Assembly (NCBI GenBank): GCA_003252395.1
Contig: QKEL01000009.1
Span: 124,001 to 188,000 of the forward strand
Source: Spirochaetales bacterium
GTDB taxonomy: Bacteria > Spirochaetota > Spirochaetia > Treponematales > Treponemataceae
Direction: 5' to 3'
Length of the DNA: 64,000 bases
In this document: positions 1-64,000 of the stretch, piece by piece
Layout of the letters: every line of letters starts with the position of its first letter
How positions within the stretch are numbered: position 1 is the stretch's first letter
Translations under genes and position numbers: made by a program
Notes under the pieces: model-generated
Told to the model about the DNA's origin: nothing
The model's input: only the letters and a program-made list of their open reading frames with translations
Database searches by the model: none

Positions 1-837
1 GAGGGCCTCCTCGGCGGATTTATAGCTATAGCGGGATTGGTGGTGGCCCAAGGCCCAGCGCGGGGGCAGGGGCGCCTTGCCCGTCAGCTCCGCGTACCGC
101 GCGAGAATCCCGGGAAGGCTTTCCGAGGCGATGAGATAGTAGTCAAGGTTTCCGTCCGGCGCCTGAATCCCCGCCGCGCCGGGATCGGTTTCTCCCAGGT
201 CGAAGGCCGCGCGGTAGGAGTTGTCCAGGTAAAACCCGCAGGCGGCGGTTCCCGAAGACGGCGCGCCGCCCAGTCTAATAAAGAAGGGTACGGAAACGTA
301 TAAGGGATCGGTGGTGGCCGTATGGGCGGAAAAAACGTCGGAGTTCCACATTTCGTAGCGCCTCCCCCGTTTATCCAGAAAACCGGTCTTCTCCCCCATG
401 CCGTACACCGATTCGCCGTCGTACAGCCGCTGGCGGAGCAGGAAGCCCCGTCGGTTCCACGAGGCCGGTTCGGCGTCCGCCGCTATCTCGCGGTCGCCGC
501 GGAAGACCCTGACCGTGAAATCAGCCTTGTTTATCAAGACGGTCAGGCCGCCTCCCGCGACCTCAAGGGTATCGCCGTCGTTTCGCGCCGCGATATCGGA
601 CGCTCCTGAGGGATCGGCCTTGACGATACCGGTTTCCTTGGCCGCGTCGTAAGTTCCCAACCAGAGGCGAATTCTCGCGACGAGCGGAAAGGGGAAACTG
701 ACGGCGAGGCCTCCGTTGCGGGCCTCGCACACCGCGGTCTTTCCGTCCACGTGAAAGCCCTGCCATTCCCGAAGGCGTTTTACCCGCTTTCGTACCGTTG
801 GCGTCGGCGTAGTGGTCAGTAATTCGCTTGAGTTCAT
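1..837 (-). CDS. GH31 family alpha-glycosidase, N-terminal part (runs off the window)
   Basis: Translating the minus strand from the ATG at 837 gives an open frame of 279 codons that reaches the window edge without a stop. The product starts MNSSELLTT. Around residues 145-165 it has the run YGMGEKTGFLDKRGRRYEMW, typical of the N-terminal beta-sandwich of GH31 glycosidases, and further on RWALGHHQSRYSYK, where the (beta/alpha)8 catalytic barrel begins. The catalytic aspartates lie outside the window, so alpha-glucosidase versus alpha-xylosidase cannot be decided. No signal peptide is visible, which suggests a cytoplasmic enzyme acting on imported oligosaccharides. An AAGGAAG ribosome-binding site precedes the ATG. 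The gene is divergent from a LacI-type regulator that probably controls it. Confidence 0.92.
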   Translation of the reverse strand, partial: MNSSELLTTTPTPTVRKRVKRLREWQGFHVDGKTAVCEARNGGLAVSFPFPLVARIRLWLGTYDAAKETGIVKADPSGASDIAARNDGDTLEVAGGGLTVLINKADFTVRVFRGDREIAADAEPASWNRRGFLLRQRLYDGESVYGMGEKTGFLDKRGRRYEMWNSDVFSAHTATTDPLYVSVPFFIRLGGAPSSGTAACGFYLDNSYRAAFDLGETDPGAAGIQAPDGNLDYYLIASESLPGILARYAELTGKAPLPPRWALGHHQSRYSYKSAEEAL

Positions 838-864
838 GCGGTACTTCCTTTGGATTCGTGGTAG

Positions 865-878
865 GTAAAACGTTAAAC
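865..878. promoter_or_regulatory. Candidate LacI-family operator
   Basis: GTAAAACGTTAAAC is centred on a CG step, as in LacI/GalR-family operators, with 5 of 7 base pairs symmetric. It sits just downstream of the predicted GH31 transcription start and beside the divergent lacI-type gene, a position suited to repression. A second ACGT follows at 877-880. The match is imperfect. Confidence 0.4.
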
Positions 879-887
879 GTACGCTAT

Positions 888-916
888 ATGGTAGCCAGAG
901 GCATGAAAACAGTCAA
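888..916 (-). promoter_or_regulatory. Promoter of the GH31 gene
   Basis: Read on the minus strand, TTGACT (911-916) is followed after 17 nt by TACCAT (888-893). This would start transcription near 881 and leave a leader of about 40 nt with a Shine-Dalgarno sequence. The call rests on hexamer match and spacing only. Confidence 0.5.
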
Positions 917-1003
917 GACTGCGGGATTCGGATTCGGGAACGGGGGCGTCCGAACGACGAGTTTCTATTCAAAGGTACAATTGTTTGGTAAGATGTATTC
1001 ATT

Positions 1004-2047
1004 ATGACGATCACGATTCATGACGTTGCCCGGGAGGCCGGCGTATCCATTTCCACCGTGTCGAAGGTTATTCACGGTTCCACCAGGATTTCCCAACCTA
1101 CCAAAGATCGGGTGCGGGCCGTAATGGAACGTTTGGATTTTCAACCCAACAATATCGCGCGCTCCTTCGTGATGCAGAGCAGCGGAACCATCGGCGTTCT
1201 CACGGATATGCGCCGGGACTCGGTTTCGATGACTCCCCACGTGTACGAAGTTCTCGCGGGCGTCGAAAACGCCCTTTTGGACGCGGGCTATATCCTCTCT
1301 CTTTTTCACATTTCCTCGCCCGAGGAGATCCGCGAACGGATGGATACCATGACCCGGTGCAAGCGGATAGACGCCTTTATCCTCCACACCACGTGGCTGA
1401 CCGACCCCATCGTCGAATGGATCGTGCGGAGCGGCATTCCCTTCGTGGAGATCGGCACGGACCGCCGGGTGGGGGCGGAATACACGGTGGACGTGGACAA
1501 CGCCCTTGCCGGGGAGCTCGCCGCGGCGCACCTTCTCGATATCGGCTGCGAGCGGCCGGTATTTTTCGCGGGCGGCGCGGACGACGGAATCAGCGCGCGG
1601 CGGCTGGAGGGCATCGTAACCTGTTACCGAAAGCGGGGCTTTACCCCCCCCGAAGAGCGTATCGTGTACGGAACCCAGGAGCCCGGCGTGGCCTTCGATA
1701 CCCTGATCCGCCTGTTAGGCGCCCCTCGGGGAAAGCGGGCCGACGGGATAATCTGCGCGAACAATTTTTCCGCGCAGGGCGCGATACGCGCCGCGCGAAA
1801 GCTCAACGTTCCGATTCCCGCCGAAATCGCCTTCGTCGGTTTTGACGATTTTCCCCTGGCCCCCTACCTCGACCCCCCGTTAAGCGTGGTGAAGCTCGAT
1901 ATGTTTAGCCTGGGCATAGAGGCCGCCCGCACGGTGATTCGGAGCCTGGGAAAAAGGGGAGCGCGGCCCGACGCGGCTCCCGTGCCCGCCGAGTCCGCGC
2001 TCCTCCCCCCCGAGCTTATCGTCCGCCCGAGTTCCGTGGAGGCCTAG
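1004..2047 (+). CDS. LacI-family transcriptional regulator
   Basis: This 347-residue protein has the standard LacI/GalR layout. A helix-turn-helix and hinge occupy residues 3-55 (HDVAREAGVSISTVSKV, then a Q-P-T-K-D-R-V segment). A periplasmic-binding-protein-like sensor domain follows, with features such as VGFDDFPLAPYLDPPLSVV near residues 280-300. It should repress or activate sugar-use genes in response to a sugar. The divergent GH31 gene is the obvious target and implies an alpha-glucoside-type effector, which is inference. The upstream ATG at 993 hits a stop after four codons, so 1004 is the start. There is no good Shine-Dalgarno, and a TAAGAT at 989-994 lies only 9 nt upstream. The 3' end overlaps the convergent acetyltransferase gene by 32 nt. 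Confidence 0.93.
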   Translation: MTITIHDVAREAGVSISTVSKVIHGSTRISQPTKDRVRAVMERLDFQPNNIARSFVMQSSGTIGVLTDMRRDSVSMTPHVYEVLAGVENALLDAGYILSLFHISSPEEIRERMDTMTRCKRIDAFILHTTWLTDPIVEWIVRSGIPFVEIGTDRRVGAEYTVDVDNALAGELAAAHLLDIGCERPVFFAGGADDGISARRLEGIVTCYRKRGFTPPEERIVYGTQEPGVAFDTLIRLLGAPRGKRADGIICANNFSAQGAIRAARKLNVPIPAEIAFVGFDDFPLAPYLDPPLSVVKLDMFSLGIEAARTVIRSLGKRGARPDAAPVPAESALLPPELIVRPSSVEA

Positions 2048-2984
2048 GGCCTTCTGCCCGGTATTCCCACACGTCTTGCCGGGCAATGACGCGGAAACCC
2101 ACGGCCTTATAGAATTCCTGATCGGAACCCACGAACAGCCGTTCGGCCCCGAGCCGCTCCAGCCGCCTCTCGCCTTCGGCGATTAAAAGCCTCGCGAGAC
2201 CCCGCTTGCGGTACTCGGGTACGGTTCCCACCGGCTCGAGCACGCCGAGGCGGGAAACCGGATCGAGCCATAAACCCACGAAACTCACTATCTCGCCGTC
2301 CCCGTTTTCGAGGGCGAGATCCAGGCCTTTCCGATAGGAAGGAGCTTCCGCGAGGTTTTCAAACGCGGACACGCTCGCGGTAATCTGCTCGGGCTTATCG
2401 GCGTACCCGAAGGCGCGGGCATGGGCCACGGCCTTCCGGTCCGGGGCGACGGCCGCGCCATCGATGAGGCGGAGATCGCCGGGAACTTCCCCGCTTTCGG
2501 CGTCGCGGGAAGGATAGGGGATCGGGCGCACGGAAAGGGGTTCCGAATAGTCCCCCTTACGGTACCCGCGTTCCGCGGCCAAAGCGGCGGTCAGCCTATC
2601 GCTTTGGGGAATCCTGAGGCCGAAACCGGTCCCTCCGTTCCTCTCTTTTACGCAGGCCCGCTCGGCGAAGGCGAACATTTCGCCCAATAGCCGTTCCCCG
2701 ACGCGGTCAGGACGGTCGAATTCGAAAAAAACGTCGCCCCGCTGCTCTTCCTCGTGGGCCATCGCCACGATGCGCCCATCCTCGTCTCGCCACAGGCCGA
2801 TTGCCTTGGCCCAGTCCGCTACCGTCGCCCCGTGCATGACGCGGCTCACGGCGTAGGTGAAATTCCACCGGTCGATAAACCAGTTTCGCGGGGTCTCGAA
2901 GGCGGCGACGCTCCGGGCCAGGAAGCGCTCTACCTCGAGAAAGGCGTTCGCGCCGTGTTCGTAAGGGGTAAATACCGTTTTCAT
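2016..2984 (-). CDS. GNAT-family N-acetyltransferase, two-domain
   Basis: The 322-residue protein looks like two GNAT folds in tandem. The C-terminal one carries the acetyl-CoA binding signature PEYRKRGLARLLIAEGERR (about residues 258-276) and the late strand-helix motif EFYKAVGFRV. The N-terminal half has only weak GNAT character and may be structural or substrate-binding. The substrate is unknown. The start ATG at 2984 lacks a strong ribosome-binding site (AAGAGA nearby). The gene is convergent with and overlaps the LacI-type gene. The 220 nt upstream contain no recognisable gene. Confidence 0.8.
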   Translation of the reverse strand: MKTVFTPYEHGANAFLEVERFLARSVAAFETPRNWFIDRWNFTYAVSRVMHGATVADWAKAIGLWRDEDGRIVAMAHEEEQRGDVFFEFDRPDRVGERLLGEMFAFAERACVKERNGGTGFGLRIPQSDRLTAALAAERGYRKGDYSEPLSVRPIPYPSRDAESGEVPGDLRLIDGAAVAPDRKAVAHARAFGYADKPEQITASVSAFENLAEAPSYRKGLDLALENGDGEIVSFVGLWLDPVSRLGVLEPVGTVPEYRKRGLARLLIAEGERRLERLGAERLFVGSDQEFYKAVGFRVIARQDVWEYRAEGPRPPRNSGGR

Positions 2985-3204
2985 GAGAATCTCTTTTGGT
3001 GCCCGTCTGATATGGGTCGTTCGGTTGCGGGTGAGATAGGTGGAGACGGGCGGGAATTTCCGACGCGACCCGAAGAAGATCGACTGCGAAAAGCGACGTT
3101 TCGTATGTGTGACCTTCTTTGGGTTACAGGCTCATGTCGGAAGTCCTCCTTTCGATGCGCGCGGGGTTATATGGCTTACGTCCCGGTTCTCGCCTTACGG
3201 CGAA

Positions 3205-3747
3205 TCAACGGACGGCGCCTTCCATTTCGCTCAATAAATCGCCTACCAGATCGTCGATATCCGACTGCTCCAGGTCGGCCTTGCGTTCGTAGGCCAGTTC
3301 CTGATTCGCCGCCCTCAATTTTTTCAGAAGCCCGTAAATGGTAATGAGCAGTATCTTGTTGCCCGCGGAGGGAAACGTGCGGATAAAGGACGCGAGTTCG
3401 GTCCGCTCCAGGCGGAAGACCACGGCGCGGTCGCGGGCGATTACCGAGGCGGTGCGGTGAATTTTCAAAAAGAAACCGGCCTCGCCGAAAACCTCGCCCT
3501 CGCCCAAGGCGCATATGAAAACGTCCTTGCCGCCCGCCTCGCTCACGCTCACGCTGACGGTACCGGACAGCACTCCGAAAAAATGGTGGTCCAACTCGCC
3601 TTCCCGAACGATCGGCTCGTTTCGCTCGTATTGCAGGATCGAACCGGTCTCTACCATTTTGTCCAGTTCCTCATCGGAAAGGTATTTGAAGGTCATGATG
3701 TTCCGAACCTTCTCCCGCCACGTTTGCTCTTTCTCGAGTGCCTTCAT
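3205..3747 (-). CDS. Cyclic-nucleotide-binding (CRP-like sensor) domain protein
   Basis: The 180-residue protein holds one cNMP-binding beta-roll at about residues 18-135. Visible elements are F-K-Y-L-S-D-E-E-L at the start, the phosphate-binding-cassette-like stretch LGEGEVFGEAGFF, and RTASVIARDRAVVFRLER. An amphipathic C-terminal helix follows, with no helix-turn-helix. It is therefore a stand-alone sensor rather than a CRP-type transcription factor and probably acts through a partner. The cassette lacks the exact R-T/S pair of classical cAMP sites, so the ligand is uncertain. A class III cyclase gene lies about 5 kb away. The promoter overlaps the end of the upstream receptor gene, and the mRNA appears leaderless. 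Confidence 0.8.
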   Translation of the reverse strand: MKALEKEQTWREKVRNIMTFKYLSDEELDKMVETGSILQYERNEPIVREGELDHHFFGVLSGTVSVSVSEAGGKDVFICALGEGEVFGEAGFFLKIHRTASVIARDRAVVFRLERTELASFIRTFPSAGNKILLITIYGLLKKLRAANQELAYERKADLEQSDIDDLVGDLLSEMEGAVR

Positions 3748-3754
3748 AGTGAAC

Positions 3755-3782
3755 AGTATAACCTATCTGGGCGGATTCGCAA
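3755..3782 (-). promoter_or_regulatory. Leaderless-type promoter of the cNMP-binding gene
   Basis: On the minus strand TTGCGA (3777-3782), a 16-nt spacer and TATACT (3755-3760) end 7 nt before the ATG at 3747. No Shine-Dalgarno is present. Transcription should start at or next to the A of the ATG. Confidence 0.6.
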
Positions 3783-5775
3783 CAAGCGCGTATTCGAGAA
3801 TCGCGGAAATGCTCGTGCCGCCCATGGGATAGCCCTCGACCAATTCATAGGATTCCCCGAGGGCGTTATTAAGGTGCACCGTAAGCTCCGCCTTCTTGGA
3901 TAGGGGTACTTGATACGACAGATCGAGGGTAAACCAGGGGGAAAGGGCGGCAACGTTGCTGGCATCCGCGAACCGGAGGCCTTCGTAGTTCCCCCGAAGG
4001 GAAAGGCGCCCTCCCAAGGCGGGAAAGGCCGCCGATAGGGCAAGGTTCTGGGGGCTTTGATAGGGCATGACCTTCCGGTTTGACCAGGAGAGGCCACGGC
4101 TTAAAAGGCGGGTGAAAAGCCACCGGTGCCGAAGCGAGAGGGTAATGTCACCGTGCGGCTTCCATTGTAGGGTTTCCTCGGTGCCCAGGTACCAGGCTTC
4201 GCCGATATTCTCGGGACGGAGTCCGGATTCGGTTCCCGACCAGAGGATGGCGTCGTCGTAATGGCTTGCCCTCAGGGTGGCGGAAAGGGAAAGGTTCCCT
4301 ACGTCCTTTTCCGTTCCCAGGGAGGCGACCCAGCCGTCCTCGCTTCGCAGATCGGGATTTCCGCTGGCCCCGGGGGTACCGGACCAATAGAGGTCGTTCA
4401 GGGACGGGAATCGGAAAGCCCTGCGGATATCTCCCCTCCAGAGGGTAGCCCCGGCGGTTCTCCAGGCAACCGCGACGGCGGGGAGGGGTACCGTACGCTT
4501 CCCGTCGGACAACAGGGCCAAGGACGGCGAAAAACTCAGGTCCGTACGGGGCGTCCATTCGGCGCCGACGCTGAGGCCCCCGCCCAGGGCTTCCCGCTTT
4601 CCGGCGTTGTCGGAAAGAACCCGGTCGTAGCGGGCGGTAGAGCCGAAGGCGAAAAAGAGCGTAGGTGCCGGGAACCATTGAAGGGCCAGGGCAGAGTAAA
4701 GCGTATCCGCGCGGTGTTCGCTCGATTCCGCCATTCCTTCCCAGGAAAGGCCCGTTCCGGCGTGGCCCAGGGTAAGCCCGCCGGATAGCCGATCCGAGCC
4801 CAGGCGCAGGGTTTCGAACCTCAGGGACTCTACCGCAAGGCTGTCCCTCTGGCGGCCGGAAAGGGTCGTCGTGTTTACGGGCCCGGGAATTTGTCTGTCC
4901 GCGCCGTGCAGGAGGGCAGAAAGCGCGAGGGTGGCCATCGCGGAAGGATGATAGAAGATCGAGGCATGGGTTCCGCCCTCGATCACGGGAGAGCGCTCCC
5001 TGATTCGCTCGGTTCCTTCGTCGTCGGTCCAGGGATAGCGGTTAGCGGCCCCCGCGAGATTGCCCCCCAGTTTCCAGTCCGCCCTCTCGCCGCCCCGTTC
5101 GCTCAGGAAAGAGGCCCTCATGAGGTCTCCCGGGGCGACGAGTAGGGGGTCGGGGAAGTCGTTGGAGAGGTAGGAAAGAACTTCGAGGGAGACCGAGGAG
5201 CGGAAACCCCGCCGGAGGGGCCCCGCGGTCGTTATGGAGAGATTCCCGCCGGGAAGGCTCGCCCCCAGGGCCGCGGAGGAGTCTACGGGGTCTCCGAGGG
5301 AGGGGGCTCCCTCCCGTACGCTCAGTCTCTCCACTGCGCCCAAAGCGAGTTCGCCGGGATCGAAGCCGCCCGAGAGGGGCGAATTTAGGGGAACCCCGTC
5401 AAGACTAATACCCACCCGGGACCCGGAAAATCCCCCCAGGGAAAGGCTCGAAACCGTGCCGAAGCCCCCGTTGGAAACGACGGAAACCCCGGTTTCCCCT
5501 TCCAAGAGCTCCGAAAGGGTACGGGCCCCGGAGTTTTCGATATCTTCCCGGCTCAGTTCCTTTGTGCCGTCGGCCGAAGGGGGAGTCGCCGCCACGGTTA
5601 TTCCCTCGGCGCTTCCCAGGTCGACCCATAGGGTTTCATCGTTCTCTTCGCTTTGGGCCGTGAGAATTCCCCCGGACACGAGGAGAATGGCGAAAAGGAT
5701 TCTGCAAGGGCGGCGCCCGTGGCGGCGCCCGTGGCGGCGCCCGTGATTTGCCGGGAGATTCCGAAACATTCGCAT
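3763..5775 (-). CDS. TonB-dependent outer-membrane receptor, probable cobalamin (BtuB-like) transporter
   Basis: The 670-residue protein has a signal peptide (Arg/His-rich n-region, then ILFAILLVSGGILTAQ, about residues 26-41). A TonB-dependent receptor plug follows at about 60-165 (EDIENSGARTLSELLEGETG, then LDGVPLNSPLSGGFDPGEL and VERLSVREG). The rest is a beta-rich C-terminal barrel. It should import a scarce ligand across the outer membrane using TonB-ExbBD energy. The operon is led by a cobalamin riboswitch, so the ligand is very likely a corrinoid; plug and barrel resemble BtuB. It lies 12 nt after the lipoprotein gene. The ATG at 5775 has no strong ribosome-binding site, and the ATG at 5769 is an alternative. 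Confidence 0.88.
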   Translation of the reverse strand: MRMFRNLPANHGRRHGRRHGRRPCRILFAILLVSGGILTAQSEENDETLWVDLGSAEGITVAATPPSADGTKELSREDIENSGARTLSELLEGETGVSVVSNGGFGTVSSLSLGGFSGSRVGISLDGVPLNSPLSGGFDPGELALGAVERLSVREGAPSLGDPVDSSAALGASLPGGNLSITTAGPLRRGFRSSVSLEVLSYLSNDFPDPLLVAPGDLMRASFLSERGGERADWKLGGNLAGAANRYPWTDDEGTERIRERSPVIEGGTHASIFYHPSAMATLALSALLHGADRQIPGPVNTTTLSGRQRDSLAVESLRFETLRLGSDRLSGGLTLGHAGTGLSWEGMAESSEHRADTLYSALALQWFPAPTLFFAFGSTARYDRVLSDNAGKREALGGGLSVGAEWTPRTDLSFSPSLALLSDGKRTVPLPAVAVAWRTAGATLWRGDIRRAFRFPSLNDLYWSGTPGASGNPDLRSEDGWVASLGTEKDVGNLSLSATLRASHYDDAILWSGTESGLRPENIGEAWYLGTEETLQWKPHGDITLSLRHRWLFTRLLSRGLSWSNRKVMPYQSPQNLALSAAFPALGGRLSLRGNYEGLRFADASNVAALSPWFTLDLSYQVPLSKKAELTVHLNNALGESYELVEGYPMGGTSISAILEYALVANPPR
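5711..5746. repeat. 12-bp tandem repeat, three copies, inside the receptor signal peptide
   Basis: CGGCGCCCGTGG occurs three times in direct succession (the last copy has one change). On the coding strand it adds repeated HGRR units to the signal-peptide n-region. The 12-bp unit keeps the reading frame, so copy-number change would alter positive charge and not switch expression off. Confidence 0.85.
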
Positions 5776-5787
5776 GATTCGTCGAAC

Positions 5788-6357
5788 TTACTGCCGTTCG
5801 TAGGGGCCTAGGACGTCGAAGTAGCCGTTCTCCTTGGTCAGTTCCGCCTCCGCGTCCTCCCGGGTCGCGAGGCCCGCGTTTCCCGGAGCGGGGGTTCCGT
5901 TCGTATACTTACCGGCGCCGCCTTGCTTAATGCCCCTCGCTCCCAGTTCTTCCCAGCGGAGGACGTAGTACGTCCCTTCCAGGGGGGCGTATACCTCGCC
6001 GCTTTCGGTAACGTGAATAGTCAAATATCCGGCCGTAGCGGTTAGGTCCGGCTCATTGACGACGATTCCGCCGTAATTCGACGTGGGATAGCTTGGGCTC
6101 ACGTAGGCAAATTGATAGCCTGCGTCTGCCTTTGTCAGGGAGAACCCGTCTCCGAAGGACGAAACCCAGGTCCCCACGACCGAGGGAACCGCTGCGGCCG
6201 GATCATCCTCTCCCCCCATGAGGGCGCAGCCCGCGAAGGCGAACGAGGCGAAGGCGGTTAGGACCGCGAGCGCGATTGCCGCGGCGGGCCGTCTCGGGGC
6301 GATGCGCGCCGCCGAACGGCGCTCCGGCGATTCCTGTGGGGAAAAACGCGTAAACAT
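5788..6357 (-). CDS. Lipoprotein of unknown function, first gene of the B12-riboswitch operon
   Basis: From the ATG at 6357, chosen because AAGGAG lies six bases upstream, the product has 189 residues. It has a long basic n-region, a hydrophobic segment AAAIALAVLTAFASFAFAGC and a lipobox cysteine at residue 44, so it should be lipid-anchored. The mature part starts with the acidic GGEDD and then a small beta-rich domain (VVGTWVSSFGDGFSL, YVSPSYPTSNYGGIV, TIHVTESGEVY). I recognise no family with confidence; the VVGTW...GF start is lipocalin-like only in a loose sense. It is co-transcribed with the TonB-dependent receptor, so a role in corrinoid capture or receptor assembly is a reasonable inference. 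An in-frame start ten codons earlier has no ribosome-binding site. Confidence 0.8.
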   Translation of the reverse strand: MFTRFSPQESPERRSAARIAPRRPAAAIALAVLTAFASFAFAGCALMGGEDDPAAAVPSVVGTWVSSFGDGFSLTKADAGYQFAYVSPSYPTSNYGGIVVNEPDLTATAGYLTIHVTESGEVYAPLEGTYYVLRWEELGARGIKQGGAGKYTNGTPAPGNAGLATREDAEAELTKENGYFDVLGPYERQ

Positions 6358-6504
6358 GATGCACTCCTTATGGCTTCGGCGGCCCACGACGGGCCGAATC
6401 CGAAGAAAGGAGCCTGAGCAAAACCGGACATGCCTTCATCCGAAAAGGGGAAAGGGGGAACGGTTTTCCAGACTCAATCCTCGAAGTCCGAAAAAAAAAC
6501 GAAT

Positions 6505-6690
6505 CGGGCGCCAAAGTCTCCTGGCTCGCGAAGTCGCCGTCTCGTGAACGGCGCGGGCTCTTCCTGGCCTTCCCGGTTTTACCCAGTGGCCGCGGGCGGA
6601 AGATCCTCCTTCGATTACAGTTACGGGCTAGCGGCGGATTTTCACCGCGCTTCCTTTGAAACGTCCGTTGTTGGAATGTAAGGAAAAGCG
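6505..6690 (-). ncRNA. Cobalamin riboswitch
   Basis: The minus strand carries, in order, the conserved blocks of the cobalamin aptamer. These are GGTGAAAATCC (6636-6646), CCCGTAACTGTAA (6615-6627), GCCACTGGG (6582-6590), GGGAAGGC (6567-6574) and the B12 box AGCCAGGAGACTTTGGC (6510-6526). A run of nine T on this strand follows at 6491-6499, which hints at control by termination, but I could not find a clear terminator hairpin before it. The aptamer precedes the lipoprotein and TonB-dependent receptor genes by about 150 nt. Outer boundaries are approximate. Confidence 0.95.
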
Positions 6691-6747
6691 CGTCTTCCGT
6701 CAAGCGAGCGGGGGAATGGGCCGATACATCCATTGTCGGAGCAACGA

Positions 6748-7593
6748 ATGACACAGACCCAGGAACGCATAACCATAGAACGGCATCTCAGTTTCGTGAT
6801 CGGCGCGACGGTGGATCTCCGCCGCGCCGACGCGGGAATGCTCGATCCGATATCCCTCAAACGGGCCTACTACCGCCGGGCCAAGGAAATGCACCCCGAT
6901 CGCGCGGCGGGCTTAGGCGTAGACCCGGCAGTGCTGACCGAGCGCTTTCGGAACCTGCAAAACTCGTACGAGGCGGTATTGGATTTTCTGGATTCCGGAC
7001 GATTGCAACCGCTGCTTCGGGGCGCGTCGAATCGAACCGAGGCCAAGCCGAATCGACCGGCAGCCGGCGCGGGAAACGCGGCCGCCGGGGGTAATGCGGC
7101 AGGCGCGGGCTCTCGCTCCGGCAATCGGTGCGGGGCCTCGGCCTACCGTTCGTGGCGCAGAGCGCCGAATAACCCGCCTGGCCGTACCTTCTACCGGGGG
7201 AATCTCCCCCCGTTCCGGTTACGATTGGCCGAATGGCTTTATTATACCGGCCGGGTCAGTTTCGAGAGCTTGATTTCCGCCCTGGCCTGGCAGTACGCGG
7301 AGCGCCCGAAGGTGGGAAGCATCGCGGTGGATTTGGGCTACCTAACCCATGATTCGGTGAACGCGGTTATCCGGCACAGGAGCCTGGGCGAGCCCTTTTG
7401 CGGCGCCGCGGTCAGGCTCGGTTTCCTCTCCGACTTCGAGCGATCGGTGGTGTTGGGCCGGCAACGCCTCATGAATCAGCCCATCGGTTCCTTTTTCGTG
7501 GATCGCGGCATCGTCGACGCGGCGGAGCTCGAGCGGGCGGTCCGGGACCTTTGGTCCCACAATATGCGCGCTCCCTCCCGCGCGGCAATGTAA
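6748..7593 (+). CDS. J-domain protein with MshEN-like C-terminal repeats
   Basis: The start is ATG 6748 with GGAG seven bases upstream; a TTG at 6733 is in frame but less likely. The product has 281 residues. Residues about 12-80 resemble a DnaJ J-domain, including LKRAYYRRAKEMHPDRA with the HPD triad. A low-complexity Ala/Gly/Arg/Asn linker follows. The C-terminal about 120 residues hold repeated LxxxLxxxGxVxxxxLxxALxxQ patterns (EWLYYTGRVSFESLISALAWQ, IAVDLGYLTHDSVNAVI, SFFVDRGIVDAAELERAV), as in MshEN/GspE N-terminal domains, some of which bind cyclic di-GMP. A co-chaperone targeted by that tail is possible, but this is inference. No membrane segment is seen. The gene is divergent from the B12-riboswitch operon. 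Confidence 0.75.
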   Translation: MTQTQERITIERHLSFVIGATVDLRRADAGMLDPISLKRAYYRRAKEMHPDRAAGLGVDPAVLTERFRNLQNSYEAVLDFLDSGRLQPLLRGASNRTEAKPNRPAAGAGNAAAGGNAAGAGSRSGNRCGASAYRSWRRAPNNPPGRTFYRGNLPPFRLRLAEWLYYTGRVSFESLISALAWQYAERPKVGSIAVDLGYLTHDSVNAVIRHRSLGEPFCGAAVRLGFLSDFERSVVLGRQRLMNQPIGSFFVDRGIVDAAELERAVRDLWSHNMRAPSRAAM

Positions 7594-7666
7594 CGGAACG
7601 AAGCGGTCCCGCCCGCGATGGATGTGACCGGATTCCCTATCTCATAGTTTTTTGCTAGGATACCTC

Positions 7667-8377
7667 ATGGCAAATCCGAAGCTGTTCAGGATAATCGACC
7701 ACGGGGTCAGCGAGTACGCGATGATTGAGGAGGGGGACCGCATCCTCATCGGCGCCTCGGGCGGCAAGGATTCCACGGCGCTGGCGGAGTATTTCGGTTC
7801 CCTCCTCAGGCGCCCGTCCGGTCCCCGATTCGAGGCCGCCGCCCTCCACGTTTCCACCGAAATCGGCTCTCCCCTCGCGCCGGAACTCGCCGCGCGCTTC
7901 GATTCGTGGGGAATTCCCCTCCAAACGGTAACGCTCTCGGTGCTCGGTCGGCTGAAGCCGGGCCGTAAGATGAATTGCTGGTGGTGTTCCACCCAGCGAC
8001 GCACCGAACTGAACGAGTTCGCGATGCGCGAAGGGTACAACAAAATCGCCCTGGGCCACCACCTGGACGATATCCTCGAAACCCTCTTGATGAACGCCCT
8101 GACGAAGGGCGAGCTCTCGACCATGCCGCCCCGGCTCGCCTACGACAAATATCCCATCACGATTATCCGGCCCCTGTGCTTCGCCGATATACCGACCATC
8201 GTGCGCCACGCCACGGAGCGGGGCTATATCTCCTCTACCTGTACCTGCACGTACCAGGACAATTCGGGGAGGAAAGAGGCGAGAGGCCGCCTGGAGGCGC
8301 TGACGGGGGGAAGGTACGACGAAAAGAGAAAGCTCTTCGAGGCGCTCAGGAACGTGAAAACCGATTACTTGCCCTGA
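7667..8377 (+). CDS. ttcA: TtcA-like tRNA 2-thiocytidine biosynthesis protein (PP-loop ATPase)
   Basis: The 236-residue protein carries the PP-loop SGGKDS at residues 31-36. It also has a CxxC pair (NCWWCSTQRR, near 102-107), ALGHHLDDILETLLMN, and a later Cys cluster STCTCTYQ, the arrangement of TtcA-type enzymes that hold an Fe-S cluster and thiolate C32 of tRNA. The length fits compact TtcA homologues. I chose ATG 7667 (AGGA before it) over an in-frame TTG at 7652. A TAGGAT hexamer only 5 nt before the ATG might instead make this a leaderless start. Other PP-loop tRNA thiolases cannot be fully excluded. The 3' end overlaps the convergent cyclase gene by 13 nt. Confidence 0.85.
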   Translation: MANPKLFRIIDHGVSEYAMIEEGDRILIGASGGKDSTALAEYFGSLLRRPSGPRFEAAALHVSTEIGSPLAPELAARFDSWGIPLQTVTLSVLGRLKPGRKMNCWWCSTQRRTELNEFAMREGYNKIALGHHLDDILETLLMNALTKGELSTMPPRLAYDKYPITIIRPLCFADIPTIVRHATERGYISSTCTCTYQDNSGRKEARGRLEALTGGRYDEKRKLFEALRNVKTDYLP

Positions 8378-9861
8378 ACGTCGCGGCTTTCCGCCGCCAT
8401 AAGGGCGTCGCCCTCCGTTTCGGACTCCACGGCCTCAAGCTCGTCCAGGTTTTCCTCGGCGCTTTCCGATTGCTGGTATTCGAGGATCGAGGCCTCAAGA
8501 CTCGCGTAGACCATCTGCACCACCACGATGCTGAACCAGGTCTTCTGCACGATCGCCCGCTTTTGCTCGTCGTAGAAATTCTCGGACACCGCCCTCATTC
8601 GGGTAATGTATTGGTCGTAACTCAGGAATTTGGGCCGTTCCTCGGGATCGGGCTCCGCTTTCACGTAATCGAGATACTGGTCCATGTAATTGAGGATGCG
8701 ATAGAGCGATACCTTGGCGCCGTTCGCGACCTTTTTGGCCAGGCGGGGGGAAATATAGGTCACGAGTTCCTGTTTCCGGAACTGAATGCCCATCCGGGCG
8801 AGCCGGGCCTCCATGCAATCGATCACGTAGCGGTTGCCGCGGTAGTAGCGGAAGAACTCCAGTATCTGGCCCACGCCGTTCGGTCCCTGCTTGATCAGCG
8901 CTTCCGCCTGGTTGGCGATGGATTCAGGCAACTCCGGAAACACCTGCACGCTGTACGTTTTATAGACCGCGTTTCTTTTTTCCAGGAGGGTCACCTCCCG
9001 GTATTTAAAAAGGTCGTCCCATTTGATGCGGGAATAGGTACTGCCCGCCCGCCGCGCGTCTTCCCGAAAACGGGTGTAATACTCGTCGGCGATTCCGTTG
9101 GCCTTGAGAATCTCGAAGAATTCCGCGGATATTCTCAGGCCGCCGATGGGCGCGGTGGCTTCCATCCTTTTGGCGTTAATGACCGGCAGGCCGATTACGT
9201 CCCAGTGTTTCGCCCCGTCCGGCCCGAAGTTGCCTATCATCACCTCGCCGATATTCGCGCCGATCCGGATGCGGATCTGGAAAAAGGCGGAGAGGGCCGA
9301 GGCGATATCGTTTTTCTTGCGGAGTGTTTGAATGATGTCGAAGGCGCTCGAAAGGGCGAGCTTCGCCTCCTCGGAGGCGGTTTCGTCCAGAAAGCGATCG
9401 TCGGCCTCGTTAAAGAGGATGCACACGCGCTGCATGTCGATGCAGGTATAAAAGAGCTCCCGGGCGATAAAGGTGGAGCGGTTCTCGGAGGGAATGTCCC
9501 ACATGCGCTTATCGATGATGTCGTCGAAATGGAACATCATCGCGTCGCCCTCTATCTTATTGAGAAAGCCCCCGTGGCGCTCCAGGACGATGGCGAAGGC
9601 GGTATAGAGGCCGTTTAAGAGGATTTGGTTTTCCTTGGGGCTGAGATAGCGGGATAGGCGGGTATAGTCGGCGATATCGATAAACCCCACGCCGACGAGG
9701 CCCTCGCTGGAATGGTCGGGGATGCGGCCGATGGCGTATATCGCCTGGACAAGATGCTTGGGGAGATAGAATTCCTCTATGGACTGCATGAGGTGTTGAA
9801 TATCGGTTTGTTCAGGCTCTACCATCGCCGCGCGCTCCCCACTTTTTGTTTTCATGACCAT
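8365..9861 (-). CDS. Adenylate/guanylate cyclase (class III) domain protein
   Basis: The 498-residue protein has a class III nucleotidyl cyclase domain in its N-terminal two thirds. The first metal-binding segment is GFIDIADYTRLS (59-70), the second KIEGDAMMFHF (102-112), and the later block IRIGANIGEVMIG...KHWDVIGLPVINAKRM covers the purine-binding and transition-state region. Both metal aspartates (D62 and D106) are present, so activity is plausible. The substrate-specifying residues are not clear enough to choose cAMP or cGMP. The C-terminal about 200 residues form an unrecognised, mostly helical region. No membrane segment is seen. It is the last gene of the sbcD-sbcC-pncB run, 27 nt after pncB. 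Confidence 0.82.
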   Translation of the reverse strand: MVMKTKSGERAAMVEPEQTDIQHLMQSIEEFYLPKHLVQAIYAIGRIPDHSSEGLVGVGFIDIADYTRLSRYLSPKENQILLNGLYTAFAIVLERHGGFLNKIEGDAMMFHFDDIIDKRMWDIPSENRSTFIARELFYTCIDMQRVCILFNEADDRFLDETASEEAKLALSSAFDIIQTLRKKNDIASALSAFFQIRIRIGANIGEVMIGNFGPDGAKHWDVIGLPVINAKRMEATAPIGGLRISAEFFEILKANGIADEYYTRFREDARRAGSTYSRIKWDDLFKYREVTLLEKRNAVYKTYSVQVFPELPESIANQAEALIKQGPNGVGQILEFFRYYRGNRYVIDCMEARLARMGIQFRKQELVTYISPRLAKKVANGAKVSLYRILNYMDQYLDYVKAEPDPEERPKFLSYDQYITRMRAVSENFYDEQKRAIVQKTWFSIVVVQMVYASLEASILEYQQSESAEENLDELEAVESETEGDALMAAESRDVQGK

Positions 9862-9888
9862 GGGATAATCCTACTCCTCAAGTATGCG

Positions 9889-11331
9889 TTATTTTTCGTA
9901 GATTTTCAGGAAATCCCGCTTGATTTTCCTGAGTTCCGACGTGAGGGCGACCTTGTATATGTGTGGGTTGAGGATTCTGCGATAGCTTCGGTCCAGCCGT
10001 TCGAGCCCCTCGCGGACCCTCGTGCGGGTTTCGGCCAAATGAACGGGGCCGTCCTTTCCGTGGCAGTTCGGGCAAACCGAGCCCCCGGAAAGCCGTTTCT
10101 TCAGGAGGGGTTCCGCCTTGGCGGGTGAAAAGGAAAAGTTCATGTGGTCTATGGAAGGGTGATAGAACCGCCGCTCCTGGCCCGGCCTGACGGTCTCTCC
10201 CTCCAGGGCGAGCACGTCGGCCTTAAAGGTTCCGTCTTCGTGATAGAGCCGCCACACCTGCTTTACCCCGGGATTGGTGGTTTTGTCCGGGTTGTCCGAG
10301 AGCTTCATGGTCGGTTCGAGCCCGCCTTTCCCGTCGGGCCGCGCCGCGAGCTTATATACCCCGGTAAAGGAGGCCTCGTCGCCGCCGGTAACCAGGTGTG
10401 TGCCCACGCCCCACCAATCGATGGGAGCCTTATTGAGCATGAGGGACTCGATTATCTCCTCGGTGAGCTCGTTTGACACCGTTATGGTCGCCTCGGTGAA
10501 GCCCGCCCGGTCCAGTTCCTCGCGTACCTTGCCGCTCAGGTACTGGATATCCCCGGAATCAAGCCGTACCCCGAAGCTCTTGCCCTTGAGCGCCAGGCGC
10601 TTTCCTGCCGCGATTGCGGCGTGAATGCCCGACCCGAGGGTATCGTAGGTGTCGATGAGGAAGACCGATTTGTCGGGATACAGTTCGGCGTAGGCGTCGA
10701 AGGCCGCCTCCTCGTCGGGGAACGACATGATCCATGAGTGGGCCATGGTGCCCATAACCGGTATGCCGTAGGCTTTCCCCGCCAGCGCGTTGCTGGTGCC
10801 CGAGGCGCCGCCGATATAGGCAGCGCGGCTCGCGCTCATGGCCCCGTCCCAGCCCTGCGCCCGGCGCAGGCCGAATTCGAGCACCTTTCCACGGTTCGCG
10901 GCCAGCCAAACCCGGGCGGACTTGGTGGCGATGAGGCTTTGGAAATTGACGATGTTCAAGAGCATGCCCTCTATGATGATCGCCTCGATGACGGGGGCGT
11001 GAACCCGGATAAGCGGTTCGTTGGGGAAGGCGATGGTGCCCTCGTCCATGGCCCACAGGTCGCCCGAAAACCGGAAATCCGCGAGATAGTCGAGAAAGCC
11101 CTTTTCAAACTGGCCTAGGCCCCGGAGCCACTCGATATCCTCCGGGGAAAACCGGAATTCGGTAACCGCCTCGAGGAGCGGGGCGAGGCCGGCGAATACC
11201 GAATATCCCCCGGAAAAGGGGTTGCGCCTGAAGAACATATCGAACACCGATACCTCGTTGGTGCCCCGCTTCCAATAGGCCTGGGCCATGGTCAGTTCGT
11301 AAAAGTCGGTGAACAGCGCGCTCGTGGTCAT
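9889..11331 (-). CDS. pncB: Nicotinate phosphoribosyltransferase
   Basis: This 480-residue cytosolic enzyme converts nicotinate and PRPP to nicotinate mononucleotide in NAD salvage. Recognisable stretches are the N-terminal TDFYELTMAQAYWKRG, then FDMFFRRNPFSGGYSVFAGL, the middle ASGTSNALAGKAYGIPVMGT with the central catalytic-site histidine in MAHSWIMSF, VRLDSGDI and WGVGTHLVTGG. The length is normal for the bacterial long form. A C-terminal CPNCHG pair may bind a metal. Its start codon overlaps the sbcC stop by 4 nt (ATGA), so it is translationally coupled to sbcC. Confidence 0.95.
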   Translation of the reverse strand: MTTSALFTDFYELTMAQAYWKRGTNEVSVFDMFFRRNPFSGGYSVFAGLAPLLEAVTEFRFSPEDIEWLRGLGQFEKGFLDYLADFRFSGDLWAMDEGTIAFPNEPLIRVHAPVIEAIIIEGMLLNIVNFQSLIATKSARVWLAANRGKVLEFGLRRAQGWDGAMSASRAAYIGGASGTSNALAGKAYGIPVMGTMAHSWIMSFPDEEAAFDAYAELYPDKSVFLIDTYDTLGSGIHAAIAAGKRLALKGKSFGVRLDSGDIQYLSGKVREELDRAGFTEATITVSNELTEEIIESLMLNKAPIDWWGVGTHLVTGGDEASFTGVYKLAARPDGKGGLEPTMKLSDNPDKTTNPGVKQVWRLYHEDGTFKADVLALEGETVRPGQERRFYHPSIDHMNFSFSPAKAEPLLKKRLSGGSVCPNCHGKDGPVHLAETRTRVREGLERLDRSYRRILNPHIYKVALTSELRKIKRDFLKIYEK

Positions 11332-14300
11332 GATGGGATTTCCTTTTGAATGGTCGAGCCGGCGGCGGTCTTGATGACCTCGATCCGGTTCGGTATGCGG
11401 TTTCGCAGCTCTCCCACGTGGGAGATAAGGCCCACTACCCGGGACCCGCGAATTTCGTCGAGAATCGAAATGGCCCGTTCAAGGCTCGCCTCGTCCAGGG
11501 AGCCGAAGCCCTCGTCGATGAATACGGCGTCGAGCTGAATGCCGCCGGAACGGGCCTGGATGGAGTCGGCAAGCCCCAGGGCGAGGCTGATGGAGGCCAT
11601 GAAGGTCTCTCCCCCGGAGAGGGTTCCCGCCGGCCGGGAACGTCCGGTCCAGGCGTCCAGTATTTCCAGCTCGAGGCCCGCCATGCTGTTGCCGGTGCGG
11701 TAGCTGTCGTTGACGCGGATGCGGTAGCGGCCGTCGCTCATGCGCTCGAGCCGCGCGTTGGCGAAGCGCGCGATCTCCTCCAGGTACATGCCGAGAATCC
11801 AGGCGTCGAAGGGCACTTTCTGGGGATTGTTCCCCCAGAGGTCGCGATAGAGCCGGTCGTAGCGGAGGGCTTCCGCGGAGCTTTTTACCCGATCCCCTTC
11901 CAGGGCCGCCCACCGCTCCGCGAGGTTCTCCTGGGTCGCGAGGGCGGCGGTCTCGCTTTCCAGTTCGGCGTCGCGGCCCGCGATGGCGAGCTCGAGTTCC
12001 GTCACGGCGGCCTCGGCCGCCTCGGGGTCGGGCCCCGTCCACTTCGACGACTCCTCTTCCAAGCGCTCGAGGAGGCTCCCCGTTTCGGCTAGCGCCCGGT
12101 TCCATCCGTCGAGTCGCCCTTCCGCCGAGGCGATATACGCCTGGTCCCGCAGCGCCGCCAGCGCGCTTTCGGGATCGGAAAAGCCGGCGGCCGCGCATTC
12201 GGAGCCCAGCTCGGTTTCCAGGACTGCGGCGGCGCGTTCCCCGTCGGCGAGGGATGCGAGTAGGGTTTCTTCCCGGGCGGCCAGGGCCGCGAGCCGGTTT
12301 TCCTGGCCCTTCGTTTCCTTTTGGTGCCGTTCGATGGCGGCTTCGAGCCTGAAAATGGAATCGGCGCATTTTTCCAGGGCTTCTTCCGCGTCGCCCGGCG
12401 CGGGAACCGCTTCCGAACGGGCTCCTGCCGAGGCGGGAAAGGCCTCGCGGTAGCGTTCGGTGCGGTGCCGAACGGTCGTTTCTCCCTCGGTGACCTGCCG
12501 TTCCAGGGCGGATAGCCGGGTTCGCAGCCCTTCCGCCTCCGCGGCGAGGCTTTTTTGCTTGAGGGCGAGGGCGCGCTGATCGTTCACGGCGCGATTGACG
12601 GCGGTAAGGGCCTCTACGGCCTTTTGCATGGCGGCGGCGGCGGTTTTCAGGGTTTCGGCCGCCGCTTCCGGGGTGGGTATTTGGTCCGCTTCGATGCAGG
12701 CCGCGCCCGGCTGGGCAGGAGCTCCCTCTCCGGATTCCGCGCAGTACCGCTGGACGCTCCGGGCCGCGGTTTCTTCCGCCGCGGTTTTCCGGGCGGCCTT
12801 GGCGGTCCAGTCGTCGGTTCGGCGGCGGCGCTCCGCTTCCAGAAGCTCAAGATTGCGCTGCGCGGACGCAAGCCGTTCCGCCAGGGAAAACGAGTCGAGG
12901 GCGGCCGGGGCCGCCGGCGCCGGGTGTTCGATCGAGCCGCAGACCGGGCAGGGTTCCCCGGTCCGCAGTCCCGCCGCAAGGGCGGCGGCGGAATCGCGCG
13001 AGGCGGAGCGCGCTTCCTCCGTTTTGAGATCGTTGAGGGCGGCCTGGGCGATGGCGAGGTCTCGTTCCGTCTCTTCGAGCGCCTTCTGCGCGCCGGCGGC
13101 GGCGCTTTCGTGGGCCGCCAGGGCAAGCCGTTCCTTTTCGAATTCTTCCGCGAGCTGCTTGAGCCGTTTCGCCCTTTCCAAGGCTTCTTGTGCGCGGTCC
13201 TTGCGCGCGGCGCGTTCTTCGAGCCCCGCGATGACCGGCTCCAGGGCCGATAGGGCGTCGGCGGTCCGTTTCTCTTCCTTTCGGATGTCGTCCAGCCGGG
13301 TCGCGAGGCCGTTCCGTTCCGCTATCAGTTCCCGGAGGGCCGACTGCTCGCTTTCAAGCTCCCGGGCGATATCCGAGGCGACCTGCAAGAGCTCTTTCCT
13401 GGCCAGAAGGGCCTTCTTTTCCGCTTCCGCCTCGGCGATTACCGGCGCCTCCCGGGCGAGGGCGGCCAGGGCCCGTTCCGTCTCGGCCCTGTCGGACCGG
13501 GTCCGCGCGATATCCTCGCGAAGGGAGCCGATCCGCCGGCGCTGTTCTTCCAGATTACGCTGGCGCACCGCCACGGGCTCGGCCTTTCTCGCGGCGGCGA
13601 GTTCCTTGCCCAGGGCCTCCATGGTTTCGCGTTCCGCCTCCAGCGCCGCGAGGGCTTCCTTTTTTGCCGTGAGCTCGGAAAGCCGCGCCGCGTGCTGCCG
13701 CGCCCGTTCGGCCTCCGCGGTAAGCCGTTTCAGCTCGATCCGGCCCGTTTCCTGTTCTTTTCTGAGCGACGCGATGCGACCGGTAAGGGTCTCCCGTTCT
13801 TTGGCCGCCGTTTCCGGGTCATAGGTCGCGCGCAGGGCGCTCACCGCGCGTTCCGCCTCTTCCAGCCTGACCCGGGTTTCCCGGGCGCGGTTTTTGACGG
13901 TTTCCATGACCGCCAGGTGATCGTCTATGGGAAAGAGTTTCGCGAGGACCTGTTTGCGTTCGGTCGTTTTTTGGCGGAGGAATTGCGCGAACTCGCCCTG
14001 GGGCAGCAAGACGATGCGGGAAAACTCCTCGGCCGACAAGCCGATGAGGTCGCGGATGGCCGTATCGGTGTCGCTTTTATTGGCCGAGGAGCGGTCGACG
14101 AAAGCCGCGCCGTCCCATTCCTCCAGGGTAGACTCTTCCGGCACCCGTTGCACCTTGTCCGTCCGCTTTCCGGCGCGGTCGTAGGGAAGGGTGCGCCGTA
14201 CCCGCCAGCGGCCCCGGCCCAGGGCGAACGTGAGCTCCACCGCGCTTTGCTCCCCGTCGTCGGCGAACTGGCTTCTCATTTGCAGGGTCAGACCCTTTCG

Positions 14301-14471
14301 GGCGCCCGGTACCTCGCCGTAAAAGACGTAGGAAAGGGAGTCGAAGATCGTGGTTTTGCCCGCGCCGGTCTTGCCGTATACGAGGAAGATATCGCCGAGT
14401 CCCGTGAAGTCAATCTCGTGGAGTCCGGTGAAGGGGCCGACGTTCGAGAGTTTCAACAGCTCAGGCTTCAC
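11328..14471 (-). CDS. sbcC: Exonuclease SbcC (Rad50-like ATPase subunit)
   Basis: The 1047-residue SMC-like ATPase works with SbcD to cut hairpins and protein-blocked DNA ends. The N-terminus has FTGLHEIDFTGLGDIFLVYG and Walker A GKTGAGKTT (33-41). Q-loop text LLPQGEFAQFLRQK follows at about 155-168. Long coiled coils flank a zinc-hook CPVCGS near residue 507. At the C-terminus TLSGGETFMASISLALGLAD is the ABC signature and VFIDEGFGSLDE the Walker B/D-loop. The length is normal. It overlaps sbcD by 11 nt and pncB by 4 nt. Confidence 0.96.
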   Translation of the reverse strand: MKPELLKLSNVGPFTGLHEIDFTGLGDIFLVYGKTGAGKTTIFDSLSYVFYGEVPGARKGLTLQMRSQFADDGEQSAVELTFALGRGRWRVRRTLPYDRAGKRTDKVQRVPEESTLEEWDGAAFVDRSSANKSDTDTAIRDLIGLSAEEFSRIVLLPQGEFAQFLRQKTTERKQVLAKLFPIDDHLAVMETVKNRARETRVRLEEAERAVSALRATYDPETAAKERETLTGRIASLRKEQETGRIELKRLTAEAERARQHAARLSELTAKKEALAALEAERETMEALGKELAAARKAEPVAVRQRNLEEQRRRIGSLREDIARTRSDRAETERALAALAREAPVIAEAEAEKKALLARKELLQVASDIARELESEQSALRELIAERNGLATRLDDIRKEEKRTADALSALEPVIAGLEERAARKDRAQEALERAKRLKQLAEEFEKERLALAAHESAAAGAQKALEETERDLAIAQAALNDLKTEEARSASRDSAAALAAGLRTGEPCPVCGSIEHPAPAAPAALDSFSLAERLASAQRNLELLEAERRRRTDDWTAKAARKTAAEETAARSVQRYCAESGEGAPAQPGAACIEADQIPTPEAAAETLKTAAAAMQKAVEALTAVNRAVNDQRALALKQKSLAAEAEGLRTRLSALERQVTEGETTVRHRTERYREAFPASAGARSEAVPAPGDAEEALEKCADSIFRLEAAIERHQKETKGQENRLAALAAREETLLASLADGERAAAVLETELGSECAAAGFSDPESALAALRDQAYIASAEGRLDGWNRALAETGSLLERLEEESSKWTGPDPEAAEAAVTELELAIAGRDAELESETAALATQENLAERWAALEGDRVKSSAEALRYDRLYRDLWGNNPQKVPFDAWILGMYLEEIARFANARLERMSDGRYRIRVNDSYRTGNSMAGLELEILDAWTGRSRPAGTLSGGETFMASISLALGLADSIQARSGGIQLDAVFIDEGFGSLDEASLERAISILDEIRGSRVVGLISHVGELRNRIPNRIEVIKTAAGSTIQKEIPS

Positions 14472-15777
14472 TGCGGCACTCCTTTAAAAGCGCGGCGAAG
14501 AGGGCTTCGCGGTCGGGATCGGCCGTTCCGTACAGGCTTTCCTCAAAGGCGCGGAAATCGTCAACGGCGTTTCTTCGCGCCCCCGTTTGGGCCGCCTGGT
14601 CGCCCGCGAGGGCGTCCCCTTCCGGGTCGGGGAGGGCGTTTTTCTCAAGGGCGGCCTGACGGACGCTCAGGAGCCAGGGATAGCGGGGCTTGAGGAGATT
14701 CATCGGATTCGCGACGATTTCGCCGTCGGTGAGGGAAATTTCAAGATAATGGTCGGCCCAGGGTTCCCGGGAAGGCGCGGAGTAAAAGGAGTCAAAGGCC
14801 CCCGCCTTCCGGGAAACGGGGCGCAGGGCCGCGACGGGAAGGGGGTTCACGGTAACGGGGAAGCCCGGTTTTTCGGCGTCTATTTCTACGTTCAGGAAGG
14901 CCTTTTCCGTTCCGGCCTCGTCGAAGGCGTAGACGAGCGGCGCGCCGGCGTAGTGGATGCGCTCGGAAACCCGTTGCCGCTTGTGCAGGTGCCCCAGGGC
15001 GACGTAGGAAAAGCCGGAAAAGAGGGCGGGGTCGACCCGTTCGGCGGTTCCCAAAAATACCCGTTCGGAATCGGAGGGATCGCCGCCCAGGGCATAGCAG
15101 TGGGCGACGAGAACGGTTGGCATGCCCCGAATCGCCTCGTCGGCAAGGGCGACACGGAACCGGCGGGCCGCCTCGGCGGCGAGTTCCGCCTGGCTCGCGA
15201 GCAGGGCGTTGGCCGGCGGCGGCGACGGGACTTGAGCGGAAAAGTCGAATTCGAGGGCGAGCTCGCCCTGCGGTGTCGCCTTGTCCGCCCCAGCGGCGGC
15301 CCTTTCGCCCCCTCCCGCCGTGGCGCTCCCTGCGTCAATCTCCCTTCCCCCGGTCAGTTTGAGGCTTCCGGGAGCGAGGAAGGGCAGGAGGAAGAAGGCG
15401 GCGCGGCTTTTTCCCCGACCGGCGACGATGGGGGTAAAGGATTGTTCGGGATTGCAGATAATATAAATGCCCTGCGCGCCGAGAAGGGGCGAGGCGAACG
15501 ACAGTCGTTGCGCGGAGTCGTGGTTTCCGGGTATGATAAAGATGTCCAGGCTTGGCGCCTCGCGCTTGAGTTTCACCAGAAAGTCGCTGAACAGGGCGAC
15601 CGCCTCGGCGCTCGGTACCGTTCGATCGTACACGTCGCCCGCGACGACGAGCGCGTCGTAGTCCCCGTTCGCGAGGAGAAGCCGCAAGCCGTCCAGCATA
15701 TGCCTTTGGTCTTCGATCAGCGACGTTTCGTGGAGGGTTTTTCCGAGGTGCAGATCGCCGGTCTGGAGCAGTTTCAT
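14461..15777 (-). CDS. sbcD: Exonuclease SbcD (Mre11-like nuclease subunit)
   Basis: The 438-residue metallophosphoesterase nuclease is the partner of SbcC. Metal-binding motifs are visible in order: TGDLHLGK (6-13), VVAGDVYDRT, IIPGNHDSAQR, VLVAHCY and YVALGHLHKRQ. The C-terminal part (about 290-438) matches the SbcD capping domain by position. The ATG at 15777 has no Shine-Dalgarno but sits 6 nt after a -10 element. It is the first gene of the minus-strand run sbcD-sbcC-pncB-cyclase. Confidence 0.95.
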   Translation of the reverse strand: MKLLQTGDLHLGKTLHETSLIEDQRHMLDGLRLLLANGDYDALVVAGDVYDRTVPSAEAVALFSDFLVKLKREAPSLDIFIIPGNHDSAQRLSFASPLLGAQGIYIICNPEQSFTPIVAGRGKSRAAFFLLPFLAPGSLKLTGGREIDAGSATAGGGERAAAGADKATPQGELALEFDFSAQVPSPPPANALLASQAELAAEAARRFRVALADEAIRGMPTVLVAHCYALGGDPSDSERVFLGTAERVDPALFSGFSYVALGHLHKRQRVSERIHYAGAPLVYAFDEAGTEKAFLNVEIDAEKPGFPVTVNPLPVAALRPVSRKAGAFDSFYSAPSREPWADHYLEISLTDGEIVANPMNLLKPRYPWLLSVRQAALEKNALPDPEGDALAGDQAAQTGARRNAVDDFRAFEESLYGTADPDREALFAALLKECRSEA

Positions 15778-15783
15778 ACGTAT

Positions 15784-15812
15784 AATTTATGTGCTATGGC
15801 CGCCCGTGTAAA
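15784..15812 (-). promoter_or_regulatory. Leaderless-type promoter of sbcD
   Basis: On the minus strand TTTACA (15807-15812), a 17-nt spacer and TAAATT (15784-15789) end 6 nt before the sbcD ATG. The same AT-rich patch gives TATAAT on the plus strand (15781-15786), a possible -10 for the divergent chemoreceptor gene, so the two promoters would overlap. Confidence 0.55.
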
Positions 15813-15838
15813 GGGTGGCGAACGGGGGACGTCCATTC

Positions 15839-17662
15839 ATGAATACACCGGTCAAGGCGGCTTTGTTCGCCCTCGCGATTGCCTTTCTCGCGGCCTGCAC
15901 GGCCGGGGTGTTTTTGGTCGCCGTCGCGCCGACCGCGGGGCTTCAGGCGGATTATAACGCGTACGAGTCCCTTTCGCTCGCGCTTTCCCGGCTTCGCTCC
16001 GGGCTGTACCGAAGCGGGACGCATCCCTTCGCGGACGGACTGGAGCGGTTTTCCGGGGAGCTCGAATACCTTGAAGCTGCGTCGGCGCGGGTCGATTCGG
16101 TGGACCCGGCCCTGGCCGACTCGCTTTCCGGCCGCACGGCCCTCATCGACGACGCCAAAGCCTGGCTCGCTTCGTACCGCACCCTCTATGCACTCGCCCA
16201 GGAAGCCCTGGATTCGTCCCTTCCCCTGAGTCCCCGCTCCCTCTACGCGGAAGCCGGCTCCGGCGCGCCCCTTTCCGTTATAGACTCAGCCTCCCTCTCC
16301 GCGGCCCGGCGCCTGGCCGATTCCCACGCGCAAGCCGCCGCAGACCTGGCGGAGCGCGCCCAGGCCCTGGTGGCGGAAATCGAGCGGGCGACGCCGGCGG
16401 TTGCGGCTTCCATTCAGCGGTGGCGGTTTACCGCTTATGCCGTTTCCGGCGCGATCATCGTGATTACCTGGCTTTTGGGCCTGTTCGCCATGTGGCTGTT
16501 CGCGCGATCGGTTTCCCGCTCGGCGCGGCATATCCGCTCGGCCTTCGAGACCGGCTCGGAGGGGAATATCAGCGAGGGCCTCGCGCGTATCCGCACGGGG
16601 CGCGGCGACGGCCTTTCGGCCAGCGCGGGCCGTTTCGTGGGGCGCATATCGGAGCTGGTCGCCTCGGTAAAGGAAGACGTGGGCCGGACGGTGGAATCCA
16701 GCGCGGAGCTTTCGGCCTCGGTGGAAACCACCGCGTCTACCTTCGAGGTGGTGGACGGCTTTATCGAAAGCATTCGGGGCGAGGTGACGGTGCTCGAGGA
16801 GCAGGTTCGGGGCGTAAAGGCCTCGCTCGAGCGGGTGACCGGGGGCCTCAATCGGCTGGACGAGCGGATCGCGAACCAAAACGTGCTGGTGGAAAAGTCC
16901 ACCGCCGCGGCGAGCACGGTCATCGATACGATTATCGACATGGCGGAGACGGCCGTGGCCGACGAACGGCGGGTAAAGAACCTTTTACGGTCCTCGGAAA
17001 CCGGGCAAACCCTTTTTTCGTCCACTTCGGAAAAGATATCCCTTATCAACGACAGCGTGGCCCGGATCAACGGCATGGCCGAGGTTATCGAGAATATCGC
17101 CGAGCAGACGAACATGCTTGCCCTGAACGCCGCGATCGAGGCGGCGCACGCGGGTTCGAGCGGGAAGGGCTTCGCCGTGGTGGCCGAGGAGATAACCAAG
17201 CTCGCCGACGCCAGTTCCGAAAGCTCGCGCGAGATCGCCGAGTCCATCGAGGAAATCGTGCTCAATATCACGGAAATGGTAAGCTATTCCAACCGGCTCG
17301 ATACGGCCTTCGAGGAGATCACCGGCGATATCGGCACGGTGAGCGCCACGATTACCCGGTTTTCCACCGGCCTGGTGGACTCAAGCGGCCTCGCCGAATC
17401 CGTGCGGGTTTCCATGGAGAGCCTCAGGGAAGAAACCGGCGAAATTACCCGCGATTCCGGTTCCATGGCCGAGGGCGCGGGCGAGATAGCCCGTTCCATG
17501 GGCGAGTTGGACATGATATCAAGCCGCGTATTCGACGGCATTACCGCCATGTCCCTCATGCTGGACGGCCTCAAGGACGTGCTGGGCCAGTTCAAGGCCC
17601 ACGCCGAGACCATGAAGAGCTCCGGCCTGGAGATGGACAGAAAGCTGTCGCTGTTGAAGTGA
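15839..17662 (+). CDS. Methyl-accepting chemotaxis protein
   Basis: The ATG at 15839 follows GGGGGA; an in-frame GTG at 15815 has no usable ribosome-binding site. The 607-residue receptor has transmembrane helix 1 at about residues 5-25, a periplasmic four-helix-type sensor of about 165 residues, and transmembrane helix 2 near 198-222 ([21 protein letters not shown]). A short, degenerate HAMP-like linker follows. The cytoplasmic signalling hairpin contains [20 protein letters not shown] and [20 protein letters not shown], the tip that binds CheA/CheW. The ligand cannot be predicted. It heads a collinear plus-strand series with the malic enzyme gene 30 nt downstream, an odd partner. Confidence 0.93.
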
Positions 17663-17692
17663 GACGGGGTTTCATGGTAACGTTTGCGCACC

Positions 17693-19204
17693 ATGAAACT
17701 CGATACCACGCTCAATAACCTCGCAGACGCCTTTCCTCGGGACTTTTCGGAGGACGAAAAGGCCTCGGCGAAAACCATCTTCCTGAAAAAACTGTCCCTG
17801 CTCGCCCACGCCTTTTACGGCGGCAAGATGCAGACCCTGCCCAAGTGCGGCCTTTCGGGCTTTAACTGGTTCAACGTGTGGTATACGCCGGGCGTGTCCG
17901 CCGTTTCCACGGGGATTCGCGACGATAACGACCGGTCCTTCACCCTTTCCAACCGGGGAAACCTGGTCGCGGTGGTGAGTAACTCCACCCGGGTGTTGGG
18001 CGACGGCGACTGTACGCCTCCCGGGGGGCTCGGGGTCATGGAAGGCAAGGCGATGCTCATGAAGTATCTCGGGGGGGTGGATTCCATCGCCCTGTGCGTG
18101 GATTCCCGGGCGCGGGAAGACGAGGCCGCCGCGCGGGGCGTTCCCGCGGGCAAAAACGACCCCAAGAAAATCATCGAGTTCGTGCGGATGCTGGAGCCCT
18201 CGGTGGGGGCGGTGAACCTTGAGGATATCAGCCAGCCCGACTGCTTCGAGGTGCTCGATACCCTGCGGGAAACCTGCGATATTCCCGTGTGGCACGACGA
18301 CGCCCAGGGGACCGCCTGCATTACCCTGGCCGGCCTCCTGAACGCGTTGAAGCTTGCGGGCAAAAAGCTCTCCGAAGCGAAGATCGTGCTCCTCGGCGCG
18401 GGAGCCTCCAATACTACCATCGCCCGGCTCATCCTCGCCGACGGCGGCGACCCGGCCAAAATGATCGTGTGCGATTCCCGGGGCGCCCTGCACGCGGGCC
18501 GCGCGGACGTGGAAAAGGATACGCGCTATTACCGAAAGTGGGAACTGTGCCGTTCGACCAACCCCGGCCGGATCGAGACCGTGGAAGAGGCCATGAAGGG
18601 CGCCGACGTGCTGATCGCCCTTTCCACCCCCGGCCCCGATACGGTCAAAAAGGAATGGATCGCCTCCATGGCGCCTAAGTCCATCGTATTCACCTGCGCC
18701 AATCCGGTGCCGGAGATTTGGCCCCACGACGCGAAGGCCGCGGGAGCCTTTATCGTGGGCACCGGCCGGGGCGACTTCCCGAACCAGGTGAACAATTCCG
18801 TGTGCTTCCCCGGCATTCTCAAAGGCGCCCTGCTCGTGCGGGCGAAAAAGATCACCGACGGCATGGCCATAGCCTGCTCGCACTCGATCGCCGACTATTC
18901 CGAGAAAAAGGGAATCGACGTGGACCATATCGTGGTCAATATGGAAGATTCCGGCGTATTCGCGGTAGAGGCCGCGGACGTGGCCATGAAGGCGATCGAG
19001 GAAGGCGTCGCCCGGCTCGAGCTTGACTGGGCCACCGTGCACGACCTGGCCGCGGCGGATATCGACCAGGCCAGGCGGGCCACGAAGCTCCTGATGGACA
19101 AGGGCTTCATCGCCGACCCGCCCGAATCCATGCTGGAAGAGGCGATGGAGTACGCCGTCGCCGCCATAACCGAGAAACGGGCCGCCGGGAGCCGCCTCTC
19201 CTGA
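17693..19204 (+). CDS. NAD(P)-dependent malic enzyme
   Basis: The 503-residue protein performs oxidative decarboxylation of malate to pyruvate. Family hallmarks are YTPGVSAVSTGI, GVMEGKAMLMK, the divalent-metal segment NLEDISQPDCFEVLDTLRE, WHDDAQGTACITLAGLLNAL, a Rossmann motif VLLGAGASNTTIARL, and TCANPVPEIWP. The C-terminal portion extends the short bacterial (MaeB-like catalytic) form, without a phosphotransacetylase domain. Cofactor choice (NAD or NADP) is undecided. ATG 17693 was chosen over an in-frame TTG at 17684. The stop is 2 nt before the transporter gene. Confidence 0.92.
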   Translation: MKLDTTLNNLADAFPRDFSEDEKASAKTIFLKKLSLLAHAFYGGKMQTLPKCGLSGFNWFNVWYTPGVSAVSTGIRDDNDRSFTLSNRGNLVAVVSNSTRVLGDGDCTPPGGLGVMEGKAMLMKYLGGVDSIALCVDSRAREDEAAARGVPAGKNDPKKIIEFVRMLEPSVGAVNLEDISQPDCFEVLDTLRETCDIPVWHDDAQGTACITLAGLLNALKLAGKKLSEAKIVLLGAGASNTTIARLILADGGDPAKMIVCDSRGALHAGRADVEKDTRYYRKWELCRSTNPGRIETVEEAMKGADVLIALSTPGPDTVKKEWIASMAPKSIVFTCANPVPEIWPHDAKAAGAFIVGTGRGDFPNQVNNSVCFPGILKGALLVRAKKITDGMAIACSHSIADYSEKKGIDVDHIVVNMEDSGVFAVEAADVAMKAIEEGVARLELDWATVHDLAAADIDQARRATKLLMDKGFIADPPESMLEEAMEYAVAAITEKRAAGSRLS

Positions 19205-19206
19205 TC

Positions 19207-20076
19207 ATGCTCCGCGACAGCCGAAATTCCGCGATCGTCTCCCTGGCGCTGTGCGCGCTTTTGTGGAGTTCCGCCGGTTTCCTCATCAAGCTCGTGGATT
19301 GGGAGCCCTTCGCCATCGCGGGGGCCCGCAGTTTCGTCGCCTTCCTCACCATGCTCGCCTTCGTGAGGAAGCCCCGGTTTTCCTTTTCCGCAAACCAGGT
19401 TTTCGCCGCGGTTTTCTACGCGCTCACGATGATTCTCTTCGTGACGGCCAACAAGATGACTACCGCGGCGAACGCCATATTGCTGCAATACACGGAGCCC
19501 ATATACATTATCCTCCTTTCCCCCCTCTTATTGCGCGGCGAGAAGACCGACTGGGTCGACTGGCTCGCCGTGGTCGGGGTGTTCGGGGGGATGATCCTCT
19601 TTTTCGCGGGCGACCTAAACCTCAGCGCGAACGTGGGAAACCTTCTCGCCCTGGCCTCCGGCGTGTGTTTTGCCCTTTTCGCCATGTTTATGCGCCGGGA
19701 GCGGGAAGGCCGCACCGCCGAGGCCTTTATGCTCGCCCACGCGATAACCTTCGTTTTCTCGTTGCCCTTTATGGTTCGCGCGGGGCTCCCGGGCCCGGTT
19801 TCCGTCGGGGGCCTGGCGCTCCTCGGCGTTTTCCAGATCGGGCTGCCCTCCGTCCTGTACGCCCGCGGCATTCGCGGGGTTACCGCCATAAGCGCCGCCT
19901 TGATTACCATGATAGAGCCGGTCATGAACCCGGTATGGGTTTTCCTTTTTATCGGCGAAACGCCCGCGCTGACCGCGGTGGCGGGCGGAACCCTCATCGT
20001 GGCGACCGTTACCGCGCGTACGGTTCTCAAAGCGGGGAAAATGCGCTATCATGAGCGAAATTTATCGGAGGACTAA
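19207..20076 (+). CDS. EamA/DMT-family transporter
   Basis: The 289-residue integral membrane protein has about ten hydrophobic helices in two EamA repeats, for example NSAIVSLALCALLWSSAGF at the N-terminus. The second repeat carries NLLALASGVCFALFAMFMRR. TAISAALITMIEPVMNPVWVF is the usual end-of-repeat signature with the conserved E-P. It belongs to the drug/metabolite exporter superfamily; the substrate is unknown. It is tightly packed between the malic enzyme gene (2 nt) and ndk (stop codon adjacent to the ndk ATG). Confidence 0.9.
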   Translation: MLRDSRNSAIVSLALCALLWSSAGFLIKLVDWEPFAIAGARSFVAFLTMLAFVRKPRFSFSANQVFAAVFYALTMILFVTANKMTTAANAILLQYTEPIYIILLSPLLLRGEKTDWVDWLAVVGVFGGMILFFAGDLNLSANVGNLLALASGVCFALFAMFMRREREGRTAEAFMLAHAITFVFSLPFMVRAGLPGPVSVGGLALLGVFQIGLPSVLYARGIRGVTAISAALITMIEPVMNPVWVFLFIGETPALTAVAGGTLIVATVTARTVLKAGKMRYHERNLSED

Positions 20077-20526
20077 ATGGCAATTCAAAGAACCTTTGCC
20101 ATGCTGAAGCCGGGCGTGCTTCAGCGGAGAATCGTCGGCGACGTGCTTTCCCGCCTGGAGCGGAAGGGCCTGAATATCATCGGACTCAAGGTAATGACCA
20201 TTCCGCCCCTTCTGGCGGCCACCCATTACGCGGAGCATAAGGGAAAATCCTTTTACGACCCGCTGATCGAGTACATTATTTCCGGGCCCGTGGTGGCCAT
20301 GTGCATCGAGGGAGACGAGGCGATCCAGCTGGTTCGCCGCATTTGCGGCCCCACCGCCGTGTGCGAGTCCCTTCCCGGCACCATTCGCGGCGACTACTGC
20401 ATGCATACCAATCACAATATCATTCACGCGTCCGATTCGCCCGAAAGCGCGGAACGGGAACTCAAACTATTTTTCCGTCCGAAGGAACTGGTTTCCTGGG
20501 AAGACGGCAACGGCGGCTGGTATTAA
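20077..20526 (+). CDS. ndk: Nucleoside diphosphate kinase
   Basis: The 149-residue enzyme transfers the gamma phosphate between nucleoside tri- and diphosphates. The family opening FAMLKPGVLQRRIVGDVLSR, SGPVVAMCIEGDEAI, and PGTIRGDYC...NIIHASDS with the phospho-accepting histidine in N-I-I-H are all visible. Typical length is 140-150 residues. The ATG directly follows the previous gene's TAA, and CGGAGG lies about 8 nt upstream as the ribosome-binding site. Confidence 0.97.
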   Translation: MAIQRTFAMLKPGVLQRRIVGDVLSRLERKGLNIIGLKVMTIPPLLAATHYAEHKGKSFYDPLIEYIISGPVVAMCIEGDEAIQLVRRICGPTAVCESLPGTIRGDYCMHTNHNIIHASDSPESAERELKLFFRPKELVSWEDGNGGWY

Positions 20527-20553
20527 TCCGGCTATCGTTTCAGGAGGAAAGAA

Positions 20554-21609
20554 ATGGGTCAATCTATAGGGGTTATAGGAGCGGGCGCCTGGGGCACCGC
20601 CATGGCGATTTCCCTCGCGAAAGGCGGCCATTCGGTCGAGATTTGGGCCATGGAACAGGACGTGGTGGACGGGATTAACAAGGAGCGCGAAAACAAGCGG
20701 TTCCTTCCCGAATTCAAGACCCCCGAGGGCCTTTCCGCTTCCACGGACATTAAGGCCGTGGCCACGGGCAAAAGCTTCCTCATTCTGGCGAGCCCATCCC
20801 TCTATCTCGCCCGAACCATGCAAGGCCTCCTGGACGTTCCCTCCATTCGGGACGGCTCCACGGTAATCGGCGTGCTGACCAAGGGTTTCATTCCTTCCCC
20901 GGAAGGCCCCAAGCTGATCCTGGAAACCCTGGAATCGGTACTGCCCGACAGCTTTAAGAAGAACCTGGTGTACATCGCCGGCCCGAGCCACGCCGAAGAG
21001 GTGGCCATGGGCAAGGTGACCGGCCTTATCGCCGCGAGCGAAAACCCCATGAACTCCATCCGCTTCCGCGAGGTGCTGAAGTCCAAGGGCCTCCTCGTGT
21101 TCTCCAGCCTAGACGTGATCGGCGTGCAGATCGCCGCCGCGGCCAAGAACGTGATCGCCATCGCCTTCGGCTGCCTGGACGCGATCGCGAAAAAGAGCGA
21201 GATTTTCGGCGACAACACGGAAAGCCTCCTTTTCGCCGCGGGCCTCAACGAGATCCAGACCATCGGCCGCGCGTTGGGCGCGACCCATCCGGAGACCTTT
21301 ACCTCGCTCGCGGGCGTGGGCGACCTGGACGTGACCTGCCGCAGCAAATTCGGTCGCAACCAGCGCTTCGGGCACGATATCATCGACAACGACATTCTCT
21401 CGAAATTCGGGAACATCGACGACCTGATCGCCCGGATTTCCGAGGTGGGCTACCTTCCCGAAGGGGCGGTGGCCTGCAAGTACGTGCATGAGTTGAGCCA
21501 GAAGAAAAACATCAAGCTCCCGATCTGCAACGGCCTGTACCGCATCCTCAACAAGGAGCTCCGACCCGTCGAGTTCATCGAGGAAATCCTTCAGGGAATC
21601 GAGATTTAA
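20554..21609 (+). CDS. gpsA: Glycerol-3-phosphate dehydrogenase [NAD(P)+]
   Basis: The 351-residue cytosolic enzyme reduces dihydroxyacetone phosphate to sn-glycerol 3-phosphate for phospholipid synthesis. It has the N-terminal Rossmann motif GVIGAGAWGTAMAISLA (5-21), the middle GPSHAEEVAMG, catalytic-lysine block AAAKNVIAIAFG, and GVGDLDVTCRSKFGRNQRFG. The length is normal. An AGGAGG ribosome-binding site sits before the ATG. It is co-directional with ndk (27 nt upstream) and ffh (5 nt downstream). Confidence 0.96.
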   Translation: MGQSIGVIGAGAWGTAMAISLAKGGHSVEIWAMEQDVVDGINKERENKRFLPEFKTPEGLSASTDIKAVATGKSFLILASPSLYLARTMQGLLDVPSIRDGSTVIGVLTKGFIPSPEGPKLILETLESVLPDSFKKNLVYIAGPSHAEEVAMGKVTGLIAASENPMNSIRFREVLKSKGLLVFSSLDVIGVQIAAAAKNVIAIAFGCLDAIAKKSEIFGDNTESLLFAAGLNEIQTIGRALGATHPETFTSLAGVGDLDVTCRSKFGRNQRFGHDIIDNDILSKFGNIDDLIARISEVGYLPEGAVACKYVHELSQKKNIKLPICNGLYRILNKELRPVEFIEEILQGIEI

Positions 21610-21614
21610 AGCCC

Positions 21615-22979
21615 ATGCTCGAAAAAGTAACCAATACCTTCAGCGATATAGTCCGCAAGATCGGCGGCAAGAGCCAGATCACGGAAAAGAACATAGAGGA
21701 CGCCGTAGAGGAAATCAAGATGGCGCTCCTCGAGGCGGACGTAAACCTTCGGGTGGTGCGCCGCTTCGTAAACGGCACCATAGAGGAGGCGAAGGGCGAA
21801 AAGGTCCTCCGCGCCGTGGACCCGGGCCAGCAATTCGTCAAGATCGTGCACGACCGCATGGTGGCCCTGCTCGGCGACTCCAAGCAGGATCTCCGCCTCA
21901 AGGGCCCCGATACCCAGTCCGTCATCCTCTTTCTCGGCCTTCAGGGCTCCGGTAAGACCACCTCGGCGGCCAAGCTCGCCGCCCGCCTCGTAAAGCAGGG
22001 CCGCAAACCCATGCTCGCGGCGTGCGACCTCGTGCGCCCCGCGGCCGTGGAGCAGCTTTCGACGCTCGGCGAAAAGGTCGGCGTGCCGGTCTATAAGGAA
22101 GAATTCGTTCCCGGAAAGGGCGACCCGGTCAAGGTCGCGAAGAACGCCCTCGCCGCGGCGCGAAAGGGCGGATACGATACCCTCATCGTGGATACCGCGG
22201 GCCGACTCCAGATAGACGACGGGATGATGAAGGAAATCGCCGACGTCAAAAAGGCCGTGGACCCGGTGGAGACGATCCTCGTCGCCGACTCCATGACCGG
22301 TCAGAACGCCGTGGACATCGCCAAGGCCTTCGACGAGGCCGTAAGCCTTTCCGGCGTGATTCTCACCAAGTTCGATTCCGACGCCCGGGGCGGCGCGGCC
22401 CTCTCGCTTAAGAGCGTGACCGGAAAGCCCATTCTCTTCATGGGCGTGGGCGAAAAGATCGAGGACCTCGAGCCCTTCTATCCCGAACGCATCGCGGGCC
22501 GTATCCTCGGCATGGGCGATATCGTCTCTCTCGTGGAAAAGGCCCAGGAGACCGTCGACCTCGAGGAGGCCGCCAAGCTCCAGAAAAAGATGGCCAGCGA
22601 GACCTTTACCCTCCAGGACATGCTTGAACAGCTCGAGCAGATGGGGAAGATGGGCTCGATCCAGTCCATGCTGGAAATGCTGCCGGGCATGGCGGGCCAG
22701 ATCAGCGAGGCCGATATCGACACCAGCGGGATCAAATACCAGAAGGCGATAATCCTTTCCATGACGAAAAAGGAGCGCGCCAACCACCTGATCATCGGCC
22801 CCTCGCGGCGGAAGCGGATCGCCCGGGGCTCGGGCACCTCGGTCCAGGAAGTGAACAAGCTCATCAAGAATTTCGAGAAGATGCGGAATACCATGAAAAA
22901 GTTCGCCAAAAACAAAGGCCTCGCCGCAAAGATGATGGCGCAGATGGGCGCAATGCCCGGCCTACCCGGAATGAAATGA
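21615..22979 (+). CDS. ffh: Signal recognition particle protein Ffh
   Basis: The 454-residue GTPase binds 4.5S RNA and signal sequences to target membrane proteins. Residues 1-295 form the N and G domains: P-loop GLQGSGKTTSAAKLA, ACDLVRPAAVEQL, DTAGRLQIDD, TKFDSDARGG. The rest is the methionine-rich M domain with the RNA-binding SRRKRIARGSGTSVQEVN and a C-terminal Gly/Met-rich tail ending in AMPGLPGMK. The last codons and the following 50 nt are duplicated about 150 nt downstream. Confidence 0.97.
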   Translation: MLEKVTNTFSDIVRKIGGKSQITEKNIEDAVEEIKMALLEADVNLRVVRRFVNGTIEEAKGEKVLRAVDPGQQFVKIVHDRMVALLGDSKQDLRLKGPDTQSVILFLGLQGSGKTTSAAKLAARLVKQGRKPMLAACDLVRPAAVEQLSTLGEKVGVPVYKEEFVPGKGDPVKVAKNALAAARKGGYDTLIVDTAGRLQIDDGMMKEIADVKKAVDPVETILVADSMTGQNAVDIAKAFDEAVSLSGVILTKFDSDARGGAALSLKSVTGKPILFMGVGEKIEDLEPFYPERIAGRILGMGDIVSLVEKAQETVDLEEAAKLQKKMASETFTLQDMLEQLEQMGKMGSIQSMLEMLPGMAGQISEADIDTSGIKYQKAIILSMTKKERANHLIIGPSRRKRIARGSGTSVQEVNKLIKNFEKMRNTMKKFAKNKGLAAKMMAQMGAMPGLPGMK

Positions 22980-23174
22980 GGGTAGGCATTTAATTCGATT
23001 CCACTAGGCAAACGGCCCGCAGGGACGTATGAAATGAGCCCATCAGTAGATACGATTCCTATCGCCAAACGGCCCGCAGGGACGTATGGCGGGCATGGCC
23101 GGAATGCCCGGCCTACCCGGAATGAAATGAGGGTAGGCACTTAATACGATTCCACTAGGCAAACGGCCCGCAGG
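22952..23174. repeat. Direct duplication of the ffh 3' end plus a short interspersed repeat
   Basis: A 72-nt segment at 22952-23023, covering the last nine codons of ffh and about 44 nt beyond, recurs at 23103-23174 with two mismatches. The second copy is preceded by codons for G-G-M-A-G-M, a plausible alternative ffh tail, so it looks like a remnant of a second ffh end. A 23-nt core (CAAACGGCCCGCAGGGACG followed by TATG) is also repeated at 23009-23031 and 23066-23088. The minus strand of these copies reads as repeated YVPAGRL, but no real gene is indicated. Confidence 0.85.
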
Positions 23175-23184
23175 TTAGGCCGCT

Positions 23185-24318
23185 TTACGCTCCCGCGCCG
23201 TCAGTTTTGTGACGCGCCAGGGACGCCCGCTCCAAAAGCCCTTCGCAATAGAGGGTAGAGCGATTTCGCCCGCCTTCCTTTGAGCGGTACAGGGCCTTGT
23301 CGGCGTCTTCCACGAGCTTTATGGCGGTAATTCCCGGAACCGGCCTAATCAGGCGGGCTCCCAGGCTGATGGTGACGGATAAGGGTCCTGACCCGTCCGG
23401 GGCGGGTACCTCAAGCCGGGAAACCGCCGTTCTGATCCGTTCGGCCACGAGCAGTAACCCGTCCGCGTCGCAGTCCGCCAAGAGAACCGTGAATTCCTCG
23501 CCTCCAAAGCGCGCCGGGCAGTCCTCCCCGCGCACCAGGGCTTTCAGCTCGTTCGCGATATGGATCAACACCTCGTCGCCGGTAACGTGGCCCCAGGTAT
23601 CGTTGAACCGCTTGAAATGGTCAACGTCCATCATGATTATTCCCGAGGTCGTGTTGCGCCGTCGGGTGTGGGCGATGGCCTCTTCAAGGCGTCGATTGAA
23701 ATAGTCGTGGGTAAAAAGGCCCGTCTTCGGTTCCGTGATGGAGCTTTCGTAGTGAAGTCCGTTTTGGACGCTCACCGAAAGGAAGCGGATCATGCGGTCA
23801 ACGTATTTCTTTTCCAGTTCGGTATAGCCGCTTCCCACGATTTTTTTGCCCAGAATGACGATGCCGTACAGTCCGCCGATGCCGAACATGGGAAAAATGA
23901 CCTCGGGCTGAAGCCTTCGGAAATCCTCCCCGAATACCTCGGGACCGAGCTCGCTTTCCAGGTCGGCAAAATCGGCCCCGGCGGGGTTGGCGTTGAATCG
24001 GAGCCTGAAAATTTCCCAATACAGTTGGGGAATCCGGTCCGCGCTTTCCTTGAGATTGCGGTAGCAGTATTGTCGGTTGGTGGTTCCCCGGGGCGGCTTG
24101 ACGATAAAGCCCAAAAACTGGGGAATGAAGTGGTCGAGTATTTTCGCGATGAAAAAATCGAGCATGGAGTTTACGTCGGTATAGGCCAAAAGCAGGGCTG
24201 CGTCGTTGATTATCCGTTCAAGTTCCCGGTTTTCTTTCCTTAAATCGCCGAGGGCATCCAGGGCGCCCGACTTTTCAAGCTGATTGAACTGTGTTAACAC
24301 GTCCGCAGAGATTGGCAT
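23185..24318 (-). CDS. Diguanylate cyclase (GGDEF) with N-terminal GAF-like sensor
   Basis: The 377-residue protein ends in a GGDEF domain with intact active site GGEEF at about residues 272-276. The inhibitory I-site RGED lies five residues before it, so it should make cyclic di-GMP and be product-inhibited. MDVDHFKRFNDTWGHVTGDEVL is the usual metal and guanine-binding region. Residues about 30-195 look like a GAF-type sensor. There is a short coiled-coil lead and no membrane helix, so the enzyme is cytosolic. The ATG at 24318 is preceded by a near-consensus promoter 6 nt away. It is divergent from the AmmeMemoRadiSam operon. Confidence 0.92.
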   Translation of the reverse strand: MPISADVLTQFNQLEKSGALDALGDLRKENRELERIINDAALLLAYTDVNSMLDFFIAKILDHFIPQFLGFIVKPPRGTTNRQYCYRNLKESADRIPQLYWEIFRLRFNANPAGADFADLESELGPEVFGEDFRRLQPEVIFPMFGIGGLYGIVILGKKIVGSGYTELEKKYVDRMIRFLSVSVQNGLHYESSITEPKTGLFTHDYFNRRLEEAIAHTRRRNTTSGIIMMDVDHFKRFNDTWGHVTGDEVLIHIANELKALVRGEDCPARFGGEEFTVLLADCDADGLLLVAERIRTAVSRLEVPAPDGSGPLSVTISLGARLIRPVPGITAIKLVEDADKALYRSKEGGRNRSTLYCEGLLERASLARHKTDGAGA

Positions 24319-24324
24319 GTCCAA

Positions 24325-24353
24325 ATTGTAAGGCTTTTTTCCGGAAATGTCAC
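24325..24353 (-). promoter_or_regulatory. Leaderless-type promoter of the diguanylate cyclase gene
   Basis: GTGACA (24348-24353), a 17-nt spacer and TACAAT (24325-24330) on the minus strand end 6 nt before the ATG at 24318. This is the clearest near-consensus promoter placed directly at a start codon in the window. Confidence 0.65.
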
Positions 24354-24374
24354 CAAATGGATTCGAAAGACGCC

Positions 24375-24380
24375 TATACT
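24375..24380 (+). promoter_or_regulatory. -10 element of the amrB operon, leaderless type
   Basis: TATACT ends 6 nt before the ATG at 24387. No good -35 hexamer is seen at 16-18 nt; the upstream DNA is shared with the divergent diguanylate cyclase promoter. No Shine-Dalgarno is present. Confidence 0.5.
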
Positions 24381-24386
24381 TTAAGC

Positions 24387-25208
24387 ATGGTTGCCAACGA
24401 ATACGCGCTGTACGGTTTGCTCCTCCCCCATCCCCCGGTATTGGTACCCGCGGTCGGGGGCGGTCGCGAATCGGACGCGGGAATAACCCTCGCCGGGCTT
24501 CAGAAGGCCGCTGAACGGTTTCGGGACTTCGCGCCCGAAACGGTGGTGATAATATCTCCCCATGCGCCCCTGTATCGGGATTACCTTTTCGTGTATCGCC
24601 AAAACCCGCTTTCGGGATCCTTCGCCGCCTTCGGCGCGGGCGACGCGCGGCTATCCTTTCCGGAAGATTCGGAATTCGCCGAAGTCCTTTTGGAAAACCT
24701 CGCCAAGGCGGGCATAAACGCGGGCTCCGAGGGCGCCCAGGAAACGGGAGCCCTTGATCACGGCGCGCTGGTACCGCTGTGGTTCCTGTCCCGCGCGTAC
24801 CCGAACTTCTCCCTGGTCGCGCTTTCCCAATCGGCCTTGCCCGAGCGGGATATCCTCGCGGCGGGCGCCTGCGTCGCCGAAACCGCCCTCCGACTCTCCC
24901 GCCGCGTCTGCGTCGTCGCCAGCGGCGATATGTCGCACCGGGTTAACCGGTCGAGTCCCTACGGCATGCGAGTGGAGGGCGCGCGGTTCGACGCCGCGGT
25001 ATGCGACGCCTTGCGCGCGTCCGCCCCCGGCGCGATACGGAAAATAGACCCGCGCGTGCGGGAAGCCGCCGGCGAATGCGGGTATCGTTCCATCGTGATG
25101 CTCGAGGGCGCCATGCCCGACGCCCGAACCGCGCTTCTCTCCTACGAGGCCCCGTTCGGCATCGGGTACTGCGCGGCGGAGTTTACGAACCCGGAGGCGC
25201 GCGCATGA
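24387..25208 (+). CDS. amrB: AmmeMemoRadiSam system protein B (Memo-like)
   Basis: The 273-residue protein belongs to the Memo / class III extradiol dioxygenase-like fold. Metal-site histidines are seen in LLLPHPPVLVPAVGGG (H15), ISPHAPLYRDY and ETGALDHGALVPLWF, with SGDMSHRV later. Its biochemical role is not established. Earlier in-frame starts to 24291 would run through the promoter, so ATG 24387 was chosen. The 3' end overlaps the AMMECR1 gene by 4 nt, and the radical SAM gene follows, giving the full three-gene set. Confidence 0.88.
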   Translation: MVANEYALYGLLLPHPPVLVPAVGGGRESDAGITLAGLQKAAERFRDFAPETVVIISPHAPLYRDYLFVYRQNPLSGSFAAFGAGDARLSFPEDSEFAEVLLENLAKAGINAGSEGAQETGALDHGALVPLWFLSRAYPNFSLVALSQSALPERDILAAGACVAETALRLSRRVCVVASGDMSHRVNRSSPYGMRVEGARFDAAVCDALRASAPGAIRKIDPRVREAAGECGYRSIVMLEGAMPDARTALLSYEAPFGIGYCAAEFTNPEARA

Positions 25209-25738
25209 ACGAGACTGGCCATTCGAGTCCCGTGCGCATAGCGCGGCAGGTGGTGGAAACCTTCGTCAGAACCGGGAGGATTCCCTCCGTAGAAGAAGTC
25301 GATTCGTTGGATATTCCGGTCCCCGAGGGGAATCGGGCGGCTTGTTTCGTGTCCCTGCACCGTCACGGGGACCTGCGCGGCTGTATCGGCACGATCCTGC
25401 CGACCATGGCGAGCGTTGCCGCGGAGATCATCCGGAACGCGGTCAGCGCCTGCTCGGAGGACCCCCGGTTCGATCCCGTTTCCCCGGAGGAGTTGGAAGG
25501 CCTTGAGATCAGCGTGGACATTCTCGGGCGCCCCGAGCCGGTACGGGACGCTGGCGAGCTCGACCCTGCGGCGTACGGGGTGATCGTGACCGCCGGTTCC
25601 CGACGGGGCCTTTTGCTGCCCGACCTGGAGGGCGTGGATACGGTAACGCAACAGCTCGCGATCGCCTGTAGAAAGGGGGGAATCAGGCCCGACGAACCCT
25701 TTGCCATGCAGCGGTTCACGGTAACGAGGTATCGGTGA
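25205..25738 (+). CDS. amrA: AmmeMemoRadiSam system protein A (AMMECR1 domain)
   Basis: The 177-residue protein is an AMMECR1-domain protein with the invariant LRGCIG motif at residues 57-62. It also has EIIRNAVSACSEDPRF and the C-terminal GVIVTAGSRRGLLLPDLEGV. The domain is conserved from bacteria to humans and its molecular function is unknown. The ATG overlaps the stop of amrB (ATGA) and the radical SAM gene starts one base after its stop, so the three products are almost certainly made together. Confidence 0.93.
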   Translation: MNETGHSSPVRIARQVVETFVRTGRIPSVEEVDSLDIPVPEGNRAACFVSLHRHGDLRGCIGTILPTMASVAAEIIRNAVSACSEDPRFDPVSPEELEGLEISVDILGRPEPVRDAGELDPAAYGVIVTAGSRRGLLLPDLEGVDTVTQQLAIACRKGGIRPDEPFAMQRFTVTRYR

Positions 25739-25739
25739 T

Positions 25740-26648
25740 ATGAGGGAAGCCATGTTTTGGGAAGCCGTGGGTTCCACGGAAGAAAGCGAACGGCGCCGGG
25801 TGCGGTGCCGCCTGTGCCCGCACGAGTGCGTGATCGCCCCGGGGAGCCGCGGCAAGTGCCACGTTCGCCTGAATCGGGGAGGGGCCCTGTTCGCCGAGGC
25901 CTGGGGCGTCGTGCCCGCCTTGGCCCTGGACCCGATCGAGAAAAAGCCCCTGAGCCGATTCCATCCCGGCTCGTATATCCTTTCCGCGGGCGGCTACGGC
26001 TGCAATCTTTCCTGCCTGTTCTGCCAGAATCACGGCATTTCCCAGCGGGGGCTCGATCCCTTTAACCGCTCCGGCGACGAGCCGGCCGACGACCGCCGCG
26101 TCCTTCCCGAGGATCTGGTGAACGAGGCCCTGGCGCTCCGCGACGAGGGCAATATCGGCATCGCCTTTACCTATAACGAACCCCTGATCGGGTATGAATA
26201 CGTATGGGACACGGCCCGCCTCGCCAAGGAAAAGGGCCTTCTGACGGTGCTCGTGACCAACGGCTACGTGAACGCGACTCCCCTGCAAAGGCTTCTCCCC
26301 TACATCGACGCCATGAACGTCGACCTCAAGGCCTTCTCCGATTCCTTCTACCGCGATCTTTGCGGCGGGTCCCTCAACCCGGTCCTCGAGACCGTCCGAT
26401 CGGCCGCCGGCTCCTGTCACGTCGAGATTACCACCTTGGTCATTCCCGGCGAAAACTCCTCCGCGGAGGAAATTGACGCGCTGTCGCGCTGGATCGCCTC
26501 CGTCAATCCCGGCATTCCCCTCCACCTCAATCGGCACCATCCCGATTACCTGATGAACGAGCCGCCGCCCATCGATCGCGATAGCCTTTTCCGCCTAGCC
26601 GACGTTTCCCGCCGCAGCCTTTCCCACGTGTACACGGGTAACCTGTGA
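25740..26648 (+). CDS. amrS: AmmeMemoRadiSam system radical SAM enzyme
   Basis: The 302-residue radical SAM enzyme has the [4Fe-4S] cluster motif CNLSCLFC (C88, C92, C95). An N-terminal Cys-rich segment (RCRLCPHEC, with C40) is typical of this family and of PflA-related proteins. TYNEPLIGYEYVWDTA and MNVDLKAFSDSFYRDL are family hallmarks. The substrate is unknown. The genetic context with Memo and AMMECR1 proteins defines the system. The length is near the normal 330. Confidence 0.93.
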   Translation: MREAMFWEAVGSTEESERRRVRCRLCPHECVIAPGSRGKCHVRLNRGGALFAEAWGVVPALALDPIEKKPLSRFHPGSYILSAGGYGCNLSCLFCQNHGISQRGLDPFNRSGDEPADDRRVLPEDLVNEALALRDEGNIGIAFTYNEPLIGYEYVWDTARLAKEKGLLTVLVTNGYVNATPLQRLLPYIDAMNVDLKAFSDSFYRDLCGGSLNPVLETVRSAAGSCHVEITTLVIPGENSSAEEIDALSRWIASVNPGIPLHLNRHHPDYLMNEPPPIDRDSLFRLADVSRRSLSHVYTGNL

Positions 26649-26659
26649 TTTTTTTGCGA

Positions 26660-26688
26660 TTGTGGGTACGGGAAATCGGGGGTATAAT
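26660..26688 (+). promoter_or_regulatory. Leaderless-type promoter of the FHA-phosphatase-kinase operon
   Basis: TTGTGG (26660-26665), a 17-nt spacer and a perfect TATAAT (26683-26688) end 6 nt before the ATG at 26695, so the expected start site is the A of the ATG. No Shine-Dalgarno is present. Confidence 0.7.
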
Positions 26689-26694
26689 CGGCGT

Positions 26695-27039
26695 ATGCAG
26701 GACGAAACCATAATCACCACGAGTAAAATCGGCCAACGGCTCGACGCCATCGTCAAGAAGGAACAGGTCTCTTACCTCATGTTCGACACCGGGCAAATCC
26801 CCATGGTCAGCACCATAACCATCGGGCGGTCCTCGGATAACGACGTGGTGATCGACAACAAGCTCGCGAGCCGGCATCACGCGGTGATTCAAAAAATCAA
26901 GGACGACTACTATATCAAGGATCTCGGCAGTACCAACGGCACCTTCCTCAACGGCGAGACTATCCCCAAGGACAAATACGTGAAGCTGGGCCACCAGGAC
27001 ACGATTTCCATCGGGAAGACGAACCTGACCATAGGCTGA
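26695..27039 (+). CDS. FHA-domain protein
   Basis: The 114-residue protein is essentially one forkhead-associated domain that binds phosphothreonine. Conserved contacts are IGRSSDNDVV (43-52), SRHHAVI (59-65) and LGSTNGTFLNG (77-87). A 40-residue N-terminal tail contains TT residues that could be phosphorylated. With the next two genes (phosphatase, 1-nt overlap; kinase) it forms a write-erase-read set, so it probably reads the mark made by the neighbouring kinase (inference). The start at ATG 26695 is set by the promoter just upstream. Confidence 0.93.
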   Translation: MQDETIITTSKIGQRLDAIVKKEQVSYLMFDTGQIPMVSTITIGRSSDNDVVIDNKLASRHHAVIQKIKDDYYIKDLGSTNGTFLNGETIPKDKYVKLGHQDTISIGKTNLTIG

Positions 27040-28037
27040 TGGGAGCCGCCGGTTCCCTCAAGGAGGCCATAGCCGCCATCGTCGTACGGGAAAACCTGCC
27101 CGACGGGGCGGAGCTAACCGCATTGGCCCGCGAAACCGCCGCCGTTCTTGAATCCCTTCCCGCCCAGAGCCGCCCCCGGTCCCGGAACGGGCAAGCGGGC
27201 GGCCTCTTCGAGTTGCCCGCGGACAGGCCTTCCCTGGTTATCCCGGACCTCCATGCCAGAACGGGTTTCCTCGTCGACCTTCTCGGGGGCGCGTGGTGCG
27301 GCGAACGCGCCACCCTGGACGCCCTGGGAGAAGGCTCCCTTTCCCTCCTATTCCTCGGCGACGGTTTCCATTCCGAAAGGAACGGGATAGAGCGCTGGCT
27401 TTCGGCGTGGGTGGACTACCGCGCGGGCTTTCCCCGGGGCAACGCCATGCGCTCCGAAATGCGGGACAGTTTGGCCGTTATGGAAATCGTCATGCGCCTC
27501 ATCCTCGCCTTTCCCCGATCCGTCGCCTTCCTGAAGGGCAACCACGAAAACGTGCGCAACGAGGAGGGGGAGGGCAACCACCCGTTCCGCAAATACGCCG
27601 ACGAGGGGCAAATGGTGCTGGATTTTTTCCTGGCCGAATACGGCGAGGGGGTTTTGGGCGACTGGGCGCGCTTCGAGGGGAGTTTGCCCCTCATGGCCCG
27701 GGGCGGCCGCTTTATAGCCTCCCATGCCGAACCCCGCAGGGCCTATTCTCCCGAGGAAATCATCGGGGCCCGCGGCGACCACGACATCGTGACGGGTCTT
27801 ACCTGGACGCGCGATGGGGAGAGCGCGGAAGGCAGCGTGAGCGGAATGCTGGAATCTTTTTTACCCGGCGTTGAAGACGCCTTTTATTTCGGCGGCCATC
27901 GCATCGTCGGCGGGGGGTACGCGCTCCGCGCCGGGGGCCGGTTCGTGCAGCTGCACGACCCGGTGAACCGTTCGGTGGCGCGCGTCGCCGCCGATGCCGC
28001 CTTTAATCCCGAGCGGGACGTGAGGAGCGTGAAATGA
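27039..28037 (+). CDS. PPP-type metallophosphoesterase, putative protein phosphatase
   Basis: The 332-residue protein shows the calcineurin-like metal-site order D-x-H, GD, GNHE, H, H. These are IPDLH (68-72), LGDGF (106-110), KGNHENVR (166-173), SHAEP (228-232) and GGHR (285-288). This is the layout of PPP-type serine/threonine phosphatases, although the first two motifs are degenerate compared with GDxHG and GDxVDRG. No signal peptide is seen. The gene overlaps the FHA gene by 1 nt and the kinase gene by 4 nt, so dephosphorylating kinase targets is the likely role. A nucleotide or other phosphodiesterase activity cannot be excluded. Confidence 0.8.
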   Translation: MGAAGSLKEAIAAIVVRENLPDGAELTALARETAAVLESLPAQSRPRSRNGQAGGLFELPADRPSLVIPDLHARTGFLVDLLGGAWCGERATLDALGEGSLSLLFLGDGFHSERNGIERWLSAWVDYRAGFPRGNAMRSEMRDSLAVMEIVMRLILAFPRSVAFLKGNHENVRNEEGEGNHPFRKYADEGQMVLDFFLAEYGEGVLGDWARFEGSLPLMARGGRFIASHAEPRRAYSPEEIIGARGDHDIVTGLTWTRDGESAEGSVSGMLESFLPGVEDAFYFGGHRIVGGGYALRAGGRFVQLHDPVNRSVARVAADAAFNPERDVRSVK

Positions 28038-29698
28038 GCGGTACGGTACCGGATAGGATCGGCAAATACCCGGTGGAATCCCTAGTCGCCAAGGGCGGCA
28101 TGGGCGCGGTGTATAAGGCGGCGCATCCCGAGCTGAAACGGCCGGTGATAATAAAGAAATTGACCATTCGGGGAAACGCGGCGGTGGCGGAACGGTTCAC
28201 CCGCGAGGCGAGAATCCTTTTGGACCTGCACCATCCCCATATCGTGCACCTCTACGACTATTTTCTCGATTCCGGCTCCCGGTACCTGGTGCTCGAATAC
28301 GTGGACGGCATGTCGTTGGATCTGCTTCTTCGGCGCAAAAAGCGGTTTTCCGGGCCCATGGCCCTCTTGGTGTTGCTGGAAACCTGCGTGGCGCTCAAAT
28401 TCGCCCACGATCACGGGATCATCCACCGGGACGTTAAACCGGGCAATATCCTCATTTCGCGGAAGGGTACCATTAAGCTGGCCGATTTCGGCATCGCCTC
28501 GGACGCCCAGGTTTCCGGCGAGGAGGGAGAGCGCCGCGCGGGTTCGGTAAGCGACGCGGCGAAGGATCGGGGCGGCGAGTTGACCATGGCTGGCTCGGTT
28601 TTGGGCACGCCCGCCTATATGCCCCCCGAGCAGTTCGCGGATTCAAGCTCCGTGGATGCCCGGGCCGATATCTACGCGGCGGGGGTCATGCTCTACGAGA
28701 TGGTAACCGGTCAGAAGCCCTTCCCCGGGGGAAACACGCCCGAAAACCGCGAGGCGATCCGCCGGGGAAAGTACCCGAAGGTTCGCTCCCTCGTTCCCGA
28801 GGCCCCGCCCATCGTTTCGCGCTTGATACGGAAGATGATGCAGGCGAACCCCAAAAAGCGGTACGCCGACCTCGCGCCGGTCATCCGTACCGTTACCGCC
28901 TATCTGAAACGGTATCCCGTCCGCGATATCCGCTTCGCCATGGTGCAGAATATGCTTACCTCCAAGGTAGAGGAGCCGGAATTCCTCCCGGCCCGGCGCC
29001 CCTTCCTCGCCGTGCTGGTCGGTTTGGTCGCGGCCCTGACCCTCGGCGCGGCGTCCCTGTTCGCCTGGAATGGCGGTTACGTGCACCGGTTCCTGCTCCG
29101 GCCCTGGTTCGCCCCGGTTACCGTTCGGGTAGACTTGCCGGCGGAGGTCGCCGATTCCGTATACGGTTCCGCTGACCTCCAGTTTCGCGCCTTTTTCTTT
29201 CGTGACGACGGCGCCGACATTCCCGAAGCGCCGGGAACCCGCAGGATACTCGCTCCCGCCGAATCGCCGAACGGCGGGGCCGCGCCGGCGGGGGGAAGCG
29301 TTACCATGGAATGCAAGACCGTCTGGCTGCGCCCGGGCGTGTACCGCCTGAAAGTCGTGGCCGGCCCGCGCATTTGGTGGGAATCGTTCCGCCTCGATAC
29401 TTCGGGTCGGACCCTCGCCCCCCGCTTCGGCGAACCCGGCGCGCGGTCACTGTCGGTCAAAACCTCCGCCTTCGACGCGGATACGGGTAAGGAACTTTCC
29501 GGAACCGCCGAGTTTTTCGCCCTCTACCGGGGCTCTTGGGTTCCCGTCTCGCGCCTTGAGCCGAACGCCCTCAGAACCGGCTCCGTGCAAAAATTCCGGG
29601 TTACCTGCCCGGGCTACCGGAGCGCCGAATGGTCCCTCAGGATCGGCTGGTACCAAGACGAGCTCATGCTCGACGCCGGGTTGGAAAAACTGCGGTAA
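28034..29698 (+). CDS. Membrane-anchored Ser/Thr protein kinase (PknB/Hanks type)
   Basis: The 554-residue protein has a kinase domain at about residues 10-300: K41 in VIIKK, E57, HRDVKPGN (131-138), DFG (151-153), GTPAYMPPEQ (191-200) and DIYAAGVMLYEM. The glycine loop reads AKGGMG, so the first glycine is Ala (residue 19). There is a roughly 35-residue insertion between DFG and GTPAYMPPE, rich in S, E and R and possibly autophosphorylated. One membrane helix (about 325-345, FLAVLVGLVAALTLGAASLF) places the C-terminal 200 residues outside the cytoplasm as a beta-rich sensor unlike PASTA. It is coupled to the phosphatase gene. Confidence 0.93.
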   Translation: MSGTVPDRIGKYPVESLVAKGGMGAVYKAAHPELKRPVIIKKLTIRGNAAVAERFTREARILLDLHHPHIVHLYDYFLDSGSRYLVLEYVDGMSLDLLLRRKKRFSGPMALLVLLETCVALKFAHDHGIIHRDVKPGNILISRKGTIKLADFGIASDAQVSGEEGERRAGSVSDAAKDRGGELTMAGSVLGTPAYMPPEQFADSSSVDARADIYAAGVMLYEMVTGQKPFPGGNTPENREAIRRGKYPKVRSLVPEAPPIVSRLIRKMMQANPKKRYADLAPVIRTVTAYLKRYPVRDIRFAMVQNMLTSKVEEPEFLPARRPFLAVLVGLVAALTLGAASLFAWNGGYVHRFLLRPWFAPVTVRVDLPAEVADSVYGSADLQFRAFFFRDDGADIPEAPGTRRILAPAESPNGGAAPAGGSVTMECKTVWLRPGVYRLKVVAGPRIWWESFRLDTSGRTLAPRFGEPGARSLSVKTSAFDADTGKELSGTAEFFALYRGSWVPVSRLEPNALRTGSVQKFRVTCPGYRSAEWSLRIGWYQDELMLDAGLEKLR

Positions 29699-29760
29699 GG
29701 GAGGGTTCCCGATTCGGGGCACCGCTTCTCGGTCCGCGGGCGCGAGCGCCGCGCGCGGCC

Positions 29761-31104
29761 TCACCTCTCCCCGGCCAGTATCTCCCGATACACCTTTTCG
29801 GTAATGGGATATGAGGCCATCATGAACACGCCGGCGGCGAAGATGATCGCCGGGAGCAAGCCCACCAGGATTCGAATGGCGAACAGCGACGAGGCGGACT
29901 GGATCGCGTCGGCGACGTACCCGCTCTTGCTCAGGATCAGGCCGGAAAGGCCGATGGAAAGCGCCTGTCCCAGCTTTGAGATGAAGGTCCACATGCCGTA
30001 ATAGGCCCCCTCCTTGCGGCTTCCCGTGTGGTGCGCGTCCCATTCGATGGTATCGGGCACCATGGCCCAGGGCGCCACGAAGGAAAAACCGAGGCCGATG
30101 CCGGCAATGCCCATCATGATAAAGACGAAGACCATCCCCATCGCATGGCCGGCGACGAAGATCGCCAGGCAGCTCGCCGCCAAAACGCCGAAACCGATTT
30201 GGTACGCGCCGCGCTTGCCGATCTTTTTGGAGACCGGGATGGAAACCGGGATGGTGAGGATGGCGACGAAGAGGAGGGCGACCATGGCCACGGTGGTCAT
30301 GGCCTCCTGGCGGAATACGTACTTAAAATAGTAGACGAGCGAGCCCTGCACGAAATTGATGGCCAGGATATTGAGGGCGTACGAAAGGATGAGCGTCACG
30401 TACGCGCGGTTCTTGAACACCGCGGTATAGGTCGCGATGATATTCTCCTTGGGTATTTCGCGTGTTTCGTGCGCCGGCTCCCGGACGGAGAAAAAGGTCG
30501 TGAGGGCGGTGACGGTCATGACGGCGCCCATAAAAAGTCCCGCGACGGAAAAGCCAGCGGACCGGTCCGCGAACGACGAGACGATGGGCAAAACCACCGC
30601 GGCGCCGAGGACCGTGCCAACCAGGGCGAAGCTGAATCGCCACCCGTTCAGCCTCGTGCGCTCATGGTAGTCTTGGGTAAGTTCCGGGGTAAGCGACGAG
30701 TAGGGGATATTCACGATGGTGTACATCGTATTCAGGAGGCATAGGGCGAGGGTCGCCCAAACGGTGAGCGCCGTAACGTCCGTAATGCGGGGGTTGGTGA
30801 AGAAAAACCACATGGAAAGGCCGAGGGGTATCGCGGCGCCGAGAATATAGGGCCTCCTGCGGCCGAAACGCGTCTTGGTCCGGTCCGAAATATAGCCCAT
30901 CATGGGGTCGGTCACGGCGTCCCATATCTTGCCGACCATTATCGCGAATCCCGCGGCGGCGGCGGGGAGGGCCACCGTATCGGTGAGATAGTTGAGCGCC
31001 CAAAAGCCCATGGCGGTAAAAAAGAGGTTGCCCCCCAAATCGCATACGCCGAATCCCGCCTTGGTGCCTATCGAAAGCGCGTTGCCTTTTGTCCCGGTGC
31101 TCAT
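29761..31104 (-). CDS. GPH/MelB-family sodium:glycoside symporter
   Basis: The 447-residue, 12-helix transporter of the major facilitator superfamily has the MelB-type signature in helices I-III: GVCDLGGNLFF, then WDAVTDPMMGYISDRTKTRFGRRRP, where Asp residues bind the cation. The substrate is probably a sugar or glycoside. An AAGGAG ribosome-binding site lies 8 nt upstream of the ATG. It is transcribed with, and 12 nt downstream of, the acyltransferase gene. The 62 nt beyond the stop are GC-rich and show no clear terminator. Confidence 0.88.
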   Translation of the reverse strand: MSTGTKGNALSIGTKAGFGVCDLGGNLFFTAMGFWALNYLTDTVALPAAAAGFAIMVGKIWDAVTDPMMGYISDRTKTRFGRRRPYILGAAIPLGLSMWFFFTNPRITDVTALTVWATLALCLLNTMYTIVNIPYSSLTPELTQDYHERTRLNGWRFSFALVGTVLGAAVVLPIVSSFADRSAGFSVAGLFMGAVMTVTALTTFFSVREPAHETREIPKENIIATYTAVFKNRAYVTLILSYALNILAINFVQGSLVYYFKYVFRQEAMTTVAMVALLFVAILTIPVSIPVSKKIGKRGAYQIGFGVLAASCLAIFVAGHAMGMVFVFIMMGIAGIGLGFSFVAPWAMVPDTIEWDAHHTGSRKEGAYYGMWTFISKLGQALSIGLSGLILSKSGYVADAIQSASSLFAIRILVGLLPAIIFAAGVFMMASYPITEKVYREILAGER

Positions 31105-31116
31105 GCTTCGTTCTCC

Positions 31117-32481
31117 TTACACGGACTTATAGTCATGAATGCAATCCTCAAATCGCCTTTTAATGATGAGGGTAGCCTTTTTAATCGCCTCTTTCTTGCC
31201 CGCGCGATATTCTTCCGCAAGGTCATCGAAGCGAACCGGCTCGCCCACGACCACTATCGGTCGCTTTCGTGCCGGGCTCGGCCGATCGGCGAGGGTGCCG
31301 CCGCAGGCGCGGCCGAGAAGGTCGCCGAGATTGATCGCCCGCTCGAAAAGGTCCGAAAGGCCCTCGGGAGCGGAGGCGGGCGAAAGGTCCACGTGGTAGA
31401 GCAGCTCGGCAACCTCCATGTGGCGCATGGCAAACCAGGCTTCCCCGGCGCCTCGGTCGGCGAGGTTTCGCTCCAGGCCGCCCATACGGGAAAGGTCGCC
31501 GCGGAAAATTCGGTCCCAGGCGACCCCTCTCATCGCGTAAAACCGTTCCATGGGCCCGGCTTCCTCCTTGGGCGGCTCGATCCCGAGGATCCGCTCGCAC
31601 GAGCCGATCGCCGCGAGTAAGAGGTCGCCCTGGGGCGAATCCGGGGGAAGGCCGTACGAGGCGGCGAGAATCGAGCGAATGGCGGAAGCCGCCCGGTCGA
31701 GCGCTCTCGCGCGAGACGCGAACGGCCATTCGCCCGCCGTTGTCCCGCCCTTGCCGCCCGCCGCGTCGGTTTCTCCCGAGCCGCACTCCCGCTCGATCCG
31801 CCCGATGAGCCTGTCGAGCGCGCGAAGGGAGCCGAGGCGGTACTTATAATGATAGGAAAGGGGAACGAAAACGGTCTTTTCGGCGCGACCCCGCTTGGCC
31901 AAGTCCTCAACGCACCAAAAACCGAAGCGGGCGGTCCCGCTTTCAATTTCGGGAGAGGCCTCGCTCCGGTATGTTACGTGCCCCTCGGGAGCGAGGGCAA
32001 CCGGATAGTCGCCCTCAAGAATGGCGCGTCGTATGCGGTTCATGCCGGCCGGATCGGGGTGGGAATGGTCCACGGGCACCGCGCCGATGGCGATTAGCAG
32101 TTTGCCGACCAGGGGATGGGACCAAAGCGGCACTTCCATGCCGTACACGAAAAGCACGTGCGAAAGCCCCTTTTTCAGGCCGCGAAGGGGGGAGCCGAGC
32201 CGCCGCGCCGCCTGGGGCAGCGCCTTGTGAAAGAGGTAGCCCGTCAGCTGGGGGTCGTCGCCGTAGGGATGGCGAAAGCCGACGATAAGCCGCGTCTTGC
32301 CTTCGGTGAAGTCGCGATACGCGTTCACGAGCCGTTCCGGGTGGACGAAAACGGGCGAACGAAAGCCCGCGATGCGCGCGGCCGGGGTCAGGAGCGTTCT
32401 CGCGAGATGTAAGAACGGGGCGTTCAGCTTTGGCTCCCTCGCGGGGAGCGTCGGGCGCGCGGCCCAAACCGGTAAGTGCAT
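31117..32481 (-). CDS. PlsC-like acyltransferase with long C-terminal extension
   Basis: The 454-residue protein has a PlsC/LPLAT-type domain in its N-terminal about 230 residues. FRHPYGDD gives the H-x4-D catalytic pair (with D-D), IGAVPVDHSHPDPAGMNRIRR is the middle block, and LAPEGHVTYRSE matches the E-G motif. It should move an acyl chain onto a lysophospholipid or similar acceptor at the membrane. The remaining 220 residues are of unrecognised type, unlike ordinary PlsC of about 240 residues. A leaderless-type promoter ends 7 nt before the ATG. Confidence 0.78.
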   Translation of the reverse strand: MHLPVWAARPTLPAREPKLNAPFLHLARTLLTPAARIAGFRSPVFVHPERLVNAYRDFTEGKTRLIVGFRHPYGDDPQLTGYLFHKALPQAARRLGSPLRGLKKGLSHVLFVYGMEVPLWSHPLVGKLLIAIGAVPVDHSHPDPAGMNRIRRAILEGDYPVALAPEGHVTYRSEASPEIESGTARFGFWCVEDLAKRGRAEKTVFVPLSYHYKYRLGSLRALDRLIGRIERECGSGETDAAGGKGGTTAGEWPFASRARALDRAASAIRSILAASYGLPPDSPQGDLLLAAIGSCERILGIEPPKEEAGPMERFYAMRGVAWDRIFRGDLSRMGGLERNLADRGAGEAWFAMRHMEVAELLYHVDLSPASAPEGLSDLFERAINLGDLLGRACGGTLADRPSPARKRPIVVVGEPVRFDDLAEEYRAGKKEAIKKATLIIKRRFEDCIHDYKSV

Positions 32482-32488
32482 TCCGTCT

Positions 32489-32517
32489 ATTTTACGCCCT
32501 AAGCCGGGGTTTCACAA
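32489..32517 (-). promoter_or_regulatory. Leaderless-type promoter of the acyltransferase-symporter operon
   Basis: TTGTGA (32512-32517), a 17-nt spacer and TAAAAT (32489-32494) on the minus strand end 7 nt before the ATG at 32481. The -35 shares bases with the divergent promoter's -35. Confidence 0.6.
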
Positions 32518-32539
32518 GCTCCCCCTTTCGGTGTACTAT
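32511..32539 (+). promoter_or_regulatory. Leaderless-type promoter of the B12-binding radical SAM gene
   Basis: TTCACA (32511-32516, five of six consensus bases), a 17-nt spacer and TACTAT (32534-32539) end 8 nt before the ATG at 32548. Its -35 overlaps that of the divergent acyltransferase promoter. Confidence 0.6.
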
Positions 32540-32547
32540 CCGGGACC

Positions 32548-34251
32548 ATGAGCGCGACCGAAAAAACCCTTATCCTATTCGTATCGCTGCAGGTCCAATC
32601 GTCCTGGCAGTCCGTGCCCCTCGGCGCGGCGTCGGTCGCCGCCGCCCTGGGCGCCGATCCGCGCCTGGCCGGCCGCCTTTCGTTCACGCTCGCGGACTAC
32701 TCGCTGGAAGACGCCGACCTTTCCGGCCTGGACGCCGTACGGGCCGGCTCCCTGCTCGCCCGGAAAATTCTTGCCCTCGCGCCGAATCCCCGCATCGTCG
32801 CCTTTTCCGTATACGTATGGAACCGGCCCGCCTTCGAGGAATGCGCCCGCGAGCTCCGCCGGCTCGGTTCCCGGGCGACCCTCGTGGCCGGCGGACCCGA
32901 GCCCACCGCGGCTCCCGAAACCTTCGGCGCCTTCGACCATGTCCTGGTCGGGGAGGGCGAGCGGGGCTTCGCCGACTTGGCGCTGGCCCTGCTGGACGGC
33001 TCCCCGCTCCCCGCCGCCGTCGCCGCCAAGCGACGCCTCCCGGTCACGGACTGCGCGAGCCTCGCGTCTCCCTGGCTATCGGGAACCCTCGACTCCTGCC
33101 GCGCGGTCTCCGAACATCGGGGCGCCCTGTGGGAGCTCGCCCGGGGCTGTCCCTATTCCTGCGCCTATTGCTATGAATCCCTGGGCGAGAAAAAGGTACG
33201 CCCCCTCCCCCTGAAACGGCTCGAGGCCGAGCTTGACCGCTTCGCGCGATTGGGCGTGGAACGGGTGTTCGTGCTCGACCCGACCTATAACGCGAACCGC
33301 GAGCGGGCCCTGACCCTGCTTTCAACCATAGAAAAGCGCGCCAAGGACATGCATTTCAGCTTCGAGGTGCGCGCGGAGCTTCTGGACCGCGAGTTGGTTT
33401 CGGCCTTTTCCCGCATCCCCTGTTCCCTGCAAATCGGCCTCCAAAGCTCGAATCCCGAAGCGCTCACGCTCGTCAACCGGCCGTCCGATATCAAGGGCTT
33501 CTCGAAGAAAATCGGGCTCCTGAACGACGCGGGCATCGTATTCGGCCTCGACCTCATGTACGGCCTTCCCGGCGACAGCCTGTCGACCTTCCGCGCCAGC
33601 CTGGACTACGCGCTTTCCCTGTACCCGAACAACCTCGAAATTTTCCGCTTGGCGGTCCTTCCGGGAACCGCGCTCTTCGAAAGGCGCGCCGAACTGGCCC
33701 TCGATAGCGAGGCGAAGCCCCCGTATGCCGTGCGCTCCACGCCCAAGTTTCCCGCGCCCGACCTTGACCGCGCCGAAACCCTCGCCGCCGCGACCGACGT
33801 CTTTTACACCCAGGGAAGGGCGGTCACCTGGTTCTTGGCCCTGCTGCGCCCCCTCAAGCTCAAGCCCTCCCAGTTCCTCGCCGATTTCGCCGAATGGCTC
33901 GAATCCCCTGACCGCGCCGCCCGCCCCGGCGCGGCGCGCGCTCTCGCCGCTTCCCGCGCTCCCCATGCCGAGATCGAACGGCTGCAAATCGCCTTCGCGG
34001 AAAAAAAACTCGCCGAAAAGGGAAAAGGCTATCTCGGAAAGGCCGTTCGCGATATCATAGCGTTGAATGGCGCGTGGACCAGGGCCTTCGCGGAAGGGGA
34101 AGAGTCGTCTCTCGAGCTTTCCTACCATCCGGAAGACTTATTTTCCACCGACGCCATGGACCTCGAATATTTCGCGGAAAACGCCTGCATGGAACATTGC
34201 GCCGCCCGGGTCTTCCCGACCCCCGACGGTCCCGATCTGGAGTTGACGTAA
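32548..34251 (+). CDS. B12-binding-domain radical SAM protein
   Basis: The 567-residue protein has an N-terminal cobalamin-binding-like Rossmann domain (LGAASVAAALG, IVAFSVYVWNRPAFEECARELR, VAGGPEPTAAPETFGAFDHVLVGEGE). A radical SAM core follows, with the cluster motif CPYSCAYC at about residues 205-212. GLQSSNPEALTLVNRPSD and DLMYGLPGDSLSTF are class hallmarks. The B12 domain lacks the canonical DxHxxG, as in many class B radical SAM enzymes. The substrate is unknown. It is divergent from the acyltransferase gene. Confidence 0.87.
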   Translation: MSATEKTLILFVSLQVQSSWQSVPLGAASVAAALGADPRLAGRLSFTLADYSLEDADLSGLDAVRAGSLLARKILALAPNPRIVAFSVYVWNRPAFEECARELRRLGSRATLVAGGPEPTAAPETFGAFDHVLVGEGERGFADLALALLDGSPLPAAVAAKRRLPVTDCASLASPWLSGTLDSCRAVSEHRGALWELARGCPYSCAYCYESLGEKKVRPLPLKRLEAELDRFARLGVERVFVLDPTYNANRERALTLLSTIEKRAKDMHFSFEVRAELLDRELVSAFSRIPCSLQIGLQSSNPEALTLVNRPSDIKGFSKKIGLLNDAGIVFGLDLMYGLPGDSLSTFRASLDYALSLYPNNLEIFRLAVLPGTALFERRAELALDSEAKPPYAVRSTPKFPAPDLDRAETLAAATDVFYTQGRAVTWFLALLRPLKLKPSQFLADFAEWLESPDRAARPGAARALAASRAPHAEIERLQIAFAEKKLAEKGKGYLGKAVRDIIALNGAWTRAFAEGEESSLELSYHPEDLFSTDAMDLEYFAENACMEHCAARVFPTPDGPDLELT

Positions 34252-34404
34252 TATGGCCTGTTAAGAAAAACAACCGAACCGACGTTTTTCGAAGATCCTC
34301 ACCGTTTTCCCATAAAAACGCCGCGGGAATACCCGTCGGGGCGCCTCTCGGCGCGGTGACCGGATTTACCAATGGCCAGCCCGAATCGACGGGTACGTGG
34401 AATC

Positions 34405-35646
34405 ATGAACTTACGTAAACTAAACCCCTTTACGGTGTACCGCGGCCTTCCCCGGCCCGTGTACGTTATCTTTATCGCGACCGTGGTGAACGGGACCGGC
34501 ATATTCGTCTATCCCTTTCTCGCCCTCTTCCTGACCCAACGGTTGGGGTACGGTCCCGCCAAGGCGGGGCTCTATCTCTTCTTCGCCTCGCTCGCCTATT
34601 TTCCCGGGTCCCTGATCGGCGGGAAACTGGCCGACGCCGTCGGCCGAAGGCTCGTCATGGTCGGCTCCCAAACGCTGGCGAGCGCCGCCTTCGCGGTCTG
34701 CGGCTTTCTCGGCGACTCGACCCTGATACCGGTACTCATTCTCGCCAACCTCTTCTTCGACGGCATAACCGATCCGGCGCGTTCGGCCATGATGAACGAC
34801 GTGACGGTGAGCGAGAACCGGCAAAGCGCCTTCGCCCTCACCTATCTCGGGCATAACCTGGGCTACTCGGTGGGGCCGCTCCTGGCGGGCTTCCTCTTCG
34901 TCCACGCCACCGACTGGCTCTTTTTCGGGAACGCCCTCATGGGCTTCCTCTCCATGGCGCTGATGGTTTGCCTCGTCGGCGAAACGAAACCCGACCGCGC
35001 GGAACTGGAGCGGAGCGCCAAAACCGACGAATCAGACCGGGCCGTCGAGGGTTCCGTCCTGGACGCGTTCCGGGAAAAAAAGGGGCTCTTCGGCTTCGCG
35101 GCGCTTATGTTCCTCTATCAACTCGCCTACGAGCAAACCATATTCAGCCTGCCCCTCACCGCCGTGGCGGTATTCGGCGACCGCGGCGCGGCGGTCTACG
35201 GTACCCTCATGTCAATCAACGCCCTCTCGGTCATCTTCCTTAACGCCCCCATGGTCAGCCTGACCCGGAAATTCCCCACGCTGGCCAACGTGGCCTTCGC
35301 CGGCGTTCTCTACGGCCTCGGCTACGTCGGTTACGCCTTCGCCCGGGGGCTCCCCCTCTTTTGGGCCTGCACCTTCCTGTGGACCCTCGGCGAAATCGTC
35401 GACGCGGTAAACACCTGGGCCTACATCGCCAACGAAACGCCGAAGAGCCACCGCGGCCGCTTCGGCGCCCTTATCAACTTCGTGTCCGGTTCGGGTCGCT
35501 GGGTGGGCCCGGCCGCGGGCGGAAAACTCATCGCCGCCGCGGGAACGGCGGTTCTCTGGTGCCTCACCTCGGCAACCGCCTTCGCCGCCGCGTCGGGAGT
35601 CGGCCTTATGGAACGGTTTTCCTCCAAAAGGAGAAAACGCCGATAA
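34405..35646 (+). CDS. Major facilitator superfamily transporter
   Basis: The 413-residue protein has about 12 transmembrane helices. The loop 2-3 motif GGKLADAVGRRLVMV is the MFS signature, and AGFLFVHATDWLFFGNALMGF follows in the first half. The overall layout resembles small-molecule or multidrug exporters (MdtH-like), so it is probably an efflux pump of unknown substrate. Two in-frame ATGs are possible: 34372 and 34405. I prefer 34405 because membrane helix 1 then starts at a normal position, but neither has a good ribosome-binding site. A hairpin terminator lies at 35784. Confidence 0.87.
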   Translation: MNLRKLNPFTVYRGLPRPVYVIFIATVVNGTGIFVYPFLALFLTQRLGYGPAKAGLYLFFASLAYFPGSLIGGKLADAVGRRLVMVGSQTLASAAFAVCGFLGDSTLIPVLILANLFFDGITDPARSAMMNDVTVSENRQSAFALTYLGHNLGYSVGPLLAGFLFVHATDWLFFGNALMGFLSMALMVCLVGETKPDRAELERSAKTDESDRAVEGSVLDAFREKKGLFGFAALMFLYQLAYEQTIFSLPLTAVAVFGDRGAAVYGTLMSINALSVIFLNAPMVSLTRKFPTLANVAFAGVLYGLGYVGYAFARGLPLFWACTFLWTLGEIVDAVNTWAYIANETPKSHRGRFGALINFVSGSGRWVGPAAGGKLIAAAGTAVLWCLTSATAFAAASGVGLMERFSSKRRKRR

Positions 35647-35783
35647 ACCGGAGAAGAGGCAGAACGGGGGATACGGGCGGACGGGCCATTCGCGGAGCCC
35701 CCGCGAAGCGCGCCGCTGCCGGGGCGACGACCGCTGCCGTCAACGTGAACGCCCCCGTAACGGGCGGTACGGAAGGCCTCGAC

Positions 35784-35817
35784 GCGGGAAGGCGAGCGCG
35801 CCTTCCCGCTTACTTTT
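35784..35817 (+). terminator. Intrinsic terminator after the MFS gene
   Basis: A perfect 11-bp stem (GCGGGAAGGCG at 35784-35794, CGCCTTCCCGC at 35799-35809) with an AGCG loop is followed by TTACTTTTT. It lies in the convergent gap. The T-rich tail overlaps the last codons of the opposite radical SAM gene. Confidence 0.8.
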
Positions 35818-36694
35818 TGCGCGCGGTAAAGCGTTCGCGGTAGGTGCAACCGGCGCACAGGGGCTCGACCGTCCTTCGCGCGGAGAAGCCGTCGTAGAGC
35901 GCCTTCGCCCGCGGCGCGGAAAGAATCGCGTCGAGCGGCGAATCGAAGAGGTTGCCCAAGGCGATATCGCCGTTCCGGTCAAGGCAGCAGGGCACCACCG
36001 TCCCGTCGGCAAGCACCCCGATCTGGTCCCGAAGCCCGCGGCAAAAGCCGACTTTCGGCTCCGCGTTGAGCGGGGGAGAGCGGGGCCAGTCGAAGGTGTC
36101 GGCCGCGTGAATAGCGATTCCCGGCGCCAGCGGATAGCCGTTCCCGCCCCCCGCGAGCGCGTCGGCGATCCCCCCGGCCCGGAATTCCCGCGCCAGAAAG
36201 TCGAGAAGGGGAAGCGTGAATTCCGCGTCGTCCCGGGTCCATAGGCGGTAACTCGCCAGGAACGAAGGACGCACCGCCCTTTGCGCGTCGACGAGGGCCC
36301 TCACCGAATCGGAAAGTTCCCGCATCAGCGTAAGCCGCTCTCCCTCGGGAACCCGTTCGAGGCTCTGCACCGAAAGGTTGACCCTCTCAAGGCTCTTTTT
36401 CCCCGACAGCTCCGAAAGGCGCGCGGGAAGGAGCGTCGCGTTGGTGGTGAGTCGGACCGAGAATCCCCGTTCCCCCGCGCGGTCAAGGAAAACGGGGAGG
36501 AGCGGATGGAGGAGGGGCTCGCCCATCAGGTGGAAATAGAGGACGGGAGCGTATCCCGTGAGTCGGTCCAGGGCGAGCGCGAACCGCTCCTCCGTCATGA
36601 AAGCCTCGGTCCTACGGGTTAAGCCGCAAAACGAGCAGGCGAGATTGCAGGCGTTCGTTATTTCCAGGTATATCTTGTCGAACCGGGTTTTCAT
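35810..36694 (-). CDS. Radical SAM/SPASM-domain protein
   Basis: The protein is 294 residues from ATG 36694 (GGAAG upstream) or 307 from an in-frame ATG at 36733, which lies close to the isocitrate dehydrogenase terminator. The radical SAM cluster CNLACSFC is near the N-terminus of the shorter form. LMGEPLLHPLL and RLTTNATLLPARL are core motifs. The C-terminal Cys set (CRGL, VVPCCLDRNGDIALGNLF, CAGCTYRE) is a SPASM domain for auxiliary Fe-S clusters. Such enzymes often modify peptides, but no precursor peptide is visible nearby, so the substrate is unknown. Confidence 0.9.
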   Translation of the reverse strand: MKTRFDKIYLEITNACNLACSFCGLTRRTEAFMTEERFALALDRLTGYAPVLYFHLMGEPLLHPLLPVFLDRAGERGFSVRLTTNATLLPARLSELSGKKSLERVNLSVQSLERVPEGERLTLMRELSDSVRALVDAQRAVRPSFLASYRLWTRDDAEFTLPLLDFLAREFRAGGIADALAGGGNGYPLAPGIAIHAADTFDWPRSPPLNAEPKVGFCRGLRDQIGVLADGTVVPCCLDRNGDIALGNLFDSPLDAILSAPRAKALYDGFSARRTVEPLCAGCTYRERFTARKK

Positions 36695-36740
36695 GCGTCT
36701 TCCGCCGCTGGTAATGGCTTTACTGTCTTTCATATGGCCT

Positions 36741-36774
36741 AAAAAAAGGCACCTGAGCCTTTTCAGGTGCCTTT
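36741..36774 (-). terminator. Intrinsic terminator after isocitrate dehydrogenase
   Basis: A perfect 12-bp stem (AAAGGCACCTGA at 36745-36756, TCAGGTGCCTTT at 36763-36774) with a 6-nt loop is followed, on the minus strand, by a run of T. It lies 11 nt past the icd stop codon. Confidence 0.9.
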
Positions 36775-36785
36775 CTTCGATATCC

Positions 36786-37982
36786 TTACAGTCGCTCGGC
36801 GATCTTGTCTATGAACTGCCAGGAGTCCACGACCAAGCGGGCGGGGGGGCTCGCAATTTTCGCCAGGTCGCCGGTCATGATCCCGTCCTCGATACAGCCG
36901 AGGGTGGCCTTTTCCAGCCGTTTCGCGAAGTCCGCCAGTTCCGGGGTTTTGTCCAGTTCCGCCCGTTTCGCCAGGGCTCCCGTCCAGGCGAAGATGAGGG
37001 CCACGGGGTTCGTGGAGGTTTTTTCGCCCTTCAGGTATTTGTAATAATGGCGCTGCACCGTTCCGTGGGCCGCCTCGTACTCGAAGACGCCGTCGGGGGA
37101 TACGAGCACGCTGGTCATCATGGCGAGGCTTCCCGAGGCGGAGGCAACCATGTCGCTCATCACGTCGCCGTCATAGTTCTTGCATGCCCACAGGAAACCG
37201 CCCTTGCTCTGCATGACCCGGGCGACCGCGTCGTCGATCAGGGTGTAGAAGTACTCGATGCCGGCGGCCTCGAAGCGGGCCTTGTATTCGGCGTCGTAGA
37301 TCCGCTGGAATATTTCCTTGAACCGTCCGTCGTAGGTTTTGGAGATGGTGTCTTTCGTGGCGAACCAAACGTCGATTTTTTCCGAAAGGCCGTAGTAAAA
37401 GCAGGCGCGGGCGAAGCTTTCGATGGACTCGTCCAGGTTGTGAATGCCCTGAAGCACGCCGGGGCCCTTCATTTCCATGATGGTCTTGCGAACCACGGTG
37501 CCGTCTGCCTTGGTAAAGACCAATTCCGCCTTGCCGGGCCCGTCTACCGCCATCTCGCAGTTTTTATATACGTCGCCGTAGGCATGGCGGCCGAGCACGA
37601 GCGGTTTTTGCCAGCACGAGACCGTGCCCTTCACGTTTTTCACCACGATGGGCGCGCGGAAAACCGTGCCGTCCAGTTCCGCCCGGATAATGCCGTTGGG
37701 GCTGGGAGTAAGCTGCTTGAGTTCGTATTCTTCCACGCGGGCTGCGTTGGAGGTGATGGTCGCGCACTTGACGCCCACGCCGAGCCGCTTGATCGCGCGG
37801 GCTGCCTCGTAGGTTATGCGGTCGTCGGAGTCGTCCCGGGCCTTGAGCCCCAGGTCAAAGTATTCGGTTTTCAGGTCGACGAAGGGAAGCAGGAGCTTCT
37901 CCTTGATCACGCCCCACAGAACGCGGGTCATTTCGTCGCCGTCCAGTTCGGCGATCGCGCTTTTCATCGGTACTTTTGCCAT
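36786..37982 (-). CDS. icd: NADP-dependent isocitrate dehydrogenase (eukaryote-like type)
   Basis: From ATG 37982, which has GAGGGG before it, the product is 398 residues, the length of the dimeric IDH1/IDH2-like class. Hallmarks are ELDGDEMTRVLWGVIKEKL near the N-terminus, CATITSNAARVEEYEL, the substrate loop SPNGIIRAELDGTVFRAPI, KNYDGDVMSDMVASASGSLA with metal-binding Asp residues, and AAHGTVQRHYY for NADP binding. It converts isocitrate to 2-oxoglutarate for glutamate synthesis. A TATTAT -10 with TTGTCG 18 nt upstream gives a leader of about 30 nt, unlike the leaderless genes. Confidence 0.95.
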   Translation of the reverse strand: MAKVPMKSAIAELDGDEMTRVLWGVIKEKLLLPFVDLKTEYFDLGLKARDDSDDRITYEAARAIKRLGVGVKCATITSNAARVEEYELKQLTPSPNGIIRAELDGTVFRAPIVVKNVKGTVSCWQKPLVLGRHAYGDVYKNCEMAVDGPGKAELVFTKADGTVVRKTIMEMKGPGVLQGIHNLDESIESFARACFYYGLSEKIDVWFATKDTISKTYDGRFKEIFQRIYDAEYKARFEAAGIEYFYTLIDDAVARVMQSKGGFLWACKNYDGDVMSDMVASASGSLAMMTSVLVSPDGVFEYEAAHGTVQRHYYKYLKGEKTSTNPVALIFAWTGALAKRAELDKTPELADFAKRLEKATLGCIEDGIMTGDLAKIASPPARLVVDSWQFIDKIAERL

Positions 37983-38084
37983 GTTCCCCTCTTCAATGTT
38001 GCAGGTGTCGCCATAATACCGGAAAAGGGCGGTGGTCGACAAGATTTGTCGGCCCGAGCGAAAGGGTTCGCGCGACGCGGTCCC

Positions 38085-38114
38085 TTGACCCCCCGGGCGT
38101 TTCCGGCGTACAAA
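38085..38114 (+). promoter_or_regulatory. Leaderless-type promoter of the ThrE-family gene
   Basis: TTGACC (38085-38090), an 18-nt spacer and TACAAA (38109-38114) end 7 nt before the ATG at 38122. No Shine-Dalgarno is present. Confidence 0.6.
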
Positions 38115-38121
38115 GGCTGTC

Positions 38122-39390
38122 ATGACGGAGCGAAAGATCGCCGACATGGACGGCATTCTCGATATCGCCCTTGAATCGGGCACGCTGATCCTGCAAAGCG
38201 GCGGGGAAACCTACCGCACCGAGGAAACCATGATAACCGTGGCCGAATCCCTGGGCGCCGCGGAGGCCTCGGCCTTCGTTACCCCGACGGTCGCGATACT
38301 CACCTGCGTGGACGCCGAGGGCCGAAGCCGGACGAAACTGCGGCGCATCGTATCCCGTACCATTAATCTGGGAACCATCGCCCGGGTGAACGCGCTTTCC
38401 CGGCGCATCGAGGGGCGGCGGCCCCGCAACGATCTTCCCCTCATCACGGCCCTGCTCGCCCGCATCCGTTCCATCCCGGAACGGCCCGTATTCGCCGTGT
38501 CGTTCGCCACCGCCGTCGCGAGCTTTTGCTTTTCCCTCATGTTCCGGGGAACGCCGGGCGAGGCGTTGACTGCCGCCGCGATCGGCAGCCTGATGCGGCT
38601 CTTCCTTTTCGCGCTTGCGCCCCTGGCCCTTTCGGGCTTTATCTATAACGCTCTCGGCGGCGCGGTCATTTCGCTGCTTTCCGGTCTGGCCGTCATGGCG
38701 GGGCTCGTCGGATCGGGGGGCAACGTGAGCATTTCGGTGCTTATGTCCCTCGTTCCCGGCCTCGCGATCGTTAACGCGATTCGCGATATTATCGCCGGCG
38801 ACCTGGTGGCCGGTTCCGCCCGGCTTATGGAAGCCTTCGTTATCGCCGCGGCCCTTTCCCTGGGCGCTGCCTTCGGGCTCCTCGTGTTTCCCGTCGGCGG
38901 GGCGTACGCGGCGGCCACGGGCTTTCACGAATCGCTGGGCCTGTCCTTTCTTCTATCCGCCCTCGCCGCGGGCTCCTTCGCGTATTTCTTCCATATTAGC
39001 AAATACGATATCTTCTGGACCTCAGTGGCCGGCGGCTTCGGCTGGATCACCTTCCTCGTGCTTCAGCGGAGCCTGGGCGCCCCCATCGCCGCGTATCTGG
39101 CCGGGGCGCTTTGCGTGGGCCTTATCTCGGAAATTCTCGCCATCGTTTTCCGCAAGCCCGCCACGGTCTATATCGTTTCCGGGGTCATCCCCTTCGTTCC
39201 GGGGGGCGGCATGTACGAGACCATGCTCTATTCCACCCTCGGCAATATGGACGCCGCGGCCAGGACGGGCTTTCAGACCCTCAGCGCCGCCGCCGCGATC
39301 GCGGTGGGCATAGCGGTCGCGTCGTCGGTGGCCAGGCTCGCGGCACGGTTTATCAAATCCCGGAACCGCGGTCGCCGACCTGCCCGGTGA
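38122..39390 (+). CDS. ThrE-family threonine/serine exporter, fused two-part form
   Basis: The 422-residue membrane protein starts with the ThrE domain lead (LDIALESGTLILQSGGETYRTEETM), followed by about ten membrane helices. It contains both the DUF1212-like N-terminal and the DUF3815-like C-terminal halves (VVSG.IPFVPGGGMYETM near the end), which are separate genes in many bacteria. It probably exports threonine or serine, which would fit the nearby homoserine/threonine gene thrA, though that link is inference. The last 38 nt overlap the convergent CBS-domain gene. Confidence 0.88.
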   Translation: MTERKIADMDGILDIALESGTLILQSGGETYRTEETMITVAESLGAAEASAFVTPTVAILTCVDAEGRSRTKLRRIVSRTINLGTIARVNALSRRIEGRRPRNDLPLITALLARIRSIPERPVFAVSFATAVASFCFSLMFRGTPGEALTAAAIGSLMRLFLFALAPLALSGFIYNALGGAVISLLSGLAVMAGLVGSGGNVSISVLMSLVPGLAIVNAIRDIIAGDLVAGSARLMEAFVIAAALSLGAAFGLLVFPVGGAYAAATGFHESLGLSFLLSALAAGSFAYFFHISKYDIFWTSVAGGFGWITFLVLQRSLGAPIAAYLAGALCVGLISEILAIVFRKPATVYIVSGVIPFVPGGGMYETMLYSTLGNMDAAARTGFQTLSAAAAIAVGIAVASSVARLAARFIKSRNRGRRPAR

Positions 39391-40114
39391 CGCGGACCTT
39401 GTTGATTCTGTTTCCGTCCATCTCGATCACTTCCCACCGGTAACCCCCGGCCATAATCGCGTCTCCCGCCTTGGGAATCGAGCCGTTGGCCGTGAGAAGG
39501 TATCCCGCGAGGGTGTAGTATTCCCCGCTGTCCTCCTCGATGCCTTCCAGGTCGTAGCTTTCGAGAATTTCTTCCATTCTGGTCTGGCCGTCTATGCAGC
39601 GCCCCCCTTGGTCTTCCGCCGACTCGACCGTAACCCTGGTCTCTTCCAGCAATTCCCCCACCAAGCCGTTCCTGGTGACTATGCCCTCGATACCGCCGTA
39701 CTCGTCGATAATAAAGGCCATTCTGCTTTGCGCCTCGTCTAGGGCCTGAAGCGCCTTCAGAATCGTGACGGTTTCGCTGAGGAACACCGGTTTTTTGACT
39801 ATTTCCCGCAGGCCGGGCCACGAGGGCTCGAGAAGGGTCTCCAGGAAATGGCGGACCGAGACGGTTCCGAGAACCTTATCTACGGAGCCGGAACATACCG
39901 GAAATTGGGTAAAACCCGGATTAGCCGCCATTATGCGGCGAATGGCGTCCCCGTTGGAGGCCGCGTCGATCCAAACGATGTCGGGGCGGTGGGTCATGCA
40001 CGATCCTATCCTGCGGTCCGAGGGAAGGAATATGCCGCCTTTCACGGCGTTGGCGGGATTCAGTTCTTCCGGCGAGGATCGCTTCAAGCCGGCGAATAAA
40101 GCGCTCATTTTCAT
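39353..40114 (-). CDS. CBS-pair and CorC/HlyC-domain protein lacking a membrane domain
   Basis: From ATG 40114 the product has 253 residues. CBS motifs are visible in the middle (ASNGDAIRRIMAANPGFTQFPVC, LGTVSVRHFL, then MAFIIDEYGGIEGIVTRNGLV). The C-terminal 80 residues form the FAD-binding-like CorC/HlyC transporter-associated domain (EYYTLAGYLL, WEVIEMDGNRINKVRV). The DUF21 membrane domain that usually precedes these is missing, so it is CorC-like and soluble, perhaps acting in magnesium or cobalt homeostasis. Further-upstream in-frame starts to 40189 are unlikely. TACACT lies 6 nt before the ATG. Confidence 0.85.
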   Translation of the reverse strand: MKMSALFAGLKRSSPEELNPANAVKGGIFLPSDRRIGSCMTHRPDIVWIDAASNGDAIRRIMAANPGFTQFPVCSGSVDKVLGTVSVRHFLETLLEPSWPGLREIVKKPVFLSETVTILKALQALDEAQSRMAFIIDEYGGIEGIVTRNGLVGELLEETRVTVESAEDQGGRCIDGQTRMEEILESYDLEGIEEDSGEYYTLAGYLLTANGSIPKAGDAIMAGGYRWEVIEMDGNRINKVRVTGQVGDRGSGI

Positions 40115-40184
40115 GGTGTAAGTGTAGCATACGGGCAGGGTTTTGGTGCAGATGTAATTTTCTTGCATGAAAAGTGCATAAATA

Positions 40185-40198
40185 TGCAATAACGTCTA
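40185..40198. promoter_or_regulatory. Palindromic candidate operator upstream of thrA
   Basis: TGCATAAATATGCA is a perfect inverted repeat with a 2-nt centre. An outer TTGCAT (40173-40178) also pairs with ATGCAA (40194-40199). It lies about 25 nt before the TATAAA (40223-40228) of thrA, in the divergent gap with the CBS gene. The pattern loosely recalls ARG-box operators, but no regulator can be named. Confidence 0.4.
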
Positions 40199-40272
40199 GT
40201 CGCGGAATCGGGATTTCGCTAGTATAAAAACCGTTCCCGATGACGGGAATATTCGCTTTTCAAGAGGTTTGT

Positions 40273-42816
40273 ATGTTGGTGATGAAGTTTGGCGGTACTT
40301 CCATGGGAAGCGCCGCCCGCATGTGCAATTCGGTCGACATCATGTGCGACCGGTCCGCAAAGGATCGTGTCGGCGTTATCGTGTCGGCGGTAGGGGGAAT
40401 CTCCAACCGCCTGCAGGACAGTATCAATTTCGCGATGCGGTTCTACGCTACCGGAACCGGACAGTTTGCAACCACAGCCACCTCTACCATGCCCCGTACC
40501 GCCGATACTCCCGCTCCCGATTCCGTCGAGGCTTGGGTCGCCCTGGTACGGAACATCCATATCGATATCATTCGCGACCTGACGGCCGCCGTCGCGGGCT
40601 TCTCCGCGGAAACCGTCGGCAGGGAATTGGAACCCCTTTTCGCCGAGTACGGACGGCTTCTTTCCGCCGTCGCCGCATTCGGCGAGTGTCCGGAAACCGT
40701 GGAATGCCGCCTTATGGGACTGGGCGAGCAGTTTTGCGTGCCCCTGGTCGCGGAAATTTTGCGCGCCCGCGGACAAAACGTCGAGGTGCTCGACAGCCGC
40801 AAGCTGATCGTCACCGAGGGCGGGCGGCTCACCGAGGCCGATCCCGCGTACGACAGGATAGAGGAAAACTTCGCGTATTGGCGCGAATCGGGCGCGAGGG
40901 TTTTGCTGGCGCCCGGCTTCATTTCCTCGGACGTATCGGGGAAACCCTCCCTGCTCGGGCGCAACGGCTCGGACTTTTCGGCCGCCCTGATGGCCATGGG
41001 CTTGCACGCGCAAAAACTGGAAATCTGGTCCGACGTGGACGGAATCTATACCGCCGACCCCCGAATCGTGCACGACGCCGTTTTGGTAGACGACATTAGC
41101 TACGAGGAGGCGATGGAGCTTTCGTTCTTCGGCTCGAAGGTCCTTCACCCCAAGACCATTACGCCCATCGCGGCGCGGAGGATCGAAACCTGGAGCCTGA
41201 ACAGCTTTAACCGCAACGCGCGGGGAACCCGCATCGCCGCCTCGGATACGGTGGTGGTCTCCCCGAGCGCCGGCCCGGTCCGGGGCGTATCCTGCCTCAA
41301 GGACACGGCCATGGTCAACGTATCGGGCGCGGGGCTCAAGGGCAAGAAGGGAACCGCCGCGCGGGTCTTTTCCGCGGTGAGCAGGGCCGGCATTTCGGTG
41401 CTGCTCATTACCCAGTCCAGTTCCGAATACACCATCAGTTTTTGCGTGAAGGGCAGCGAGGCGAAGGCCGTGCAAAAGGCCCTTCAGGAGGAATTCGCCC
41501 TCGAGATCCGCGAAAACCTCATCAACGACATTTCGGTGATCAAGCGCATGGCGATCGTCTCGATCGTCGGCGACGGCATGAAACACCGCAAAGGAGTGGC
41601 CGGTACCTTTTTTACCGCGCTCGCCTTCGGAGGCATCAACATTAACGCGATAGCGCAAGGCTCCTCGGAGCGTTCAATAAGTACGGTGGTCGCCGACGAA
41701 GACGGCGACAAGGCGGTTCGGATCGCCCATCGGTTCTTCTTCAATACCATGCAAACCATCGAGGTTTTCCTCGTGGGCGTGGGCGTGGTGGGCGGCAAGC
41801 TCCTCGAACAGATCAGGCTCCAGCGGGAGGAATTGAGAAAGTCCCAAATCGACATTCAGGTGTGGGGCATCGGCAATTCCCGGAAAATGCTCATCTCGAA
41901 GGCGGGAATCAATCTCGACACCTGGCGGGACCGGCTTTCCGCCTCGAAGGATATCTCCTCGGTGGACACGATCATCGAATTCGTAAAGGCCGAAAAGCCC
42001 CTGAACCCCGTTTTCGTGGACTGTACGGCCAACGGATACCTGCCGGAGCGCTATACCGACATTTTCGCCGCGGGTATGCACGTCATTACGCCGAACAAAC
42101 GGGCGAATTCCCTTTCCATCGGCTATTACCGCCAGCTGCGCGAGGCCGCCGCCGCGAGCCGGAAGCGCTTCCTTTACGAAACCAACGTGGGCGCCGGGCT
42201 GCCGGTCATCGATACCTTCCGCAACATGCTCAAAAGCGGCGACTCGCTCCATTCCTTCTCGGGCATCATGTCCGGTTCCCTTTCCTACATCTTCGGCCGG
42301 CTGGACGAGGGGGCGACCTTCTCGCAGGCCGTGTCGGAAGCGCGGGAAAAGGGCTTTACCGAACCGGACCCCCGCGACGATCTGTCCGGGACCGACGTGG
42401 CCCGCAAGGCCCTCATCATCGCCCGCGAGGCCGGCTGCACCCTGGAACTCGATCAGGTCTCGGTTGCGCCGCTCTTTCCCGCGGACTTTGACGAGTCCGG
42501 CACGGTGGACGAGTTCCTTGCCCGGCTTCCGGCGGTGGATTCCCATTTCGCCCGGAAAACCGAGGCGCTTCGGGCCGCGGGCAAGGTGCTTCGGTTCGCC
42601 GCGGGAATCGACGGTTCCACCGGCTCTGCCCGGGTCGGCACCGTTGAGGTTTCCGCCGACGATCCCCTTGCCGCCATCAAGGGCGGCGAAAACGCGTTCG
42701 TGTTCACCACCAAATATTATTCCCCGATACCCCTGGTAATCCGGGGCTACGGCGCCGGCGCGGACGTTACCGCGTCCGGCGTATTCGCCGATATTTTAAG
42801 GACAACCACATGGTAA
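40273..42816 (+). CDS. thrA: Bifunctional aspartokinase / homoserine dehydrogenase I
   Basis: The start is ATG 40273 with AGAGG upstream. The product has 847 residues. The N-terminal half is aspartokinase (MKFGGTSMGSAARM at 4-17, KPSLLGRNGSDFSAALMA, DVDGIYTADPRIV). Tandem ACT domains for feedback sit in the middle (VNVSGAGLKGKKGTAAR, ISVVK-like IVSIVGDGMKHRKGVAGT). The C-terminal half is homoserine dehydrogenase (FLVGVGVVGGKLLEQI, VDCTANG, NVGAGLPVIDTFRNML, FTEPDPRDDLSGTDVARK). It catalyses two steps from aspartate to threonine and methionine precursors. It overlaps the next gene by 7 nt. Confidence 0.95.
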   Translation: MLVMKFGGTSMGSAARMCNSVDIMCDRSAKDRVGVIVSAVGGISNRLQDSINFAMRFYATGTGQFATTATSTMPRTADTPAPDSVEAWVALVRNIHIDIIRDLTAAVAGFSAETVGRELEPLFAEYGRLLSAVAAFGECPETVECRLMGLGEQFCVPLVAEILRARGQNVEVLDSRKLIVTEGGRLTEADPAYDRIEENFAYWRESGARVLLAPGFISSDVSGKPSLLGRNGSDFSAALMAMGLHAQKLEIWSDVDGIYTADPRIVHDAVLVDDISYEEAMELSFFGSKVLHPKTITPIAARRIETWSLNSFNRNARGTRIAASDTVVVSPSAGPVRGVSCLKDTAMVNVSGAGLKGKKGTAARVFSAVSRAGISVLLITQSSSEYTISFCVKGSEAKAVQKALQEEFALEIRENLINDISVIKRMAIVSIVGDGMKHRKGVAGTFFTALAFGGININAIAQGSSERSISTVVADEDGDKAVRIAHRFFFNTMQTIEVFLVGVGVVGGKLLEQIRLQREELRKSQIDIQVWGIGNSRKMLISKAGINLDTWRDRLSASKDISSVDTIIEFVKAEKPLNPVFVDCTANGYLPERYTDIFAAGMHVITPNKRANSLSIGYYRQLREAAAASRKRFLYETNVGAGLPVIDTFRNMLKSGDSLHSFSGIMSGSLSYIFGRLDEGATFSQAVSEAREKGFTEPDPRDDLSGTDVARKALIIAREAGCTLELDQVSVAPLFPADFDESGTVDEFLARLPAVDSHFARKTEALRAAGKVLRFAAGIDGSTGSARVGTVEVSADDPLAAIKGGENAFVFTTKYYSPIPLVIRGYGAGADVTASGVFADILRTTTW

Positions 42817-44786
42817 TCGTACTTGAATCCAACATTCGGGACGACGATAAACAGCGAATTCGCCGTTTCCTCGAAAAAAACTCCCTCCGGGTGAACGAAA
42901 TCGCCGGCGAGGAAGAGACTATCTTCGGCGCCGTGGGCAAGGTGGGTATCGATCCCCGGGAAGTGGAAATCCTGCCGGGCGTTCAGCGCGTCATACCCAT
43001 CTCCAAGCCGTACAAGATGGCTTCCCGGGAATTTAAGCGGGAAAACACCATCGTGGACGTGCGTGGCGTGAAAATCGGCGGTAACCGGGTTTCGGTAATA
43101 GCCGGTCCCTGCGCGGTCGAAAGCCTTGACCAGATAATGGAATCCGCGGCGAAAGTCGCGGAATCGGGGGCGGTTATGCTCCGGGGCGGCGCCTATAAGC
43201 CACGGACGAGCCCCTACGCCTTCCAGGGCATGGCCGAGGAGGGAGTGCGCATCCTCAAGGAAGCGGGCGAGGCCTACGGGTTGCCCATCGTCACGGAAAT
43301 CGTTTCTTCGGACCATATTCCCGTCATGCGGGACTACGTGGACGTGCTTCAGATCGGCGCCCGCAATATGCAGAATTTCGAGCTCTTAAAGAAGGTGGGC
43401 GCCCTCGGCAAGCCCGTCATCCTCAAGCGCGGCCTGTCTGCCACTATCGAGGAATGGCTCATGGCGGCGGAATACCTGCTCGCCAGCGGCACCGAAGACG
43501 TGATTCTCTGCGAGCGGGGCATACGCACCTACGAGAAGGCGACCCGAAATACCCTGGACCTCTCGGCTATCCCGGTCCTCCGGTCCCTGACCCACCTTCC
43601 CATAATCGTGGACCCCAGCCACGCGGTTGGCGTGCGCGACAAGGTGCCCCCCATGGCCCTGGCGGCCGTGGCCGCCGGCGCCGACGGCCTTATCGTGGAA
43701 GTGCATCCCTGCCCGGAATGCGCCATGTCGGACGGGGCCCAGTCCCTGTATCCGGAACAGTTCGAAAAGATGATGCGCGATATCGAGGTGCTTGCCCCGG
43801 TAGTCGGGCGTACCGTTTCCCGCCGGACCGCGGCCAAAACCGGCCACGACCGATCCGGTGCGAAGTTGGAGGCGAAACGGGCCGCGGGCGCGCTCGCCCT
43901 TTCGGGTGCCGCCGGACCGGTGGTATGCGCCTATTCCGGCGGCCGCGGGGCCTACGCGGAAATCGCCATTCGGCGGTTTTGGGACAACGGTGCGACCGCC
44001 CTTTCCGCGGCTAATTTCCGCGAGGTCATCAACGCGGTGCTCGGCGGGGGGGCCGATTTCGGCATGCTCCCCATCGAGAACAGCCTGGCGGGATCGGTCT
44101 ACGAGAATTACGATAACCTGACGCGCTGCGAGGACATCGAGATCGTCGGCGAGGTTACCATCAGGATCGAGCATTCCCTGCTGGCGCCCCGCGGGGCGAC
44201 GGTCGAAACGGTCGGTTCCGTGTACTCCCATCCCCAGGCCCTCGCCCAGTGCGACGAGTTCCTGGCGAAATACCCGCTTTGGAAGCATATTGAGACCGCG
44301 TCCACCTCGGGCGCCGCGGAGATGGTCGCCGCGGAAGGCGATATCACCCGCGCGGCCATCGCGAGCGGTAGCGCGGCGGATATCTATAAGCTCGAGACCC
44401 TAAAATCGGGCATCGAAACCAATCCGCGGAACTATACCCGCTTCGTCATTATCGCGCGCTCGGGAGAGGTGGTCTGCGAGGCCCCCAACCACGCGAGCGT
44501 CATTTTCACCACGGCCAACGAGCCGGGCTCCCTCCATGCCGCCCTCGGCATCTTCATGAAACACGGGCTCAACCTGACGAAACTCGAATCGCGGCCGATT
44601 CAGGGCGAGCCCTGGCGCTACCGCTTTTACGCCAACGTCAACCTGCCCGACGGGGTGGGGAACAGCGTCGTTTCCGGCGAGCGGCTGAAAACCGCGCTTG
44701 CGGAAATGGAGAAAATCAGTCACGATAACGGAATCGTTCAGGGGGTCAGAATCCTCGGCCTTTTCAATACAAAGGAGCTGTCATGA
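42810..44786 (+). CDS. Fused DAHP synthase and prephenate dehydratase with C-terminal ACT domain
   Basis: The 658-residue protein joins the first enzyme of aromatic biosynthesis to the committed enzyme of phenylalanine synthesis. Residues 1-65 are a ferredoxin-like regulatory part. Residues 70-345 are a class II-like (AroF/PheB-type) DAHP synthase with GPCAVES (99-105), [14 protein letters not shown] and [10 protein letters not shown]. After a charged linker, prephenate dehydratase begins near 370 ([51 protein letters not shown] with the T-R-F catalytic motif). The ACT domain contains the ESRP regulatory motif near residue 600. No chorismate mutase part is seen. It overlaps thrA and ilvH by a few nt. 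Confidence 0.92.
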
Positions 44787-45304
44787 AGCGTTATGTCATT
44801 TCGGTACTCGTGGAAAACCATTCGGGCGTTTTGAGCCGGGTTTCCGGCCTATTCAGCCGGCGCGGCTACAATATCGACAGCCTGACCGTCGGCGTGACGG
44901 AGAATCCCGAACTGTCACGCATGACCATCGTGGTCAGGGGCGACGAATACATTCTTGAACAGATCGAAAAGCAGCTCGCGAAACTCGTCGAGGTGGTCTC
45001 GATCCACCATTGCGAGCCTTCCTCTACCGTAGTGCGCGAATTGGCGCTGATTAAGGTGAACGCCAAGGCCTCAAACCGGGTCGGCGTTATCGAAACGGCG
45101 AATATTTTCCGCGCGCGAATCGTGGACGTCGGCGTGGATTCCCTGGTCGTGGAGGCCACGGGCGGCGAGGACAAGATCGCGAGCCTGATCGAGCTCCTGG
45201 AGCCCTTCGGCATTCTGGAACTGGTCCGCACCGGGCTGACCGCCATGGGGCGGGGAAATTCGATCCTTTCGTCCGAGTCTACGGAACGGGCCGCTCGGGA
45301 ATAA
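44783..45304 (+). CDS. ilvH: Acetolactate synthase small (regulatory) subunit
   Basis: The 173-residue protein has an N-terminal ACT domain (ISVLVENHSGVLSRVSGLF, RRGYNIDSLTVG) and a C-terminal small-subunit domain (RELALIKVNAK, DSLVVEATGGEDKI, ILELVRTGLTAMGRG). It binds valine and activates IlvB. The long form (about 160-175) is the IlvH/IlvN type. It is coupled to the DAHPS-prephenate dehydratase gene by a 4-nt overlap, yet its catalytic partner ilvB lies 7.5 kb away. It is the last gene of this plus-strand run and its end overlaps the convergent ATPase gene by 26 nt. Confidence 0.95.
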   Translation: MKRYVISVLVENHSGVLSRVSGLFSRRGYNIDSLTVGVTENPELSRMTIVVRGDEYILEQIEKQLAKLVEVVSIHHCEPSSTVVRELALIKVNAKASNRVGVIETANIFRARIVDVGVDSLVVEATGGEDKIASLIELLEPFGILELVRTGLTAMGRGNSILSSESTERAARE

Positions 45305-46508
45305 GGGGTTCCCTTAGGAAATCCCGGGCGAGAAGGTGGCGCACCCCGTCGGGGGTGAGCCCTTCCCCTTCCGCCGGGCCCGTCGGGTCAATCAGGTATT
45401 TGGGCCATCCGTCGCGGATCGAGAGCAGGGCGCGGTATTTACGGATTCTCTCCCCCGCGGTTGCCGCGTTTCCCACGGACTGAACGTACATACGCCTCCC
45501 TCGGGCCTCGCACACGAAGGAGATTTCTTCCTTTCTTTCCCGCCCCGCGTCCAGCCGGCCCTGACGAACGTTCCATCCCGCGCCCTTGAGGCTCAGGAAG
45601 AGCAGATTGCGCAATGCCCGATCGGACTCCCCGGCGTTATCCCGCCCGGTAAACGCCGCGCGCAGGCCATTATCCCCGAAATACCATACCTGCGCGGACC
45701 GTAACTCCCGGCCCGCCGAGAGATCGATCATCGGAACGGGTATGATCAGTCCCGACAGACGGCACGCCTCGAGGTAATCGATGACCGATTGGGGCGAAAG
45801 GCCGCAGGAACTCCCCTCCAGGGCGTCGCGAATTTCCCGGGCCGAAAGAATCTCGCCCATGTGGGCGGCCAAAAGGGAAAGCATGGGGCGAATCGCGGCG
45901 GGGTTCCGCAAGGAAAGGTGTTCCACGATTTGGGTGAGAAGGAAGGAATTAACCCGCATCTCGAGCAGTTCGCGGTTTCGCGCGTCGTCGGCGGGGAATA
46001 GGCCCGAATCGGGGAGTCCCCCCGTACGCGCGTAGGCTTGAAGGGCCGTGGCTGAATCCCGCAGGTTTCTGTCGGCGAGCCATTCGGGGTAGGAGAGGGG
46101 GGGAATGGCCACCCGTGCGACCGATTCCCGGCCGAAGCGATTTTCAAGGGCCTCGGCCAAGGCGACGGTCCTCTCCCCGGTGGCGATGATCCTGGTATCG
46201 CCCCGAGTAAGGATTTCCCCGAAGGCGTCCAGGTAGCCCTGGATCCTATCGGCGTTATCCAGGCACAACGCGGAGGGTCCAATGCCCAAGCCGCGGGCAG
46301 CGGCGCTCAGTTCGCGGCCTGAGACGATTCCGTGACCGCTTTTCAGGTGGATAACGTGGACGGGCGGGCTTGAGGCGCGGAGTTCTTTTACCGCCGCGCT
46401 GAGGGTCCATGACTTCCCTGAACGGTGAAGTCCGTCCAGCACGACGATTCGGTATCGGGTTGCTGCCGTGAGGATCGCTTGATATAGATTTGAACGGGTA
46501 TACTGCAT
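45279..46508 (-). CDS. AAA ATPase of the DUF4143 / AAA_14 type
   Basis: The 409-residue protein has an N-terminal AAA_14 domain with Walker A GLHRSGKSW, Walker B-like LCLDNADRI, and IIATGERTVALAE as sensor segment. A C-terminal DUF4143-like region follows (SFLLTQIVEHLSLRN, WYFGDNGLRAAF), ending in a small nuclease-like fold with EISFVCEARGRRMYVQS. Proteins of this family are widespread and mostly uncharacterised; some occur with defence or toxin modules, but no partner is seen here. It breaks the orientation of the amino-acid genes around it. The start site fits a leaderless promoter. Confidence 0.85.
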   Translation of the reverse strand: MQYTRSNLYQAILTAATRYRIVVLDGLHRSGKSWTLSAAVKELRASSPPVHVIHLKSGHGIVSGRELSAAARGLGIGPSALCLDNADRIQGYLDAFGEILTRGDTRIIATGERTVALAEALENRFGRESVARVAIPPLSYPEWLADRNLRDSATALQAYARTGGLPDSGLFPADDARNRELLEMRVNSFLLTQIVEHLSLRNPAAIRPMLSLLAAHMGEILSAREIRDALEGSSCGLSPQSVIDYLEACRLSGLIIPVPMIDLSAGRELRSAQVWYFGDNGLRAAFTGRDNAGESDRALRNLLFLSLKGAGWNVRQGRLDAGRERKEEISFVCEARGRRMYVQSVGNAATAGERIRKYRALLSIRDGWPKYLIDPTGPAEGEGLTPDGVRHLLARDFLREPLIPERPVP

Positions 46509-46517
46509 TATTTGTTT

Positions 46518-46547
46518 ATTATAATGGACAAAACTATTATTTGTAAA
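46518..46547 (-). promoter_or_regulatory. Leaderless-type promoter of the AAA ATPase gene
   Basis: On the minus strand TTTACA (46542-46547), an 18-nt spacer and TATAAT (46518-46523) end 9 nt before the ATG at 46508. The patch is unusually AT-rich and holds two direct copies of ATTATTTGT (46507-46515 and 46536-46544), a possible regulator site. Confidence 0.6.
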
Positions 46548-46598
46548 TTATCGTTCGGTATAAAAGACATATCGAGCTGAATATTGCCGGCGTTTCTC

Positions 46599-46628
46599 TT
46601 GAGTTATGACGGGCGACCCGACTATAGT
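46599..46628 (+). promoter_or_regulatory. leuA promoter
   Basis: TTGAGT (46599-46604), an 18-nt spacer and TATAGT (46623-46628) give a start near 46635 and a 20-nt leader with an AAGGAG ribosome-binding site. Confidence 0.6.
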
Positions 46629-46655
46629 GCAGTATCACCGATAAAGGAGCCTTAT

Positions 46656-48203
46656 ATGGCAAGACAGATCAAGATTTTTGACACCACGTTGCGCGATGGC
46701 GAACAAGCCCCCGGCTGTAGTATGAACCTGCAGGACAAGCTTGAGGTCGCCCATAGCCTATCCCGCCTCGGTGTCGATATTATCGAGGCCGGTTTTGCCA
46801 TCGTCAGTCCCGGCGACTTTCAGTCCGTACAGGCCATCGCGAGAACCATCCGCGGGGTCTCGGTGGCATCCTTGGCCCGGGCGCTGGAGAAGGACATCGA
46901 CGCCGCCTGGGAGGCGATTCGCGAGGCGGAAAACCCCCGCATTCACACCTTTATCGCCACGAGCCCCATCCATATGGAATTTAAGCTCAAGAAAACGCCG
47001 GACCAGGTGTATGAGCAGGCGATTAAAATGGTGAAATACGCGCGGAACCTCTGCGGCGACGTGGAGTTCTCCCTGGAAGACGCGTCCCGATCCGATCCGG
47101 CCTTCATGTACCGCGTGATCGAGGGGGTCATCAACGCCGGGGCCTCCACGGTCAATATTCCCGATACCGTAGGCTACGCGACCCCCGACGAGTTCGGCGC
47201 CCTCATTCGGAATATCCGCTCAAACGTGCCGAATATCGACAAGGCGGTCATTTCCGTGCATTGCCATAACGATTTGGGACTCGCGGTGGCCAATTCCCTC
47301 GCGGCGGCCCAGGCGGGGGCGGACCAGATAGAATGCACCCTGAACGGGCTCGGCGAACGGGCGGGTAACGCGGCCCTGGAAGAGATAGTCATGAGCCTCC
47401 ATACCCGCGGCGACCATTTCGGCATGGCGACCCGGATCGATACGACCCAGATTTACCAAGCCTCCAAGAAAGTGAGCCAGGCCACGGGCGTGCGCTGCCA
47501 GCCCAATAAGGCGATCGTCGGCGAAAACGCCTTTGCCCACGAAGCGGGGATACACCAGCACGGCGTGCTCGCCAACCGCGCCACCTACGAAATCATGACG
47601 CCCGAGTCCATCGGCTTGCCCCACAACAAGATGGTCTTGGGCAAGCATTCGGGGCGCCACGCCTTCGAGGAGCGGCTCCAGTACCTGGGCTATCCCGTGG
47701 GCGAAGAACGACTGAATGAGCTCTTCGAGGCCTTCAAGGTCCTCGCCGACAAGAAAAAGACCGTATCCGACCGCGATATCGAGGCCCTGGTGGGGGGCTA
47801 CCGGAACATTCCGGAAGCCTGGCGACTGGACCGCTACGTTATCAACTCCGGTTCGTCCATTACCGCGACTTCCGTGGTACGCCTGTTGCTCAAGGACGGC
47901 ACGAAGGTCGAGCGGGTGGCCATCGGCGACGGCCCGGTAGACGCCTCGCTCAACGCGATCGACAAGATAGTCGGCGGAGACGATATTCGGCTGGAGGATT
48001 TCAACCTCGCCATCGTCGACGCGACCGATACGGGGACCGACGCCCAGGGCGCGAGCCACGTCCGCATCACCCGCGAGGGACGGACGTGGAACGGTTCCGG
48101 CGTGTCCACCGATATCGTCGAATCGGTTATTAAGGCCTATTTGGCGGCTCTTAATTCCATGAATTACGAACTAGAACAGGAACGCACCCGGGAGGAAGCA
48201 TGA
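46656..48203 (+). CDS. leuA: 2-isopropylmalate synthase
   Basis: The 515-residue enzyme condenses 2-ketoisovalerate with acetyl-CoA, the first leucine step. DTTLRDGEQAPG (metal/substrate), SVHCHNDLGLAVANSLAAA with the HxH metal ligands and TLNGLGERAGNAALEE are type I LeuA signatures. A C-terminal LeuA allosteric domain (about 390-515, FNLAIVDATDTGTDAQG) suggests leucine feedback. ATG 46656 has AAGGAG nine bases upstream; an earlier in-frame TTG at 46584 lies upstream of the promoter. cimA follows with a 4-nt overlap. Confidence 0.97.
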   Translation: MARQIKIFDTTLRDGEQAPGCSMNLQDKLEVAHSLSRLGVDIIEAGFAIVSPGDFQSVQAIARTIRGVSVASLARALEKDIDAAWEAIREAENPRIHTFIATSPIHMEFKLKKTPDQVYEQAIKMVKYARNLCGDVEFSLEDASRSDPAFMYRVIEGVINAGASTVNIPDTVGYATPDEFGALIRNIRSNVPNIDKAVISVHCHNDLGLAVANSLAAAQAGADQIECTLNGLGERAGNAALEEIVMSLHTRGDHFGMATRIDTTQIYQASKKVSQATGVRCQPNKAIVGENAFAHEAGIHQHGVLANRATYEIMTPESIGLPHNKMVLGKHSGRHAFEERLQYLGYPVGEERLNELFEAFKVLADKKKTVSDRDIEALVGGYRNIPEAWRLDRYVINSGSSITATSVVRLLLKDGTKVERVAIGDGPVDASLNAIDKIVGGDDIRLEDFNLAIVDATDTGTDAQGASHVRITREGRTWNGSGVSTDIVESVIKAYLAALNSMNYELEQERTREEA

Positions 48204-49816
48204 AAAAAAACGATACCGCCGACCGCCTCGCCTCGCTGCACATTTTCGATTCGACCCTTCGCGACGGCGCCCAGGGCGAGGGCATCAGCTTTTCCGTCCA
48301 GGATAAGCTCCACGTGGTCCGCGCCCTGGACGAGCTCGGCGTCTCGTATATCGAGGCGGGAAATCCCGGCTCTAACCCGAAGGACCTGGAGTTCTTCCGC
48401 GAGGTCAAAAAGATTCGCCTGGAAAACGCCCGGCTGGTCGCCTTCGGGTCTACCCGGCGTAAGGGAATCAGGCCGGGCGAGGACACGAACCTCGCGAGCC
48501 TCCTCGCGGCGGACACGGAAGACGTGTGCATCTTCGGCAAGACCTGGGATTTTCACGTAATTGAAATCCTTCGCGCCTCCTTGGACGAAAACCTGGAGAT
48601 GATCCGCGACACCATGAAATACCTGCGTGAGCAGGGCCGCACGGTCATTTACGACGCGGAACACTATTTCGACGGCTATCTTTCCAACCCCGCGTACGCC
48701 CTGTCCACCCTCCGCGCGGCGGTGGAAGGCGGCGCCCAGTGCCTGACCCTCTGCGACACCAACGGCGGCTGCCTCCCCGACGCGATACGGGAAATGACCG
48801 AGACCGTGGTGAGGGAATTCGGCGTTCCCGTCGGCATTCACTGCCACAATGACGGGGGAATGGCGGTGGCCAATTCCCTCATGGCGGTGAAGGGAGGGGC
48901 GGTGCAGGTGCAGGGAACCCTGATCGGGTTCGGCGAACGCACCGGAAACGCGAACCTTTCCACGATCATCGCCAACCTGGAACTCAAGATGGGCTTGCCC
49001 TGCCTTCCCGCGGGAAAGGTGGCGACCCTTACGCCCATGGCCCGGCGGGTGGCGGAGATCGCGAACGTCACCATGGACGACGGCATGCCCTTCGTGGGGC
49101 ATACGGCCTTCGCCCACAAGGCGGGCATGCATATCGACGCCATGACGAAGAACCCGAAGGCGTACGAGCACGTGCATCCCGATTCGGTGGGCAACGAGCG
49201 CACCTTCCTCATGAGCGAGGTCGCGGGCCGTTCGATGATCATCGAGAAAATCCGCAAGTTCGACCCCGCCATCGGCAAGGATAGCCCGGTCGCGCAGCAG
49301 ATCGTGGACCGCCTGAAGACGCTGGAGCACGAAGGCTATCAGTTCGAGGGGGCCGAGGGGAGCTTCGAGCTTTTGGTGCGCAAGAACATGGGAAAGTACA
49401 AGCCCTTCTTCGACCTGCACTATTATAAGATCATCGGCGAACAGCCCGACGCCGACCAGGCGTGCACGGCCTTCGCGCAGATAAAGATCGGGGTTGACGG
49501 GGTGGACGCGATCACGGCGGGGGAGGGCGACGGCCCGGTCCATGCCCTGGACTGCGCGCTTCGTACCGCCCTTGAGCGCTTTTATCCGGGAGTGCGGGAA
49601 ATCCGCCTGACGGACTTCAAGGTGCGCGTATTGGACTCGAAAAGCGCCACGGCGGCAAAGGTTCGGGTCTTGATCGAATCTACGGACGGCGAGGAAGTCT
49701 GGACGACGGTGGGCGTTTCCAGCGACTTGATCGAGGCTTCGTGGCAGGCGCTGGTGGATTCCTTCGAGTACAAACTGATCATGGACGTGGAAAAGCGTTT
49801 CAAGGCCTATTTATGA
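48200..49816 (+). CDS. cimA: Citramalate synthase
   Basis: The 538-residue protein of the LeuA superfamily is of the citramalate type. DSTLRDGAQGEGISFSVQDK instead of the LeuA motif, AGNPGSNPKDLEFF, VIYDAEHYFDGY and TLCDTNGGCLP are CimA hallmarks. VGIHCHNDGGMAVANSL supplies the metal-binding histidines. A C-terminal allosteric domain is present. It makes (R)-citramalate from pyruvate and acetyl-CoA, allowing isoleucine synthesis without threonine deaminase. It is coupled to leuA by ATGA overlap, and a terminator follows. Confidence 0.93.
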   Translation: MKKNDTADRLASLHIFDSTLRDGAQGEGISFSVQDKLHVVRALDELGVSYIEAGNPGSNPKDLEFFREVKKIRLENARLVAFGSTRRKGIRPGEDTNLASLLAADTEDVCIFGKTWDFHVIEILRASLDENLEMIRDTMKYLREQGRTVIYDAEHYFDGYLSNPAYALSTLRAAVEGGAQCLTLCDTNGGCLPDAIREMTETVVREFGVPVGIHCHNDGGMAVANSLMAVKGGAVQVQGTLIGFGERTGNANLSTIIANLELKMGLPCLPAGKVATLTPMARRVAEIANVTMDDGMPFVGHTAFAHKAGMHIDAMTKNPKAYEHVHPDSVGNERTFLMSEVAGRSMIIEKIRKFDPAIGKDSPVAQQIVDRLKTLEHEGYQFEGAEGSFELLVRKNMGKYKPFFDLHYYKIIGEQPDADQACTAFAQIKIGVDGVDAITAGEGDGPVHALDCALRTALERFYPGVREIRLTDFKVRVLDSKSATAAKVRVLIESTDGEEVWTTVGVSSDLIEASWQALVDSFEYKLIMDVEKRFKAYL

Positions 49817-49873
49817 CGGCCGGGGTCGGAGCGCCGCGGGATCTTTCATGGTCCTGCCGGCGCCCGGCTTTTT
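49817..49873 (+). terminator. Intrinsic terminator after cimA
   Basis: A long GC-rich hairpin lies just past the cimA stop. Inner arms GCGCCG and CGGCGC extend with CGGGA/TCCTG, flanked by GCCGGG/CCCGGC. It is followed by CTTTTTC. One bulge is present. Confidence 0.75.
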
Positions 49874-49885
49874 CAGCGTTCAGGG

Positions 49886-49914
49886 TTTACAAAAGCTTGT
49901 ATAAATACTAAAAT
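49886..49914 (+). promoter_or_regulatory. leuB promoter
   Basis: TTTACA (49886-49891), a 17-nt spacer and TAAAAT (49909-49914) are followed by a short leader and an AGGAG ribosome-binding site. An alternative TATACT is present at 49923-49928. Confidence 0.55.
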
Positions 49915-49943
49915 ACTTTAACTATACTGTAGGAGAAAGCCCG

Positions 49944-51029
49944 ATGAATTGTAACATAACCACCATTCCCGGAGACGGAATCGGTCCGGACATCGTTCGC
50001 GAAGGTTGCCGCGTGCTGGACGCGATAGGCAAAAAATTCGGCCATAGCTTCGCGTATACCGAAGTGAAGGCAGGCGGCTGCGCGATCGACGCCACCGGCG
50101 ACCCCCTTCCGAAGGAAACCCTCGACGCCTGCGTGAAAAGCGACGCGGTGCTTCTCGGCGCCGTCGGCGGCCCCAAATGGGATACCCTTCCCGGCGCCAA
50201 GCGCCCGGAAAAGGCCCTCCTCGGCCTTCGCGCGGGCATGAAGGTGTACGCGAACCTCCGCCCGGCCCTCATGTTTCCCCAACTCGCCGCCGCCTGTCCC
50301 CTTAAGGCCGAAATCGTCAAGGACGGGCTCGATATCCTGATCGTGCGCGAGCTCACCGGCGGAATCTACTTCGGCGACCGGGGCCGCAACGCCGCGGGCG
50401 ACGCCGCGTGGGACACCGAAGCCTATAGCAAAGGCGAGATCGAGCGCGTCGTGAAGATCGGCTTCGAGTCGGCCATGAAGCGGCAGAAGAAGCTCTGCGT
50501 GGTGGACAAGGCGAACATACTTGAAACCAGTCGCCTTTGGCGGGAGGTCGCCGAGTCCATGAAGGGAAAGTGGCCCCAGGTCGAGCTTTCCTATATGTAC
50601 GTGGACAACGCCGCCATGCAGCTCGTGCGCAACCCGAACCAGTTCGACGTGATCGTGACGAGCAACATGTTCGGCGATATCCTCTCGGACGAGGCGAGCC
50701 AGATCACCGGTTCCATCGGCATGCTCGCTTCCGCCTCGCTCGGCGATTCCGGTCCCGGGCTGTACGAGCCGATTCACGGTTCCGCGCCCGACATCGCCGG
50801 TAAGGATCTCGCGAATCCCCTGGCGACCATCCTCACCTGCGCCATGATGCTCCGCTTCTCCTTCGGCTTGACCAAGGAAGCGGACGCCATTGAGAAGGCC
50901 GTGGAATCCGTTCTGGACGCGGGATGGCGCACCGGCGATATCGCCGGCGGGTCCGCCGACCGCGCAGCCCTCGGCGACAAACTCGTGGGAACCCGCAAAA
51001 TGGGCGACCTCGTCGTCGCGGCGATCTAA
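49944..51029 (+). CDS. leuB: 3-isopropylmalate dehydrogenase
   Basis: The 361-residue NAD-dependent beta-decarboxylating dehydrogenase acts in leucine synthesis. It can probably also oxidise the C5 (methylmalate) intermediate of the citramalate route. [16 protein letters not shown] (6-21), [53 protein letters not shown] and [16 protein letters not shown] are all typical. It has its own promoter. The gap before ilvD contains a GC-rich inverted repeat (GCGCCGT and ACGGCGC) without a T-run. Confidence 0.96.
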
Positions 51030-51073
51030 TCAATGAACGCGCCGCGCCGTTCCGTAGGGGGACGGCGCGCCCA

Positions 51074-51082
51074 TGCTATACT
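51074..51082 (+). promoter_or_regulatory. Extended -10 promoter of ilvD
   Basis: TGCTATACT (TG at 51074-51075, TATACT 51077-51082) is an extended -10 with no good -35. It would give a leader of about 24 nt that contains GGAGG before the ATG at 51113. Confidence 0.45.
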
Positions 51083-51112
51083 GGCCCGAGGGCCCGACCG
51101 GAGGTAACGCAG

Positions 51113-52774
51113 ATGAAAAGCGACAAGACCAAAAAGGGAGTGGAGCGCGCGCCGCACCGTTCCCTGTTCCGCGCGATGGGATATACCGACGAAGAGCTCG
51201 CCCGCCCCATCATCGGCGTCGTCAATTCCAAAACCGAAATTATCCCCGGGCACGTTCACCTGCAACCCATCGTGGAAGCGGTGAAGGCGGGAATCCGCAT
51301 GGCGGGCGGCACGCCAATGGAATTTCCCGCGATCGGCGTGTGCGACGGAATCGCCATGGGCCACGAGGGCATGAAATATTCGCTGGTTACGCGGGAACTC
51401 ATCGCCGATTCGGTGGAATGCGTCGCCACGGCCCACGCCTTCGACGGGCTGGTCATGGTTCCCAACTGCGACAAGATCGTGCCCGGCATGCTCATGGCCG
51501 CGGGACGGCTCGACCTGCCCACCGTGGTGGTTTCCGGCGGGCCCATGCTCGCGGGTAAATACGGCGATCAGCGCCTTTCCCTTACCGATATGTTCGAGGC
51601 GGTGGGTTCCGTCGCCTCCGGAAAGATGAGCGAACGCGAGCTTGACGCCATGGAATCCGCCGCCTGCCCCGGTTGCGGCTCCTGCTCCGGCATGTTCACC
51701 GCCAATTCCATGAACTGCATGACCGAGGTGCTCGGCATGGGCTTGCCCGGCAACGGCACCGTTCCCGCGGTCTACGGGGAACGGATCGCCCTCGCGAAAA
51801 AGGCGGGCATGGCGGTCATGGACTTAGTGTCCAAGGGCATCACCGCCCGCGCGATCATGACGGAAAAGGCCTTCAAAAACGCCCTCACCGCCGACATGGC
51901 CTTGGGGTGCAGCTCAAACACCATCTTGCACCTTCCCGCCATCGCCCACGAGGCCGGCGTAAAAATAGATCTCGCCGAGATCAATGCCATATCCGAACGT
52001 ACCCCGAACCTCCTAAGGCTCGCCCCCGCGGGCCGCGATTTTATCGAGGACCTCTACGCCGCGGGCGGAATTCAGGCAATGCTCGCGGAATTGGCGAAAA
52101 AAAACCTTATCGACGCAAGCCTCCTGACCGTGACCGGGAAAACCGTGGCCGAGAATATCAAGGGCGCGGTAAACCGGAACCCCGCCGTTCTCAGGCCCAT
52201 CGACGATCCCCATTCGGCCAACGGCGGCATCGCCGTCCTCTTCGGCAACCTGGCCCCGAACGGCTGCGTGGTTAAGCGCTCCGCCGTGGCGCCCGAGATG
52301 ATGAAACACTCCGGCCCGGCGAGGGTTTTCGAATGCGAGGAAGACGCCTTCGCCGCGATCCAGAAAGGCAAGATCGTCTCGGGAGACGTGGTGGTAATCC
52401 GCTACGAGGGACCGCGCGGCGGTCCGGGCATGCGTGAAATGCTGGCCGTAACCGCGTCGCTGGCGGGGCAGGGTTTGGGAAAGGAAGTCGCGCTCATTAC
52501 CGACGGGCGTTTTTCCGGCGCCACCCGCGGCGCTTCCATCGGCCACTGCTCCCCCGAGGCGGCGGTGGGCGGCCCCATCGCCTTGGTGCGCGACGGAGAC
52601 CGAATATCAATAGACATTAACGCCTATTCGGTTACCCTTGAGGTATCCGAGTCAGAACTGGCAGCGCGCCGCGCCGAGTGGAAGGCGCCGGAGCCGAAGG
52701 TTAAAACGGGGTACCTCGCCCGGTACGCGAAACTCGTGACGAGCGCGGATACCGGCGCGGTGCTTTCGGTGTAA
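51113..52774 (+). CDS. ilvD: Dihydroxy-acid dehydratase
   Basis: The 553-residue Fe-S enzyme forms the keto acids of valine and isoleucine. ATG 51113, with GGAGG before it, gives the family start [16 protein letters not shown]; the open frame continues upstream without one. Cluster cysteines are in [32 protein letters not shown], and [11 protein letters not shown] follows. [12 protein letters not shown] and [15 protein letters not shown] are C-terminal hallmarks. The length is normal. ilvB follows after 17 nt. Confidence 0.97.
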
Positions 52775-52791
52775 CGGGGAGATACGTATCG

Positions 52792-54486
52792 ATGAAATGC
52801 ACAGGCGCCAAAATCGTCATTGAATGTCTGGCGGAACGCGGGGTGGATACCGTTTTCGGCTATCCCGGCGGCACCATACTCAATATTTACGACGAACTCT
52901 ACAAGAATTCAGACAGGATCCGCCATATCCTGACCGCCCACGAACAGGGCGCCGCCCATGCGGCCGACGGCTACGCGCGTTCCACCGGCAAGGTGGGCGT
53001 GGTGCTCGCCACGAGCGGCCCGGGCTGCACCAACCTGGTTACCGGCATCGCGACGGCCTATATGGACTCGGTTCCCATGGTCGCCATTACTTGCAACGTG
53101 CCCACGAACCTGCTCGGGAAGGACAGTTTCCAGGAAGTGGACATTACGGGGATTACCATGTCCATCACCAAGCACAACTACATCGTGCGCGACGTTAGCC
53201 GGCTGGCCGAGGTCATGCGCGAGGCCTTCGACATCGCCGTTACCGGCAGGCCCGGTCCCGTGCTTATCGACATACCGAAAGACGTGACGGCGGCGGTGAC
53301 CGAGTGGGAGGGCGAAAGCCGTCACGAGGTTTCCGCGCGGGTCGAACGCAACAGGGCGAAAAACCCCGTTCCGACCGAGGAACAGCTCGCGGCGGTCGCC
53401 GAGACGCTTTCCGCGGCGAAGCGGCCCTTTTTCTACGCGGGCGGCGGCGTGATCATTTCGGAGGCCTCGGCGGAACTGCGAGCCTTGGCGGAAAGGCTCA
53501 ACGCCCCCGTTTCCCTAAGCCTGATGGGCAAGTCCGCCTTTCCCTTCAATCATCCACTCAATACGGGCATGATCGGAATGCACGGCACCAAGGCCTCCAA
53601 CGCCGCGGCGAACGAATGCGATCTGCTGGTGGCCATCGGCGCACGCTTTTCCGACCGGGTCATTTCCGATCCGGCGAAATTCGCCCGCCACGCCCGGGTC
53701 GTCCACATCGATATCGATCCCGCCGAGATCAACAAGAACATTCCCTCCGCGGCGAGCCTGAACGGCGACCTCAAGCTGGTCCTGGCCGAGCTCTCGAAGC
53801 GGGTCGCCGTTCGCGCGCGCGACGAATGGAACGAACGGGTGGACGAGCTCAAAACCCACGTGCCCGCCATGTACTCCAAGAAAACCGCGCTGCACCCGAA
53901 GTTCGTGCTGGAGCATATCCACGAGCGGCTCGGCGACGACGCGATCATCACCACGGAAGTGGGCCAGCACCAGATGTGGACGGCCCAGTTCTATCCCTTC
54001 GTCAAGCCCCGCACCTTTTTGACCTCGGGCGGGCTCGGCACGATGGGCTACGGAACGGGCGCCGCCATGGGGGCACAGACGGGAAATCCCGACCGGCAGG
54101 TCGTGCACATCGCCGGCGACGGTTCCTTCCGCATGAACCTCAACGAGCTTGCCACCATTTCCTACTATGATATGCCCATCGTGATCGTCGTCGCGAACAA
54201 CGGGACGTTGGGCATGGTCAGGCAATGGCAAACCCTGTTTTACGGTAAGCGGTATTCTTCGACCACCCTGGACCGTCCGCCCGACTTCGTGAAACTGGCC
54301 GACGCCTTCGGGATTCGGGGCTTCCGGGCAACTAACGAAAGCGAATTCCGCGAGGCTTTCAACGCGGCCGTCTCCGTGAGAAAGCCGGCGCTGATCGACT
54401 GTTACATGGATATCGACGAGAAGGTCTTGCCCATGGTTCCCGCCGGGAAGCCCATCGACGAATTGCTCCTGGACGCGGAGGGATAA
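52792..54486 (+). CDS. ilvB: Acetolactate synthase large (catalytic) subunit
   Basis: The 564-residue TPP enzyme contains GYPGGTILNIYDEL (N-terminus), the catalytic glutamate in TAHEQGAAHAADGYAR, VLATSGPGCTNLVTGIATA and SFQEVDITGITM. The FAD-region text is IGARFSDRV, and the TPP-magnesium motif is GDGSFRMNLNELATI...VVANNG. It condenses pyruvate units for valine, leucine and isoleucine. The regulatory subunit gene ilvH is separate at 44783. Confidence 0.96.
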   Translation: MKCTGAKIVIECLAERGVDTVFGYPGGTILNIYDELYKNSDRIRHILTAHEQGAAHAADGYARSTGKVGVVLATSGPGCTNLVTGIATAYMDSVPMVAITCNVPTNLLGKDSFQEVDITGITMSITKHNYIVRDVSRLAEVMREAFDIAVTGRPGPVLIDIPKDVTAAVTEWEGESRHEVSARVERNRAKNPVPTEEQLAAVAETLSAAKRPFFYAGGGVIISEASAELRALAERLNAPVSLSLMGKSAFPFNHPLNTGMIGMHGTKASNAAANECDLLVAIGARFSDRVISDPAKFARHARVVHIDIDPAEINKNIPSAASLNGDLKLVLAELSKRVAVRARDEWNERVDELKTHVPAMYSKKTALHPKFVLEHIHERLGDDAIITTEVGQHQMWTAQFYPFVKPRTFLTSGGLGTMGYGTGAAMGAQTGNPDRQVVHIAGDGSFRMNLNELATISYYDMPIVIVVANNGTLGMVRQWQTLFYGKRYSSTTLDRPPDFVKLADAFGIRGFRATNESEFREAFNAAVSVRKPALIDCYMDIDEKVLPMVPAGKPIDELLLDAEG

Positions 54487-54492
54487 GGGCGG

Positions 54493-55920
54493 ATGCTTTT
54501 TCCAACCTTTGAATTCGCGGGTTTTTTTCTCCTCGTGTTCATCGGGTTTTGGTACGTTTTTCGCCGCGCCCGCGACCGGAAGCTCTTTCTGATCGCGGCG
54601 AGCTATTTCTTTTATTCCCTCTGGGACTGGCGCTTTTCATTCCTGCTTCTCGCTTCCACGGCGGCGAATTACGGTTTTGCCTTCCTGATCGGGAGAAGCA
54701 GGGAACACCTTCACCGGAAACTGTTCCTGGTTCTCGCCGTGGCGGCGAACCTGCTCTTTCTCGGCTTTTTCAAGTATTGGAACTTTTTTGCCCAATCGGC
54801 CACGGGCATATTCGGCGCCCTCGATCTGAGCTGGAGCCTGCCCGCGCTCGCCGTCGTCATGCCCGTGGGAATCTCCTTTTACACCTTCAAGGCGCTCAGC
54901 TACGTTTTCGACGTGTATCTGTGCAAAATCGCCCCGGCGAGCGATCCCCTGGACGTCGTCCTCTACGTTTCCTTTTTTCCCCAGATCGCATCGGGCCCCA
55001 TCGTGCACGCGGCGGACTTCCTTCCGGGCGTGGAGGGGGCGGTTGCCGCGGGCATTGAGCCCGGCTCTAAGCCCATCGCCTTCGATCGGGCAACGCTCCT
55101 CATCCTTTCGGGGCTATTCAAGAAGATGGTGTTCGCCAATTTTCTTTCCACCCTTTTCGTGGACCCGGTCCTCTCAGACCCGCTTTCCCACGGAACCCTC
55201 GAGAACCTGATAGGGGCGCTCGGCTATTCCGTGGTGATGTACACCGATTTTTCCGGGTACAGCGAAATGGCGATCGGCGTCGCCCTGTTGCTCGGCTTCG
55301 AGACCCCGGCCAACTTTAACCGCCCGTACGTATCCTTCTCGGTCACCGAGTTTTGGAAGCGATGGCACATAACCTTTTCGTCCTGGCTCCGCGAGTACCT
55401 TTATTTCGCCATGGGCGGTTCCCGCTTCGGCAAGGCGCGCACCCTCGTTGCCCTCTTTTTTACCATGGCGCTCGGCGGGCTCTGGCACGGCGCGGCGCTC
55501 ACCTTCCTGGTCTGGGGCGTCATGCAGGGCGCCGCCCTCGCGCTGGAACGGGGCTTCGAATACGGCACCAAGCGCAGCCCCGTTCCCTGGAAGGCGGTCC
55601 TGCAGGTCCTCGCGACCTTTTCGTTCACCACCCTCAGCTGGGTCGTGTTCCGCGCCCCGTCCCTTTCCGCCGCGGGGGACTGGTTCCGCGGGCTTTTGAA
55701 CGTATCGGTTCCCCCGGCAAGAATGAGCCCGCTCGTGGCGGCTCTTTTGGTCCTCGGCTTGGCGATGCAAGCCGTCCCGACGCGGGCCCGAAAAACGGCC
55801 TTCCGTTGGTATATCGCCCTGCCGCTCCCCGTTAAGGCCGTCGCCGTCGCGGCCGCCTTGCTCGCGTTGGGCCTCGTTTCCATGTCGGGCGTCGCGCCGT
55901 TCATATATTTCCAGTTTTAA
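54493..55920 (+). CDS. MBOAT-family membrane O-acyltransferase (AlgI-like)
   Basis: The 475-residue protein has about 11 membrane helices. It starts with the usual MBOAT lead (FLIAASYFFYSLWDWRFSFLLL). Core motifs include YTDFSGYSEMAIGVALLLGF, SFSVTEFWKRWHITFSSWLREYL and the catalytic-histidine block GGLWHGAAL (about residue 330). AlgI/DltB-type proteins pass acyl groups across the membrane to surface polysaccharide or lipid. The neighbouring SGNH protein, 5 nt downstream, is the expected periplasmic partner. It lies 6 nt after ilvB, in the tail of the amino-acid operon. Confidence 0.92.
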   Translation: MLFPTFEFAGFFLLVFIGFWYVFRRARDRKLFLIAASYFFYSLWDWRFSFLLLASTAANYGFAFLIGRSREHLHRKLFLVLAVAANLLFLGFFKYWNFFAQSATGIFGALDLSWSLPALAVVMPVGISFYTFKALSYVFDVYLCKIAPASDPLDVVLYVSFFPQIASGPIVHAADFLPGVEGAVAAGIEPGSKPIAFDRATLLILSGLFKKMVFANFLSTLFVDPVLSDPLSHGTLENLIGALGYSVVMYTDFSGYSEMAIGVALLLGFETPANFNRPYVSFSVTEFWKRWHITFSSWLREYLYFAMGGSRFGKARTLVALFFTMALGGLWHGAALTFLVWGVMQGAALALERGFEYGTKRSPVPWKAVLQVLATFSFTTLSWVVFRAPSLSAAGDWFRGLLNVSVPPARMSPLVAALLVLGLAMQAVPTRARKTAFRWYIALPLPVKAVAVAAALLALGLVSMSGVAPFIYFQF

Positions 55921-55925
55921 CCACG

Positions 55926-57164
55926 ATGCGGAGAGCGAAAGTGAAAACGAACAAGGAAGACGCGTACAGCCCGAACCAGGTTTTGCTCACGGTCCTTTTG
56001 GCCGTCTCCATTACCACGATTTTCGCCGGTAAAAGCCTCTGGATTCCCGCTTCCCATATCGAAAACCTGCATATCCGCTCCATCGCCCTCGCCCTGGCCG
56101 ATTCCCTTTCGTTCGTCGCCGCCGAGACCGGCCTTGACGGGTACTTGCCCGCCGCACGCGAGGGCTTTCTTTCCGTTACCGGACTCGCGGAACAAACCGA
56201 ATGGGATACCCGCTACTTTAACCGGAGGGCCTCAGGCGTAGAAGCCTCACCGTCGGCTCTCTCGACGGCTTCGCAAAGCACCGTCGTGGAAACCGCCGAA
56301 CCTTCCGGCCTTTCCCCGGCCCTCCCTGAGGCGCACGCCGCCACCGCTACCGCCGATGCCGCGACCGACCCCGCCGATGCCACGATCGCGCTCGCGCCCG
56401 TCGATGCCGCTACCGGGCCCGCGCCCGCCGATGCATCGCCCGCGCCCGGAGCGGCGATACCGAGCGCCGTCCCGGCAAACGCCATCCACTCAAGCGCAAA
56501 CCCCTTGCGCCTATACATGTTTGGAGATTCCCAGGTATTCAGCCTCGGCAGCGGGCTTTCGCGGCTTGCGGGAAAGGATTCGCCCGTGTCGGTTGATTTT
56601 CTCGCGGTGCACTCCTCCGGATTCATTCGCGGCGATTATTACAATTGGCCCGCGAAACTCGCCGATACCCTCTCGTCTTCCCGTTACGACGCCGTGGTGA
56701 TGATGCTGGGGATGAACGACTATCAAAACTTCTGGAACAACCGCGGCGAGATCATGAAAAAGCATACCCCGGAATGGGAGGCGGCCTACGCGGAGAAATG
56801 CTCCGCGCTCATCGACGAGGCCCTCCTGTACGTTCCGAAGGTTTACTGGGTCGGCATGCCCCGCGTTAAGGACCCGCAATACGAGCAGAGCCTCCGCTAT
56901 ATCGACGCGGTCCAGTCTCGCGTTGCCGCCCGCTACGGGCCGGATATCGTTATCCGCCACCCCATAGCCGACTCGCTTCCCGGCGCCGCGGGCTCCTATG
57001 CGGAAACCGTGTCGCTTCCCTCGGGTAAATCGATCCAGGCCATGAGCCCCGACGGGAACCATTTCACCGTCGAGGGAGGGCAATTCGCCATGGCGGGGCT
57101 TTACCGGCGCCTTTCCCAGGACTGGCTCTTTTCGGAAATCCCGATTGAACACCTGATCGAATAG
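55926..57164 (+). CDS. SGNH/GDSL-type hydrolase (DUF459-like) with N-terminal membrane anchor
   Basis: The 412-residue protein starts with a hydrophobic segment (VLLTVLLAVSITTIFAG), so it is periplasmic or membrane-anchored. A 60-residue low-complexity Ala/Pro/Asp/Thr-rich stretch follows. The SGNH core begins at MFGDSQVFSLG (about residue 200) with the catalytic serine, then MLGMNDYQNF (block III Asn) and DGNHFT (Asp and His of block V). With the MBOAT gene it should transfer or remove acetyl groups on a surface glycan. A GTG at 55941 has a better ribosome-binding site (GGAGAG) than the ATG at 55926 and may be the true start. Confidence 0.85.
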   Translation: MRRAKVKTNKEDAYSPNQVLLTVLLAVSITTIFAGKSLWIPASHIENLHIRSIALALADSLSFVAAETGLDGYLPAAREGFLSVTGLAEQTEWDTRYFNRRASGVEASPSALSTASQSTVVETAEPSGLSPALPEAHAATATADAATDPADATIALAPVDAATGPAPADASPAPGAAIPSAVPANAIHSSANPLRLYMFGDSQVFSLGSGLSRLAGKDSPVSVDFLAVHSSGFIRGDYYNWPAKLADTLSSSRYDAVVMMLGMNDYQNFWNNRGEIMKKHTPEWEAAYAEKCSALIDEALLYVPKVYWVGMPRVKDPQYEQSLRYIDAVQSRVAARYGPDIVIRHPIADSLPGAAGSYAETVSLPSGKSIQAMSPDGNHFTVEGGQFAMAGLYRRLSQDWLFSEIPIEHLIE

Positions 57165-57174
57165 TTGCTATAGT
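57145..57174 (+). promoter_or_regulatory. dapL promoter
   Basis: TTGAAC (57145-57150), an 18-nt spacer and TATAGT (57169-57174), partly inside the end of the SGNH gene. The leader is about 22 nt with GGAGA before the ATG. Confidence 0.5.
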
Positions 57175-57202
57175 TTCGCAAACACATAAAACGGAGACCC
57201 GC

Positions 57203-58435
57203 ATGATCCAACGCAACCCCCATATCGCCAACCTCGCTTCCGGTTACCTATTTCCCGAGATTTCGAAGCGCCGCGCCGCCTTCGCCAAGGAAAACCCGGG
57301 GGCGAAAATCATCAGCCTCGGAATCGGAAACACGACCGAGCCCCTGACCCCGCACGTCCAAGCGGGACTGGCCGGCGAGGTTTCGCGGCTCGGCACCAAG
57401 GAAGGCTATTCGGGTTACGGCGACGAAACGGGACTGACGGAGCTGCGCGCGAAGATCGCCTCGGTATTGTACGGCGGCATCGTCGCCCCGGAAGAGGTTT
57501 TCATTTCCGACGGCGCCAAGTGCGATATCGGCCGCCTTCAGTACTTATTCGGCGAACGGGTCGCCGTCGCGGTACAGGACCCCGCCTATCCCGTGTACGT
57601 GGACGGCTCGGTGATGATCGGCGCCGCGGGCGCCGCGAAAAGGGACGGCAGCGGCTATGAGGGCATCGTCTACATGCCCTGCACGGCCGAGAACGGCTTT
57701 TTCCCCGACCTTTCCCTGGTGCCCGCCAACGCTCTCGTGTACTTTTGCTCCCCCAATAACCCCACCGGCGCGGTCGCGACCAAGGCCCAGCTGGAAGCAC
57801 TGGTAAAGAAGGCGAACGAGAAAGGCTCGATCATCGTGTTCGATTCGGCCTATTCCGCCTTTATCCGCGACCCCGCGCTTCCCAAGTCCATATTCGAGAT
57901 CGAGGGTGCCCGCACCTGCGCCATCGAGATAAACTCGTTCTCGAAGCCGATCGGCTTCACGGGGGTTCGCCTGGGCTGGTCTATCGTTCCCAAGGAACTC
58001 CTGTTCGCCGACGGCACCCCGGTCATGAAAGACTGGACCCGGCTCATGACCACGATTTTCAACGGCGCCTCGAATATCGCCCAGCGCGGCGGGCTTGCCT
58101 CGCTCGACGAGACGGGCCTTGCCGAGACCAGGGCCCTTACCGATTACTATCTCGGGAACGCAAAACTGATCGCGGATGCGCTTGCGGGGCCGAACTTCGC
58201 GCGCGCGGGGGTAGAGATATTCGGCGGCGATAACGCCCCGTACGTGTGGGCGCGCTTTCCCGGCCGCAAGAGCTGGGATATATTCGATCGAATACTCAGG
58301 GAGTGCCACGTCGTCTGCACGCCGGGCGCCGGATTCGGGCCTGCCGGGGAGAGCTTCATTCGCTTCAGCTCCTTCGGGCACCGGGAGCAGGTGGAAGAGG
58401 CGTGCGCCCGGCTGGCGAAGCTTCAGCTCGGGTAA
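57203..58435 (+). CDS. dapL: LL-diaminopimelate aminotransferase
   Basis: The 410-residue PLP enzyme converts tetrahydrodipicolinate directly to LL-diaminopimelate for lysine and cell-wall synthesis, bypassing the succinylase or acetylase steps. HIANLASGYLFPEISKR, LGIGNTTEPLTPHV, YSGYGDETGLTELR and the PLP-lysine segment EINSFSKPIGFTGVRLGW are diagnostic. A convergent terminator follows the stop. Confidence 0.96.
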   Translation: MIQRNPHIANLASGYLFPEISKRRAAFAKENPGAKIISLGIGNTTEPLTPHVQAGLAGEVSRLGTKEGYSGYGDETGLTELRAKIASVLYGGIVAPEEVFISDGAKCDIGRLQYLFGERVAVAVQDPAYPVYVDGSVMIGAAGAAKRDGSGYEGIVYMPCTAENGFFPDLSLVPANALVYFCSPNNPTGAVATKAQLEALVKKANEKGSIIVFDSAYSAFIRDPALPKSIFEIEGARTCAIEINSFSKPIGFTGVRLGWSIVPKELLFADGTPVMKDWTRLMTTIFNGASNIAQRGGLASLDETGLAETRALTDYYLGNAKLIADALAGPNFARAGVEIFGGDNAPYVWARFPGRKSWDIFDRILRECHVVCTPGAGFGPAGESFIRFSSFGHREQVEEACARLAKLQLG

Positions 58436-58460
58436 TACGGCCTAATTCCCGCGAAAAAAA

Positions 58461-58490
58461 ACGGCGTTTCCGAAAGGGAACGCCGTCTTA
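58461..58490. terminator. Bidirectional intrinsic terminator
   Basis: Stem ACGGCGTTTCC (58461-58471) pairs with GGGAACGCCGT (58476-58486) around a GAAA loop, with one G-T pair. CTTATTTT follows on the plus strand, and a run of A (58454-58460) provides T on the minus strand. It serves both dapL and the convergent outer-membrane gene. Confidence 0.9.
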
Positions 58491-58506
58491 TTTTCCGTAG
58501 GCTCCC

Positions 58507-59379
58507 TTAGGGAGCGTCAAGCGTGGGCAGGCTCAGATTGATTCCCGCGCGCAGGTTGAACATGAATTTGTCCAGTCCGTCCACGGGATCGCCTAGGGAG
58601 AAGGAATACAGGGAGCCGTCGCCCGCGAGGAAGAGGCTGTATTCGGCCTTGGGGGAAAAGGTCAGTTCGCCCCCGAGTACGAGATTCGCGATCTTGCGGT
58701 TGTCCGGGGAGTCGGCGACCACGTAATAATCGATTACCCGGTAGATAAAGTCCAAACCGATCCGGAAGGGCGATCCCTTTTTGTAGGCGGTGGTATAAAA
58801 ACCGTAATCGGTCGTGCTCCTGATTTTCGCGTCGGCCCCGTCCTGAATGCCGCTCGTGCGCTGCGAAACCTTAAGCGTGCAAAGCACGTTCGGCAGGAAG
58901 AAACCGGCGGACAGCTCGCTTTTTTGAAGGTACGCCTGGCCCTCGGTTTGAACCGCCGCGGGAAGGGCGAATTCGGTATCAGCACGGGCCACCACGAAAC
59001 CCGGCGCCGTTACGCTAAAACCTATCCCTAAGCCGGGCTGGAAAAGAATGGGCACGCCGTCCGACGAACCGTTCGAGTTCAGCACGCCGAACGAGGGTCC
59101 CGCGGCGATTTCCATATACGAAGTCCGGTACATGGCGCGGGCCGAAAGCACGTTGCCGTAGACCGGGTCAGCGTCGTAGGAAAGCTTCCCGAAGAGATTG
59201 GCCGATAGACGGTCGCTCACTTCTATGAACCCGCCGTAGCCGATTGCCGAGGGCTTCAAATTCCCGTCCTCCGACATGGCGAAGGAACTGGCCTTGATTT
59301 CCGCCGATATATCGACGGGCTGGGCGAACCGGAGGGGAATGAGCGCGAGCGCCGCGAGGGCGATAAAACGTTTCATCAA
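58507..59379 (-). CDS. Putative outer-membrane beta-barrel protein of unknown family
   Basis: The 290-residue product has a short signal peptide (FIALAALALIPLRFAQ) and then strand-like segments with alternating hydrophobic residues and many aromatics (GYGGFIEVSDRLSANLFG, TSYMEIAAGPSFGVLN, FRIGLDFIYRVIDYYVV). There are few long helices. That suggests a small outer-membrane barrel, but I do not recognise the family. It overlaps the upstream gene, which encodes a similar protein, by 4 nt (ATGA). Subcellular location is inferred from sequence character only. Confidence 0.7.
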   Translation of the reverse strand: MMKRFIALAALALIPLRFAQPVDISAEIKASSFAMSEDGNLKPSAIGYGGFIEVSDRLSANLFGKLSYDADPVYGNVLSARAMYRTSYMEIAAGPSFGVLNSNGSSDGVPILFQPGLGIGFSVTAPGFVVARADTEFALPAAVQTEGQAYLQKSELSAGFFLPNVLCTLKVSQRTSGIQDGADAKIRSTTDYGFYTTAYKKGSPFRIGLDFIYRVIDYYVVADSPDNRKIANLVLGGELTFSPKAEYSLFLAGDGSLYSFSLGDPVDGLDKFMFNLRAGINLSLPTLDAP

Positions 59380-60509
59380 TAAACCGCCTTGAGGGAAACC
59401 CGAAATTCCCCGGCGGTTGCCGGGTCATCGAGCCGGAATGGATTGATCGACAATGACGATTCGAGCACGTAATCGGAAAGGGCGAATTCGCAAAAGGGAT
59501 TCAGGGAAAAACTGATGGGAGTGGTCACGCCGGGGTTCATCGGATCCATGGCGCCCGATGCCGCGACGCCGATCCGCACGCGGTCCTTCTCCGGGGAGCC
59601 GAAGGCGACGAGCGCGTTTGCCCCGATATAGGTTCCCTGGTAGGTCGCGCTCCCGTCTGGCGCGAAATCGGAAATGGGCACGGAAAAAAAGGATATGGCG
59701 AAGAGCGCCCTGTCCCGGTGCAGCCGCGGCTCAAAAAGCATATATACTTTTTCGTTGACGTTCGTCAGGGGCGTCGCGTCGAGCATCCCCATCTGAACGT
59801 AAAATTCATTGGCTTCCGGGTCCCCGAGGCTTGCCGAAAGGTCGCCGCGCATCTTGAAATCGGCGGAATCGAGCGCGACGAGGGTGCCGAGGAAGGCGTT
59901 CAGCCTGACGGGGTCCGATACGAAGGCGAGCTGCGCGTCGTTTCGTTGAATGGCTTCCTTCCAGGGCTTGGCGTTCCAGTGGGAATACAGGGCCACGGCC
60001 AGGGGCCCGTTGGCGGGAACGCCCCAAACCCCCAGTCCGGTTCCGTTGATTCCCGCTTCACCGGCGAGGGCCAGGCCCAAAAGCCGCGAGCCGAATCGCG
60101 GATATTCAATGCCCCGCTTAAAGGCTTCTTTCATGAGTCGGTTCGATTGCGGGGTGTCATAATTTCCGGTAAACGCGATCCAGGTCAGGGGACTTCCCAA
60201 AAGGCGGGGGAACACGAGCGAGGCCCCGTCGAAGGCGACTATTCCATACGTCCGTACCGCGTCGTCGGCGTGAAAAAAACGAAGGGTGTCGCTCGCGCCG
60301 AAAAGGAGTCCCATATTCAAATTGACGAAGGATAAAGGCGCAAAGCGGCCGGCGACGTGCCCGGCGGTTGCGATATCGGGCATGCCGCCCGAAGAATCCA
60401 GGGTGCCGGCCGATTCCACAAAAAGATTCGTGCGCGTAACGGTTTGAGCCCCCAGGGGCAGGCCGAGAAGCGCGATGAGAGCGAATCTGAACAGGCTTTG
60501 TGGATGCAT
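59376..60509 (-). CDS. Putative outer-membrane/secreted protein of unknown family
   Basis: The 377-residue product has a signal peptide (FRFALIALLGLPLGAQ). The rest is beta-rich with repeated aromatic-ended strands (FVNLNMGLLFG, TWIAFTGNYD, FAISFFSVPISDF), ending SLKAVY. Two consecutive ATGs exist (60512 and 60509); the second has better spacing from AAGGAG. It is unrecognised; the features fit an outer-membrane barrel, paired with the next gene by 4-nt overlap. Confidence 0.7.
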   Translation of the reverse strand: MHPQSLFRFALIALLGLPLGAQTVTRTNLFVESAGTLDSSGGMPDIATAGHVAGRFAPLSFVNLNMGLLFGASDTLRFFHADDAVRTYGIVAFDGASLVFPRLLGSPLTWIAFTGNYDTPQSNRLMKEAFKRGIEYPRFGSRLLGLALAGEAGINGTGLGVWGVPANGPLAVALYSHWNAKPWKEAIQRNDAQLAFVSDPVRLNAFLGTLVALDSADFKMRGDLSASLGDPEANEFYVQMGMLDATPLTNVNEKVYMLFEPRLHRDRALFAISFFSVPISDFAPDGSATYQGTYIGANALVAFGSPEKDRVRIGVAASGAMDPMNPGVTTPISFSLNPFCEFALSDYVLESSLSINPFRLDDPATAGEFRVSLKAVY

Positions 60510-60530
60510 CATTTCTCCTTAAAACAGTAT

Positions 60531-60548
60531 ATACTATAAAAATAGTAT
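60531..60548. promoter_or_regulatory. AT-rich perfect inverted repeat between the outer-membrane operon and cheA
   Basis: ATACTAT, a 4-nt centre and ATAGTAT (60531-60548) form a perfect palindrome upstream of the outer-membrane pair and about 80 nt from cheA. A second hairpin-like GGGC...GCCC lies at 60550-60563. They could be an operator or an RNA hairpin in the 5' leader. Confidence 0.45.
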
Positions 60549-60592
60549 CGGGCTATAACGCCCCAAAAAAAAGACGCCCGACCTATAATAGC

Positions 60593-60620
60593 TTGACTAA
60601 TGATGAAAACCGTATAAACT
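60593..60620 (+). promoter_or_regulatory. Leaderless-type promoter of cheA
   Basis: TTGACT (60593-60598), a 16-nt spacer and TAAACT (60615-60620; TATAAA overlaps at 60613) end 9 nt before the ATG at 60630. No Shine-Dalgarno is present. Confidence 0.5.
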
Positions 60621-60629
60621 TGACAATAT

Positions 60630-63074
60630 ATGAGTGATTATCTGGATATCAACAATGCGGAGCTCCTGAAGGACTTTTTCAGCGAGGCCGAACAGCAGGT
60701 ATTTACCCTCGAAAGCAATATCCTGGTTATCGAAAGCGATCCTTCAAATCACGACGCGATCGACGAGATATTTCGGGCCGCACACACGCTCAAAGGCGGA
60801 GCCGCGACCGTGGAGATGCACGAGCTAGCGGGTTTTACCCACGTCATGGAAGACCTTTTGGACGTGATCCGCGAGGGTACCGTTCAAATCAACGAGTCGG
60901 TCATCGACGTGCTGCTTCGATCCCTCGATACGATTAAGGCCATGCTTTCCGCCCGCGCCGAAGGATCTGTCTACGACGAGGACGTGACCGGCCTGAAAAA
61001 CCAGTTAACCGCCTTTATTCCCGCGAAGGAACCGGCGAAGGGGAAGGCGCCGAAGAAGGCTCCCAAGGAAGCCGCTGCTCCCGCCCCCGTACCCCAGGCC
61101 GCGAAGCCCGCGCGGGTATCCATACCTACCACCGACTCGGACGTGCTTTCCCTTCTATCCGAATACGAAATTCTCGAATTGAAGGAAGCCATTCCGTCCG
61201 GGGAGCGTCTGTTCGTCGTGCAGGTGGATTTTGACGAGGCCAATCCCATGAATACCGTGGGCGGAATTCAGGTATTCGCGGCCCTGAAGCAAAACGGGCA
61301 GGTCCTGAAGACCATTCCCGATTTTGACGCACTGTACGAAGACGTGTTCCATGAACGGGTCGTATACTTCATCTCTTCGACGTCGGACGAGGCGGTGATC
61401 CTGAAATCGGCCCAGATATCCGACGTAACCTTGGGCGTCTCGATCAACGCGATCAACCTCAAGGCCCCCGCGCCATCTACGCCGCCCGCCCCGCCCAAAA
61501 GGGAAGCCGCGCCGAAGGCCGAATCCGCTCCGCAGGCGAAACCCGCGCCCCGGGAAACCCCGCATGCCCAAGCGGCCTCCCCCGCGCCCGAAGCCGAATC
61601 GGACGCCGGCGAATCCATACAGGACGCTCTCGCGCAAGCGAAAAGCGATGCCTCGCGAAAGGCCGCCCCGGCTTCCGCGCACGGTTCAGGCTCCGTGTTG
61701 CGCGTGGATTCCCGTCGAATCGACTATCTCCTGAACCTGGTCAGCGAGACCGTCATCACCAAGGCCTCGTTCAACCAGAGCACCATGCAGTTCACCGACC
61801 TCCTCAGCGAGTTTCAGCAATCCGAGGCCGCCTATAAGGAAAAGCTTAAAAGGCTCCTGGATCATCTTCCCGAGTATTTCGAGCAGATCGAATCGGGCTA
61901 TAGCATTAAAGACATAAAAAAGGATCTGAACGCCGAATACGCGGGCCTTTTCGACGTCTTCGGGGCATTCGAGGGGAGCATGAAGGGCGCGGTCACGAAA
62001 TTCCGTTCCGCCGCGCAGAACCTCGGCCGCATTACCGGAGAGCTCCAGGAAGGGGTCATGAAGATCCGGATGGTGCCCATCAGCCAAATTTTCAGCCGTT
62101 TTCCCCGGCTCGTCCGCGACCTTTCCCATGACCTTAACAAGAAGGTACAGTTGGTTATCGAGGGCGAGGACACCGAACTGGACAAATCCGTGGTCGAGGA
62201 CCTCCTGGACCCGATCATGCACTGCGTCCGCAACGGGCTCGATCACGGCATCGAGTCTCCCGCCGCGCGCGTCGCCGCCGGAAAGAGCGAGGAGGGAACC
62301 CTTCTGCTCAAGGCGAGCAACGAAGGCAACATGATCGTTATCGAAATAGCGGACGACGGTCACGGGATAGACGTGGAGGCGGTTAAGCAAAAAGCCATTT
62401 CCCGCGGCATCATTCATCCCGGGAAGAACCTCACGGACGTTGAGGCCTTCCAGCTCATTTTCGAGCCGGGGTTCTCGACGGCGGAAAAGATCACGAACCT
62501 TTCGGGCCGTGGGGTGGGGCTCGACGTGGTACGGACCCATATCGAAAAGCTCAACGGAACCGTTACCATTTCCTCCCAACCGGGACTGGGATCGCGGTTC
62601 GTCATTCGGCTCCCCCTGACCCTGGCGATTATCCAGGGCCTGCTCGTGCGCGTCGGCACCGAGGTTTACTCCATTCCGATAACCTCGGTAATCGAGAGTC
62701 ACCGCGTGAAGGCCGAGGAGATCCAGAGAATCGACAATTACGAGGTATTCAACGTCCGCAACGAGGTTATTAGCCTCTTGCGATTGAACCGATTATTCGG
62801 CATCAAGTCCTCCGAGGCCGTGGAATACAGCTATATCGTCATCGTGGGAACGGCCGAAAAGAAGGTCGGGCTCATGGTGGACAGCCTCATCGGCGAGGAA
62901 GACGTGGTCATAAAGCCCCTTCGCGACCAGTTTACCAATTCACCGGGAATCGCCGGCGCGTCGATTCTGGGCGACGGATCGGTATCGCTCATAATCGACG
63001 TGAGTCAGTTGCTTGATCTCGGACTCAAGCAGGAAATGGAAGCCCGCGACCGCCGCGAAGCTTCGGTGTGGTAA
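60630..63074 (+). CDS. cheA: Chemotaxis histidine kinase CheA
   Basis: The 814-residue kinase reads chemoreceptors and phosphorylates CheY/CheB. P1 HPt domain: AAHTLKGGAATVEM with phospho-accepting H52. A Pro/Ala/Lys-rich linker and a region near 170-280 (P2 position) follow. P3 dimerisation begins near residue 350. The P4 kinase has N-box HCVRNGLDHGIES (about 531-543), DDGHGID (about 575) and GRGVGLDVVRTHIEKL. The P5 CheW-like domain is C-terminal. The ATG at 60630 lacks a Shine-Dalgarno and sits just after a -10 element. The CheW-CheR gene follows 9 nt downstream. Confidence 0.97.
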   Translation: MSDYLDINNAELLKDFFSEAEQQVFTLESNILVIESDPSNHDAIDEIFRAAHTLKGGAATVEMHELAGFTHVMEDLLDVIREGTVQINESVIDVLLRSLDTIKAMLSARAEGSVYDEDVTGLKNQLTAFIPAKEPAKGKAPKKAPKEAAAPAPVPQAAKPARVSIPTTDSDVLSLLSEYEILELKEAIPSGERLFVVQVDFDEANPMNTVGGIQVFAALKQNGQVLKTIPDFDALYEDVFHERVVYFISSTSDEAVILKSAQISDVTLGVSINAINLKAPAPSTPPAPPKREAAPKAESAPQAKPAPRETPHAQAASPAPEAESDAGESIQDALAQAKSDASRKAAPASAHGSGSVLRVDSRRIDYLLNLVSETVITKASFNQSTMQFTDLLSEFQQSEAAYKEKLKRLLDHLPEYFEQIESGYSIKDIKKDLNAEYAGLFDVFGAFEGSMKGAVTKFRSAAQNLGRITGELQEGVMKIRMVPISQIFSRFPRLVRDLSHDLNKKVQLVIEGEDTELDKSVVEDLLDPIMHCVRNGLDHGIESPAARVAAGKSEEGTLLLKASNEGNMIVIEIADDGHGIDVEAVKQKAISRGIIHPGKNLTDVEAFQLIFEPGFSTAEKITNLSGRGVGLDVVRTHIEKLNGTVTISSQPGLGSRFVIRLPLTLAIIQGLLVRVGTEVYSIPITSVIESHRVKAEEIQRIDNYEVFNVRNEVISLLRLNRLFGIKSSEAVEYSYIVIVGTAEKKVGLMVDSLIGEEDVVIKPLRDQFTNSPGIAGASILGDGSVSLIIDVSQLLDLGLKQEMEARDRREASVW

Positions 63075-63083
63075 GGGGAAGGT

Positions 63084-64000
63084 ATGGCAGCAGAATTACA
63101 GACGAAGGACATTACCGATACCGAAGACCGCGAAAAGGACGGACGTTCCGAGCGGATCGCGGTAATCGACTATAAGATGGTGACCTTTTCCCTGGCGGGA
63201 AAGGATTACGGCATCGATATCATGCAGGTGAAGGAAATCGCGAAGGCCGGGCGTTTCACGTACGTGCCGAATACGTCGCCCTTCGTGCTTGGGGTGTATA
63301 ACCTTCGCGGCGATATCATCCCGATCATCGATTTGCGCATTTTCTTCAATATCCCCGTCAAGGCGCGGGCGAACGACGCCCTGGAAAACCTGATCATAAT
63401 AAACGTGGAGGATCAGACGTTCGGTATCGTCGTGGACGAGATCGACAAGGTAGTGGGAATTTCCAAGAGCACGATCCAGCCGCCGCATCCCATTTTCGGC
63501 GACATCAATATCAAATACATTCACGGCGTGGTCGAAAACCAGGGCCGCCTGTATATATTGCTCGAGGTCAGCCGGATCTTCGGCACCCGCGCCAAGGCGG
63601 CGGAAGCCGAAAAGGTACAGGAAGTACAGGAAAAGCTTTCCACGGAGCCCGTATCCCGGGCTGAGACTTCCCGGGAAGAACTCGACCTATCCTTTATCAA
63701 CGATACCCTGGCCGCCTTGGGAAAATTCTACGTGTCCCACGTGAACGACCGATGGGTCAAGGCGCGATTCGAGCAATGGCGCGACATGCGTTCGCCCGCG
63801 GACCTGCAATTCCAGTCCGAGGAGGACGCGCGCGCGTATCTCGAGACCTTCGCCTCTCCCGAATCGGGTTCGTTCTGGAGCGATCAGTATGCCTCCGAGT
63901 TCATGAAGATCCTGCCGCAAAACCAGGCAAAGCAGATTAACGTTTGGAATATCGGCTGCGGAAAGGGGCACGAAACCTATAGCCTCGCGGTCATTCTCAA
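63084..64000 (+). CDS. CheW fused to a CheR-like domain (incomplete at window end)
   Basis: At least 305 residues are visible. Residues about 28-180 form a CheW domain (YKMVTFSLAGKDYGIDI, VLGVYNLRGDIIPIIDLR, IKYIHGVVEN) for coupling CheA to receptors. After a charged linker a CheR-like part begins near 205, with FINDTLAALGKFYVSHVND and an SAM-site-like VWNIGCGKGHETYSLAVIL at the edge. A CheW-CheR-like fusion is known from spirochaetal chemotaxis arrays. Catalytic residues of CheR lie mostly beyond the window, so methyltransferase activity cannot be judged. An AAGGGGAAGG ribosome-binding site precedes the ATG. Confidence 0.92.
   Translation, partial: MAAELQTKDITDTEDREKDGRSERIAVIDYKMVTFSLAGKDYGIDIMQVKEIAKAGRFTYVPNTSPFVLGVYNLRGDIIPIIDLRIFFNIPVKARANDALENLIIINVEDQTFGIVVDEIDKVVGISKSTIQPPHPIFGDINIKYIHGVVENQGRLYILLEVSRIFGTRAKAAEAEKVQEVQEKLSTEPVSRAETSREELDLSFINDTLAALGKFYVSHVNDRWVKARFEQWRDMRSPADLQFQSEEDARAYLETFASPESGSFWSDQYASEFMKILPQNQAKQINVWNIGCGKGHETYSLAVIL

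Follow-up and report, generated by a model that had tools for sequence, protein, structure and literature searches.

Conserved promoters adjacent to start codons suggest leaderless or nearly leaderless genes in a treponeme-like spirochaete

Leaderless genes in spirochaetes and other bacteria

The spirochaetes, which include Leptospira, provide the closest described systems. Zheng et al. (2011) predicted leaderless genes in six of 18 Spirochaetes genomes, at 1.8-6.9% of genes (PMC3160421, Table 2). In Leptospira interrogans, Zhukova et al. (2017) used dRNA-seq to map a 5' end no more than 10 nt from the start codon for 430-450 genes, with 244 and 231 genes at the two temperatures having a 5' end at position 0 or -1; sigma-54 sites were found, and no other common promoter motif is reported in the results of that study (PMC5243855). 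A literature search at listing level returned nothing relevant on treponeme leaderless genes, treponeme start-site maps, the cheA start or divergent leaderless pairs.

The window described here is a 64-kb stretch of a genome from the treponeme-like branch of the spirochaetes. As in the TA-led genes of PMC3160421, a TANNNT hexamer replaces the Shine-Dalgarno (SD) sequence at a subset of its genes, lying about 12 nt ahead of the start codon. The likeness to L. interrogans is that 5' ends lie close to the start codon in a spirochaete, mapped there and predicted here, and the difference is that TTGACA-17-TATAAT-like sites are present in this genome (PMC5243855). The same architecture is featured in Deinococcus-Thermus and Actinobacteria, and our pipeline detected an excess in Thermus plasmid pTT27 (13/66 first genes versus 2.3 in shuffled sequence) and Deinococcus plasmid MP1 (5/23 versus 1.2). 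In contrast to the 39.4% and 19.2% of genes reported as means for these two phyla (PMC3160421), the excess here amounts to about 6% of genes, a value obtained with our own method, different from that of the cited study, and falling inside its predicted spirochaete range. An earlier note on this DNA considered such a density unexpected in a spirochaete; this view is not supported, as leaderless genes were already predicted (PMC3160421) and mapped (PMC5243855) in the phylum. Leaderless initiation as such is already known, and here it is kept at the same genes across related species. The portion of PMC3160421 available to us names no spirochaete gene and describes no conservation of the leaderless state of single genes across spirochaetes; the present analysis supplies named genes with predicted leaderless initiation from the treponeme-like branch.

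Promoters at individual start codons

On re-reading, all 11 starts listed in the earlier note have the -10 hexamer that it described 6-9 nt upstream of the start codon, and none has an SD. The -35 was scored as matches to TTGACA at a spacer of 16-18 nt. At least 4/6 matches are present at eight of the 11 starts (the cNMP-binding, sbcD, diguanylate cyclase, acyltransferase, B12-radical SAM, ThrE, AAA and cheA genes), in agreement with the note's statement that a -35 usually occurs at this distance. The -35 is weak (3/6) at amrB (spacer 19), the FHA gene and the CBS gene, the last as the note had it.

The cNMP-binding gene (3745..3782, minus strand; Pfam cNMP_binding) is preceded by -35 TTGCGA, a 16 nt spacer and -10 TATACT (3755-3760), followed after 7 nt by the ATG at 3747. 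The promoter of sbcD, the gene preceding sbcC, is on the minus strand at 15775..15812 and consists of -35 TTTACA (15807-15812), a 17 nt spacer and -10 TAAATT (15784-15789), 6 nt from the ATG. The diguanylate cyclase gene (24316..24353, minus strand; Pfam GGDEF) has -35 GTGACA (24348-24353), a 17 nt spacer and -10 TACAAT (24325-24330), also 6 nt from the ATG. Divergent from it is amrB (24350..24389, plus strand) with -10 TATACT (24375-24380) 6 nt before the ATG at 24387 and a weak -35 region that overlaps the -35 region of the diguanylate cyclase promoter. The FHA gene (26660..26697, plus strand; Pfam FHA) has a weak -35 (TTGTGG), a 17 nt spacer and -10 TATAAT (26683-26688) 6 nt from the ATG.

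The acyltransferase gene (32479..32517, minus strand), so named in the earlier note and without a Pfam family at 1e-5, has -35 TTGTGA (32512-32517), a 17 nt spacer and -10 TAAAAT 7 nt from the ATG. The -35 of the B12-radical SAM gene (32511..32550, plus strand), TTCACA at 32511-32516, occupies almost the same base pairs, the two windows overlapping by 5 bp; a 17 nt spacer, -10 TACTAT and 8 nt to the ATG follow. For the ThrE gene (38085..38124, plus strand) the order is TTGACC, an 18 nt spacer, TACAAA and 7 nt to the ATG. The CorC/CBS gene (40112..40150, minus strand; Pfam CorC_HlyC and CBS) has -10 TACACT (40121-40126) 6 nt from the ATG at 40114. The AAA/DUF4143 gene (46506..46547, minus strand) has -35 TTTACA, an 18 nt spacer and -10 TATAAT (46518-46523) 9 nt from the ATG; this -10 sits within an imperfect palindrome. 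The cheA promoter (60593..60632, plus strand) consists of -35 TTGACT (60593-60598), a 16 nt spacer and -10 TAAACT (60615-60620) 9 nt from the ATG, with an alternative -10, TATAAA, at 11 nt.

Two starts are absent from the earlier list. The PP-loop ATPase gene (7633..7669, plus strand; Pfam ATP_bind_3) is, by its promoter placement, a leaderless-type case, with a weak -35 and -10 TAGGAT (7656-7661) 5 nt from the ATG at 7667. The malic enzyme gene (17654..17695, plus strand; Pfam malic) is probably another, with -10 TAACGT 9 nt from the ATG at 17693. It lies 30 bp downstream of a gene on the same strand, and its -35 (TTGAAG) overlaps the end of that gene. Gene callers that ignore leaderless starts misplace start codons, and two starts in the window were affected, the automatic caller having put amrB at 24357 and CorC/CBS at 40168. 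No tRNA was found in the window and no 16S rRNA in the assembly.

Frequency of promoter-proximal starts

A comparison with shuffled controls, of the kind suggested in the earlier note, covered 464 kb of this genome, with genes called without use of upstream signals, TANNNT at -15 to -11 from the start codon as the motif, and 500 shuffles. Of 189 first genes, 38 carry the motif, where shuffling gave 15.3 on average (sd 3.7, maximum 26); of 147 operon-internal genes, 5 do. The ordinary ribosome-binding sites reported for downstream operon genes were recovered as SD motifs at 89 of these 147. SD 4-mers occur at only 2/38 first genes carrying the -10, compared with 85/151 of the remaining first genes, so that the -10-carrying starts resemble TA-led genes both in lacking an SD and in having TANNNT about 12 nt upstream above chance. 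The ThrE gene is an exception to the latter (TACAAA, with no final T). The excess is confined to divergent starts (28/96; control windows 13 and 11 of 96), and tandem first genes show none (10/93; control windows 14 and 5 of 93). In this genome, TATAATN{6,7}ATG occurs 41 times versus 19 for TATAATN{12,13}ATG.

An unselected -35 emerges from the same genes. In the 38 genes picked by TANNNT alone, T, T and G are found at -23, -22 and -21 from the -10 in 25, 20 and 18 genes, respectively, a position corresponding to a 17 nt spacer. A -35 of at least 4/6 is present at 9/39 sites at spacer 17, compared with 0-4 sites at any one of the other spacers between 12 and 23. For the gene set, TANNNT behaves as a promoter -10 with a -35 about 17 nt away. 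The density in the 64-kb window was not significantly above that in the remaining sample (8/25 versus 30/164, Fisher p = 0.12), and the proposal that the window is exceptional within its own genome is unsupported.

Among same-genus samples, first genes with the -10 numbered 9/31, 4/33, 9/38, 3/16 and 3/13 against shuffled values of 3.2, 1.6, 3.8, 2.8 and 1.4; the fourth (G010) shows no clear gene-level excess. A clear excess was likewise absent in G034 (16/91 versus 14.0), G218 (10/50 versus 7.1), G113 (17/47 versus 14.1) and G061 (13/66 versus 20.3). The E. coli control gave 6/83 versus 8.2.

Conservation in same-genus orthologues

Orthologue matches starting past residue 40, or with the nearest start more than 45 nt away, were left out. 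A -10 at -16 to -11 is kept in 55/61 same-genus orthologues of nine leaderless-type window genes, and an SD occurs at 3/61 of these starts. In orthologues of the comparison genes the -10 was found in 3/49 for other first genes, 0/75 for internal genes and 5/28 for intermediate ones, the five all belonging to one gene. It is kept in all orthologues of the PP-loop ATPase (4/4), sbcD (7/7), diguanylate cyclase (10/10), FHA (4/4), acyltransferase (7/7), AAA/DUF4143 (4/4) and cheA (7/7) genes, and in 9/10 for amrB. Inspection by eye also shows the sbcD -10 in a genome of family f3 and in one of family f4. The CorC/CBS gene has TANNNT at -17 to -11 of an in-frame ATG in 7/8 usable orthologues, G003 being omitted due to its incomplete locus.

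The ThrE orthologues were read by eye because they lack the final T of TANNNT; six of seven have TTGAC followed by TACAA (five) or TAAAA (one) near the ATG. Malic enzyme orthologues, also read by eye, have TATTTT or TATTCT 6-7 nt upstream of the ATG in 5/5. The cNMP-binding gene has no orthologue in the relatives' stretches compared. Orthologues back ten of the 11 named cases, weakly for the B12-radical SAM gene, where the -10 is kept in only 3/8, a result that counts against the explanation given below.

Probable leaderless initiation and its alternatives

The mRNAs of these genes are very likely leaderless or nearly so, with a leader of 0-5 nt as estimated from promoter spacing. Sigma-70-type promoters of the ordinary kind (TTGaca, about 17 nt, TANNNT) would start transcription on the start codon's A or up to about 5 nt upstream of it, and promoters so placed would yield mRNAs whose initiation necessarily occurs without SD pairing. 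Ribosomes presumably bind the 5'-terminal AUG directly, as they do on leaderless mRNAs in other organisms, and genes downstream in the operons would use SD-led initiation. This reading is well supported at the sequence level by the position of the -10, the emergent -35, the near exclusion with SD and the conservation in relatives. The suggestion in the earlier note that the first transcribed base is at or near the A of the ATG is supported as a prediction, except that a leader of a few nt is more likely than none for cheA and the AAA ATPase, given their 9-11 nt spacings. Any single gene may also have a second, leadered promoter. The leaderless state would be a property of single genes that is passed on within the genus, and for cheA throughout the class, and it would be most frequent at pairs diverging from a short spacer.

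That last feature raises the possibility, which we consider rather unlikely, that leaderless starts arise merely because two divergent promoters have to fit into a short spacer. In this genome the -10 is present at 26/62 divergent starts with spacers below 150 bp versus 2/34 with longer ones (p = 1.3e-4), or 42/110 versus 7/66 when pooled with genus relatives (p = 5.5e-5), and, if spacers of 17 nt are assumed, two of the pairs share 2 and 5 bp between their -35 windows. However, in G005 and G010 the diguanylate cyclase and amrB genes both still have a close -10 although the spacer between them measures 126 and 122 bp, respectively, compared with 53-80 bp here and in six relatives. The FHA and PP-loop genes are tandem, the cheA spacer is 117 bp, and in G034 and Thermus pTT27 the -10 starts are not concentrated in short spacers.

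It is quite improbable that the -10s are real and the mRNAs in use are nevertheless leadered, through other upstream promoters or another in-frame start codon. The start codons are inferred, and the caller moved two of them; yet SDs are rare at the orthologous starts, the short diguanylate cyclase/amrB spacers leave little room for another promoter, and in most relatives the sbcD and cheA matches run from residue 1 at the same ATG. Chance or base composition, by which AT-rich start regions (about 49-50% G+C upstream of first genes in a 62% G+C window, with a shuffled expectation above zero) would produce functionless -10-like hexamers near the ATG, is hardly credible and was rejected on the shuffles, which leave an excess at one position that is missing at internal starts, on the -35 at 17 nt and on the orthologue conservation of the set.

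The cheA promoter across the class

Leaderless initiation may tentatively be seen as an ancient trait of the Spirochaetia that belongs to particular genes and is actively maintained, with the near-leaderless cheA promoter (CTTGACT..., its TTGAC 34-40 nt from the ATG) predating the class radiation, a proposal for which we hold somewhat less than even confidence. Retention of the promoter would suggest selection on the way its mRNA is translated, for instance because that mRNA resists initiation control or is read by non-dissociated ribosomes. If ancestral, the cheA start would be a test case for whether leaderless messages are kept for a function. The literature search, at listing level, found no precedent for the deep conservation, above all that of cheA, or for the concentration in short divergent spacers.

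The closer set comprised 30 loci, 27 of which were read, with G005, G017 and G032 left out as partial or other CheA-like matches. The class-level set comprised 30 loci from 61 matching genomes; 29 were read, our own locus already being counted. TTGAC is present at -41 to -32 in 54/56 loci of the class, our own included: 26/27 in the closer set (again with our own) and 28/29 in the class-level set. When promoters were searched for automatically, the best -10 lay no more than 14 nt from the ATG in 27/27 closer and 21/29 class-level loci.

Close -10 elements at gene starts

The earlier note described eleven gene starts (cNMP, sbcD, diguanylate cyclase (DGC), amrB, FHA, acyltransferase, B12-radical SAM, ThrE, CorC/CBS, AAA/DUF4143 and cheA) at which a -10 hexamer lies close to the start codon. 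This position was confirmed on re-reading at 11/11, the hexamer ending 6–9 nt before the start codon, with an alternative -10 reading at cheA that ends 11 nt away. The usual distance from a -10 to the first transcribed base is about 7 nt, so that a -10 ending 6 nt before the ATG would make the A of the ATG the first base, while the spacing at cheA and AAA/DUF4143 would place it a few nucleotides upstream. With 5' ends at or near the start codon, translation would begin on a 5'-terminal AUG, and Shine-Dalgarno (SD) pairing would not be used.

Genes were called in the window and 400 kb of the same genome using our own caller, which relies on codon usage and start-codon type and ignores upstream signal, giving 359 genes with context; tandem first genes are those with a gap of at least 40 bp to the preceding gene. 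A TANNNT element beginning at -15 to -11 is found at 28/96 divergent starts, 10/93 tandem first genes, 5/23 intermediate genes and 5/147 internal genes, compared to 13, 14, 2 and 5 respectively in the control window -35 to -31, and 11, 5, 0 and 5 at -45 to -41. The comparison with shuffled controls proposed earlier places the first genes of this 464 kb sample above chance (38/189 against 15.3; sd 3.7, maximum 26, 500 shuffles). The excess lies at divergent starts, with none at tandem first genes. The net excess is approximately 23 of 359 genes (6%), a figure that misses at least two starts misplaced by the caller, amrB and CorC/CBS. A second scan, which allowed other in-frame ATGs and required a -35 of at least 3/6, placed 28/189 first genes at 5–8 nt versus 3–15 at seven other distances, and 6/147 internal genes versus 1–6.

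The TANNNT elements near starts are promoters. When the 38 sites were aligned on TANNNT alone, an unselected TTG (T in 25, T in 20 and G in 18 sites) emerged 23 nt upstream, corresponding to a 17 nt spacer; the start codons are ATG (36) and GTG (2). A -35 of at least 4/6 is present at spacer 17 in 9/39 sites versus 0–4 sites for every other spacer length between 12 and 23. With spacers 16–18 pooled, it accompanies 15/39 close -10 sites, versus 23/140 more distant TANNNT sites in front of first genes and 9/61 in front of internal genes. SD 4-mers occur in 1/28 divergent and 1/10 tandem carriers of the close -10, versus 36/68 and 49/83 first genes without it. Internal genes have the ordinary ribosome-binding sites ascribed to them (SD motif in 89/147), so both initiation modes coexist in the genome.

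Conservation in relatives

The window covers positions 124001–188000 of its contig, in an assembly of 3.41 Mb and 15 contigs. The B12-radical SAM protein exhibits 69% identity to SZUA-438, an uncultured Spirochaetales. Among named relatives, uncultured Spirochaetales (SZUA-438, Spiro_09, Treponema sp. MAG11) are closest, followed by Treponema species, which identifies the source organism as a spirochaete.

Several window proteins have their matches close together on shared contigs in same-genus genomes, which allowed these stretches to be compared. Nine first genes of the window carry TANNNT at -16 to -11 (amrB start set to 24387); of their orthologues (37–83% protein identity), 55/61 keep the element and 3/61 have an SD motif. 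Promoter location, SD absence and conservation of the close -10 are all observed. The respective TANNNT and SD counts are 3/49 and 30/49 for 16 other first genes, 0/75 and 49/75 for 17 internal genes, and 5/28 and 9/28 for six intermediate genes. All five TANNNT cases among the intermediate genes belong to the malic enzyme gene, where TATTTT or TATTCT lies 6–7 nt before the ATG in 5/5 orthologues. Lying 30 bp downstream of another gene on the same strand, it appears to carry a leaderless-type promoter of its own (17654–17695), with the putative -35 over the upstream gene's end.

Among individual genes, B12-radical SAM is the weak case (-10 kept in 3/8 orthologues). CorC/CBS retains the -10 in 7/8 using a slightly wider window (-17 to -11), and ThrE has TTGAC with TACAA or TAAAA in 6/7 (by eye). 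No cNMP orthologue was found in the compared same-genus stretches. For sbcD, a genome from family f3 and another from f4 keep the arrangement (by eye), with a G+C-rich -10, TAGGCT. The only Pfam family of the gene called amrB (24387–25208) at E 1e-5 is LigB (PF02900). The gene called acyltransferase (31117–32481) has no Pfam match at that threshold; the gene and its promoter are present in seven genus relatives.

cheA across the class

Oriented upstream regions were read for 27 cheA loci from genus to order, this genome's among them, and for 29 more from the class, with CheA identity down to 57%. A set of 27 genomes in which no match reached 1e-100, and 31 more that matched but gave no locus, family f7 included, count neither for nor against the arrangement. 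TTGAC is present at -41 to -32 in 26/27 closer and 28/29 class loci, and an SD 4-mer at -20 to -4 in 3/27 and 1/29. The best -10 from an automatic search lies at most 14 nt from the ATG in 27/27 and 21/29, implying a predicted leader of at most a few nucleotides in most loci read. No report of this class-wide arrangement was among the papers listed in a literature search that covered few subscription journals. The -35 consensus in the class loci L222–L250 is longer than a hexamer (CTTGACTtaa), perhaps more extensive than a plain sigma-70 site needs, and a regulator possibly binds there.

Distribution over lineages

Leaderless gene starts are of a known kind, spirochaetes included. The earlier view that their density is unexpected in a spirochaete is not supported, as two papers report them predicted in 6/18 Spirochaetes (average 3.9%, range 1.8–6.9%; Zheng et al. 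2011, PMC3160421) and mapped in Leptospira interrogans (Zhukova et al. 2017, PMC5243855).

TATAATN{6,7}ATG was counted against a frame-matched control, N{12,13}. The same class, taken to be Spirochaetia, gave 4557 signal versus 3196 control in all 39 sampled genomes, with signal above control in 36/39; families f6 and f9 are without TATAAT signal and f7 has little (1.17). The first 40 of 159 genomes from other classes gave 7160 versus 6975 (25/40), and one of 23 families outside the class stands out (f30; 1.37, p = 0.003). A strict TATAAT count discriminates poorly in AT-rich genomes, and the Leptospira study found no such boxes upstream of start sites (PMC5243855); an absence of leaderless genes from other classes therefore does not follow from these counts. 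At gene level, the compared genome G027 has an excess of close -10s (7/114 versus 2.2 shuffled), and samples of G034, G218, G113 and G061 have no clear excess. The same pipeline gave an excess in the plasmids Thermus pTT27 and Deinococcus MP1 and none in E. coli.

Divergent spacers and inverted repeats

Divergent starts in this genome are of the leaderless type in 26/62 cases with spacers below 150 bp versus 2/34 with longer ones (Fisher p = 1.3e-4). No such dependence on spacing is seen among tandem genes, and neither G034 nor pTT27 shows a concentration in short divergent spacers. With -35 windows taken at spacer 17, those of DGC and amrB overlap by 2 bp (68 bp spacer) and those of acyltransferase and B12-radical SAM by 5 bp (66 bp spacer), so two polymerases might compete at each pair. 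Two relatives (G005, G010) have close -10s at both DGC and amrB across 122–126 bp, and packing into short spacers may thus favour the leaderless state without fully explaining it. Among the papers listed in a literature search covering few subscription journals, none reported leaderless divergent pairs in spirochaetes.

The AAA/DUF4143 -10 lies inside an inverted repeat (46511–46532, minus strand). The corresponding promoter in G001 contains a perfect 18-bp palindrome, TGTCTATTATAATAGACA, whose counterparts here and in G008 and G010 are imperfect (by eye). The palindrome resembles a repressor operator overlying the promoter of a gene that is nearly leaderless. The spacer that separates CorC/CBS from the aspartokinase-homoserine dehydrogenase gene contains a second inverted repeat, TGCATA-TT-TATGCA (40175–40188). 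By eye, none was seen in G001 or G008; it is exact in G002, G004, G006 and G011 and has one change in G010, and is a possible regulator site.
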